Source of the DNA: an uncultured Psychroflexus sp.
Lineage (GTDB): Bacteria > Bacteroidota > Bacteroidia > Flavobacteriales > Flavobacteriaceae
Reading direction: 5' to 3'
Assembly: GCA_913062845.1 (NCBI GenBank)
Contig: CAJXVZ010000025.1
Coordinates: forward strand, 1 to 42,265
Length of the DNA stretch: 42,265 bases
This document shows, in pieces, positions 1 to 42,265 of the stretch. A program made the position numbers and the translations under genes. The first letter of the stretch is position 1; each line of letters opens with the position of its first letter. The notes beneath the pieces are model-generated. The model was not told where the DNA came from. It searched no databases and saw only the letters and a list, made by a program, of their open reading frames with translations.

Positions 1-691
1 AAAATCACAAAAGCAACAAAAAAAATTCAACAGGAGTGATATCATCACTATCAATGATATTACTTCAGAATCATCACATAATATTACGTCTATCATTAAC
101 GGAATTGATAGTCGTTTTGTTGAATTGGTAAATAATATCGGTTATCATGATATTACAAAACTAAAGAAGACTTTGAGAGATTTGCCTGAACTGGAAGAAG
201 AAATCGATGATTTAAAAGATAATATATTTTACTACATAAAATCATTGGAGGACGATACAGTTGAAGCCAGCAAATTCTACATCCTTACTTTAGATTACTT
301 ACAGGATATGGTTCAGTCTTTGGCTTATCTCATAAGAACCAGTCATAAATATGTAAATAATAACCATAGAAATCTTAAGTTCAATCAAATTCGTGAGTTG
401 AAAGGAATTAGTCGTGACTTAAGTGGTGTTTTTGCTCATTTGAAAATAGTGTTTGACAAAAATGAGTTCGATGATATTGAGCTTATTATCCAACAAATGA
501 AAGAGTTGCAGGATTTGGTGTCAGACCTTATTCAAAAGCAAATTGAAAGGATTCGCACAACAGATATGGGACAACAGAACACCAAATTTTATTTTGGATT
601 ACTATTGGAGACAAAAGACCTTATATCTGCAGGGATCAGTATGTTGAATTTATTCAATGACTATTACCAGGAAGCTAAGGAGGAGTTTTAA
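1..691 (+). CDS. PiT-family inorganic phosphate transporter, C-terminal part (5' end outside window)
   Basis: The frame is open from base 2 with no stop, so this is the 3' end of a longer gene; the first in-frame start-like codon inside the window (TTG at 125) is not the true start. The roughly 229 residues seen are all soluble and helical, with no membrane segment. They match my recollection of the cytoplasmic PhoU-like C-terminal extension of flavobacterial PiT transporters, with the recognisable stretches ASKFYILTLDYLQDM, VNNNHRNLKFNQI and FGLLLETKDL. In this family the N-terminal membrane part moves phosphate with a cation, and the tail is thought to be regulatory. No pho gene is visible nearby; the tRNA-Val locus follows. 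Assignment rests on family memory, since the transporter domain itself is outside. Confidence 0.75.
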   Translation, partial: KSQKQQKKFNRSDIITINDITSESSHNITSIINGIDSRFVELVNNIGYHDITKLKKTLRDLPELEEEIDDLKDNIFYYIKSLEDDTVEASKFYILTLDYLQDMVQSLAYLIRTSHKYVNNNHRNLKFNQIRELKGISRDLSGVFAHLKIVFDKNEFDDIELIIQQMKELQDLVSDLIQKQIERIRTTDMGQQNTKFYFGLLLETKDLISAGISMLNLFNDYYQEAKEEF

Positions 692-766
692 AACAAATGT
701 TATTTTACTGTAATTTGATGGCAGAAAAAATATTTCTTTAAAGTTTTCGGGAATTCAAAATTAGTT

Positions 767-774
767 TATATTTG
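767..774 (+). promoter_or_regulatory. -7 promoter box of the tRNA-Val(UAC) locus
   Basis: TATATTTG fits the Bacteroidota -7 consensus TAnnTTTG. It lies upstream of the two palindrome-bearing 5' half copies, so a transcript starting near 781 would carry both of them as a leader before the intact tRNA. No clear -33 TTG box is seen. Confidence 0.5.
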
Positions 775-786
775 CATCCGCGATTG

Positions 787-900
787 ATAAGCGTAGCTAT
801 TTCGATAGTTATCGAAATAGTTTGAGTATCTATAGAAAAGTGCGGGTGCGTAGCTCTCCCGATAGTTATCGGGATGGTTTAGAGCATCATAAGAAAGTGC
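787..900 (+). repeat. Two tandem 57-bp partial copies of the tRNA-Val(UAC) 5' half with palindromes in the D-loop
   Basis: The block GCGTAGCT occurs at 791, 848 and 905, giving two exact 57-bp steps ending in the intact tRNA. Copy 2 (844-900) begins like the tRNA (GGGTGCGTAGCTC), then has TCCCGATAGTTATCGGGA (857-874) in place of three D-loop bases, and resumes as TGGTTTAGAGCAT. It then leaves the tRNA sequence before the anticodon and ends ATAAGAAAGTGC. Copy 1 (787-843) has the same plan but has drifted; its palindrome is ATTTCGATAGTTATCGAAAT (799-818). Neither copy can fold as a tRNA. The origin is unknown; see findings. Confidence 0.85.
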
Positions 901-975
901 GGGTGCGTAGCTCAGTTGGTTTAGAGCATCTGGTTTACACCCAGAAGGTCAGGGGTTCGAATCCCTTCGCACCCA
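901..975 (+). tRNA. tRNA-Val(UAC)
   Basis: A complete 75-nt cloverleaf. The acceptor stem is GGGTGCG/CGCACCC with discriminator A975. The D-arm is GCTC..GAGC, the anticodon stem TCTGG/CCAGA with loop TTTACAC (anticodon UAC, reading GUN valine codons), and the T-arm AGGGG-TTCGAAT-CCCTT. CCA is not encoded. It is the intact member of an array, with two 5' half copies upstream and two 3' end copies downstream. Confidence 0.97.
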
Positions 976-978
976 CAA

Positions 979-1004
979 GCCCAAACCTTGGTTTGGGTTT
1001 TTTT
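979..1004 (+). terminator. Rho-independent terminator after tRNA-Val(UAC)
   Basis: Stem CCCAAAC (980-986) / GTTTGGG (991-997) with a 4-nt loop, followed by seven T. Near-identical hairpins recur at 1101-1125, 1231-1255 and 1339-1365, each directly after a tRNA-Val 3' end or a copy of one. Confidence 0.85.
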
Positions 1005-1255
1005 GTAAGTGAGAGGTAAAATAAGTTCATTTGGTTTGTGGAAATGAGAGTTTTGGAGTCAGGGGTTCCCCCGAAGCTTCGGGGCCTTCGCACCCACAAG
1101 CCCAAACTTAGGTTTGGGTTTTTTTGTAAGAGAGATAAAATAAGTTCATTTGGTTTGTGGAAATGAGAGTTTTGGAGTCAGGGGTTCTCCCGATCCCGAA
1201 GTTTCGGGACGGGACCTTCGCACCCACAAGCCCAAACTTAGGTTTGGGTTTTTTT
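1005..1255 (+). repeat. Two tandem copies of tRNA-Val(UAC) 3' end plus terminator, with palindromes replacing the T-loop
   Basis: Each unit holds a spacer (containing AAAATAAGTTCATTTGG), the tRNA-like TCAGGGGTT, a palindrome in place of the six T-loop bases CGAATC, then CCTTCGCACCCACA and the terminator hairpin (1101-1125 and 1231-1255). The palindrome in unit 1 is CCCCGAAGCTTCGGGG (1069-1084). In unit 2 it is a nested element at 1188-1214. The spacer loosely resembles the D-arm of the tRNA (AGTTCATTTGGTTT against AGCTCAGTTGGTTT), so each unit may be a decayed full tRNA copy. No coding is expected. Confidence 0.85.
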
Positions 1256-1260
1256 ATCCC

Positions 1261-1335
1261 GGGTCATTAACTCAGTTGGTTTAGAGTGTTACCTTGACAG
1301 GGTAGAAGTCACTGGTTCGAATCCAGTATGACCCA
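1261..1335 (+). tRNA. tRNA-Val(GAC)
   Basis: A complete 75-nt cloverleaf. The acceptor stem is GGGTCAT/ATGACCC with discriminator A1335, D-arm ACTC..GAGT, anticodon stem TTACC/GGTAG with loop TTGACAG (anticodon GAC), and T-arm ACTGG-TTCGAAT-CCAGT. CCA is not encoded. It begins only five bases after the T-run of the preceding terminator and has no visible promoter, so its expression seems to need read-through. Confidence 0.96.
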
Positions 1336-1338
1336 CAA

Positions 1339-1365
1339 GCCCAAACTTAGGTTTGGGCTTTTTTT
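1339..1365 (+). terminator. Terminator after tRNA-Val(GAC)
   Basis: Perfect 8-bp stem GCCCAAAC (1339-1346) / GTTTGGGC (1351-1358) with loop TTAG, then seven T. It is the best-paired of the four related hairpins in this locus. Confidence 0.9.
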
Positions 1366-1376
1366 ATGTAAAAAAA

Positions 1377-1433
1377 TAGAAGTCACTGGTTCTCCCGATC
1401 CCGAAGTTTCGGGACGGGACAGTATGACCCACA
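1377..1433 (+). repeat. Partial 3' copy of tRNA-Val(GAC) with a nested palindrome in the T-loop
   Basis: TAGAAGTCACTGGTT and CAGTATGACCCA match the 3' part of tRNA-Val(GAC) exactly, but the T-loop bases CGAATC are replaced by a nested palindrome (1393-1419). That palindrome is base-for-base identical to the one at 1188-1214 in the UAC copy. Outer arms are TCCCG/CGGGA and the inner element is TCCCGAAGTTTCGGGA. Unlike the UAC copies, no copy of the tRNA terminator follows; a different hairpin does. Confidence 0.85.
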
Positions 1434-1441
1434 TCAAGCAG

Positions 1442-1475
1442 AATCCCAATATCGGTAGATATTGGGATTTTTATT
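1442..1475 (+). terminator. Strong hairpin terminator closing the tRNA-Val locus
   Basis: Twelve-bp perfect stem AATCCCAATATC / GATATTGGGATT with loop GGTA, followed by a T-rich tract. Confidence 0.7.
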
Positions 1476-1785
1476 TGGGAAAACTTAAAAGCATAGCTTT
1501 TAAAAGTTTGGACAAATAAAAATCCTATAAAACTGCGTTAGCAGTTTTGGGATTCTATTTGCAGGAGCGGGCTTCAATTCTGGATCAACGTCAGTTAATC
1601 CTAGAGCTATTCATAGAACTCCGAAACAATCCCGACAGCATTTGGGACGGAATGACGGTGTAATAGGCCTTGGCATTTTAGGATTTCTGTTTCCCGGAGT
1701 GGCCTCCATTTCAGAAAAACTATAGTCAATCATTCCATTCATTGGTAGTCTTTATATTACTATGGCTATCAAACAAAATGAATTT
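1476..1785. other. Gene-free stretch with several inverted repeats
   Basis: No convincing gene. It contains a hairpin AAAACTGC-GTTA-GCAGTTTT at 1529-1548, with outer arms AATCC/GGATT. There is also a degraded palindrome-like piece around 1629-1650 (TCCCGACAGCATTTGGGACG), and an imperfect stem TTTCTG..CAGAAA around 1693-1727. These look like worn relatives of the palindromic elements in the neighbouring tRNA locus. Confidence 0.4.
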
Positions 1786-2214
1786 TCATTCAGTCCAATA
1801 ATCAAATACTAACGGTGGTCCGGCCAATAGACTTTTAAGCTGTCTGCGAACTTTGGCATGATGCTCGTTTTTATCATATTTTTTCAGGTCATCTAAACTT
1901 TTAAATGTGACATGAAGCGCAAGGTCATAGTTTTTGTATAATCTTGTGTCACCGGTTTCTGCTTTTTGTCCGGCATAAAGTTTAACGACATTATCAATTG
2001 CGCTTAAGCTTTTTAGTTGTTCTATAGCTTTTATCTTATCATCTGCAGAAACGTTGTCTTTTAGATCTAAGAAAACATTATGTATTAGTAATTTGTATTG
2101 TGAACCCGTTTTAATGTTACTGGCCACATTTTCCTTAGGTTTCTTTTCATTCTGCAGACATCCGGTAAATAAAAAAAGACTAAACGCTAAATAAAATATG
2201 ATTGAAGTTTTCAT
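1786..2214 (-). CDS. Dabb-family (stress-responsive alpha/beta-barrel) lipoprotein
   Basis: 142 residues. The N-terminus is a lipoprotein signal, with a hydrophobic run followed by LFTGC (lipobox Cys19), so it is probably anchored in a membrane facing the periplasm. From about residue 42 the pattern YKLLIHNVFLDLKD...ADDKIKAIEQLKSL...DLALHVTFKSLDDLKKYDKNEHHAKV matches the Dabb domain, a small dimeric ferredoxin-like barrel with a conserved late histidine pair. The function of this family is poorly defined. It is transcribed divergently from the glycerate kinase with only about 55 bp between starts, so a shared control region is possible. The call is firm at domain level only. Confidence 0.8.
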   Translation of the reverse strand: MKTSIIFYLAFSLFLFTGCLQNEKKPKENVASNIKTGSQYKLLIHNVFLDLKDNVSADDKIKAIEQLKSLSAIDNVVKLYAGQKAETGDTRLYKNYDLALHVTFKSLDDLKKYDKNEHHAKVRRQLKSLLAGPPLVFDYWTE

Positions 2215-2269
2215 TTTGATTGTATTAATTTTGATAACAGCTCCAAATTAATTTATTTTTTTGAGTTTA

Positions 2270-3517
2270 ATGAAAAAGTGTATAAATATATTTTGTGTTC
2301 CCGATAAGATGAAAGGCACACTCAAAGCGGGTGAGATATGCGATATTTTTAAACAAGAAGCAGAAAATAACATTTATCAAAATGCTAACGGAGAAAGAAT
2401 AGTTTTCAAGACCTCTACACTGGCAATGGCTGATGGAGGTGATGGATCTGTAGAAGCCCTAAGTAAGAGGTTACATTTGAATAAGGTCAGACTTACAGTG
2501 AACGGACCTTTTATGCAGCCTGTAGCTTCATATTACGCTATCGACTTACAAGGCAACGCGTATATAGAAATGGCTTCTGCTGTCGGTCTGGTTATGATAC
2601 CTACGGAAAAAAGAAATTGCATGCAGACTTCCAGTTATGGTTTTGGAGAGTTAATACAACATGCCATAGGCAATGGTTCAAAAAAGATATATTTATGCCT
2701 GGGAGGCAGCTCAACCTCTGATGCCGGAATAGGCATGGCAACTGCTTTGGGTTTTCAGTTTTTAGACAAGCAAGGTCAAAAAGTACAACCCGTAGGTGGT
2801 AAAATGAAGCATATTGCTCAATTTGTGACGTCTGAAAACATTGAACAAATTAGAGCTACGGATTTCGTAAGTTTGTATGATGTAAATAATCCAATCCTTG
2901 GAAAAAATGGTGCAGCACCTGCATTTGCTCCACAAAAAGGTGCAAACAAAACAGAAGTAAAAATTCTCGAGCAAGGTTTAGAAAGGGTAGTAAAGCTTAT
3001 GCTTACTGACACTGACTTTTATAAAAAACAACATCCACATGGAACTAAGATTGACGAGCTAATTGAATTAGAAGGTGGTGGAGCGGCCGGAGGAATGGGT
3101 TTGGGGACTCATTTTTTTCTGGGTGCAGAACTTAAATCCGGAGCGTCTGAAATCATGAATCTTATATCTTTTGAAGATAAATTAGACGAGTGTGATGTCT
3201 TTATAACTGCTGAAGGGCAATTAGATGGAAGTACCATCAATGGAAAAGTTCCTTTTGAGGTGAGCAGGAAAGCAAATGACAAAAATTTACCTTGTTATGT
3301 AATTTGTGGAAAAAACAGCCTGACTGAACATCAAAAAAAAACTTTTGGTGCCCGTGCATATTACAGCTTAATTGAATTAGTCGGAGAGGAAAAAGCTTTA
3401 CAAGAGCCTGAATATGCTCTGAGGCGTGTCGTTCAAGATATGTTGAAAGATATTGCCTGTATCTATGGCCAGAGCAGCAGGTTCTTAAATATAAAAGCCC
3501 GTTCCAAAAGCGATTGA
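2270..3517 (+). CDS. glxK: Glycerate 2-kinase (GlxK/GarK family)
   Basis: The family phosphorylates D-glycerate with ATP to a phosphoglycerate that enters glycolysis. The N-terminus INIFCVPDKMKGTL corresponds to the family's PDxFKGSL motif. MADGGDGSVEAL, LCLGGSSTSDAGIGMATALGF near residue 150, and ITAEGQLDGST near 315 are further family blocks. I chose ATG 2270 (415 aa) over an in-frame TTG at 2261, which only adds three residues. The last codons lie inside a terminator stem. No glyoxylate or tartronate genes are adjacent, so the glycerate source is not shown by context. Confidence 0.9.
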   Translation: MKKCINIFCVPDKMKGTLKAGEICDIFKQEAENNIYQNANGERIVFKTSTLAMADGGDGSVEALSKRLHLNKVRLTVNGPFMQPVASYYAIDLQGNAYIEMASAVGLVMIPTEKRNCMQTSSYGFGELIQHAIGNGSKKIYLCLGGSSTSDAGIGMATALGFQFLDKQGQKVQPVGGKMKHIAQFVTSENIEQIRATDFVSLYDVNNPILGKNGAAPAFAPQKGANKTEVKILEQGLERVVKLMLTDTDFYKKQHPHGTKIDELIELEGGGAAGGMGLGTHFFLGAELKSGASEIMNLISFEDKLDECDVFITAEGQLDGSTINGKVPFEVSRKANDKNLPCYVICGKNSLTEHQKKTFGARAYYSLIELVGEEKALQEPEYALRRVVQDMLKDIACIYGQSSRFLNIKARSKSD

Positions 3518-3530
3518 AACGGGCTTTTAA
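3493..3530 (+). terminator. Terminator overlapping the 3' end of the glycerate kinase gene
   Basis: Stem AAAAGCCCGTT (3493-3503) / AACGGGCTTTT (3518-3528). The left arm and loop are coding and the right arm starts just after the TGA stop (3515-3517). The arms carry A and T tracts, so it could work in both directions. Confidence 0.75.
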
Positions 3531-3543
3531 TCTTCATAATAGT

Positions 3544-3723
3544 TTAGAATAATCTGGAAATAGCAAGTGATCTGAAGAGCGTATCAAAAACATTTGGTTT
3601 TTGCGATCTTTCGTCATTTGATGTTTTTATTTCAGCAACTTCTATTTGTTCGATTTGTTTTTTTCTTTTTTCTTGTAAATGCTTTAATTCGTTGGGATTG
3701 GCCCACATTATAGGTGAATACAT
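3544..3723 (-). CDS. Small hypothetical protein (59 aa)
   Basis: A short open frame, ATG at 3723 to TAA at 3544. The product begins MYSPIMWANPNELKHLQEK, has a charged central helix (KRKKQIEQIEVAEIK) and ends FDTLFRSLAISRLF. It has no signal peptide or membrane segment and no motif I recognise. The codon pattern looks coding, and it sits tail-to-tail with the glycerate kinase behind a terminator. The start is preceded by an A/T-rich leader with no Shine-Dalgarno, as is common in this phylum. It could be a chance frame. Confidence 0.4.
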   Translation of the reverse strand: MYSPIMWANPNELKHLQEKRKKQIEQIEVAEIKTSNDERSQKPNVFDTLFRSLAISRLF

Positions 3724-4175
3724 AATTTTAAAATTTTGGGTTAAAAATGGATTAGAATTAATCGTGCAATTGGTTATTGCTTACAAGCTTCATGTGTCGG
3801 TGAAGCTTTTCTTAAGTCAATGAAATCAGTTTGTATTTAATCTCGACATTTCATTTATAAATTTTAATTCAATTTTACGCTGCAATATTACTATCTTTTC
3901 ACATACCTGACATGAAATTAGCATTCATTTAGTGTTAAATATGCGAATACGGTGTTGTATTTCAAACGTTTACGTAAAAATTGAAAAACGTTGTAGTAAT
4001 TTTTAAGTATCTGAAAAACAAAACATTAGAAAATTTAACATTGAAATTTTTTAAATCCACTTTTTTATTGGAAAATTTTAATTGTTTTAACAAAATTAAA
4101 TAGAAAATCACCGCATTTTTCGAGATAATCACGAATATTTTATGACATAAAAGCCTGGAAAGATTCAATTAAAGA
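3724..4175. other. AT-rich intergenic region
   Basis: About 450 bp of very AT-rich sequence. I see no RNA gene, repeat or convincing coding frame; a 68-codon frame on the minus strand (3962-4168) is Phe/Lys/Asn-rich in the way AT-rich noise is. Confidence 0.5.
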
Positions 4176-5699
4176 TTAGCTTCTTTTCAACTGATAGACA
4201 TCTTCTCTTCGGTCTTTGAGGTTTCTGACACTTCCGAAATTGTGTAATTCAGTAAGATCATCCAGATTAACATCGGCAATGAGAATCATTTCAGTGTTTG
4301 GCGTAGTTTCTGCTTTTATGCCATTGCTGGGAAAGGCAAAATCTGAAGGCGTAAAGACTGCCGACTGTGCATATTGTATATCCATATTGTGCACTTTTGG
4401 CAGGTTGCCCACACTGCCGGCAATGGCTACATAACATTCATTTTCTACAGCTCTGGCCTGGGCGCAAAGCTTCACTCTTGAAAAACCATTTTGAGTATCA
4501 GTCAAAAAGGGAACAAACAAAATATTCATACCTTCTAAAGCTAAAAGCCTGGACAATTCAGGGAATTCTACATCATAACAGATCAGAATGCCAATCTTTC
4601 CGCAGTCGGTATCAAATGTTTTTAGCATATTTCCGCGCTGCATTCCCCAGACTTTGGCTTCATCCGGTGTGACATGTATTTTCTCGAATCGTTCAACTTC
4701 GCCATCGCGTTTGCACAAACAACCCACATTAAATAATTTTCCGTCGATAACTTCAGGCATACTTCCCGAAATGATGTTGATATTGTAGGCAATGGATAAT
4801 GCTCTGAATTTATCTTTAATGGGTAGTGTATATTTTGCCAGTTCTCTTATCGCTTCAGGCTCACTGAGGTGGTTGTATTTGGCCATAAGTGGTGCATTGA
4901 AGAATTCCGGAAACAAAGCGAAATCAGAACGGTAACCAGATAGTGACTGGACAAAGTATTCCACCTGGTGCAATAACTCATCCAAATCATTATAGGGCCT
5001 CATTTGCCATTGCACAAGGCCTAAGCGAATCTCAGTCTTTGAGGAAGAAAGTTCTTTGGAATCCTTTTCATAATAAATGTTATCCCATTGCATCCATACC
5101 GCATATTCTTTGGAATCTTTATCACCTTCTAGGTAGTTGGAAAGAATTCGAACAGGTCTGAAATCATTCGACAGCTGAAAGTTTAGTACAGGATCTATTA
5201 TATCTTTACGTCTGACCTTTTGAATATATTGTCTGGGCGTAAGTTCCGATGCATGCTTGTAATAGTTAGGGATTCGACCTCCAAATACAATACCTTTGAG
5301 ATTTAGTTTTTCACACAGGTCTTTCCTGTAATCGTAAAGTCTTCTTCCAAGTTTTAACCCACGATAGGATTTTTTTATCAAAATGTCTATGCCATAAAGC
5401 ATGTCGCCGGTGGCTTCATGCATTTCAAATTTTGAATCGCCGGCTATATCATCATAAGTATGCTTTTTGTCAATTTTTGAAGATTGAACTATAAGTGCAA
5501 AAGCACAACCTGCAATTTCACCATTGACGTACAATACAACCTGCCCTTCAGGAAATTTGTTGATGAGCTCTCTGAGCTCACTCTTTTTCCAATAAGCATC
5601 AGGTGCATCGCCATATATTTCAATAAATACATCTTTCAGGGCTTCAAAATCTGTGAGTGAAAGGTATTTGAGCTCTAAATTTTCAATATTATTCTTCAT
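4176..5699 (-). CDS. GNAT acetyltransferase / nitrilase-superfamily hydrolase fusion
   Basis: 507 residues in two domains. Residues about 8-160 form a GNAT fold, with the acetyl-CoA loop near SYRGLKLGRRLYDY (111-124). Residues about 223-500 form a carbon-nitrogen hydrolase with the full catalytic triad: Glu265 in LFPEFF, Lys340 in RFEKIHVTPDE and Cys374 in ILICYDVEFPE. This architecture is a recognised family (GNAT/carbon-nitrogen hydrolase) in Bacteroidota and other phyla. The hydrolase half cleaves an amide or nitrile C-N bond, but the substrate is not evident. It is a cytoplasmic protein with no signal peptide. The gene stands alone between AT-rich spacers, with a bidirectional terminator upstream at 5797-5831. 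Confidence 0.9.
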   Translation of the reverse strand: MKNNIENLELKYLSLTDFEALKDVFIEIYGDAPDAYWKKSELRELINKFPEGQVVLYVNGEIAGCAFALIVQSSKIDKKHTYDDIAGDSKFEMHEATGDMLYGIDILIKKSYRGLKLGRRLYDYRKDLCEKLNLKGIVFGGRIPNYYKHASELTPRQYIQKVRRKDIIDPVLNFQLSNDFRPVRILSNYLEGDKDSKEYAVWMQWDNIYYEKDSKELSSSKTEIRLGLVQWQMRPYNDLDELLHQVEYFVQSLSGYRSDFALFPEFFNAPLMAKYNHLSEPEAIRELAKYTLPIKDKFRALSIAYNINIISGSMPEVIDGKLFNVGCLCKRDGEVERFEKIHVTPDEAKVWGMQRGNMLKTFDTDCGKIGILICYDVEFPELSRLLALEGMNILFVPFLTDTQNGFSRVKLCAQARAVENECYVAIAGSVGNLPKVHNMDIQYAQSAVFTPSDFAFPSNGIKAETTPNTEMILIADVNLDDLTELHNFGSVRNLKDRREDVYQLKRS

Positions 5700-5796
5700 G
5701 ATTAAACATCAATTTACAAAAACTCAATATAAAATAAGAATGCGAGAATTTATCTAAATTCTGAAAATATATTCATTGTAGCTGAGTTTCTGATAT

Positions 5797-5831
5797 AAAA
5801 AAGTCTGATATCCATGATATCAGACTTTTTT
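5797..5831 (-). terminator. Bidirectional-type terminator after the flavin reductase gene
   Basis: Perfect stem GTCTGATATC (5803-5812) / GATATCAGAC (5816-5825) with a 3-nt loop, flanked by A6 and T6. It ends the minus-strand flavin reductase transcript. Confidence 0.85.
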
Positions 5832-5849
5832 CATTTTTATTCTTTAGGA

Positions 5850-6350
5850 CTAAATTTCAGCTTTTTCCTTGGAATACTCAATAGGTATATGTGCTGTGCA
5901 AATAGGCTCTTTATCGTTTTCAAGAACTTCATCAATCACTTCACCAAAATATATGGTGTGGTCACCAATGTTTTCGCTTTTTAAGACTTTACAGGTGACA
6001 TGCCCAATCGTATTTTCTATAATAGCTTCACCATTTTTCTTGTTGAATGGCACACCGTTTATTTTCCCTTCTTCAATTGTTGACTTTTCTGCAAAGGTCT
6101 TGATGTAATCCTGATGTTCTGTGGATAAAACATGCAATGTGAAACGTTCACTATAATCAATAGTTTCGTTCAAGTCACTTTGTTGTGCTACTGCCACTGA
6201 AAATATTTTTGGTGAAAAAGAAATCTGTGATACCCAATTCACCGTACCTGCGGCAATATAATCTTTATCTCTGGTCTTTAAATTGTCTGCTTTTTTTAAA
6301 GCTGTGAGGATATAATATCCATACGTAAATTTGTGTGCTAATTTTTCCAT
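5850..6350 (-). CDS. Flavin reductase-like FMN-binding protein
   Basis: 166 residues. The pattern FTYGYYILTALK...DYIAAGTVNWVSQISFSPKIFSVAVAQQSDLNETI...FTLHVLS fits the flavin reductase-like domain (split-barrel FMN-binding fold). Members reduce flavin with NAD(P)H for partner oxygenases, or act as flavoproteins themselves. IGHVTCKVLKSENIGDHTIYFGEVID near residues 114-140 is the usual second half of the fold. It is cytoplasmic. No oxygenase gene is adjacent, so a partner cannot be named. Start ATG 6350 gives normal family length. Confidence 0.85.
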   Translation of the reverse strand: MEKLAHKFTYGYYILTALKKADNLKTRDKDYIAAGTVNWVSQISFSPKIFSVAVAQQSDLNETIDYSERFTLHVLSTEHQDYIKTFAEKSTIEEGKINGVPFNKKNGEAIIENTIGHVTCKVLKSENIGDHTIYFGEVIDEVLENDKEPICTAHIPIEYSKEKAEI

Positions 6351-6851
6351 AATCTATCTTTTTTCTTTTAATATAATAGAAGGTATGCAGAGTAGCTGTT
6401 AAAAAAATGGCAAGATTTGCTAAGTTCTGGTTGTTCAATTTTAATATAGCTTAGGTCGAGCCTCCAAAAATTTTAGCAAATCTTATTTAATGGGTAGTGA
6501 CGTTTAAAATTATTATAGTCAAAAAAATTAGCGTCGGCTCGAGTGGTCCCGACATTTTCGTCGGGATTGTATCGAGAGCTCGCCAATGAATCTCGATAGT
6601 TCTACTGAGCACCGTTGAAGTACAGTTAATTATTTTACCTTTTATGAAGGAAAAATAATTAATCACTCGATTTGACGTAAAGTGTTATATGTAAATACGT
6701 TACGAAAAAACGTCATTAGTCGTGTACCTAAATTAAGTAGTGATTTAGGAGTGACTTCTGTATTTCGATGGTATTAAATCCCCATATATGCTCTGCAGAA
6801 GTAACCACCTAAAACAGGCATAAAATTATTTATTTTCATTATTTTTAATCG
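6351..6851. other. Intergenic region with stacked inverted repeats and a possible tRNA-Ser relic
   Basis: No coding frame. It holds TCCCGAC-ATTTTC-GTCGGGA (6547-6566), then TATCGAGA..TCTCGATA (6570-6598), and a long AT inverted repeat (TTAATTATTTT / AAAATAATTAA, about 6627-6663). The first palindrome is preceded by GGCTCGAGTGGT and followed by GAGCTCGCC, which resemble the D-arm of serine tRNAs. The promoter of the downstream two-gene unit is presumably in the last 100 bp; I see no clear consensus box. Confidence 0.4.
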
Positions 6852-8771
6852 ATGAAAAATTCAATTGCCCAGCGTATTGCAGATTTTTTGAAGGATTATC
6901 CGCCTTTTGATAGTATGTCCATAAAAGAATGTTATGCTTTATCCTGTGAAGTAGAAGTCGTCTATCTCAAAAAAGGGAAAATACTTTTCGATCAGGGCGA
7001 TGAAGCTCATCTGCATTTTTATGTCGTCAATCAGGGCTTTGTAAACCTAAAGCTTCACCAGAACAATTCATGGCGCTTGATGGATGTCTGCGATGAAGGC
7101 GATGTGATGGGGCTACGGCCTTTATTTGCAGACAAGACTTATGCTATGAGAGCAGAAGCAAAGGAAGATGCTATGCTGTATGCTGTTCCATTTGAAAACT
7201 TTAAGCCTTTTCTTCAAAATGCTAATATTGCACAGTTCCTGTTGAGGAGCTTTGCGTCAAATCAGCGACAGCCGGATGCCAGTGATCACAAAGGGATATT
7301 GCTATCGCAGAATCTTACCATTCCTGAAGAACAGAATATTAACATCGATTTTTTTCAACAGATCAATTTTACGTCGAACCCCTTTTGTGTAAAAGAAGAT
7401 CAGGCCATCATTGAAGTAGCAAGGCAAATGACGGATCTGGGTATAAGCTCTGCACTTGTAGAGAATGAGAAAAAACCTATTGGAATACTCACAGACAAAG
7501 ACCTTAGACGATTTGTCTCAACCGGGAAAGTCGCACTTCAGGCTCAGGTTTCTGATATTATGAGTTCGCCTGTTTTGTGCGTGAAACCATCAATAAGTGT
7601 AGCGCAGGCGCAAATACTTCTTATACAACATGGTGTTGGTCATTTATGTGTAACTGAAGACGGTACAACACAAGGAGATATTACAGGTGTTCTGTCAGAA
7701 CACGATATTGTAACTGCACAGGCAACCAACCCTATGGCCTTGCTAAAAGCCATAAAACGTGCCAGATCTGTGAACGACCTTAAGCAATCACGACATTATC
7801 TGGGACAGATGCTTAAAGCTTACCTTAATACAGATTTACCCATATCGCATTGCCTGGAATTAACTGAAGGTATACATCAGGTGTTATTTGAAAAATGTGC
7901 AGAGTTTTGTTTGGATGATATGCCTGAAAAGCCTCCCTGTAGATTTACATGGCTATTTCTGGGCAGTCAAGCCAGGGGAGAGCAATTGCTTATGACCGAT
8001 CAGGACCATGCACTTATGTTTGAAAATGTCCCTCCTGAAGAACTTGATGATATAAAATCCTATTTTCTTCAGTTTGGAAAAAGATTAAGTAAAGCATTAG
8101 AAGAAATTGGTTTTGAACGCTGCCCCGCAGAAATGATGGCAAGTAACCCTGAATATTGTTTATCGCTGAAAGAGTGGGAGCAAAAATTTGAAACCTGGAT
8201 AAAATCACCAACAGAAAAAAGTGTATTGTTCTGCAATATATTTTTTGATTTTAGGCGGGTTTATGGTGATGAATTCTTGGCGAATGAACTGAATAATAAG
8301 GTATTTGAATTACTGAATAATGATGATAAGTTCTTTGCGTATTTAGCCAGTGATGCGTTGAAAAATCCTGCACCATTGAGTTTTTTTGGAAAATTTGTGG
8401 TTGAAGACGATGGTGAGCATAAGGATGAATTTGACCTTAAGGCCAGAGCCATCATGCCATTGGTTGATGCAGCGAGAGTTTTGGCTCTTTCAAAGGGAAT
8501 ATCAGGTTTTAACCAAACCGTAGAGCGCTTCAGAAAACTGCTCCATCTGGAACCTCAAAATGCTGAAATTTATGAATCCTGTATTCGGAGCTTTTACGAG
8601 CTTCTTAAATATAGAAGCAAAGCAGGTTTTGCCAATGATAATTCAGGCAGATTTGTCAATATGGAAACCTTGAGCAAACATGACAAAAGTAAATTAAAGT
8701 ATTTATTTAAACCCATAAAGACACTGCAGACCAATTTAAAAACCAGGTTCAATTTAACGTATTTTACATAA
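6852..8771 (+). CDS. cNMP-binding / CBS-pair / DUF294 nucleotidyltransferase protein
   Basis: 639 residues. Domains in order: a cyclic-nucleotide-binding fold (about 15-125; LKKGKILFDQGDEAHLHFYVVNQG), two CBS motifs (about 172-290; GILTDKDLRRFV and GVLSEHDIV), then a DUF294/GlnD-like nucleotidyltransferase with GSQARGEQLLMTDQDHAL (371-388). That block gives the GS core and the TDQD metal ligands. A helical substrate domain follows to the end. It is probably a signalling nucleotidyltransferase responding to adenine nucleotides. The stop codon abuts the ATG of the exonuclease gene, so the two are translationally linked. This pair often sits near acetate metabolism genes in the phylum, but none are here. 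Confidence 0.85.
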   Translation: MKNSIAQRIADFLKDYPPFDSMSIKECYALSCEVEVVYLKKGKILFDQGDEAHLHFYVVNQGFVNLKLHQNNSWRLMDVCDEGDVMGLRPLFADKTYAMRAEAKEDAMLYAVPFENFKPFLQNANIAQFLLRSFASNQRQPDASDHKGILLSQNLTIPEEQNINIDFFQQINFTSNPFCVKEDQAIIEVARQMTDLGISSALVENEKKPIGILTDKDLRRFVSTGKVALQAQVSDIMSSPVLCVKPSISVAQAQILLIQHGVGHLCVTEDGTTQGDITGVLSEHDIVTAQATNPMALLKAIKRARSVNDLKQSRHYLGQMLKAYLNTDLPISHCLELTEGIHQVLFEKCAEFCLDDMPEKPPCRFTWLFLGSQARGEQLLMTDQDHALMFENVPPEELDDIKSYFLQFGKRLSKALEEIGFERCPAEMMASNPEYCLSLKEWEQKFETWIKSPTEKSVLFCNIFFDFRRVYGDEFLANELNNKVFELLNNDDKFFAYLASDALKNPAPLSFFGKFVVEDDGEHKDEFDLKARAIMPLVDAARVLALSKGISGFNQTVERFRKLLHLEPQNAEIYESCIRSFYELLKYRSKAGFANDNSGRFVNMETLSKHDKSKLKYLFKPIKTLQTNLKTRFNLTYFT

Positions 8772-9368
8772 ATGGATTGGCTAAACATCTTTAAGTCCAA
8801 AAAAGATTATCCACAATTTTGGATGAACTACTTACAGGAATTTAAGTCAAAAAAGTCTGATGTTTTCGTGGCATTCGATTGTGAGACTACCGGACTTGAT
8901 CCTAAGCAAGACAAAATACTTTCTATAGGAGCAGTAAAGTTTACAGGAGAGAGAATTTTTATTAATGAAAGTAAGGAGTGGTTTGTAAAACAATCCTTCA
9001 ATGTTGATGAAAGTGTAAAAATTCACGGTATTCTGCCTGCTAATTCTTCCAGGGCTTCATTATCAGAGGATGAAGCAGTAAAGGCCTTTCTGAAATTTAT
9101 TGGCAATGCCACATTGATTGGTCATCATGTCAATTTTGATATTTCTATGGTCAATCAAGCCCTTAAAAGACTTGGTGCCGGAAAATTGAAGAATAAGCAA
9201 AAAGATACAAACAGATTATATAAGGATAAAGGACACTTTGCCAATGAGCAGAATTTCAGTCTTGATGATTTGTGTGAGAAATATAAAATTAAAGCTTCTA
9301 ACCGGCATACAGCATTGGGCGATGCCTATATTACTGCTCAGGCTTTTCAAAGACTAATAAATCAGTAA
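8772..9368 (+). CDS. DEDDh 3'-5' exonuclease (DnaQ-like)
   Basis: 198 residues. The three exonuclease motifs are visible: Exo I FDCETTG (Asp36, Glu38), Exo II HHVNFDI, and Exo III HTALGDA with the histidine of the DEDDh class. These coordinate two metal ions that hydrolyse DNA or RNA from the 3' end. It is short and lacks polymerase III epsilon's C-terminal tail, so it is probably a stand-alone proofreading or trimming nuclease. It starts on the base after the stop of the upstream DUF294 gene, forming an operon with it. Confidence 0.88.
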   Translation: MDWLNIFKSKKDYPQFWMNYLQEFKSKKSDVFVAFDCETTGLDPKQDKILSIGAVKFTGERIFINESKEWFVKQSFNVDESVKIHGILPANSSRASLSEDEAVKAFLKFIGNATLIGHHVNFDISMVNQALKRLGAGKLKNKQKDTNRLYKDKGHFANEQNFSLDDLCEKYKIKASNRHTALGDAYITAQAFQRLINQ

Positions 9369-9373
9369 AATCA

Positions 9374-10783
9374 ATGAAATACTTATTAAAATTTTCGATA
9401 CTTCTCCTGGTTTTATCATGCAGTAAACCCAAGTCGCTGCCACAACACATTGAAGATGAAATTGAAAGAAGGGTGGATTCAGAGATCAATCCAAGCGTAT
9501 CAATTGGCTTTCTGAATGCAGATGGCACCATGAGATTTTACAATTATATGCATGCAGATCTTGAAATACAGCCAGACCAAAATACACTATATGAGATAGG
9601 CTCAATAACAAAGACCTTTACTGCAAACCTGGCAAATCAGTATCTCAAAGAGGATATGTACAAGCCTGTTGGAGATTTTTTTCCGTCACTGCAAAACAAA
9701 GTTTTAGACAGTCTGAGCGTGCAAGAGCTAAAAAATCACACTTCTGGTGTACCAAGACTTTCCGAAGGCTTTTCACCAGAGGATTGGTCAGATCCTTTTA
9801 ATGGCTACAATGATGAGTCCATCTATGAGGATTTGGAGTCATTAAAGCTTACAGAAAAAGATCAATGGGCCTACTCTAACTTAGGTTACAGTATTCTGGG
9901 CAAGATTATCGAAAACAAGACTAAATCAAATTTTGAAAAATTGATGGGAGCTTTGCTCGACGACGCTCAAATGAACAAAACATTTTTGAGCCATAAAATG
10001 GCCGAAACCTCTCATCTTGTAAGACCCTACAACGTCGGTACAGAAAACAGCTACTGGCATTTTACAGGTCCGAGTCGATATGCAGGCGGTCTTATCAGTT
10101 GTACAGCAGATATGTTGAAATATTTAAAATTTCAAAAGGAAAATAATCCTCTTTTTCAAACAGAAGAACCTGAGGATTTAATTCAGACCAATGTACCCAA
10201 TTTAGGTGATGGTAAATTATTCTATGCCGATGGATGGTTCGTTTTAAAAGAAAGTCAAGATAATAACATATTGCTCCACAATGGTGGTACAGGTGGCTTT
10301 ATATCATTTGTAGGATTTAATTTAAAAACACAACAAGGTGTAGTGGTCTTAGCAAGTGGGCTTGAGGTAATTGATGATATAGGATTAAGTCTGATCTATC
10401 CTGATTTTGAATTGAACAAACCTGAGAGAAGCATAGCTTATGAAATTGCAAATTTGATTGAAGAAGGCAAAACAGAACACTTACAAAAAGCTTACAATAA
10501 ATTTTTAGAAAAAGGTCAGAAAGAAGACATTCTGGATATTTATTGGTTAGAACGCTTTCATTTTGGTAAGAGCAATTATGAGGTCAGCCATCAGTTGAGT
10601 GATATTATGGTAGAGATGTTGCCGGACGATTGGGAAGTCTACGATATTAAAGGTCAAAATCTGGAAAAGAAAGGCCAATACAATAAAGCTATTGAGGCCT
10701 ATCAGAAAGCAAAATCGCTCAATCCCGATGCTGTTCATTTAGACAAAAAGATCGAGCGATGCTTTGATCAGGTAAATCAATGA
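9374..10783 (+). CDS. Serine beta-lactamase-like hydrolase lipoprotein with C-terminal TPR
   Basis: 469 residues. The signal ends LLVLSC (lipobox Cys16). The class C beta-lactamase/DD-peptidase fold carries SITK (Ser77, Lys80), YSN (Tyr167-Asn169) and HNGG at 302, in place of the classical KTG. After about residue 380 there is a helical region with a TPR unit near the end (YDIKGQNLEKKGQYNKAIEAYQKAKSLNP). Enzymes of this fold include penicillin-binding esterases and peptidases; true beta-lactamase activity cannot be claimed. It lies 5 bp after the exonuclease gene on the same strand and is probably co-transcribed. Confidence 0.88.
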   Translation: MKYLLKFSILLLVLSCSKPKSLPQHIEDEIERRVDSEINPSVSIGFLNADGTMRFYNYMHADLEIQPDQNTLYEIGSITKTFTANLANQYLKEDMYKPVGDFFPSLQNKVLDSLSVQELKNHTSGVPRLSEGFSPEDWSDPFNGYNDESIYEDLESLKLTEKDQWAYSNLGYSILGKIIENKTKSNFEKLMGALLDDAQMNKTFLSHKMAETSHLVRPYNVGTENSYWHFTGPSRYAGGLISCTADMLKYLKFQKENNPLFQTEEPEDLIQTNVPNLGDGKLFYADGWFVLKESQDNNILLHNGGTGGFISFVGFNLKTQQGVVVLASGLEVIDDIGLSLIYPDFELNKPERSIAYEIANLIEEGKTEHLQKAYNKFLEKGQKEDILDIYWLERFHFGKSNYEVSHQLSDIMVEMLPDDWEVYDIKGQNLEKKGQYNKAIEAYQKAKSLNPDAVHLDKKIERCFDQVNQ

Positions 10784-10830
10784 GGTATATTGTTATACTG
10801 GTTTGATTTTTATCATCATAAGGTTGCTTT

Positions 10831-13203
10831 TTAAAACAAAAGGCTTACGCCAAAAAGAAAATTAGTCCCTGCCTGAGGATAATAGCCTGCACCTCCAAAG
10901 GTAGTTGTGTTTCCTGCTTCATCAGGAGCATCAAAGGTGAAAAAGTACCCATTCGATTCAAATTCAGCGTTAAAAATGTTATTGATCAAGCCTGTAAAAC
11001 GTATTTCATCGAAAAATGAAACATCCTTTAAGCTGTATACCAGATTGAGGTCATTGACAAAAAATGCATCTAAAATAGATGATTCAAAATCAATATTGCC
11101 CATATATTGCTTACCAACATATTTGCTTAAAAAATTGATTTGAAAATCAGGAGTCGCTTGATAGGTCAATTGATTGCCGGCAATAAAATCCGGTGAATAC
11201 GAGATATTTGTATTGCCCAGGTTAACAAGTTCACCGTTTATGGGTGCAATAAAATCTATATTTCTGTTTTCGCTTATAGCAATATTAGGTTGTACGCGCC
11301 ATTTTTTACTGAGTAAAATATCTGCTTCAACTTCAAGACCGAGACGATAAGACTCACCACTGGTCTGTCTTATAGGGTTACCAACATCATCCAATGCACC
11401 AGATAGCACCAACTGATCGTTGTAAAGCATATAATAGATGTTGGCATTTACTTTGGTTTTTGGCGTATTAAAACGCCATCCAAATTCAAAGTCGTCTAAT
11501 CTTTCTGCTTTTGTAATGTCATTTTCAAAATCCTGTCTGCGTGGTTCCCGATGTGCTCTACCATAGGATAAATACAGTTGATGGTTTTGGTTTGCTCTGT
11601 AGGTTACGCCGGCTTTAGGGTTAAAAAACTCAAAGTTTTCATTTACAATAAGGTTCACTTTGTCCGAAGTTAATCCGCTCATCTCAAAATTCACAAATCT
11701 TCCCTGGAGGTCCAAATAAGCTTGCCATTTGTTATTAATTCTCCATGTGGCTTTTGCAAATGTGGTAAACTCTTTTTTGGTGCCATTACCGCTGTAATAT
11801 CTGTCTCTTATCAGGCTGTTACCTGCAAAACGTGACCAAATGACTTCGCCAAAATGATCCCCGTCATACAAGCTGTAAAAAGCACCAGCTGTGAAGTCTA
11901 ATTTATTGTCAGTATAATTGACATTCGCATTGACGACATAATAATCATTATCCAACCATCTTCGGCGTACAAGGTCTGAGGACGCTATACTTTCTCCTCC
12001 GATTTCAATTGGGCCAATCTCGTGAAAGCTCAAATCTGCATCTTCTACAAATTGCTCAAAATAACCACGGCCATAGGTATAATTAAGGCTTAGGTTTGAT
12101 GACCAGTTCTTATTAAATTTTTCATTCCAGTGCAACTGATAATGATCTTGGGAATAATTGTCTACTTCATTATCGTAAAATTGAAGATTGCCATTTTGGT
12201 CAGTAAATGCACCGGCAGGATTGAAGGTTCTGTCGTTTTCCAGTGTTTCACGATCTACCCCAAACCAGGATTGGTAGGTGACTTCATTACCGCCAAAAGC
12301 CAGTGCTTTTATCAAAGTGTTTTCATCTACGTAGTTGGCCTGAAGAAAATAAGATTTAAGGTCTGCTGATGCCCTGTCTACGTATCCGTCTGATGAGATT
12401 CTGGATAATCTTCCAGATACTTCAAAGTGATTGTTCATCAGGCCGGTGCTGAATTTTACATTGTTTCGCCAGGTGTTGAAAGAGCCAAAGCTGGAGTTGA
12501 TCTCTGCCGATGATTCTTTTTGAAATTTATCGGTCAGTATATTCAGACTGGCTCCGAATGCCCCTGAGCCGTTAGTTGAGGTTCCCACACCACGTTGCAG
12601 CTGAATGTTTTCTGTTGAAGAAGCAAAGTCCTGTAGGTTCACCCAAAATGTACCCTGACTTTCCTGGTCATTGTAAGGAATACCATTTATAGTCACATTC
12701 ACTCTGGAATTGTCGCTACCTCTTACCCGAATAGAAGTATATCCAATGCCATTTCCGGCATCTGAAGTAGATACCACAGAAGGCAGATAATTCATCAAAA
12801 TGGGAATATCCTGTCCGAGATTTCTTTTTTGAATTTCTTCTTTAGTAAAGTTTGAATGGGTAATAGGAGAGTCTGCATTCACTCTTACGCCCTGCACAGA
12901 GACTTCATTCAAAGATTCTACAGCCTCAACCAGATCAACGTTTATGGTTTGAGACTCGGTCAATTGGATCTTAATGGTTTTTTTATTGCCGAAGGCATAA
13001 ACGACTTCGTAATTGCCTTTAGACAGGTCTAATTCATAATCACCGTTGGCATCGGTCGTAGTTGAAATATTGGAATTTTTGACGTAAACCAAAGCGCCTT
13101 CAACAGGCATTTTGTCCTGTGTGACCTTTCCGTCCAGTGTAAAGTTTTGAGCATAAAATACACTCGAGATACAAAATGTAATTGTAAATAATAAAGTTTT
13201 CAT
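10831..13203 (-). CDS. TonB-dependent outer-membrane receptor under TPP control (probable thiamin-compound uptake)
   Basis: 790 residues with a signal peptide. A carboxypeptidase-D-like regulatory domain (about 20-100; FTLDGKVTQDKMPVEGALVYV) is followed by a plug domain (about 110-225; IRVRGSDNSRVNVTINGIPYND) and a beta-barrel ending in an aromatic residue (FGVSLLF). The leader contains a TPP riboswitch, so the gene is repressed when thiamin pyrophosphate is plentiful. TPP-regulated outer-membrane receptors are a recognised thiamin-uptake class in Bacteroidota, which gives the likely substrate. No inner-membrane transporter or thi gene follows; the next gene downstream is convergent, so the receptor is a single-gene transcription unit. 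Confidence 0.9.
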   Translation of the reverse strand: MKTLLFTITFCISSVFYAQNFTLDGKVTQDKMPVEGALVYVKNSNISTTTDANGDYELDLSKGNYEVVYAFGNKKTIKIQLTESQTINVDLVEAVESLNEVSVQGVRVNADSPITHSNFTKEEIQKRNLGQDIPILMNYLPSVVSTSDAGNGIGYTSIRVRGSDNSRVNVTINGIPYNDQESQGTFWVNLQDFASSTENIQLQRGVGTSTNGSGAFGASLNILTDKFQKESSAEINSSFGSFNTWRNNVKFSTGLMNNHFEVSGRLSRISSDGYVDRASADLKSYFLQANYVDENTLIKALAFGGNEVTYQSWFGVDRETLENDRTFNPAGAFTDQNGNLQFYDNEVDNYSQDHYQLHWNEKFNKNWSSNLSLNYTYGRGYFEQFVEDADLSFHEIGPIEIGGESIASSDLVRRRWLDNDYYVVNANVNYTDNKLDFTAGAFYSLYDGDHFGEVIWSRFAGNSLIRDRYYSGNGTKKEFTTFAKATWRINNKWQAYLDLQGRFVNFEMSGLTSDKVNLIVNENFEFFNPKAGVTYRANQNHQLYLSYGRAHREPRRQDFENDITKAERLDDFEFGWRFNTPKTKVNANIYYMLYNDQLVLSGALDDVGNPIRQTSGESYRLGLEVEADILLSKKWRVQPNIAISENRNIDFIAPINGELVNLGNTNISYSPDFIAGNQLTYQATPDFQINFLSKYVGKQYMGNIDFESSILDAFFVNDLNLVYSLKDVSFFDEIRFTGLINNIFNAEFESNGYFFTFDAPDEAGNTTTFGGAGYYPQAGTNFLFGVSLLF

Positions 13204-13263
13204 TCGTAATTTTTTTTTACGAATAAAAGGGGCTATTATTCTGGTTAATAAAAGTTTAAAATT

Positions 13264-13293
13264 AAAAATCCTGAGTGCTCTAAAGCATCAGGA
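13264..13293 (-). terminator. Rho-independent terminator forming the TPP riboswitch expression platform
   Basis: On the minus strand, TCCTGA-TGCT / AGCA-c-TCAGGA followed by TTTTT, about 60 nt before the receptor start. It lies just downstream of the aptamer. An intervening hairpin (ACAAGATAA..TTATCTTG) uses the 3' strand of P1, giving an obvious switch between aptamer and alternative pairing. Confidence 0.75.
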
Positions 13294-13297
13294 GTAA

Positions 13298-13411
13298 TAC
13301 ATCAAGATAAAACTTATCTTGTTTTCCCTTGGCAACATTACTTGCCCAGGTTCATTGGGTATAATCTCAGTCTCCATACATGACGTACTTCAACACCCCC
13401 TTTGAGATAAT
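13298..13411 (-). promoter_or_regulatory. TPP riboswitch (thi-box)
   Basis: The minus strand shows the thi-box landmarks in order: TCAAAGGGGGTG, an extended P3 arm, CTGAGATTATACCC, GAACCTG, TAATGTTGCCAAGGGAA, and closing P1 pairing TTATCT/AGATAA. These are the TPP-binding core elements. The aptamer sits between a TACCTTTG promoter box and a terminator ahead of the TonB receptor gene, so binding of TPP should cause early termination. Confidence 0.95.
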
Positions 13412-13412
13412 G

Positions 13413-13420
13413 CAAAGGTA
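13413..13420 (-). promoter_or_regulatory. -7 promoter box upstream of the TPP riboswitch
   Basis: Minus strand TACCTTTG (TAnnTTTG), with TTG 20 nt further upstream, an excellent fit to the Bacteroidota sigma-A promoter. Transcription would start almost at the first base of aptamer P1. Confidence 0.75.
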
Positions 13421-13506
13421 AAAGGAATTTGGGGAAACGCAAGAAGAAAACACAATAGATGTCATTTTTATAGTCTCATTTAACTTGTTACATCAAAATT
13501 TGTTTT

Positions 13507-13527
13507 TTGTAAAAAGCATTTTTACAA
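13507..13527 (+). promoter_or_regulatory. Candidate palindromic operator upstream of the AAA ATPase gene
   Basis: TTGTAAAAA-GCA-TTTTTACAA has perfect 9-bp arms. It lies 26 bp upstream of the -7 box, about where a -33 element would be, and is followed by a second TGTAAAA half-like motif at 13530. A 12-bp direct repeat ATAAACAATTAT (13541 and 13570) flanks the promoter. I infer a repressor or regulator site. Confidence 0.45.
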
Positions 13528-13552
13528 TATGTAAAATGTGATAAACAATTAT

Positions 13553-13560
13553 TATATTTG
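13553..13560 (+). promoter_or_regulatory. -7 promoter box of the AAA ATPase gene
   Basis: TATATTTG, 20 bp before the ATG at 13580, between the two copies of the ATAAACAATTAT direct repeat. Confidence 0.6.
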
Positions 13561-13579
13561 TTTTCTATAATAAACAATT

Positions 13580-14761
13580 ATGCAGTCTCTTATTCAAAAA
13601 TCTGATCGAAAATTAAAACAATTAAATTTCAAGCACCGAAGAGCATCGTTTAGTGAAATAGATTGGAATGACAGACTAATATTATTATTAGGTCATAGAG
13701 GAACAGGAAAAACAAGCTTGCTACTTCAACATTTAAAATCTATAAATGGAAAAGGCATTTATTTAAGTTTAGACGATTTTGTTTTTGAAGACCAACGCCT
13801 TATAGTCATTTTTGAAAAACTATATCAACAGGGTTATAGGCATTTTTATTTAGACGAAGTACATCGATACCAATATTGGTCAAAAGATTTAAAACAATTG
13901 TACGATGATTATAATGATGTCAAGCTTATAGCCACGGGATCTTCTATTCTGGATGTTAATAAAGGTAATGCAGACTTATCACGACGAGCTGTTAGTTACC
14001 GAATACAGGGATTATCCTTTCGTGAGTATTTGTTTATAGAGAAAGATATTGTTTTACCACCGCTTTCAATTCATCAAATAATAGAAGACCATCATCGTAT
14101 TTCCAGCGACTATTTAGATCATTTTTCTTGGGAAAAAGATTTTAGAAACTACCTGGAATACGGATACTATCCATTTTTTAAGGAAAATAAAAAAACATAC
14201 TTTATTAAGCTTGAAAAAACAGCGCAACTAGTTATCGAAAGTGACATTGTCCCTTTTGAAGGTTTAAATTATAAAAGTATTCACAGTTTAAAGAAATTAC
14301 TTTTTGTTATCAGTCAGTCTGTTCCTTTTATTCCAAATATTAGTAAACTGGCAATAACATTAGATATCTCAAGAAATAGTCTATTGAAATTACTTGATCT
14401 GTTAGACCAGGCAAAACTTGTAAAGTTACTTAGGGCAGATACCAAAGGGGTAAGCTATTTACAAAAACCTGAAAAAGTATATTTAGAAAATACAAACCTT
14501 ATTCATTTGTTTGCACAAGATCAACCAAATATTGGTAGTCTCAGAGAAAGTTTTTATTACAATCAGGTAAGTTACAAACATAAGGTTACATCTTCAAAGT
14601 ATGCCGATTTTATGGTAGATGGGAAATATACATTTGAAATTGGCGGTGCAAACAAAAGTTTAAAACAAATACAGGGCGTACCGGAATCCTTTTTGGCGTT
14701 GGACATAAAGACCGGGCAAAACAAGAATATCCCGTTGTGGTTGTTTGGGTTTTTGTATTGA
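13580..14761 (+). CDS. AAA-14/DUF4143-type ATP-binding protein
   Basis: 393 residues. Walker A is GHRGTGKT (38-45) and Walker B is FYLDEVH (89-95); the arginine/sensor region TGSSILDVNKGNADLSRRA follows. A winged-helix-like middle comes next, then a C-terminal part with SKYADFMVDGKYTFEIGG, resembling the nuclease-like end of DUF4143 proteins. Such ATPases are widespread, patchily distributed and often horizontally moved; their biological role is unsettled. It is a single gene with its own promoter and a possible palindromic operator, next to the tRNA-Leu locus. No antitoxin-like partner is visible. Confidence 0.85.
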   Translation: MQSLIQKSDRKLKQLNFKHRRASFSEIDWNDRLILLLGHRGTGKTSLLLQHLKSINGKGIYLSLDDFVFEDQRLIVIFEKLYQQGYRHFYLDEVHRYQYWSKDLKQLYDDYNDVKLIATGSSILDVNKGNADLSRRAVSYRIQGLSFREYLFIEKDIVLPPLSIHQIIEDHHRISSDYLDHFSWEKDFRNYLEYGYYPFFKENKKTYFIKLEKTAQLVIESDIVPFEGLNYKSIHSLKKLLFVISQSVPFIPNISKLAITLDISRNSLLKLLDLLDQAKLVKLLRADTKGVSYLQKPEKVYLENTNLIHLFAQDQPNIGSLRESFYYNQVSYKHKVTSSKYADFMVDGKYTFEIGGANKSLKQIQGVPESFLALDIKTGQNKNIPLWLFGFLY

Positions 14762-14882
14762 TGGCATTTAGTTTAGACCTTAAAGGTCTCGCGTTCATTG
14801 AGCATAGTCAAAGTGAGACCTGTGATGTATTGAGTGCTAAAAATAAATCTCAAAAATTAATTTTTATTTTCAGGACTTTATT

Positions 14883-14890
14883 TATATTTG
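14883..14890 (+). promoter_or_regulatory. -7 promoter box of the tRNA-Leu locus
   Basis: TATATTTG, as at the tRNA-Val locus. It precedes two palindrome-bearing 5' half copies, which would be transcribed as a leader of more than 200 nt before the intact tRNA. No TTG -33 box is evident. Confidence 0.5.
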
Positions 14891-14926
14891 CAGTCCGAAA
14901 AAAGAAAGTTCTTTTGTTATAATTAA

Positions 14927-15130
14927 GCGAGCGTGGTGGTTCCGATAGTTATCGGGTTGGTAGAAATGCTAGACTTCAAGGAATATTTTGGAGTTGAGTT
15001 TTTGAAAATAGGTTCTTTAATTATAAATGCGGGCGTGATGGTCCCGATAGTTATCGGGATGGTAGACATGCTAGACTTCAAGGAATATTTTGGAGTTGAG
15101 TTTTTGAAAATAGGTTCTTTAATTATAAAT
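14927..15130 (+). repeat. Two tandem 102-bp copies of the tRNA-Leu 5' half with D-loop palindromes
   Basis: The tRNA 5' end occurs at 14927 (GCGAGCG, drifted), 15029 (GCGGGCG) and 15131 (the intact gene): two exact 102-bp steps. In copy B the D-loop AAT is replaced by TCCCGATAGTTATCGGGA (15042-15059), the same palindrome as in the Val copy at 857. Copy A has a drifted form (14941-14956). Each copy follows the tRNA as far as GCTAGACTT, then has the same spacer ending AATTATAAAT. The spacer resembles the leader between promoter and tRNA, so the unit appears to be tRNA 5' half plus leader. Confidence 0.88.
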
Positions 15131-15212
15131 GCGGGCGTGATGGAATTGGTAGACATGCTAGACTTAGGATCTAGTGCTTCACGGCGTAAGAGTTCGAGTC
15201 TCTTCGCCCGCA
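15131..15212 (+). tRNA. tRNA-Leu(UAG)
   Basis: A complete class II cloverleaf of 82 nt. The acceptor stem is GCGGGCG/CGCCCGC with discriminator A15212. The anticodon stem is CTAGA/TCTAG with loop CTTAGGA (anticodon UAG). The variable arm TGCTTCACGGCGTA is long, and the T-arm is AGAG-TTCGAGT-CTCT. CCA is not encoded. It is the only intact member of the array. Confidence 0.96.
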
Positions 15213-15217
15213 CAAAA

Positions 15218-15244
15218 GCCAGCAATTAATTTGCTGGTTTTTTT
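15218..15244 (+). terminator. Terminator after tRNA-Leu
   Basis: CCAGCAA (15219-15225) / TTGCTGG (15231-15237) followed by seven T. A related hairpin (CCAG..CTGG plus T7) follows the 3' copy at about 15597-15622. Confidence 0.88.
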
Positions 15245-15249
15245 GTTAT

Positions 15250-15537
15250 ATGGCATCAGTTTACATTCTTTACTCAAAAATTTCGAATATTTATTATACA
15301 GGTAGTTGCTTAGATTTGGAGCAACGGATCAAAGAACATCGAGAAAAAGCTTATAAAAAAGCTTTTACATCGCAAGCCACAGATTGGGAGTTGTTCTTAA
15401 TTATAGAAAATTTGGATTACAAATGCGCAAGAGCAATTGAGACTCATATCAAAAGAATGAAGAGTAAGGTGTATATTGAAAATTTAAAGAAATATCCAGA
15501 AATCACAGAAAGATTAAAGAATAGATATTGTAAATAA
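15250..15537 (+). CDS. Small GIY-YIG family nuclease inserted at the tRNA-Leu 3' end
   Basis: 95 residues, a lone GIY-YIG domain. The GIY strand is VYIL (4-7) and the YIG strand YYTG (15-18). Arg26 in LEQRIKEH is the catalytic arginine and Glu64 in ARAIETHIKRMKSK the metal-binding glutamate, so the active site looks complete. Relatives include UvrC's N-domain, Slx1 and homing endonucleases such as I-TevI. The ATG comes six bases after the tRNA-Leu terminator and there is no promoter of its own. The gene is flanked on both sides by the tRNA-Leu T-arm plus terminator; the downstream copy carries a palindrome. That placement suggests a mobile or formerly mobile gene using the tRNA as its site. 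Confidence 0.88.
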   Translation: MASVYILYSKISNIYYTGSCLDLEQRIKEHREKAYKKAFTSQATDWELFLIIENLDYKCARAIETHIKRMKSKVYIENLKKYPEITERLKNRYCK

Positions 15538-15553
15538 TTTGAGCTAGAATATT

Positions 15554-15626
15554 GTAAGAGTTCGATAGCTATCTGAACTCTTCGCCCGTGCAAAAGCCAG
15601 TACTTTCCTTGCTGGTTTTTTTGTTA
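15554..15626 (+). repeat. 3' copy of tRNA-Leu T-arm plus terminator with a palindrome in the T-loop
   Basis: GTAAGAGTTCGA and CTCTTCGCCCG match the 3' end of tRNA-Leu, but the loop is expanded to a palindrome at 15558-15580 (GAGTTCGATAGCTATC-t-GAACTC, 11-bp arms with one bulged T). The following AAAAGCCAG..CTGGTTTTTTT repeats the tRNA terminator. With 15188-15244 it forms imperfect direct repeats on either side of the GIY-YIG gene. Confidence 0.85.
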
Positions 15627-15632
15627 TGTTTG
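15625..15632 (+). promoter_or_regulatory. -7 promoter box of the small lipoprotein gene
   Basis: TATGTTTG (TAnnTTTG), 18 bp before the ATG at 15651, directly after the T-run of the copied tRNA-Leu terminator. Confidence 0.6.
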
Positions 15633-15650
15633 TAGTCTAATTGACTTAGT

Positions 15651-15989
15651 ATGCTGGTTCAAAAATATATTGTTTTATTATTTGCAGCTTTCGCATTAAT
15701 CTCCTGTGAAGATTCAGAAACTGACATTCCTCAACAAGAAGTCACCTTGTTTGACAAGACCTGGATAGCTTCAACTGGTGTTGAAAGTATACGTGACAGA
15801 TTAAACTCAAATGGTACATACAATGGCGGTAGCGATGAAGGCTTTCCAAATCAGGGATTTTGGGAATGGACCAGTGAAAATGAGGAGGTCATGAGGATCA
15901 TTTATGATGATACGATAATTTGGTACAGATTTGAAAATTTAACCTCTAATTCTGTTACAACATTCATCAGTGAAACAGATCAGCCCTAA
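15651..15989 (+). CDS. Small hypothetical lipoprotein
   Basis: 112 residues. The N-terminal signal ends FALISC (lipobox Cys20), followed by an acidic linker (EDSETDIPQQE). A short beta-rich domain with many aromatic residues follows (KTWIASTG..FWEWTSEN..IIWYRFENL), reminiscent of lipocalin-like lipoproteins of this phylum but without a motif I can name. It is probably attached to the outer membrane or periplasmic face. It has its own promoter and is convergent with the sugar porter gene. No function can be given. Confidence 0.7.
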   Translation: MLVQKYIVLLFAAFALISCEDSETDIPQQEVTLFDKTWIASTGVESIRDRLNSNGTYNGGSDEGFPNQGFWEWTSENEEVMRIIYDDTIIWYRFENLTSNSVTTFISETDQP

Positions 15990-16032
15990 GAATGGGGTAG
16001 TGGAATACTGTTCTCGTTGTCTGATTAAGAGA

Positions 16033-17547
16033 TTAAGATCTTGTCAGCATTTCTTCAACTTCTTCCAGACTTTTGCCTTTGGTCTCTACTACAAATTTAA
16101 GGACAAACATTAAAGACAAAAGCGCCATACCCGCATAAATGGCGAAGGTGATGGTTGGTCCAAGGTTGGTCAATTCCCAGGGGAAAAACTGAGTAACGGT
16201 ATAGCTCACCAACGAATTGAAAAAGCCGACAACTGAAATGGCGATACCTTTAATGTGTCCGGGGAATATTTCAGAAAGTAATGTCCACATGACAGGGCCT
16301 AGTGAAATGGCAAAAGCCGCTACATAAAGTAAAATGGCAATCAGCACCATTGAAGCGTTTACGGAAATGAAACTTTTAATATCATTTCTTTTAAAATCTG
16401 TGAGTTGTTGAGAAGAAATTAAACCTTTTAAAGCACTGGAAAGTTCTTTTTGAGAATTATAAGTATTTCCTTCTAATTTGAACAAAGCTGCTCTGATCTC
16501 AGTATTTTTTACCGAATTGATGTTTTCTTGATTGATCCTGTATGTCGCATTATTAAAAGCTAATGTCGCCATTCCCAGAGCAACAGACATCGTTAAAGTA
16601 CCAATAACGAGTAAAGGCTTTCTGCCCAGACGATCTATAAGTCTTATGGCTACCAGAGTAAAAACGAGATTAGTCAGTCCAACGACAATGGCCTGCAGAA
16701 ATGACGAATCTGTGCTTCCTCCCGCCTGCTCAAAAATGGTTGGGGCGTAGTAAAAAATTGCATTTATACCAGTAATCTGTTGAAAAAATGCAATACCAAA
16801 AGCTATAATGGTAATATTTCGCAACCGGTTACTAAACAATTGGCCAATCGTGCCTTTAGATTCTTTTTTGTCGAGGCCACGCTGAATTTCGTCAAGTGTC
16901 TCTCTCGCATAATCTGCATCTCCTATCTTTTTGAGTGTTTCTCTGGCTTTGTCTTTTAAACTTTTATATTGCATCAACCACCTTGGACTTTTAGGTACAG
17001 CAAATAATGCCAGAAAATAGATAAATGCCGGAATAGCTTCCACACCAAGCATCCAGCGCCAGGCATCTACTTCAATGTCTTTTAAAAAATAATTGGAGAA
17101 ATAAGCTACTGAAATTCCAATAACAATATTCAACTGGTTTAATGATACCAGACTCCCTCTTAATTTGGGTGGGGCAATTTCAGCAATATATACCGGTGCA
17201 ATCAAAATTGCACCACCAATTCCAACACCTCCGATGATTCTGGCGATCACAAATTCAGGATAACTCGTTGCGAGTGCAGACCAGGTGGCAGAAATGGTAA
17301 ATAATAGCGCAGTTATAATGAGGACAGTTCGCCTTCCAAACCTGTCGCTTAAAGGGCCTGCAGAAATATTACCGGCCATCGCACCAAAAATCACACAACC
17401 TACAGCAAAACCCAGTTCCCAATCGGTCATGTTAAAGTTTTCTGTGATGCCGTTCACCGCACCGGATATAACAGCAGAATCGAATCCTAATAAAAATCCA
17501 CCCAGTGCAACGATGAGACTTATAAATGTGGTGTAGGTTTTTTTCAT
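16033..17547 (-). CDS. Sugar porter family MFS transporter
   Basis: 504 residues with 12 membrane segments. Sugar-porter signatures are present: GFLLGFDSAVISG in helix 1, DRFGRR between helices 2 and 3, RIIGGVGIGG, PKSPRWL before the central loop, QQITGINAIFYYAPTIF in helix 7 and DRLGRKPLL between helices 8 and 9. An insertion of about 70 residues around 330-400 is somewhat long for the family. It probably imports a monosaccharide with protons; the sugar is not determined. It lies 120 bp downstream of the GH16 gene on the same strand, consistent with uptake of glucan breakdown products. Confidence 0.92.
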   Translation of the reverse strand: MKKTYTTFISLIVALGGFLLGFDSAVISGAVNGITENFNMTDWELGFAVGCVIFGAMAGNISAGPLSDRFGRRTVLIITALLFTISATWSALATSYPEFVIARIIGGVGIGGAILIAPVYIAEIAPPKLRGSLVSLNQLNIVIGISVAYFSNYFLKDIEVDAWRWMLGVEAIPAFIYFLALFAVPKSPRWLMQYKSLKDKARETLKKIGDADYARETLDEIQRGLDKKESKGTIGQLFSNRLRNITIIAFGIAFFQQITGINAIFYYAPTIFEQAGGSTDSSFLQAIVVGLTNLVFTLVAIRLIDRLGRKPLLVIGTLTMSVALGMATLAFNNATYRINQENINSVKNTEIRAALFKLEGNTYNSQKELSSALKGLISSQQLTDFKRNDIKSFISVNASMVLIAILLYVAAFAISLGPVMWTLLSEIFPGHIKGIAISVVGFFNSLVSYTVTQFFPWELTNLGPTITFAIYAGMALLSLMFVLKFVVETKGKSLEEVEEMLTRS

Positions 17548-17565
17548 AGGATTTAGTCAATTAAA

Positions 17566-17620
17566 AAACCTCACAGGTTTCATGATCACTGAGCGTTCCC
17601 AACTGAAACCTTTGAGGTTT
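17566..17620 (-). repeat. 16-nt inverted repeat between the GH16 and sugar porter genes
   Basis: AAACCTCACAGGTTTC (17566-17581) and GAAACCTTTGAGGTTT (17605-17620) are inverted with two mismatches around a 23-nt loop. Each arm is itself partly palindromic. It could be a transcript-end or stabilising hairpin. Confidence 0.55.
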
Positions 17621-17667
17621 AGTAGTTTTATTTAATTCTTGGTTTGTCCTCTATCATTATTTAAAAG

Positions 17668-18558
17668 TTATTCGATTCGGGATTCGTGTTTTACCCAATC
17701 GACTTCCATTTCCCATTGTTCCTGTTCAATAGGTGAATCTGTGATTTTTGCAAAATTTAAAATAGCAAACATAGGTTCAGGATAATTATCGCCTTCGCCT
17801 TCATTGCGGTAAACCTCTTTACCATCAACCCGATAAACCAAATCCGGACCTTCCCATTCTACCGAATACTCGTGCCACTCTTCAAGTGTAATATCAAAAT
17901 CCTTCCTGTAATTTTGCCAGTCGGCCTTATCGCATTCGCCAAGACTTTTAATAGCGCCAGTGGTAAATTTATTGTTGTGGTAGTCGCCATGATGTTCAAA
18001 TATATCAATCTCTCCGGAACCCGTCAATGGCCAGCAAATCGTCTCATTCTTTTCCTGAACCGGCGGCTCATTATTTTGAGCACCTAAAAGCCACCATGCC
18101 GGGAACATACTGGCTTTGCCACTTGGCTTTAATCGCAAACGGGCTGTCCATTTGCCTTTTACAAATTCTTTTTTGTTTTTAGAACAAATGCGTCCTGCCA
18201 CATAGCGTGTCGGAGGATGTTGTTCTCCGTATTTGCTCATGTTATCGCAGGAAATTTCTTCGTCAAGCTTAACCACTCTTATTTTTAATGTTCCGTCACT
18301 CACTTCTCTGGTATTGAACTTACCATCAGGTACATAGCAATGGGTTTCATTATTGACCCAAATCCTTTGGTCCTGCCAGTTGTCAGGATCAAATTTTTCA
18401 AAATTGTCTTTAAAATCTATTTTCCAATTACTGTTTTCTTCAACAAAATTTTGATCTAAGTTTGAATTATCTTTCATTTTTTTATCAGATTTACAGGATG
18501 CCAAACATAAGATTAGCACACTTGCTGTCATTACGGTTATCAGTTTTTTAAGTTTCAT
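17668..18558 (-). CDS. GH16 family glycoside hydrolase lipoprotein (beta-glucanase-like)
   Basis: 296 residues. The signal ends LCLASC (lipobox Cys22). The GH16 active-site signature GEIDIFEHHG gives nucleophile Glu183, assisting Asp185 and acid/base Glu188. MFPAWWLLG before it and EWHEYSVEW..DLVYRVDGKEVYRNEG after it are typical. GH16 enzymes hydrolyse beta-1,3 or mixed-linked glucans and marine galactans; laminarin-type glucan is a plausible substrate but the sequence does not settle it. The gene heads a unit with the sugar porter downstream. It is likely surface- or periplasm-anchored. Confidence 0.9.
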   Translation of the reverse strand: MKLKKLITVMTASVLILCLASCKSDKKMKDNSNLDQNFVEENSNWKIDFKDNFEKFDPDNWQDQRIWVNNETHCYVPDGKFNTREVSDGTLKIRVVKLDEEISCDNMSKYGEQHPPTRYVAGRICSKNKKEFVKGKWTARLRLKPSGKASMFPAWWLLGAQNNEPPVQEKNETICWPLTGSGEIDIFEHHGDYHNNKFTTGAIKSLGECDKADWQNYRKDFDITLEEWHEYSVEWEGPDLVYRVDGKEVYRNEGEGDNYPEPMFAILNFAKITDSPIEQEQWEMEVDWVKHESRIE

Positions 18559-19044
18559 ATCTCAAATTTTTTAGTTTGGACTACTGCAATATAACACTTT
18601 GCTCAAACTCAAATTCTTTTTATTTTGAGAATATTGAAATAATCTAAAAGATTAGGTTAGATTGAAATTAAGTTAAGAGAGTCTTAATTAATAAATAATA
18701 GTCTTTACAACGTGAAACTATGACTTTAGTTTTGAGTTTGAAAATTTGTTAGAAATATAGTTCGCTACCAGTCTGAATTTTAGGAAAGAAATATTAGACC
18801 AGAATATGCATCTGAAACACCAAAATTTAGGCAGTAGAGTTGTTAAAAGATGTTATTTTGCTAATAAAATCAAGTTTTTTCAAAAAATGAAGGATAATCT
18901 AGATTATAAATAGTAATTTAATTGTATTATAAAAATTATTTATATTTAGAATTTAATTGTTTTAATTATATAGAATGATTTATTTCAATGAGTTAAAACA
19001 AATATTACTTGACTTAATTCTGGGTATAACAGTTTAGTATTAAT
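18559..19044. other. AT-rich divergent intergenic region
   Basis: Nearly 490 bp between the divergent GH16 and sensor kinase genes. It must hold both promoters, but no box matches the consensus well. I see no RNA gene or repeat. Confidence 0.4.
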
Positions 19045-21744
19045 ATGTTTGAGCTTTCAGAACCTACAAATGAACAAAGGAAAAAGGTGAAGTCTTATGT
19101 TTCTATGGAAATGATTGATAAAGAAGACTTTAATTTCCTGGCTAAAATCGCTGCAAGAATTTGTGGGACACAAATGTCATTAATCAGCATGATATATGAC
19201 GATCGACTGAAGTTCTTATCAGGCCATGGTATAAATGTTATAGATATTCCGGAAGACTTCTCTTTTTGTACATACACATTCAATAAAACTGATGGATTAC
19301 ATATTGTCAAAGATGCTTCAAAAGACGACAATTTTAAAAAAGATCCTTTAATTGTCAATCCACCTCACATCAAATTCTATGCGGGTAAGTCGTTATTGGA
19401 TGATGCCGGCAAACCTATAGGAACGCTTTGTGTTATGGATAACTCGCCTAAAGAACTAGATGCTGAACAAATAGATTTGCTGGAAAGCTTGTCAAGGCAA
19501 GTGATGAAGCTTTTGGAGTCAAGAAAAAAACAAAAAGAAACTGAACAGCTAAATAAAGAATTAAAGAAGAATAACACCATATTAGAATTAACACAAAAAG
19601 CTAGTAAATTCGGTGCTTGGGAATTAGATATTGAGACCGATACTGTCATTTGGTCTGAAAGGGTCTATGAAATTCACGAAATTGAGTCAGATTTTGAGCA
19701 AAATAAAAATAAGGCTCTGGATTTTTATCCTCCGAAAGATAGAAAAAGAGTTAAGCAGGCTTTAGAAAAAATATTAGAAAACGGTGAAGATTTTGATATT
19801 GTTAATAGACTAATAACGGCTAAAGGTAATGAAAAATGGGTGAGAAGTACCGGCCGAAGATTGGAAAATAAGATTGTAGGTAGTTTTCAGGATATTACTG
19901 AGATTAAAAAAAATGAACTAAAATATAAAGCTATTTTTGATTCTGCATTTACTTTTCTTGGCTTTATAGATGCTGAGGGTATCTTATTTGAAGTCAATAA
20001 GAGTCCATTGGAATTATCAAACTTAAAAGAGGAAGACGTTATTGGCAAGCCCTTATGGGATTGCTATTGGTGGAAAATTTCAAAAGATACCCAGCAAAGA
20101 TTATAAAACAACTTTTTAATTGCTCTCATAGGTGAAAATGTGTCATTTGAGGATGTTGTATTAGGAGCAAACGACAAGATAATAAATGTACTGGTCAGTC
20201 TGAAGCCTATATTTGACGAAAATGGCAATGTAGATTTTGTTTTGGCCGAAGGTTTCAATATTCAGGATGTCGTCAATGTGAGGAAGCGGTTCAAACTCGC
20301 CATAGAAGGCGCAGATATTGCTACATGGGAATATAACATTCAAACTGGTGATACAAAATATAACCACAAATGGTCGGAAATGTTGGGATATTCGCAGGAC
20401 GAGCTTCCCGCGTTCAATATAAAAACCTGGGAACAATTGATACATCCTGATGACCTTGTGAAATCAAGAGAATCTTTTGAAGAATATTTAGAAAATGATG
20501 ATTTATTCTATGAGCGTGAAAATAGAATGAGGCATAAAGATGGTTCCTGGATATGGGTTCTGGACAGAGGAAGAATATTTGAATGGACAGAAGATGGTAA
20601 GCCTCTAAAAATGTATGGTATACATCAAAATATAACTACCCTGAAAAAAAATGAAGAAGCCCTAAGACTAAGTGAAGAAACCTTTAGAGGTAATTTTGAA
20701 AATGCTGCCATTGGCATGGCTCTTATAGATACTCAGGGTCGTCTTAATAAGGTAAATGCCAAACTAGCCGAGATGATGGGTTATTCCAAAGAGGAATTGC
20801 TCAAAATCAAACTCAAAGTTATTACGCATCCTGGTGATTTTAAAAATGACACAGAATCTCTTAAGAAGGTTATTTCCAAGGAAATATCAAACTATAAGAC
20901 AGAAAAGCGGTATTTTAGAAGTAACGCAGACATTCTTCATGCTATAGTTGCGATTTCTGCAGTACGGGATAAAAAAGGAGATGTTCTATACTTTGTCGCT
21001 CAGCTTGTGGATATTACACAAATTAAAAAAGTAGAAGCAGAAATAAAATCTTTACTCCATATCACTAAAGATCAGAACGACAGACTTATGAACTTCGCCC
21101 ACATTGTATCTCATAATCTGAGATCTCATAGTTCGGGTATTGTAGGGTTACTGGATATTATAGAAACTGAAGAACCTGATCTAAAAAATAATGACTTATT
21201 GAAAATGGTTCAGGTTGGTGCACAGAATCTTCATCAGGCTATTGATGACCTTTCAAATATTATATCTATAAATTTCAGTAAACCTGAACTCAGAAATGTA
21301 AATATTTACAACCTGGTTGAAAAGGATATTCAAAACCTGTCAAAAAAGATATCCGATTCTGGAGTAGAGGTGATAAACAATATTTCTAAGGGAACAAAAG
21401 TTTGGGGCGTTCCTCATTACCTGGAAAGCATAATTTCTAATCTGATAACAAATGCCTTAAAATTCAGGTCTGAGAACAGGAAAAGTTTCTTGAAAATTTC
21501 ATCTGAAGCCGATAGTGCTTACGTTAATCTGTATTTTGAGGATAACGGTCTGGGTATAAATATGGAAAAACACGGCGATAAAATATTTCATATGTACAAG
21601 ACCTTTCATAAAAGTGATTCAAGAGGTATAGGTTTATTCATTACTAAAAATCAAGTTGAAAGTATGAATGGTGAAATTAGCGTACAGAGCAAAGTTGATG
21701 TAGGAACTACATTTAAAATAAAACTACCCCATGAAAAAAATTAA
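19045..21744 (+). pseudogene. GAF/multi-PAS sensor histidine kinase interrupted by an in-frame TAA
   Basis: Two frames (19045-20106 and 20140-21744) lie in the same reading frame, separated only by TAA at 20104-20106. Reading through gives about 899 residues. They comprise a GAF domain (about 25-160), a PAS (about 190-285), a PAS split by the stop (the sequence resumes NNFLIALIGENVSFEDVVL, the normal second half), two more PAS, and a kinase core. The core has phospho-acceptor His in FAHIVSHNLRSH, N-box NLITNALKF, G1 DNGLGI and G2 GIGLFI. One base change (for example AAA to TAA) explains the break. The 3' piece, starting at GTG 20140, might still be made. It overlaps the response regulator gene by 14 bp. 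Confidence 0.85.
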
Positions 21745-22132
21745 TCTGGTCTACATCGTAGATGATGATGCTATACACCAACTTTTGGTCAAAAAACACC
21801 TGGATAATACCGAGATGATTCATGAATATCTGGTATTTAAAAATGGCAAGCTTGCGTTTGAAGATTTGAAATCAAGGTTAGAAAATAATACACAAATTCC
21901 TGAAATCATTTTTTTGGATCTTCAAATGCCTGTGTGGGACGGATGGCAGTTTCTTGATGAGTTTGTCAAATTAGATGTTTCTAAAAATATTGAAATTTTC
22001 ATAGTAACAAGTTCAGTTTTCGAAAATGATTTTAAGAAAGCAGAAATGTACAATCTTCAGGATCAGTATCTCATAAAACCTATAAATACAGAAAAATTAA
22101 AAGACTGCATTCAAAAAGTTTTGGAAGATTGA
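21731..22132 (+). CDS. Single-domain response regulator
   Basis: 133 residues consisting only of a receiver domain. The acidic pocket is DDD (11-13), the phospho-acceptor Asp63 in FLDLQMPVWDG, a conserved Thr93 in IVTSS, and Lys116 in LIKP. With no output domain, it likely acts by protein contact or in a phosphorelay. Its start lies 14 bp inside the end of the sensor kinase gene, a translational-coupling arrangement, so its expression and phosphorylation may be affected by the stop codon upstream in the kinase. Confidence 0.9.
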   Translation: MKKINLVYIVDDDAIHQLLVKKHLDNTEMIHEYLVFKNGKLAFEDLKSRLENNTQIPEIIFLDLQMPVWDGWQFLDEFVKLDVSKNIEIFIVTSSVFENDFKKAEMYNLQDQYLIKPINTEKLKDCIQKVLED

Positions 22133-22147
22133 AATTTCTGAATATGT

Positions 22148-24409
22148 CTAGACAAAGGCGTCCTCATTTAGATGCTTTAATTCTTCAATATCCATTTTAA
22201 AATTTTCAGACATCACAGCAAAAAACAGGTCATGCCTTTTATTAAAGTCAATCTCAAACAATTTTTCAAAATGCAGCCAACCAATTTTATAAGCATGATT
22301 TTCTTCCGAGAACTGTCTTTCTAAAAGGTCAAATTCCAATTCATCTAAGTTATCTTCATGATCAGAGGATAATAAGATCTTCAGATAAAAGTCGTTTGTA
22401 AAATTTAGTTCTCCTTCAGTTTTAAAACTATACTGGTAATTGCTCTGTAAAGCTTTTGCATCCGATAAAACAGCAGAAGCTGTAGGAATACTTCCAGCAC
22501 CTCGACCCAGAAATAATTGTTCTTTGGCAAATCTGGCATTGACATTAACGGCATTAAATTCATTTTCAACATGGTAGGTCGAGTGATTTTTATCCACAAG
22601 AAAAGGTGATACAAAACCAATAATCTTGTCATCTATTCTTTTGGCGTAAGCGTACAATTTCAGTTTTGTGCCAATTCGTTCAGCAAATTTTATATGAGCA
22701 GCATTTATATGTCTTACACCGTAATTGAAAATGCGATCTGGTTTCGCACTTACCCCAAAAGCATGTTTCAATAAAATACCCAGTTTATATTTGGCATCGA
22801 ATCCATCAACATCCAATGTGGGATCAGATTCAGCAAAACCGAGTTCCTGAGCTTCTTCAAGAGCTTCTTTATAGCTAAGACCATTAGCTGTTCGACTTAA
22901 AATATAATTTGTTGTTCCATTACAGATGCCCTGAAAGCTCTCTATAAGATCACTTTTAAAATAATTTTCCAGGTTTCTGATAATTGGTATACTGGCACAT
23001 ACAGAAGCTTCATATAAAAAACTGACTTCATTGGTACGGGCCAGACCGGTCAACTCATCTAAGTGATGAGCAATCATTTTTTTATTTGCGGAGACCACGT
23101 GTTTCCCTAATTTAAGAGCTGACTTGACAATGTCATAAGCTGCATTTGCATCATCTATAAGCTCTACCACTACATTAATCTCATTGTCTAAAAGAATATC
23201 GGTAGATTGATAGAAGAACAAATGTTCGGGTAAATCTCTTTTTTTGTATTTGTCCTTGACTACAATTTTGCGGACTTCTGCAAAACTATCCTGACTTTCA
23301 TTTAATACTCTGTAAAAGCCCTGGCCTACACAACCGTAGCCAAACAAGCCTATTTTTATCTTTTTTTTCATTTTATTTTCTTTTTTTGTGAGGTGTTTTA
23401 CTGGATGTAACCATTTAGTTATTTGAGAATTGATTTTTGAGCCTTCTACCAAAAAACCATCATGACCATAGACAGAGTCAATTTCCATATAGTCTGCTTT
23501 AGGGATATGCCTGGCCAAAAACAACTGTTCTTTTCTTGAAAACAACAGGTCTGAAGGTAATCCTATGCATAATGTCCTGGCTTTTATGTTTGAAAGAGCG
23601 CTTTCCACAGAGTTGAAAAGACGACCCACATTATGGCTATCCATACTTTTTGTAATAGCGTAGTATGCATAGGGATTAAAACGCTTCACCAACTTTTCTC
23701 CCTGATAGTTTTGATAAGTCTCTGCTGAAAAATGTTCTAAAACATCTTTAGATCCTTCAGCTTGCGTGCTGTTGTAGATGTCGGGTGTACGATAGCTAAG
23801 CAAAGCAATAGATCTTGCGGCTTTTAAGCCTGATTTTCCACCATCAGGTAAGTTTTTCGTAAAACTCTCATCGGCTTCCATAGCCAGCCTTTGAGATGCA
23901 TTAAAGGCAATGCCCCAGGGCGAATGAAAAGCATTAGTAGCCAAAACACAAAGCTGTTTGATGTCGTCAGGAAAACTTACTGCCCACTGTAAAGCCTGTT
24001 GTCCGCCCAATGATGCACCGATCAGTAATTTAATACTTTCAATTTTCAAAAATGCTTTGACCAGTCGATGGACTTCAACCATATCTCTTATTGTGACCAG
24101 TGGAAAATTCCTGCCTTTGAGAACTTCGGGTAGTTCTGCCGATCCTGCACCTGTTGTTCCGTAGCAAGAGCCCAGAAAGTTAGGACAAACAATAAAATAT
24201 TTTTCCGGATCGAGAACTTTACCCGGTCCAAACAGTTCCGGCCACCAATCTTTTACTTCCGCATTGGCCGTCAAAGCATGGCAAACCCAAATGACATTAG
24301 ATTGGTCTGTATTGAGCTTACCGTAAGTTTTGAAGGCAATTTTTACCTGAGGTAAAACAATACCACTTTCCAGTTTAAAGTTTTCTTTTTGAATTTGTTG
24401 TAAGGACAT
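22148..24409 (-). CDS. metX-hom: Homoserine O-acetyltransferase - homoserine dehydrogenase fusion
   Basis: 753 residues in one frame. Residues 1-about 335 are MetX, an alpha/beta hydrolase with Ser133 in GASLGGQQ, Asp287 in PSDLLF and His316 in YGHDGFL; it makes O-acetylhomoserine. Residues from Met347 are homoserine dehydrogenase: NAD(P)-binding GLFGYGCVGQG (354-364), then ASIPIIRNLENYF, GICNGTTNYIL and ESDPTLDVDGFDAKYKLGIL. It is short and has no ACT domain. The linker is HLTKKENKMKKK. The two are usually separate genes; here an A7 run (complement of 23381-23387) decides whether the stop is bypassed. The gene follows metY by 11 bp in a SAM-regulated operon. Confidence 0.9.
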   Translation of the reverse strand: MSLQQIQKENFKLESGIVLPQVKIAFKTYGKLNTDQSNVIWVCHALTANAEVKDWWPELFGPGKVLDPEKYFIVCPNFLGSCYGTTGAGSAELPEVLKGRNFPLVTIRDMVEVHRLVKAFLKIESIKLLIGASLGGQQALQWAVSFPDDIKQLCVLATNAFHSPWGIAFNASQRLAMEADESFTKNLPDGGKSGLKAARSIALLSYRTPDIYNSTQAEGSKDVLEHFSAETYQNYQGEKLVKRFNPYAYYAITKSMDSHNVGRLFNSVESALSNIKARTLCIGLPSDLLFSRKEQLFLARHIPKADYMEIDSVYGHDGFLVEGSKINSQITKWLHPVKHLTKKENKMKKKIKIGLFGYGCVGQGFYRVLNESQDSFAEVRKIVVKDKYKKRDLPEHLFFYQSTDILLDNEINVVVELIDDANAAYDIVKSALKLGKHVVSANKKMIAHHLDELTGLARTNEVSFLYEASVCASIPIIRNLENYFKSDLIESFQGICNGTTNYILSRTANGLSYKEALEEAQELGFAESDPTLDVDGFDAKYKLGILLKHAFGVSAKPDRIFNYGVRHINAAHIKFAERIGTKLKLYAYAKRIDDKIIGFVSPFLVDKNHSTYHVENEFNAVNVNARFAKEQLFLGRGAGSIPTASAVLSDAKALQSNYQYSFKTEGELNFTNDFYLKILLSSDHEDNLDELEFDLLERQFSEENHAYKIGWLHFEKLFEIDFNKRHDLFFAVMSENFKMDIEELKHLNEDAFV

Positions 24410-24420
24410 ATAGATCTCTT

Positions 24421-25746
<1,326 letters not shown>

Positions 25747-25777
25747 TTAGGATTAAAAAATTAAAATAAGAGTAGAC

Positions 25778-25807
25778 GTCTTTAAGTTCGGTACTAGAAC
25801 TTAAGAC
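25778..25807 (-). promoter_or_regulatory. Hairpin between SAM riboswitch and metY (candidate expression platform)
   Basis: On the minus strand GTCTTAAGTTC / GAACTTAAAGAC pair with one bulged A and a 7-nt loop, followed by a T-rich but not continuous tract (CTTATTTTAATTTTTT) about 45 nt before the ATG. A weaker hairpin (GTGTTGCTAAA / TTTAGCAGCGCAC) lies upstream at about 25812-25843. Either may be the regulated element; a clean intrinsic terminator directly after the aptamer is not seen. Confidence 0.4.
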
Positions 25808-25969
25808 TTGGGACGTGCGCTGCTAAAAATGATTTAGCAACACATACACATTCGCATAAAACGAAAAGTTGTAATTGGATTTAAAAAAAAATAGGTTGTA
25901 ATACAGTCAGTTGATAATACTGAAAATTCTTGGTAACTAAGGAAATGTAGGTTCTTCATCGCTTATGTT

Positions 25970-26100
25970 TTTTATATTCTTTAGTCACACTATCGTAACT
26001 AAAACTGGAATTGGCACCGGTTTTCCAATCCCGAAACTTCGGGACTTATAGTGGGTTGCCAGAGGGTCATCGAGCCAGTCTCTCACCTCTTCTTTATAAA
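25970..26100 (-). promoter_or_regulatory. SAM-I (S-box) riboswitch with a palindromic P3
   Basis: The minus strand shows P1 TTTATA/TATAAA, AGAGGTGAGAGACTGG, CTCGATGACCCTCTGGCAACC, GGTGCCAATTCC and a P4 hairpin (TTTAGT..ACTAAA), in S-box order. The distal arm between GGCAACC and GGTGCC is TCCCGAAGTTTCGGGA (26029-26044), identical to the palindrome core in the tRNA-Val T-loop copies. It precedes metY and metX-hom, so high S-adenosylmethionine should shut the operon. Confidence 0.95.
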
Positions 26101-26128
26101 ATTTGCGATTACTCACAAATTGGAATTA

Positions 26129-26136
26129 CAAACATA
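26129..26136 (-). promoter_or_regulatory. -7 promoter box of the methionine operon
   Basis: Minus strand TATGTTTG with TTG 21 nt upstream, a good Bacteroidota promoter, placed about 30 nt before the SAM-I aptamer. Confidence 0.7.
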
Positions 26137-26224
26137 GGGATATTAAAATGAGAATACCAAATAAACTTTTGTTAAAATCTAATAATATGTGAATACAAAT
26201 TGAATGGGTTCGTTTTTGATCATC

Positions 26225-27163
26225 TTAAAGGTCCCAGTAGTCCTGAATATTAAGTGGCAAACTGCCAACATGCTGAAGTTTGATTGCTGCCAGTTTCAGT
26301 CCCATTTTTAAGCATTTATCCTGCGCTAAACCTTTAGTGAATCCATACAAGAAACCGGACCAAAACGCATCGCCGGCGCCTGTGGCATCCTTGACCTTAG
26401 CTATGGGTTGAGCCGGAAGATGAATGATGTTTTTGTTCTCGTCTAAATATTTAACGCCTTGACTGCCCAAGGTTAAATAAATTCTATTGAGGTTGAATTT
26501 GTTTTGAAAATAATTGAAAATCACTTCGTGGCTTAAAGCCTTACCTAAAAGACGTTCAACGTCGTCTTTACTGATTTTCAGTAATGGGTCAAACTGAAGA
26601 TATTCTGCTATGACAGCATTTGCCTCTGCTTTATCTGGCCAAATCTTAGGTGAATAATTCAAATCTATACTCAATTCAGCCCCGAAGTCTTTTGCCAGTT
26701 TTGCTGCATTTAGAATAGACTGTTGTGCCGGGTTTTTGGATAATGCAAAACAGGTAGTATGAAAAACTTTGGCTTGTTGGAGTGTAACCTTATTTAACTG
26801 TTTGTCATGAATTCGAAAGTCAGCGCAACGGTACGGAATAAAATCAGGTGTACCGGAAGTCTTAGACACCAAAATAATTGAAGTTGGCGCATCTTTGCAT
26901 TGACTCAAACCTTCGGTTGATAAATTTTTATTTTGAAAACACTTCCATACAAATTCACCGAAACCATCCTGACCTACACTACCAATAAACCGGACATTGT
27001 GTTTTAAAGCTTGTAAATTGAAGGCAACATTAGCAGGTGAACCTCCCAAAAACCGTTGAAAATTTTGTGTTTCAGCTAAAGGGTGATTCATCTGTTGCCC
27101 AATCATATCAATCAAAATTTCGCCCGTAGTGATGACATCTATAGTTTTTTCAGTCCAATCCAT
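26225..27163 (-). CDS. PfkB-family sugar kinase, probably fructokinase
   Basis: 312 residues from ATG 27163 (MDWTEKTIDVITTGEIL). A longer frame begins at 27220 but would run 82 bp into the invertase gene, so I prefer the inner start, which overlaps by 25 bp. PfkB signatures: GGSPANVAFNL near residue 40 and DATGAGDAFWSGFLYG (259-274) with catalytic base Asp265. Downstream of a GH100 invertase the natural substrate is the fructose released from sucrose; other sugars are possible for this family. Cytoplasmic. Confidence 0.88.
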   Translation of the reverse strand: MDWTEKTIDVITTGEILIDMIGQQMNHPLAETQNFQRFLGGSPANVAFNLQALKHNVRFIGSVGQDGFGEFVWKCFQNKNLSTEGLSQCKDAPTSIILVSKTSGTPDFIPYRCADFRIHDKQLNKVTLQQAKVFHTTCFALSKNPAQQSILNAAKLAKDFGAELSIDLNYSPKIWPDKAEANAVIAEYLQFDPLLKISKDDVERLLGKALSHEVIFNYFQNKFNLNRIYLTLGSQGVKYLDENKNIIHLPAQPIAKVKDATGAGDAFWSGFLYGFTKGLAQDKCLKMGLKLAAIKLQHVGSLPLNIQDYWDL

Positions 27164-28323
27164 CGTTTTCCGTTTAAAAATTGATTCAACATCATAGTAG
27201 CGGCTGCGCTCCAGGTGCAATACTTTACGCCGTTTGGTGCTTCAGTTTGAGAATCAAAGTTTTCGTAAAAACCCCAATCGGCTTTTGTATTTAGGGCGTT
27301 GATTTGCTCTAAAACAGTTTTTGCTTCCTTGTTTTGGTCTTGAAGGCAAAGTCCTATTCCATAAAACCCATTAACCATGGGCCATGTTCCACCATTATGA
27401 AATTGATAAGGGTAATTCCTGAATTCGTATTTGCAATTGTTAATGAGCAAATCCCAGTCTTTGTCTTTATCAGTGATCACTGGCCAAAAGGCTGGAAGAG
27501 ATTTAAGCGGTAAAGTATTTTTTAAGTTATGGCAATATTTTAAAAGCTTTTGGTTGTCAATTTCATTTCCCACATTTAGCATTAACACCAGGCTGTTGGC
27601 GAAGGCATCAAATTGGGTTTGGTATCCCGCCGGCTCCAGGCTGGCCACCCAGTAATCATAATCTTTAAGTTTTGTATAGGCATTAGGATGATAAACATTT
27701 TCAGCCGCTTCCCTCTTTTTATAATTTTTTTCAATTTTCTTTAAAATCAGGTCATGTTTGGCTTGTAGTTTTTCGTCTTTTTCAAAATGTAAAACACAAC
27801 GAATGGCCCATAATCGCAGGAGTTGATCATAAAGAATAAAGCCTTCAGTCGGGTATTCATCGGCCCAGTTTCCACTGCGAGGCACATACATTAAATCTCC
27901 ATTGTTAAATTCCCAGGCCTGCATAAGACCTAAGCATTTGTAAACTGCTGATTTATGCTGTTTGAAAAAGCCGTGGTTATCAGTAAAATGTGCATATTGA
28001 CAGACCCCAATGACAAACCAGGCCAGCGTATCTACCCGACCAGCCAAACCGCCAAAACTCACTTCACCGGTTTTAACATCAACATTAGAGGGTATATTAC
28101 CCAATTCGTGCTGATGAACTGCAAGCGCTTCTAAAGTCGCTTTCATGGTGTTTACCAAATCTTTATCACCGTCCAATAAGGCCGCCAGACCGCAAATCAC
28201 TCCATCACGTGCCCAGATACGTTTGTAATTGGCAACATCATTTATTGCAGCAAGAAAGCCATAGGGAGATTGCGCTTTTTGGAGTAAGGACTTGGCATTT
28301 TTGTAGGCTTCCGCTGTTGTCAT
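27139..28323 (-). CDS. GH100 alkaline/neutral invertase-like glycoside hydrolase
   Basis: 394 residues without a signal peptide, hence cytoplasmic. It is an (alpha/alpha)6-type protein with YKRIWARDGVICGLAALLDGD near the N-terminus, FGGLAGRVDTLAWFVIG, MYVPRSGNWADEYPTEGFILYDQLLRLWAI around residue 145, PYQFHNGGTWPMVNGFYGIGL around 305, and KYCTWSAAATMMLN near the end. These match GH100 invertases, which split sucrose into glucose and fructose. A PfkB kinase gene overlaps its 3' end, so the pair looks like intracellular sucrose use. No sucrose transporter is adjacent. A TATATTTG promoter lies just upstream. Confidence 0.85.
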   Translation of the reverse strand: MTTAEAYKNAKSLLQKAQSPYGFLAAINDVANYKRIWARDGVICGLAALLDGDKDLVNTMKATLEALAVHQHELGNIPSNVDVKTGEVSFGGLAGRVDTLAWFVIGVCQYAHFTDNHGFFKQHKSAVYKCLGLMQAWEFNNGDLMYVPRSGNWADEYPTEGFILYDQLLRLWAIRCVLHFEKDEKLQAKHDLILKKIEKNYKKREAAENVYHPNAYTKLKDYDYWVASLEPAGYQTQFDAFANSLVLMLNVGNEIDNQKLLKYCHNLKNTLPLKSLPAFWPVITDKDKDWDLLINNCKYEFRNYPYQFHNGGTWPMVNGFYGIGLCLQDQNKEAKTVLEQINALNTKADWGFYENFDSQTEAPNGVKYCTWSAAATMMLNQFLNGKRWIGLKKL

Positions 28324-28339
28324 TCCGTATTTTATTGAT

Positions 28340-28347
28340 CAAATATA
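28340..28347 (-). promoter_or_regulatory. -7 promoter box of the invertase-kinase operon
   Basis: Minus strand TATATTTG, 16 bp before the invertase ATG. The following bases (ATCAA) are shared with the promoter of the macroglobulin gene at 34349. Confidence 0.65.
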
Positions 28348-28386
28348 GTTACTTTTGAAAAACTGATTTAGAATTAAGTTTTGTCC

Positions 28387-31300
28387 TTATTCAACCTCAA
28401 TAACCTTAATCCCTTCATGCGCATAAAAAGTTGGGAAATACATAAGTTCTACTTTTGCAGGATTTAGATGGTATGTTCCCGAGTATTTGGCAATCAAAGG
28501 AATTTCAAAGGTATATTTGCCTTCTTTGAGTTGTGAGCAGAAAATACTGGTTTCGTGCTTAAAGTATTCTCTATGGTCTTCAAGTCCGTAATTAACCGGT
28601 TTGGATGTGTAATCAAACCCACCCGGAATAGGGATGTTGAGCATGGTGTATTCAGCTTCTTTTTTTACATCCAAGGTTACTTTTAATGTTACTTCTTCAC
28701 CGTTTTTGATGATATTACCGGTCTTATCTTCAAAAGCAGATTGAATTTCAAAATCATTGGATTTCCGATTTGGTGTTGTCTCATAGTAACTTTGGTAAGC
28801 CGTTACATAGACGGGAACATTTCCATTGTTTTTTACAGTGAGATTTTCATTTTTATATTCTTCTTTAAATGGATAAGTGTTCTTAGGAGATCCATTTACC
28901 AATAAAGAAGCTTCAGGCTTTTCATTCACCTCCTTCAGTAGTTCAGGTAAAAGAGTTTCTAATATGTTTGTTGCCTGATAAGTGTTGACGTACCTGCCAT
29001 TGGTTTTTGAATTAAGCAGGTAAAGCATTATCTTCTCCAGACGTTTATCTTCAGGGTTTACACTTTTAATCAATTGATAGGCCAATAATGTATTTCTGAT
29101 ACGGTTATGGCTTATCGCAAAATATTTTGATTCGCTGTCGTCAAAATAAATATTGCCAAACATGTCTTCCTTCTGATATTCATCTATGTATTTGATCTTT
29201 TTGCTTATACCAAAGGATTCCACAATAATTGAAAGTCTTAGCTTTTCATTGAAATTTGTATTTTTATTCAAAAAGATAGAATCAATCTCATTTTCTAAAT
29301 CTATAAGTGGTTTGTTCTTAAAAATACTCAGGGTAGAAAGAATATCTATTTTTTTAGAAAGATAAGAGCTGTTGTAAAACTCGTTTTTGAGATAAACGCT
29401 CAGACTTTCTTCATTCAAGGTAATGTCATAGCCGGCCTTTTGTGCTTTCATAAGTGCTTTGACAACATGCTGACTGATCCAGTAATTAGTGTCTTTTGAG
29501 GTTTTCCACCAGCCCCATAGTCCAAGGTCATTTTTGTTTTTATTAAGAGTTTTGATGATCTTTTTTATTTCCTTTTCTTCTTTAAAGCTTTTGTCCAGAT
29601 ATTTGTATATCTCCTTTTTCGAAATTAACATATTCAACTTTGAAGCCAACTGTTCATTACACTCATATCTGTAATTGATAACGCGGTTTAGATCTGTTTC
29701 AATAAGATTCAAAATATCAGCTTCTGCATAAAATTCAACTTTACCCATTTTGGCATCGGCTATAAAGTTAAGTGTATCATCGGGCATTAAAATTTTGAAT
29801 TTGCCTTTATGGACTTCAACGCCCTTTTTAAAAACAGGAATCTCCCTTTTTTCACCATCAAAGTATGTTGAATTTTCCTGCTTAAGCTTGTAAACGACTT
29901 GTAAAGTATCTTTCTGAGCCTTAATATCCAAAGTGTCAATTTTGGCATTAGAGGATAAAATGTTCTTTGTAAAAATTTCTCTGCCATCAACTTTAAGAGA
30001 GGTTGATATGTTTAAGGTGTCAGAGGAGTAATTCAAGGTCTTTCCTATGGCTTTGGCATGATCACCTTCGGTGAGGAATCTTGGTGTGTATAATCTTGCA
30101 GAAATTGGCTTATAGGATTTAATTGTAGACTGGTACTTGCCAACCTGTTTCTTGGTGTTCATTGCGAGAATGTAAGTGCTCCAACTGGTAATATCGTCCG
30201 GATAAGTTACCACAAATTCAGCTTCACCGTTGTGATCTGTTCTGAGTTGAGGTTGCCAGTAGGCCACATCCGAAAAATTGTTCCTGATGCTGGATGCTGC
30301 GGCATTTTGACTGTAAAAATCACTATCCAGCTCCATTTCGGGATTGGTTTGCATGGGATTTGCTCCGTTTTTTGTTGTGATAACAATGACGCCTTGTGCG
30401 CCTCTGTTGCCATAAATGGCCGTTGCTGCCGCATCTTTTAGGATTTTCATGGAACCAATGTCATCAGCACTCAGTTCCCTGAAGTCTCCTTCCTTTACCG
30501 GCATACCATCAATAATGTATAGTGGCTCATTGTCGCCACCTAAAGATGTTCGGCCTCTGATGATAACAGTTGCTGCCTGTCCGGGCTGCCCCGACACGTA
30601 GCTGATATTTGCACCGGCTACCTTGCCTTGCAAAACCTGATCTATGGAAGCCAGAGGAACCATCTCCACTGCTTGACTGCTGACAACAGACGAGGCGGAA
30701 ACAACCTGTGATTCTCTTAAAATTCCATGGTATGAGGTCACAACTACTTCATCTAAAGTTTCGAGGTTTACGCTCATGGTGTGGTTACCAGCCCGACCTG
30801 CTTCAATATTTATAGTTTTAAAACCTACATAAGAAAAGACCAGTTCACTGTCATAAGAGGGTACTTTTATGACATATCTGCCGTCAAAATCAGTTTGGGT
30901 GCCTATAGTAGTGCCTTTCACAACTACACTTACACCTGGTATCGGTAAGCCGTCTTCGTCTGTTATTACGCCACTCACGAATTTACCCGGTCCAAAATAA
31001 GGCTCAGTCTTATTGTAAGCCTCACGCAGTCTGTTAATATGGGTTCGATAAGCTTTTTGACTGTCGGTATTTAAGAATTGTTCGTTCAAAATTTCATTGA
31101 AAGTAAAACTCAAAAAATCCTCTACATATTTTTCAGGTTGTTTGATCGTCAGAACATTTAAACCGTAAGGTTTTAATTCAATATCTTCAATGATTTGATA
31201 AGTGCCATCTCCAAAAAGGAAAATGACTTTATATTGGTCTGGTTTTAAATCATGTATGTATCTTACAAAACCACCATAAACCCTGAAATCCTCTCTCTCT

Positions 31301-34300
31301 TCGTCTACAATTATTGTATTGTATACGATTTTATCAGGATTTGGTTCCAAATCATTAAGTCGAAGCGTTGCGTTTCCTTTTGAAGTTGCGTAAGGGTATC
31401 GGTTGCGGTTATTGTATAATCTTCTGCTTATAAGCTTGTTTTTCCAGATTTCCCGGATCAGTTCTTTTGTTAAAACTTCATCATTTAGGTTTTTTTCTGC
31501 TGAAGAATTTCTGAAAAATGAAGGATACCGGTAATCTTCAATAGATTTGAGCCTTAAGTATTTTGGAAAAAACGTGTAGCTGTAATTCGATTCGTGTTGC
31601 TGATTGTATTGCAGACTGTCGTAGGTCATAAATTCAAATTCACCGTATACAGGACCGGTAATGAAATTTTCATGTCTGCCGAAGCCATTATGGTCAAGCA
31701 GAAAATATCTGTTCTTATTTTTAAGATAGGCCAGGAAGTTGTTGTCATGAACTGTATACATCATGATCCTGGGATAAAGCTGACGTTTTTCGTCTTCTGT
31801 GAGCTTATAATCCAAAAATCTTGATTTTACTTTTGTTGATTTGGTGTCAGCATCAATGCTGAAGATCGTTTTTTTATGCTTTTCAAAAAATATACTATCT
31901 ATTGTGAATTCATACTTGTGGGTTCTTAACCTAATGTCATGATAGCCGGGTTTAATCCGGAAACTATACCTTTGTTCATGCTGATTCCAAGCAGTATAAA
32001 TAGGATTGCCGTCCACATAAATCACATTTATATGTTCCTGTAAACCATTTTTCATGACAAAAGGAGCAAACTGACATATTTCATTTTTGGCATCTATTGT
32101 TGTAATAAAGATATCTTTGGGATACATAAAGTCATAGTAGATTATACTATCCAGACTAGCTTTGTATTTCCAATCCTCGTAATTCAGATCATGGGTTTTG
32201 TAAAAATGCTCTGGTTCTTGAAATCTATAATTATTGATGATTTTCTTCTCCTTTCTTTTTCTTTTCATGAAAGGTAGTTCCGGTGCATTGTATTTAAACT
32301 TCTTGGTAAGGCCATAGGCAGACAGGTCCACATTTTTTACAGGCTCATCTTTATAGTCTAAAACTTTTATACGAATCGTATCTGTCTTTCCAGGATATAT
32401 CAACCCCGGTTGATTAACGTATAAGTTAAGTTGTGATTCCTGAAGGTTGATTTTGTAATTTTCGCTCACCACTTCACCTGCCCAAATATAAGAAAGGCTT
32501 AAATAATAGTTTTTTCTGTTTTTTGAAGCATACTTTAATGATACTGCTTTGCTGGATTCCCCTTTTTCTATTTCAGTATTAATTTTGTAAGTATGATAAA
32601 CGAGATTTAGATTTCGAGGATTAGTGATTTCGATAAATATAGAATCCAGTGTTCTTTGAGTATCCACTTCAATGCCCGATGAAAATTGATTTAGTGCTAT
32701 TACCTTACTGACACTGTCAGTAGAGATCCTGTAGCTTTTCTTATATGGGTTTATAATTTGACGGTAAGGCAACTTGACAGAAGTTAAACTGTCTATATTT
32801 TCAAATTGATCTTTGACATAAATCTTTGCGTTTTTAGGTCTTCTTTCTCCGTTTATAGTATAGTAAAATTTTAATGTGTCACCGTTTACTTCACTATGTA
32901 TGTCTTCAGTTTGATACGCATATGATATTTGCAAATTAGACCTCGTAACTTCATTATCTGAAGTTTTTAGTCTGGCTTCAACAAAATAATCCAAATTGGC
33001 TTTAGGAAAAATATCAGGAGGTATTTTAATTTCAGTTTTAGACTTAGGATTTAATTTTTTTTCAGTTTTCCAAAGGGTATCAGGTATAAAAAGTCTTTCT
33101 TCAAAAGCTGCAAAATTGGTATGTGGTGTCAGGATAAGTTCTACTTCTGCATCCATCAGGAAAAGCTCGTTCTCATCTTTTGCCTCGATAGATAGCGTCA
33201 GAGAGTCTCCTTTGTATTGGGTTTGTTGTTCTGAAGAAATCTCCAGAGTGTTTCCTTTTAAAGTATAATCCTCGTAATAAAAGGAGATGCTTTCATAATT
33301 GTTGTAATACTTATCTCTAAGCCTTAGGGTATAACGACTGTCCAGCATAAGGTCAAGAGAGTCTGCCAGTTTGAACTCAAAGGTATAACCGCCATCAGCA
33401 TAAGGTTTTATTTCTCCTAGTTTTTTCCTTTCCCGAAATTTTTCAAGAACAACACTGAGTGGTTTTTTGATGGGTTTATAACGCTTATTGAGTAAAAATG
33501 CTTTAAGTTTTACAGTATCTCCGGGTCTGTATTTTGGCTTGTCAGTAATTATATATCCATTTACTACAGGATCATCACAATTATATCTGTCAAAAAAGCA
33601 AATGGTTTTATCGTATAAATTCACAAAGAAGTTCTCTATTTTAGAGATGGCTCCAACGGTGCCATAGTTCCATTTTATTGATTTGTATGCATCTATAGGT
33701 ATGTCTATTACAAACTTAACCGGACTCCAGACATATTTTACAGGCGTGTTGAACATGATATTGTGATACTGCCTCAAAAAATAGCCTCTATTGTCTGACC
33801 TTCTGAGGTTATAGTAAAATTCCTGACCATTGTAACTTACGCTCATAAGGCCCTGGCGGTAATTTTTTCTTGATGTGTAGGTTTGCGTACTCTCATTAAA
33901 TCTGATCTTTTTGCCTTTTACCTTAATGTTTGCATTTTTGATGGGTTCGCCTTTTCGGTCAATGACCCTTAAGTTCAGGTCTTTGTCATTATTAAATATG
34001 AAAACATTAAAATCCTGTACGGAGGTCAGATACGTATTTACCTTATTTTTTCTGATATCTACCTTTAAATAGTATCCCTGTTGAAGATTTTTACGGTATT
34101 CTTCGTTAACCGGAAAAGAATCAACTAATGTCTGGAAATATTTCTGATCATACTCAGGTGGCTCATCTTCAAAAAAGGCTTTTGCCTGTTGGTTTGTAAG
34201 CTTGTATATATAGGCATTTCTGGCATAGGCTTCACTTTGGGTAATGTTTTGACCATTGGCAAAATAAAAACATGATGTCACAGCAAAACAAATCAAAAAT

Positions 34301-34332
34301 AAACAGCAGTCTCTGAAGCTAAGGGTCGTCAT
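28387..34332 (-). CDS. Giant alpha-2-macroglobulin family protein with embedded carboxypeptidase-D-like and TonB plug domains
   Basis: 1981 residues from ATG 34332 (a TTG three codons earlier gives a shorter spacing to the -7 box). A hydrophobic signal lies at the N-terminus. MG2-type macroglobulin domains follow (VNGYIITDKPKYRPGDTVKLKAF near 265). At about 1115-1200 there is a carboxypeptidase-D-like domain (VSGVITDEDGLPIPGVSVVVKG), and at about 1210-1330 a SusC-type plug (VIIRGRTSLGGDNEPLYIIDG, KILKDAAATAIYGNRGAQGVI), but no beta-barrel. The bait/thioester region follows: WSTYILAMNTKKQVG, then Cys1558 in ECNEQLAS, a CxEQ thioester-like motif. Macroglobulins trap proteases; here it is probably a large envelope-associated protein. 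Single-gene unit. Confidence 0.85.
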   Translation of the reverse strand: MTTLSFRDCCLFLICFAVTSCFYFANGQNITQSEAYARNAYIYKLTNQQAKAFFEDEPPEYDQKYFQTLVDSFPVNEEYRKNLQQGYYLKVDIRKNKVNTYLTSVQDFNVFIFNNDKDLNLRVIDRKGEPIKNANIKVKGKKIRFNESTQTYTSRKNYRQGLMSVSYNGQEFYYNLRRSDNRGYFLRQYHNIMFNTPVKYVWSPVKFVIDIPIDAYKSIKWNYGTVGAISKIENFFVNLYDKTICFFDRYNCDDPVVNGYIITDKPKYRPGDTVKLKAFLLNKRYKPIKKPLSVVLEKFRERKKLGEIKPYADGGYTFEFKLADSLDLMLDSRYTLRLRDKYYNNYESISFYYEDYTLKGNTLEISSEQQTQYKGDSLTLSIEAKDENELFLMDAEVELILTPHTNFAAFEERLFIPDTLWKTEKKLNPKSKTEIKIPPDIFPKANLDYFVEARLKTSDNEVTRSNLQISYAYQTEDIHSEVNGDTLKFYYTINGERRPKNAKIYVKDQFENIDSLTSVKLPYRQIINPYKKSYRISTDSVSKVIALNQFSSGIEVDTQRTLDSIFIEITNPRNLNLVYHTYKINTEIEKGESSKAVSLKYASKNRKNYYLSLSYIWAGEVVSENYKINLQESQLNLYVNQPGLIYPGKTDTIRIKVLDYKDEPVKNVDLSAYGLTKKFKYNAPELPFMKRKRKEKKIINNYRFQEPEHFYKTHDLNYEDWKYKASLDSIIYYDFMYPKDIFITTIDAKNEICQFAPFVMKNGLQEHINVIYVDGNPIYTAWNQHEQRYSFRIKPGYHDIRLRTHKYEFTIDSIFFEKHKKTIFSIDADTKSTKVKSRFLDYKLTEDEKRQLYPRIMMYTVHDNNFLAYLKNKNRYFLLDHNGFGRHENFITGPVYGEFEFMTYDSLQYNQQHESNYSYTFFPKYLRLKSIEDYRYPSFFRNSSAEKNLNDEVLTKELIREIWKNKLISRRLYNNRNRYPYATSKGNATLRLNDLEPNPDKIVYNTIIVDEEREDFRVYGGFVRYIHDLKPDQYKVIFLFGDGTYQIIEDIELKPYGLNVLTIKQPEKYVEDFLSFTFNEILNEQFLNTDSQKAYRTHINRLREAYNKTEPYFGPGKFVSGVITDEDGLPIPGVSVVVKGTTIGTQTDFDGRYVIKVPSYDSELVFSYVGFKTINIEAGRAGNHTMSVNLETLDEVVVTSYHGILRESQVVSASSVVSSQAVEMVPLASIDQVLQGKVAGANISYVSGQPGQAATVIIRGRTSLGGDNEPLYIIDGMPVKEGDFRELSADDIGSMKILKDAAATAIYGNRGAQGVIVITTKNGANPMQTNPEMELDSDFYSQNAAASSIRNNFSDVAYWQPQLRTDHNGEAEFVVTYPDDITSWSTYILAMNTKKQVGKYQSTIKSYKPISARLYTPRFLTEGDHAKAIGKTLNYSSDTLNISTSLKVDGREIFTKNILSSNAKIDTLDIKAQKDTLQVVYKLKQENSTYFDGEKREIPVFKKGVEVHKGKFKILMPDDTLNFIADAKMGKVEFYAEADILNLIETDLNRVINYRYECNEQLASKLNMLISKKEIYKYLDKSFKEEKEIKKIIKTLNKNKNDLGLWGWWKTSKDTNYWISQHVVKALMKAQKAGYDITLNEESLSVYLKNEFYNSSYLSKKIDILSTLSIFKNKPLIDLENEIDSIFLNKNTNFNEKLRLSIIVESFGISKKIKYIDEYQKEDMFGNIYFDDSESKYFAISHNRIRNTLLAYQLIKSVNPEDKRLEKIMLYLLNSKTNGRYVNTYQATNILETLLPELLKEVNEKPEASLLVNGSPKNTYPFKEEYKNENLTVKNNGNVPVYVTAYQSYYETTPNRKSNDFEIQSAFEDKTGNIIKNGEEVTLKVTLDVKKEAEYTMLNIPIPGGFDYTSKPVNYGLEDHREYFKHETSIFCSQLKEGKYTFEIPLIAKYSGTYHLNPAKVELMYFPTFYAHEGIKVIEVE

Positions 34333-34348
34333 AGGCAAAAGGCTTGAT

Positions 34349-34356
34349 CAAATATA
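34349..34356 (-). promoter_or_regulatory. -7 promoter box of the macroglobulin gene
   Basis: Minus strand TATATTTG, 16 bp before the ATG at 34332. Confidence 0.65.
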
Positions 34357-34493
34357 TATAATTTCAAATACTGTTTATCATTTAAGAGGGTTTATTCCGG
34401 TAAAAGGTTGGAATTTCTGATGTCTGTCAGATTGAAAATATAATTTATCAACTGTTCATTTGATGCAAAATGCTCTATTCTCAAAAAGAAGCC

Positions 34494-34501
34494 TATTTTT
34501 G
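34494..34501 (+). promoter_or_regulatory. -7 promoter box of the sprE unit
   Basis: TATTTTTG (TAnnTTTG), 62 bp upstream of the sprE start, in the divergent region with the macroglobulin gene. Confidence 0.5.
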
Positions 34502-34563
34502 CAAGCGGTGTATACTAAACGCATCGTAAATTTGTTATTTAATTGACCTCAAGTCTTTAGAAT

Positions 34564-37173
34564 TTGAAATTACTACAAAAACACTTCATCATAACTTGCG
34601 TATTACTCATAGCAGTGATGTCATGTTCAACCCAAAAGAACAAGTTTCTGAACAAGAACTGGCATGCTATGAATACATATTACAATGCCATTTATAATGG
34701 AAATTTGGCTATTGGTAATGGTATTCAGGGCGTGGTGAGAAATTATCCTGAGAATTACTGGGAAATCCTTCCTGTGGAAAGAATGCAGGAAGCTCCGCCC
34801 CAAAAGGATATTTTTGATACCGAATCCCAACAGGAAGAAGCCAAAAATCCCGATTTTAAACGTGCAGAACAAAAAGCGGTAAAAGCCATTCAGAAGCATG
34901 CCATGTTTATTGAGGGTGAAGAGCGTAACTTTCAAATGGATGAAACATTTATCCTTCTCGGAAAAGCCAGATACCATGGTCACAGGTATATTCAGGCTAA
35001 GGATGCATTCCTTTATGTCTTAAACCATTATCCGGAAAGCAGCGAAATTGTTGAAGCTAAGATCTGGACAGAAAAGGTAAATATGCGCCTAAAATACTAT
35101 GATCTGGCATTAAAAAATCTTTTAAAGATCAAACAGGAATATCCTGATTTGGATGATGAATACAAAACTCACCTGCATAGTATTCTGGCAGAAGCCTATA
35201 TTCTTAATGAGAAGCCCGAAAGTGCCATAGATCCGCTTAATAAAGCCATATATTACGCTGACTCGGATACCCTAAAAGGCAGATTACTTTACATCAAAGC
35301 ACAGCTGTTTAACAGGCTGGAACAGAAAGACAGTGCCAATTACACTTTTCAAAAAATCATCGATCTCAACCGAAGATCACCAAGAACCTACATGATACAT
35401 GCAAGACTTGAGCAGATCAAAAATATAGATAAGGATACTGTAAGTTATGCCGGCATGCAGGCGAGGTATAATGAGTTAATTGAAAACCGGGAAAACCGTC
35501 CTTTTTTGGATTTTATATATTTCGATTATGCGGAATACCACAATCAAATAGACTCTATAGATCTTGCTATAGATCTGTATAATAAATCACTGAAAAGACA
35601 ACCTAAGGATCCTTATTTGTATTCAAGAGATTATTTAAGGCTTGCTGATATATATTTTGACAGAAATAATTATAAAACAGCAGGCGCATACTACGACAGC
35701 ACATTAACAAAACTGGATCAAGCAAAAAGAGAATACAGGCTTATTTCCAAAAAGAGAGAAAACCTTGAAGATGTCATCAAGTATGAAGGTATTGCTAATG
35801 AAAAAGACAGTATTCTGGATCTTGTTGAAATGACGAAAGAAGAACGGGTAACTTTCTTTGAAAATTATATTGAAAAACTCAAGGAAGAAGCCAAGAGTGT
35901 TTTTTCTCAAAAATCTGCTTCACGAATGGCTTTAGGTGGAAACCAGGCTGGAAGGCAAAGATCATCTCTGTCAAACCCAGGCTTAGCAGCCTCTAACCGC
36001 AGCAAAACCTCTCCTTCAATGAATTCCGGAAGAGCGAATTCAGAAGGAACAGGCTTTTTCTTTTACGATAATAACCAGACTCAAAAAGGCTTACTAACTT
36101 TTAAACAGACCTGGGGTAACATACCGCTTACTGATAACTGGAAGTATGGCGGCACAAGAATGCAAAGCAGTGAAGGAGAAGAAGGGGAAGAAGAAGAGAC
36201 GGATCCTTTTGCAAATGATCCAACTTATCAAACTGATACATACATTTCCCAAATTCCAACCGACCAAAATATAATTGATACGCTCTGGATTGACAGGAAT
36301 TTTGCCTACTATCAATTAGGTGTGATTTATAAGGAGAAGTTCAAAGAATATGAATTGGCTAAAAACAAGTTTGAAGATCTTCTCGAAAGTGACCCTGAGG
36401 AAAGATTAATTCTTCCCAGTATTTACAATCTTTATCTCATTGCAGAAGAAATGGGAGATATTTCTGAAAAGAACAAATGGAAAAACAAAATATTAAATGA
36501 GCATCCGGACAGTGAATATGCTACGCTGCTACTTAACCCGGAAGCCTTAAAAGAAAGTGAGAATAATCCACTTAATATTTATAAACGCCTTTACAAGGAC
36601 TATGAAAACAAGCGTTACGCCTATGTTGTAAAAGAAGCCGGAGCCAACGCCCAAAAATTTATAGGCAGACCCATAGCTCCAAAATTTGAATTGCTAAAGG
36701 CTTATGCTATTGCAAAGATTGAAGGCTCTCAGGCTTATAAAGAAGCACTGAATTATGTGGCATTGACTTATCCACAATCTGATGAGGGAAAATATGCCCA
36801 AAAGCGTTACAATGAACTGAGAAACCTAAAGCCCAACTCATTCCTGCCGGATAATGATCACCAGAGCTATAAATTGATATATTACTTTTCAGACGATGCA
36901 GTGATGGAAGATTTTATGCCTCAGTTAGAAAATGGTTTGGATTCTTTGGACTATGATTTTAAAATAACACAAGAGACCTATAATTCCTCACAGAAATTTG
37001 TTGTTTTAGATGGACTAGGGAGTTTGTTAGGAGCTCAGGGTCTGGCTGAAATTTTAATTAAAGAAAAACTTTTATCCAAAGAATTTGATTATTTTGCGAT
37101 TTCTGAAGAAAATTACAGTATAATTCAGATTTACAAAAACCTTGATGAATATCTAAATCAATTAAATAAATAA
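34564..37173 (+). CDS. sprE: SprE/PorW-like TPR lipoprotein of gliding motility and type IX secretion
   Basis: 869 residues. The N-terminus FLNKNWHAMNTYYNAIYNGNLAIGNG...NYWEILPVERM matches SprE/PorW as I know it. The signal ends IAVMSC (lipobox Cys21). TPR-type helical repeats fill about 120-400, then a Ser/Asn-rich low-complexity linker (about 455-500), an acidic run EGEEGEEEETD, and more helical repeats to the end. The start is TTG 34564: an in-frame TAG lies just upstream and the next ATG would cut the signal peptide. SprE is needed for type IX secretion and gliding in Flavobacterium. It is 2 bp from the bactofilin gene, so the two form an operon. Confidence 0.88.
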   Translation: MKLLQKHFIITCVLLIAVMSCSTQKNKFLNKNWHAMNTYYNAIYNGNLAIGNGIQGVVRNYPENYWEILPVERMQEAPPQKDIFDTESQQEEAKNPDFKRAEQKAVKAIQKHAMFIEGEERNFQMDETFILLGKARYHGHRYIQAKDAFLYVLNHYPESSEIVEAKIWTEKVNMRLKYYDLALKNLLKIKQEYPDLDDEYKTHLHSILAEAYILNEKPESAIDPLNKAIYYADSDTLKGRLLYIKAQLFNRLEQKDSANYTFQKIIDLNRRSPRTYMIHARLEQIKNIDKDTVSYAGMQARYNELIENRENRPFLDFIYFDYAEYHNQIDSIDLAIDLYNKSLKRQPKDPYLYSRDYLRLADIYFDRNNYKTAGAYYDSTLTKLDQAKREYRLISKKRENLEDVIKYEGIANEKDSILDLVEMTKEERVTFFENYIEKLKEEAKSVFSQKSASRMALGGNQAGRQRSSLSNPGLAASNRSKTSPSMNSGRANSEGTGFFFYDNNQTQKGLLTFKQTWGNIPLTDNWKYGGTRMQSSEGEEGEEEETDPFANDPTYQTDTYISQIPTDQNIIDTLWIDRNFAYYQLGVIYKEKFKEYELAKNKFEDLLESDPEERLILPSIYNLYLIAEEMGDISEKNKWKNKILNEHPDSEYATLLLNPEALKESENNPLNIYKRLYKDYENKRYAYVVKEAGANAQKFIGRPIAPKFELLKAYAIAKIEGSQAYKEALNYVALTYPQSDEGKYAQKRYNELRNLKPNSFLPDNDHQSYKLIYYFSDDAVMEDFMPQLENGLDSLDYDFKITQETYNSSQKFVVLDGLGSLLGAQGLAEILIKEKLLSKEFDYFAISEENYSIIQIYKNLDEYLNQLNK

Positions 37174-37175
37174 TC

Positions 37176-37613
37176 ATGTTTTCAGACAAAAATAAAAAGC
37201 CTGACTTTTCTAAAGAGCAAAATAAAAAGCCTAACTTTTCTAAAGAGCAAAATAAAATTGCGCAAGGCACTACATTTAAAGGAGACATAACCTCAGAAGG
37301 TAGTTTTAGAGTAGAAGGAGAACTAATAGGTAACCTAAACATAAAAGGTAAAGTAGTTATAGGAGAAACCGGAGTTATAGATGGCGAGGTGATCTGTGAA
37401 AGTGCAGATATTGAAGGAACTTTTAAAGGTAAACTCAAGGTCAATATATGTCACTTTAAAAATTCAGCTCGAATTTCAGGTGAGGTTGTTACAGATGAAC
37501 TGGTTGTAGACGCAGGTGCATCATTCAATGCCACTTGCCAGATGTCTGGAGCTCTTAAAACGCCAGAAGATGGGCAAAAAGAAGCCAAAAAACAACAAAC
37601 AAAGACCGCGTAA
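37176..37613 (+). CDS. Bactofilin (polymer-forming cytoskeletal protein)
   Basis: 145 residues. The central beta-helical bactofilin domain (about 27-125) shows the short repeated turns IAQGTTFKGDITSEGSFRVEGELIGNLNIKGKVVIGETG...IDGEVICESADIEGTFKGKL. The N-terminal tail contains a duplicated unit KKPDFSKEQN/KKPNFSKEQN encoded by a 27-bp tandem repeat (about 37192-37251). Bactofilins self-assemble into filaments near the membrane. The gene starts 2 bp after sprE, and its last 44 bp overlap the start of atpZ, so it bridges the secretion gene and the ATP synthase cluster. Confidence 0.92.
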   Translation: MFSDKNKKPDFSKEQNKKPNFSKEQNKIAQGTTFKGDITSEGSFRVEGELIGNLNIKGKVVIGETGVIDGEVICESADIEGTFKGKLKVNICHFKNSARISGEVVTDELVVDAGASFNATCQMSGALKTPEDGQKEAKKQQTKTA

Positions 37614-37803
37614 TCGTTGGGTGATTCTCACAGGTGCCGGTATACAAATGGGCGTTATTATCTTTGTTTGTGCCTATATTGGTAAAAAATTAGATACAAA
37701 ATTCGATACTAGTATTTCCTGGTTTACTTTAGGTTTTATACTGTTTGGAATATTTGCCAGCCTTTATTTGCTATTAAAACAAATTAAGGATTTAGATAAT
37801 TGA
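37570..37803 (+). CDS. atpZ: AtpZ/AtpI-family protein
   Basis: 77 residues from ATG 37570 (MGKKKPKNNKQRPRNRWVIL). A longer frame from 37516 would only add sequence out of phase with the end of the bactofilin. Basic N-terminus, then two membrane segments (VILTGAGIQMGVIIFVCAYIG and WFTLGFILFGIFASLYLLL). It is the small membrane protein found at the head of ATP synthase operons, involved in assembly or cation supply. It overlaps the bactofilin gene by 44 bp. Confidence 0.88.
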   Translation: MGKKKPKNNKQRPRNRWVILTGAGIQMGVIIFVCAYIGKKLDTKFDTSISWFTLGFILFGIFASLYLLLKQIKDLDN

Positions 37804-38180
37804 AATTGCAAAACAAAAAAGTATTACTTCAATTTTTTGGAATCCTCATAATAGGATTAGTTCCGGCTTACTTTATTCAAATGTCATGGGGCAATAAAGT
37901 TGATGGCCTTAATCTAGGTTTTACTTATATTTTTAACCTGATTTTTACTTTACCTTTTGTAATAATCATTTCTCTATTATTGGATAAGTTGAAGAGAAAT
38001 ATTGGATTTATTTTTTTGGGTATAGGTTTGTTGAAGATTATTGTCTTTTTAACTTACACAAAATTGAAAGGAGTAGATGTTAACAGAGATAATTTCTTAA
38101 TGTTTTTTGTGCCTTATTTCATCTGTGTTTTCGCCGAAGTTTTTGTTTTAAGTAAATACCTGAACAGAGCTGATTTTTAA
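37800..38180 (+). CDS. DUF6168-like four-helix membrane protein
   Basis: 126 residues with four predicted membrane segments (about 8-27, 39-60, 66-86 and 98-120) and little else. It starts with TTG at 37800, overlapping the TGA stop of atpZ by 4 bp (TTGA), so translation is coupled. It sits between atpZ and atpB, as is usual in flavobacterial ATP synthase clusters, where it takes the position of AtpI-like proteins in other bacteria. I infer a role in assembly of the membrane sector; function unproven. Confidence 0.75.
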   Translation: MKLQNKKVLLQFFGILIIGLVPAYFIQMSWGNKVDGLNLGFTYIFNLIFTLPFVIIISLLLDKLKRNIGFIFLGIGLLKIIVFLTYTKLKGVDVNRDNFLMFFVPYFICVFAEVFVLSKYLNRADF

Positions 38181-38239
38181 AGTCAAAATTTCCAAAATAA
38201 AAATTGTTTGAAAACAGAATATAGATTTAATTTTTTATT

Positions 38240-38247
38240 TACTTTTG
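38240..38247 (+). promoter_or_regulatory. -7 promoter box of atpB
   Basis: TACTTTTG (TAnnTTTG), 26 bp upstream of the atpB ATG at 38274. It supports that start over the in-frame TTG at 38208, which would place the promoter inside the coding sequence. Confidence 0.6.
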
Positions 38248-38273
38248 CACCCAAATTGAGCAAAGCTATTTTT

Positions 38274-39380
38274 ATGCAATTTATAACTCGAGTTTGTTTA
38301 TTAGCTATTATGATTTTAGCTAATTCCTGGCTAGGTTTAGCAAAGTCCGAAGGTGACAAAGATGATCAGGGTCACGGCGGAAAAGTTAATACAGAAGAAG
38401 AGGTTGAAGCTTACATAGATCATCACCTTGACGATTCTCATTATTTCAATTTGTTCTCAGACGGAGAAACAGGGGAGCATTTTGGTATTCCTTTGCCAGT
38501 CATTATTTACGATTTTGATAATGGATTGCATTTCTTTTCATCATCTAAATTTCACCACGGTGAGGATTTGGTAGAAATTGACGGTCAGCATTACAAATTA
38601 TACCACAGTAAGATATACAAAACGGATGCTGAAGGCACTATAACATACGATGAGGAAGGATTTGTAGAAAATGAAAAACCCCTTGATTTTTCTATCACAA
38701 AAAACCTGATCGGAATGATATTAGCCTCTGTGCTTTTACTTTGGATGTTCACAAGTCTCGCTAAATCATACAAAAAAGGTCAAATTCCTACAGGCTTTGG
38801 TCGTGCTCTTGAGCCACTAGTGATTTACGTAAGAGATGATATTGCAAAACCCAATATTGGTCCCAAGTACAAAAAGTACATGTCTTTTCTTTTGACTGTG
38901 TTCTTTTTCATTTGGATATTGAATCTTTTAGGGATGACACCACTCGGGTTTAATGTGACAGGTAACATTGCTGTTACATTTGCCTTAGCTCTTGTAACTT
39001 TCATAATAGTTCAGTTTAGTGGTAATAAGGATTACTGGAAACACATATTCTGGATGCCGGGCGTACCAATTCCAATGAAAATAGTATTAATGCCGATTGA
39101 GATCCTTGGTATGTTTACAAAACCATTTGCGCTTATGATACGTCTGTTTGCAAACATGACTGCAGGACACGTTGTGATCATGAGCTTATTAGGGCTTATA
39201 GTTATTATGCAAAACTGGATTGCCGGTCCGGCCTTTTTCGGTTTTACAATTATGATCTCAGTGATTGAGTTGTTGGTTGCATTTTTACAAGCCTATATTT
39301 TTACCTTATTAAGTGCATTGTATATTGGTATGGCTGTTGAAGAACATGATGATCATGGCGATGACGTACCGGTAGTATAA
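38274..39380 (+). CDS. atpB: ATP synthase F0 subunit a
   Basis: 368 residues from ATG 38274. A signal-like N-terminal segment is followed by a His/Asp-rich periplasmic extension of about 130 residues (HHLDDSHYF, KFHHGEDL), typical of Bacteroidota subunit a. The membrane helices follow, with the essential arginine in MIRLFANMTAGHVV, and a His/Asp-rich tail (EEHDDHGDDVPVV). With the c-ring it forms the proton half-channels in the inner membrane. First gene of the F0F1 set behind its own promoter. Confidence 0.95.
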   Translation: MQFITRVCLLAIMILANSWLGLAKSEGDKDDQGHGGKVNTEEEVEAYIDHHLDDSHYFNLFSDGETGEHFGIPLPVIIYDFDNGLHFFSSSKFHHGEDLVEIDGQHYKLYHSKIYKTDAEGTITYDEEGFVENEKPLDFSITKNLIGMILASVLLLWMFTSLAKSYKKGQIPTGFGRALEPLVIYVRDDIAKPNIGPKYKKYMSFLLTVFFFIWILNLLGMTPLGFNVTGNIAVTFALALVTFIIVQFSGNKDYWKHIFWMPGVPIPMKIVLMPIEILGMFTKPFALMIRLFANMTAGHVVIMSLLGLIVIMQNWIAGPAFFGFTIMISVIELLVAFLQAYIFTLLSALYIGMAVEEHDDHGDDVPVV

Positions 39381-39418
39381 AATATTTGAATTGAAGTTTA
39401 ATTTTTAAATAGTTAATT

Positions 39419-39610
39419 ATGGAAATCCCAGTAATGGTAGGTGCAGGTTTAGTAATCATTGGAGCAGGTATCGGTCTTGGTAAGATCGGAGGTGCTGCTA
39501 TGGAAGCTATTGCCCGTCAACCTGAAGCAACAGGAAAAATTCAAACAGCGATGATTATCATTGCTGCCCTTTTAGAAGGTGTTGCATTTGCTGCATTATT
39601 TGCAGTGTAA
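39419..39610 (+). CDS. atpE: ATP synthase F0 subunit c
   Basis: 63 residues in two membrane helices with polar loop ARQPEATGK. The glycine-rich first helix is GAGLVIIGAGIGLGKIGGAA, and the ion-binding glutamate lies in ALLEGVAFAA. The residue matching the sodium-binding glutamine of Na+-type rings is leucine and Glu is followed by Gly, so proton coupling is expected. It is short at the N-terminus compared with E. coli. A hairpin with a T-rich tail follows the gene. Confidence 0.96.
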   Translation: MEIPVMVGAGLVIIGAGIGLGKIGGAAMEAIARQPEATGKIQTAMIIIAALLEGVAFAALFAV

Positions 39611-39616
39611 AAAACT

Positions 39617-39656
39617 AACTAAGCCTATTAGCGGTTGGCTGTAGGCTTAGTTTTAA
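39617..39656 (+). terminator. Intra-operon hairpin (attenuator) between atpE and atpF
   Basis: AACTAAGCCTA (39617-39627) / TAGGCTTAGTT (39642-39652) with 14-nt loop, followed by TTAATTAAAA. The T tract is interrupted, so a partial terminator or an RNA-end stabiliser is more likely than a full stop. Confidence 0.6.
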
Positions 39657-39681
39657 TTAAAAAATTAAATTCTAAAAACTC

Positions 39682-40179
39682 ATGAAATTAGTTGAAGATT
39701 TCTCATTTGGATTATTTTTCTGGCAGATACTTGTCCTGATAGTCCTTATATTTTTACTGAGAAAATACGCCTGGGGTCCTATTCTGAAATCGCTTAACGA
39801 AAGAGAAGAAGGTATCCAGAAAGCTTTAGACTCGGCTGAAGAAGCCAAAAAGGAAATGCAGAGCCTTAAGGCAGACAATGAAAAGATGAAGCAGGAAGCC
39901 CGTCAGGAACGCGATGCTATGCTTAAAGAGGCACAGCAGATGAAAAAGCAAATGATCAGTGAAGCGGCAGAAGAAGCGGCTAAAAAAGCTGATGATATTA
40001 TAGCAAAAGCTCAAACAGCAATAGAGAGTGAGAAAAAAGCTGCAATAGATGATCTCAGACAGCAAGTTTCTCAATATTCAGTTGAAATTGCTGAAAAAGT
40101 CCTTCAACAGGAACTTAAAGACAAGAAAGAACAACAAAAACTCGTCAATAAATATTTAGAAGACGTAAAGCTTAACTAA
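39682..40179 (+). CDS. atpF: ATP synthase F0 subunit b
   Basis: 165 residues. One N-terminal membrane helix (FGLFFWQILVLIVLIFLL) is followed by a long charged coiled coil rich in Lys, Glu, Ala and Gln that reaches to F1. The length matches the family. It lies 72 bp after atpE, with the hairpin between them, and 6 bp before atpH. Only one b-type gene is seen, so b is presumably a homodimer. Confidence 0.95.
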   Translation: MKLVEDFSFGLFFWQILVLIVLIFLLRKYAWGPILKSLNEREEGIQKALDSAEEAKKEMQSLKADNEKMKQEARQERDAMLKEAQQMKKQMISEAAEEAAKKADDIIAKAQTAIESEKKAAIDDLRQQVSQYSVEIAEKVLQQELKDKKEQQKLVNKYLEDVKLN

Positions 40180-40185
40180 GACCTT

Positions 40186-40716
40186 ATGGGACAACGTGCT
40201 GCAAAACGATATGCTCAGGCAATACTCGATCTGGCCAAAGACCAAAAGTCAATGGACACTTTATTAGAGCAAACTCAGGCCATTCAAAAAGCTATTGATA
40301 ATAATAGTGATCTACGAAGTGTGCTTAATAGTCCTGTCATACAAAACGAAGTTAAATTGAGCATCGTTCAGAATATCTTTAAGTCATTCGACCCTATGTT
40401 GATCAAGCTATTTGAAACACTGGCTGAGAATGAAAGATTTGATCACCTGAAGTGGATTTGTCAGTCTTACGCGAGCATGTACAATAAGTATCACAATATA
40501 CAGGAGGCACATGTAACGTCAGCAATTGAATTAGATTCAAAATCCCTTAAAGCTTTACAAAATCAAATTAAAAAATTAACCGGCGACGAGGCTAAAATTA
40601 CTACCGAAGTTAATGAAGAACTTCTGGGTGGTTTTGTTTTAAAGCTGAATGATTTACAATATGATGCCAGTATATCAGGCCAACTCAATAAGATCAAACG
40701 AAATTTTTATAACTAA
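40186..40716 (+). CDS. atpH: ATP synthase F1 subunit delta
   Basis: 176 residues. The N-terminal helical domain begins GQRAAKRYAQAILDLA. The C-terminal signature VTSAIELDSKSLKALQNQIKKL...INEELLGGFVLKLNDLQYDASISGQLNKIKRNF is typical of OSCP/delta (the window reads VNEELLGGF). It joins the b stalk to the top of F1. Position between atpF and atpA agrees. Confidence 0.94.
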   Translation: MGQRAAKRYAQAILDLAKDQKSMDTLLEQTQAIQKAIDNNSDLRSVLNSPVIQNEVKLSIVQNIFKSFDPMLIKLFETLAENERFDHLKWICQSYASMYNKYHNIQEAHVTSAIELDSKSLKALQNQIKKLTGDEAKITTEVNEELLGGFVLKLNDLQYDASISGQLNKIKRNFYN

Positions 40717-40744
40717 CAGAATTATATTTTAACGCATAATAGTT

Positions 40745-42265
40745 ATGGCAGAAATAAATCCAGCTGAAATTTCAGCAATCATCAAAAAGCAAATATCAGG
40801 TTTTGAAACAAAAGCCTCATTAGATGAAGTTGGTACGGTACTAAATGTTGGTGATGGTATTGCCAATGTTTATGGCCTAACCAATGCTGAATATGGAGAA
40901 TTAGTAGAATTTGAAAGTGGTATGAGCGGAATGGTACTTAACCTGGCTGAAGATAATGTCGGTGTAGTACTTTTTGGGAAATCTACTGAAATCAATGAAG
41001 GTGAAACTGTAAAACGTACCAATAAGATTGCTTCTCTTAAAATCGGTGATGGGATATCCGGACGTGTTGTAAACACATTAGGAAAACCGATTGATGGTAA
41101 AGGTCCTATTGAAGGAGAAACTTTTGATATGCCGATTGAGCGTAAAGCGCCAGGTGTTATTTACAGAGAACCTGTTTCTGAGCCATTACAAACCGGTATA
41201 AAGTCAATAGATGCTATGGTTCCTGTTGGACGTGGTCAGCGGGAATTGGTTATTGGTGACCGTCAGACAGGTAAAACAGCCGTATGTATAGATACTATTC
41301 TTAACCAAAAAGAGTTTTACGATGCAGGAGAGCCTGTATACTGTATTTATGTAGCTGTTGGTCAGAAGGCTTCAACTGTTGCTGGTATCGCAAACTTACT
41401 TGAAGAGAAAGGTGCTCTTGCTTATACTACAATTGTTGCAGCTAACGCATCAGATCCATCCCCAATGCAGGTTTATGCACCATTAGCCGGAGCGGCAATC
41501 GGTGAATATTTCAGAGATACCGGTCGTCCGGCTTTAATTATTTATGATGATTTGTCAAAACAAGCGGTAGCTTACCGTGAGGTATCTTTATTACTTCGTC
41601 GTCCACCAGGTCGTGAGGCTTATCCGGGTGACGTTTTCTATCTACATTCCAGACTATTAGAGCGTGCTGCAAAAATTATCAATGACGATAAGATTGCAGC
41701 GCAAATGAATGATTTACCGGAAGCTTTAAAAGATAAGGTCAAAGGTGGTGGTTCTTTAACAGCTCTTCCAATTATCGAAACTCAAGCGGGTGACGTATCA
41801 GCCTATATTCCAACCAACGTTATTTCGATTACAGACGGTCAGATTTTCTTAACATCAGACTTATTCAACTCTGGTGTGCGTCCTGCGATTGATGTAGGTA
41901 TTTCTGTATCCCGTGTTGGTGGTTCTGCACAGATCAAATCAATGAAAAAAGTAGCCGGTACGCTAAAACTCGACCAGGCGCAATACCGTGAACTTGAAGC
42001 CTTTGCTAAGTTTGGTTCAGATCTGGATGCTGCTACCATGCGTACGATTGAAAAAGGTAAACGTAATGTTGAGTTACTAAAACAGGCAGAATCAGATCCA
42101 TTCCCGGTAGAAGAGCAAATTGCAGTTGTCTATGCTGGTACTAAAAATTTATTGCGTAATGTGCCGGTGGATAAAGTAAAGGAATTTGAAAAAGACTACC
42201 TGACTTATCTTAATGCAAAACACAGAGATGCTTTAGATACACTTAAGTCCGGTAAATTAACTGAC
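40745..42265 (+). CDS. atpA: ATP synthase F1 subunit alpha (3' end outside window)
   Basis: Open from ATG 40745 to the last base: 507 codons without a stop, roughly 20 short of usual. The N-terminal beta-barrel is followed by the P-loop GDRQTGKT (171-178), [25 protein letters not shown], the [12 protein letters not shown] block, and the [10 protein letters not shown] region with the arginine finger. The subunit forms the non-catalytic nucleotide sites of F1. The rest of the operon is not in the window. Confidence 0.97.

Follow-up and report, generated by a model that had tools for sequence, protein, structure and literature searches.

Small GIY-YIG nuclease genes and palindromes beside intact tRNA genes: probable mobile elements in Bacteroidota

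The window analyzed here, a 42,265-nucleotide stretch of DNA from an uncultured Psychroflexus sp., contains two tRNA arrays in which partial tRNA copies with palindromes in their loops surround intact genes. The Val array, on the forward strand, begins with TATATTTG (767–774, read in the sequence), which recurs at the Leu array and which we take to be a promoter-like −7 box. Two 5′ copies of tRNA-Val follow: a D arm at 791–830 with the palindrome ATTTCGATAGTTATCGAAAT at 799–818, and a second copy at 844–888 in which TCCCGATAGTTATCGGGA (857–874) stands in place of the D-loop bases. The intact tRNA-Val(TAC) (901–976) is followed by a terminator and then by two 3′ copies with T-loop palindromes, the first (1058–1097) carrying CCCCGAAGCTTCGGGG at 1069–1084 and the second (1177–1227) a nested palindrome at 1188–1214. 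The second 5′ copy and the second 3′ copy were also folded. Farther along lie an intact tRNA-Val(GAC) (1261–1336) and its own 3′ copy (1377–1432), again with a nested T-loop palindrome (1393–1419). The layout given for this locus in a preliminary description of the window is therefore real, except that it counted one intact tRNA where there are two, tRNA-Val(TAC) and tRNA-Val(GAC).

The Leu array, on the same strand, opens with TATATTTG at 14883–14890 (read in the sequence). Its two 5′ copies of tRNA-Leu, at 14927–14976 and 15029–15078 (the latter also folded), have their D arms within a 102-bp tandem repeat. The intact tRNA-Leu(TAG) lies at 15131–15213, and a displaced 3′ copy with a T-loop palindrome and then a copied terminator lies at 15554–15591. 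Between them is an ORF of 95 aa (15250–15537) encoding a GIY-YIG nuclease (PF01541, 44 bits), so that the reported layout, with a nuclease gene between duplicated tRNA ends, was found as described. The palindromes had also been placed in the Leu loops, where they do lie: one in the D-loop of the second copy (15042–15059), and two that are imperfect, in the D-loop of the first (14940–14958) and in the T-loop of the 3′ copy (at 15560). At the Leu locus of genome G011 the downstream gene is the same, with neither tRNA copies nor the ORF.

The nuclease ORF of the window scores 44.2 bits against PF01541, over the curated cut-off of 22.6, and the Y, R, H and E columns are invariant in a 13-sequence alignment (A1) that includes it. 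Compared with PDB, the protein profile matched UPF0213 proteins at 5.6e-8 (1zg2, 1ywl) and SLX1 chains more weakly (2.8e-4). The GIY-YIG genes are free-standing, each clade at one fixed site, and Rfam at gathering scores found no intron within the window. A tblastn search with one Phe-clade protein yielded no match in phage and plasmid sets, a result on which we set aside carriage by phages or plasmids.

The excess of palindromes with a shared core was borne out in the Psychroflexus genome, where the pattern TCCCGA..TCGGGA has 36 matches per strand as compared with 1 for a reversed control pattern. Merging four nested matches leaves 32 distinct sites; displaced tRNA fragments account for 14 of these, and tmRNA, SAM or cobalamin RNAs for another 3. 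Palindrome-bearing displaced fragments occur at 13/34 tRNA genes of this genome by script, a count that may include some other palindrome nearby, and at ∼16 by eye, the additions being Phe (imperfect), the Ser-TGA 5′ copy and Arg-ACG on contig 21. GIY-YIG genes were found between an intact tRNA and its fragment in this genome, and many fragments have no nuclease gene nearby. In the SAM riboswitch (minus strand, 25969–26102) the palindrome TCCCGAAGTTTCGGGA (26029–26044, minus strand) does lie in the P3 arm, as first reported; as evidence of insertion it is weak, because this arm has a stretch of variable length in the family model.

Outside the window, the proposed coupling of a GIY-YIG gene, a palindrome and a displaced copy recurs. 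Among the matches listed for the genus there are 122 GIY-YIG domain hits (ORFs of up to 260 aa; small hits in G013:C35 and G018:C337 left out; locus L013, whose gene is read in two frames, counted as 2), and 34/122 are no more than 200 nt from a tRNA, all 34 on the strand of that tRNA. For the named loci, 59/79 lie within 300 nt of a tRNA with the same orientation in 59/59; fifty of the 59 are at tRNA-Phe, which is occupied in 13 named genera. Relatives of the nuclease with no link to tRNA copies or palindromes had been named as counting against the proposal, and the relatives found are associated with one or the other.

The supposed coupling to duplication of the flank is seen as direct repeats scoring 40 bits or more around the ORF, present in 84/122 genus hits as compared with 2/122 for mismatched flanks, and in 21/28 of a phylum sample (0.2 expected). 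Considering only neighbourhoods with a single GIY-YIG gene, 56/89 genus loci have them; 38/122 genus hits have none at 40 bits. The named loci gave 66/79 at the same threshold, with a mismatched-flank control of 14/79 that is high because tRNA halves are themselves conserved; the controls relied on are those of the genus and phylum sets. Some GIY-YIG elements form tandem arrays. Inverted repeats of at least 11 nt were found in 41/122 genus hits (5.3 expected). Terminal inverted repeats were rejected as a general rule: they are clear in one clade, and many of the inverted repeats found over all hits belong to dispersed palindrome families.

Nuclease clades correspond to targets. Target labels required 23 changes on the protein tree (shuffled mean 38.4), and none of 200 shuffles was as low. 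Of the 122 genus proteins, 5 were too short for the tree and 3 were identical; 1/79 proteins was too short for the tree of named loci. The spacing between ORF and palindrome is fixed, with one palindrome position per clade. At the Phe loci a displaced copy was matched in 44/55 (some of the other 11 are truncated by contig ends), and a 16-nt palindrome occupies the identical T-loop position in 44/44. In all 20 distinct Phe palindromes pairs 1–6 are formed (a single T-G), and pairs 1 and 2 covary in a shuffle test that ignores kinship.

Palindrome families likewise follow the clades. Held-out loci carry the motif of their own clade in 24/42 and that of other clades in 5/252 cells; 20,000 label shuffles, which ignore kinship, reached at most 12 matches. 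The motifs were picked from clade members, and the held-out test omits those loci together with clades E, F and Phe. In genomes where a nuclease beside copies had already been placed, 38/73 and 50/79 motif copies lie within ∼1 kb of the matching nuclease. The exact clade motif is missing from the flanks of 2/8 clade-A loci and 1/8 clade-B loci, and the chosen motif is carried by just 3/10 clade-C and 1/5 clade-E loci. Several non-tRNA clades sit amid clusters of their own palindrome family. The view that structured-RNA loops are the targets fits the tRNA clades and fails for the others, some of them within or next to protein genes and some in clusters of intergenic palindromes.

Mobility, previously a supposition, is supported by transfers at tRNA-Asn, where empty and occupied alleles occur with 92–93% flanks. 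One tRNA-Asn element is shared between species with 96.9% identity over 781 nt, as compared with 77.9% in the upstream flanks, and the similarity stops at the end of the element; a second is 92% identical with upstream flanks at 73%. These are the two interspecies transfers worked out. Genome G016 also has a displaced copy of foreign origin. In the Asn set, 2/26 loci have no tRNA-Asn call, four loci (L250–L253) were left out, and the occupied count includes one broken gene, the ORF of L236 being interrupted by another insert. When occupied L236 is compared with empty L235, the native flank resumes after the outer copy. What moves is the GIY-YIG cassette with its displaced target fragment; the palindrome alone, first thought to be the element, was not caught moving. 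Orthologous loci in which palindromes predate the copies had been named as contrary evidence; the comparison instead revealed empty alleles, at tRNA-Asn and at the Leu locus of G011.

At L241 the tRNA is native and the inner terminator foreign-like. Phe inner and outer ends have a mean identity of 0.89, and the inner terminator resembles the outer one more closely than it does that of the best other locus at 26/44 loci, and less closely at 11/44. L230 and L239 have a host-type middle copy between near-identical ORFs, a pattern best explained by gene conversion, and it weakens the idea that local duplication at each insertion produces the matching inner and outer ends. L216 was considered as an empty Phe site and rejected as a decayed element, since the start of the ORF is present.

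These loci are best explained, in our judgment with good probability, as mobile GIY-YIG/palindrome elements residing beside an intact copy of the target gene. This reading starts from what is observed: the anatomy, the specificity of clades for their targets, alleles both with and without the element, interspecies transfer and palindrome maintenance. The cassette comprises a nuclease ORF of ∼300 bp, 10–18 nt of target, a palindrome replacing loop bases, the remainder of the target gene's end, and its terminator or leader; as it adjoins an intact copy, the target is not lost. The cassette moves among strains and species at one tRNA locus, judging from where similarity begins and ends probably via homologous recombination through the carried target segment. 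The nuclease would drive this movement: an SLX1-like enzyme may start recombination with either its cognate palindrome or the target loop as substrate. Nuclease activity, the substrate and the first invasion of a new target are presumed. Direct repeats would allow amplification into tandem arrays, which are seen, and could also allow excision, by which the cassette would exit. Decay may yield tRNA halves with palindromes, such as the Val locus has; one half-decayed element was seen, and fragments without a nearby nuclease gene would be decayed elements. As with REP transposases and REPs, nuclease clades are matched to targets and palindrome families of their own. The 5′ copies without an intervening ORF at the Val and Leu loci lack a stepwise account in the model.

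Classical homing is a tentative alternative that we hold to be rather unlikely: the GIY-YIG nuclease would cut the loop of an empty tRNA allele, repair would copy the cassette, and the palindrome would block recutting. The single palindrome position per clade agrees with this, as do the ∼180 nt of flank carried along in interspecies transfer and the shared design of fungal mitochondrial elements (PMC3630166). However, intact tRNAs of the same sequence are found in both occupied and empty genomes, in a comparison of tRNA sequences that included some loci ending near the tRNA; this comparison showed no sequence protection of the intact tRNA, and the gene thus remains cleavable. In genome G016 the cassette is foreign, yet the acceptor end of the intact tRNA is native. 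A nuclease with the intact tRNA gene as its target would attack its own host, which makes plain homing doubtful.

It is improbable that the association is passive, with the palindromes as ordinary dispersed repeats, the partial tRNAs as products of tandem duplication and the GIY-YIG genes as hitchhikers in recombination-prone spots. Palindrome families are indeed also dispersed without a nuclease gene, tandem arrays suggest unequal exchange, and members of one genus tend to group together on the protein tree (21 genus-label changes for the named loci; minimum possible 18, shuffled mean 33.0), so that inheritance could be mostly vertical, with some exceptions. This account is opposed by the specific pairing of nuclease clade with target and palindrome, the same-strand orientation in 34/34 and 59/59, and the fixed ORF-palindrome spacing. 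An origin of the palindromes as REPs of RAYT (Y1) transposases, with a secondary link to GIY-YIG, is very improbable: the genome has three Y1_Tnp genes, and one of their loci (L333) has a single CCCGAGG..CCTCGGG palindrome of similar core, but the TCCCGA..TCGGGA palindrome is absent beside all three and the palindromes at the other two differ in sequence, and we rejected this origin. Least credible of all are remnants of integrase-type islands with the tRNA end as attachment site, for although integration of this kind is known to leave partial tRNA copies (PMC9897764), the units span only a few hundred bp, mostly the GIY-YIG ORF where present (the sole gene in units read in sequence), their loop bases are replaced by palindromes, and 5′ halves occur upstream as well as 3′ halves downstream.

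Many Bacteroidota look like carriers of one-gene DNA parasites, each a GIY-YIG gene with a palindrome able to form a hairpin, and many of these lie beside tRNA genes. Our literature search, which did not include bioRxiv and reached few subscription papers, found no description of these elements. We see an even chance that they form a new minimal class of mobile element in Bacteroidota, a counterpart of REP/RAYT in which a single-domain GIY-YIG protein has its own palindrome family, some lineages are specialized on one tRNA gene that is kept whole, and the palindromes dispersed in the genome, those of tmRNA and riboswitches among them, are non-autonomous copies. Such elements are a candidate disperser of palindromic repeats and a candidate reason for the broken copies surrounding tRNA genes in Bacteroidota genomes. 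They suggest that a selfish gene can inhabit an essential gene without splicing, they make the function of small multi-copy GIY-YIG proteins directly testable, and their tRNA-specific clades might each supply nucleases whose targets are defined.

Three known systems invite comparison. UPF0213 and SLX1 proteins share the single small catalytic GIY-YIG domain and match the profile, whereas the genes here are multi-copy, target-linked and mobile. In homing elements the occupied allele lacks an intact target; here intact tRNAs of the same sequence are found in genomes with and without the element. Fungal mitochondria harbor mobile endonuclease ORFs in atp6, atp9, cox2 and nad3, with GIY-YIG in atp9, each combining one endonuclease ORF with a duplicated target-gene end, and interspecies transfer has been proposed (PMC3630166). 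As in that system, the ORF is followed by a displaced native target end (L236 as compared with empty L235). In the fungal case the hosts are mitochondrial protein genes and the inserted end is foreign, whereas the elements here occupy bacterial tRNA and some protein genes, carry a palindrome in a displaced copy that is mostly host-like, occur in both 5′ and 3′ versions, and have clades tied to palindrome families. REPtrons (TnpA-REP/RAYT; PMC8266576) likewise surround the gene of a DNA-cleaving enzyme with its cognate palindromes, which occur in dispersed form too, and enzyme group matches palindrome family; flanking by cognate dispersed palindromes was found for the clades examined here. Unlike REPtrons, these elements encode a GIY-YIG nuclease where those have an HUH/Y1 transposase (the Y1 genes of the window's genome lie elsewhere), and they feature target-gene fragments, flanking direct repeats tens to hundreds of bp long, and tRNA targeting. 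By analogy, we read them as working partly like the fungal mitochondrial mobile ORFs and partly like a REP/RAYT pair.

At the tRNA-Val (767–1433) and tRNA-Leu (14883–15626) loci of the window, D-arm copies with a D-loop palindrome lie upstream of intact tRNA, and copies of the 3′ end whose palindrome is in the T-loop lie downstream, in agreement with the preliminary description. Its layout of the Val locus stands for copies and palindromes, but the single intact tRNA is in fact two, with three 3′ copies. A 102-bp tandem repeat precedes the intact tRNA-Leu, and the GIY-YIG gene placed between the duplicated Leu ends is a 95-aa ORF (15250–15537) that follows the terminator and precedes the displaced 3′ copy. 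For the SAM riboswitch, the palindrome is likewise confirmed to be in P3, an arm in which the family model itself has a variable-length stretch. At 6547–6566 lies a palindrome, TCCCGACATTTTCGTCGGGA, of the same make as dispersed palindromes on two other contigs (C1:149341 and C3:69675); palindromes of this type are a second family of this genome.

The assembly totals 3.37 Mb in 155 contigs, the window being contig 25. Genome-wide, the pattern TCCCGA-N(0–30)-TCGGGA has 36 matches per strand, as compared to 1 for the reversed control pattern, yielding 32 sites after merging. Displaced tRNA fragments hold 14 of the 32, including 5′ halves of Arg-ACG where contig 21 ends, and three more reside one each in tmRNA (L018:1347–1745), the SAM riboswitch and a cobalamin riboswitch (L062:1133–1456). 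By script, 19/34 tRNA genes have nearby fragments and 13/34 have a palindrome by the fragment; reading by eye adds three genes with palindrome-bearing fragments, for about 16/34. Contigs C14, C38, C71, C113, C116 and C134 start or end at tRNA genes, breaks that were probably caused by repeated halves disrupting assembly. The genome also encodes a Y1 (RAYT-like) gene (L335) with its own palindromes, CTTCGAAGTCACAGACTTCGAAG and GTGCGAAGTTTATAACTTCGCAC.

We identified 15 PF01541 matches in this genome. Five are small genes lying no more than 200 nt from a tRNA gene (Leu, Ser, Met, Asn and Cys), four of which sit between intact tRNA and fragment, while the Cys gene is at a contig end. Among five examined away from tRNAs, direct repeats flank four (L003, L005, L006 and L013) and not L002. 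In the genus Psychroflexus there are 122 small GIY-YIG domain matches in 98 loci. Of these, 84/122 lie between direct repeats of at least 40 bits, as compared to 2/122 when left and right flanks are taken from different loci, and such repeats occur at 56 of the 89 matches where a single GIY-YIG domain is nearby. Thirty-four of the 122 are within 200 nt of a tRNA, all 34 on the tRNA's own strand; with the repeat counts, this bears out the suggested association of the nuclease with tRNA copies.

The protein tree requires 23 changes of target tRNA label (shuffled mean 38.4), indicating that GIY-YIG protein clades track their target tRNA, and the element layout is largely constant inside each clade. 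The main Asn clade has intact tRNA, terminator, ORF, TAGCTCAGTTGGTTAGAG, palindrome TCCCGCACGTGCGGGA in the anticodon arm, tRNA remainder and terminator; in the second Asn clade the palindrome is in the T-loop. The Phe clade has the ORF, then GTCCCTGGTTC, palindrome and CTGGAGGCACC, and the Arg-ACG and Arg-TCG clades are the mirror image: the 5′ half and palindrome precede the ORF, and the intact tRNA follows 23 nt after it. The largest tandem array contains eight GIY-YIG ORFs at about 364-bp spacing (L166, G013:C34, 5490–11250), with tRNA-Met-like 3′ end and terminator copies alongside. One further clade is bounded by short terminal inverted repeats (ACCTGTGAAAT / ATTTCACAGGT) and has protein-gene targets that, judging by their motifs, are probably S23-like (four-helix) and epimerase-like. 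It lies inside the S23-like genes with no evident target copy, splitting them at an identical place in L130, L140, L151 and L156, and at the Rossmann motif of the epimerase-like genes, where the gene start is duplicated.

In a collection with one genome per species, the best 80 of 319 relatives yielded 79 loci. Among these best 80, 59/79 loci have a tRNA no more than 300 nt away (Phe 50, Leu-TAA 5, Asn 3, Cys 1), on the same strand in 59/59, and span Flavobacteriaceae, Weeksellaceae and Chitinophagaceae, with tRNA-Phe occupied in 13 named genera. A phylum sample gave matches at 1e-12 in 38/61 genomes, some of them UvrC-size frames. Direct repeats occur at 21 of its 28 new loci (0.2 expected), and seven adjoin a tRNA, 7/7 on the tRNA's strand.

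The Phe palindrome measures 16 nt and occupies a single fixed T-loop position in 44 loci, and in the 20 distinct Phe palindromes pairs 1–6 are paired throughout, one as T-G. Pair 1 alternates between C-G and T-A (0/10,000 shuffles as good), as does pair 2 (p = 0.0065), both values uncorrected for kinship. The Phe palindrome is thus maintained and not a random scar. Several clades away from tRNAs sit within clusters of REP-like repeats. CACTCGAACTGACA has 122 copies in 16/27 genomes and TTCGAGCGNAGTCGAGA 131 copies in 20/27; their reversed controls had 0 matches in all 27. In genomes where the nuclease was found among the copies, 38/73 copies of CACTCGAACTGACA (five genomes) and 50/79 of TTCGAGCGNAGTCGAGA (eight genomes) are within about 1 kb of the matching nuclease. 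Against such a pairing, the exact motif was absent from the flanks of 2/8 and 1/8 loci of the respective clades. In a held-out test of 42 loci from seven clades, leaving out loci used for motif choice, the own-clade motif was found in 24/42 loci (20,000 shuffles: mean 4.2, maximum 12) and another clade's in 5/252 cells, indicating that nuclease clade and palindrome family match.

Comparison of orthologous tRNA loci with and without copies, a check put forward in the preliminary description, yielded empty Leu (G011) and Asn (G022) sites and an occupied Asn site (G041) in relatives within the genus. The G011 site has the same downstream gene, no copies and no ORF. G022 and G041 flanks agree at 92.4% upstream and 93.2% downstream (280 nt), and in G041 native downstream sequence starts after the outer, palindrome-bearing copy; its ORF is disrupted by another insert, and further downstream additional DNA differs from G022. 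The Asn elements of G008 and G001 agree at 96.9% over 781 nt and at 100% for about 300 nt across the ORF, similarity stopping at the element end, with upstream flanks at 77.9%. Their middle displaced copy resembles each host's own tRNA, which is best explained by gene conversion within the array. The G016 displaced copy ends in GAGGAGGAGC, although the host tRNA ends in GAGGGGGAGC; the element, together with about 180 nt of flank, is 92–93% like G041 and the upstream flank 72.8%. The cassette here is foreign and the intact tRNA beside it native. The mobility inferred earlier thus holds as transfer between species (G008/G001; G016/G041), but vertical descent is common, since loci of one genus tend to group together on the tree of named loci, which needs 21 changes of genus label (minimum 18, shuffled 33.0). 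Of the Psychroflexus tRNA-Phe loci, 8/25 have the gene downstream (within 1.2 kb), and of the tRNA-Asn loci 9/24 have it downstream. The tRNA-Asn acceptor stems vary from species to species within the genus (TCCTCC or TCCCCC, in some cases with a G-T pair; L228–L231), possibly a trace of earlier conversion by copies of the element.

We infer that a circle or fragment with ORF, partial target, palindrome and target end recombines into the end of the target, which would leave one intact target; the reverse reaction would excise the element. Such recombination would account for the direct repeats, arrays, empty sites and restored tRNA. Simple homing, in which the nuclease cuts the intact tRNA gene, is less likely: intact tRNA sequences are identical in occupied and empty genomes, so a nuclease cutting that gene would harm the host. 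Profile comparison relates the protein to UPF0213 and, less strongly, to SLX1, a branched-DNA nuclease (PMC9071465, PMC8287910). Given this kinship, the clade-palindrome match and the case against simple homing, the palindrome, as hairpin or cruciform, is more likely to be the substrate of the GIY-YIG enzyme.

We found no account of a GIY-YIG/palindrome element in the literature searched, and a term search of a 2006 GIY-YIG nuclease survey (PMC1564403) gave no match to Bacteroid-, Cytophaga or palindrom-. Fungal mitochondrial mobile ORFs share the duplication of the target end, their targets being the ends of protein genes (PMC3630166), and REPtrons share the pairing of enzyme with palindromes, their enzyme being a Y1 transposase (PMC8266576). 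The GIY-YIG/palindrome element has features of both and fully fits neither definition.
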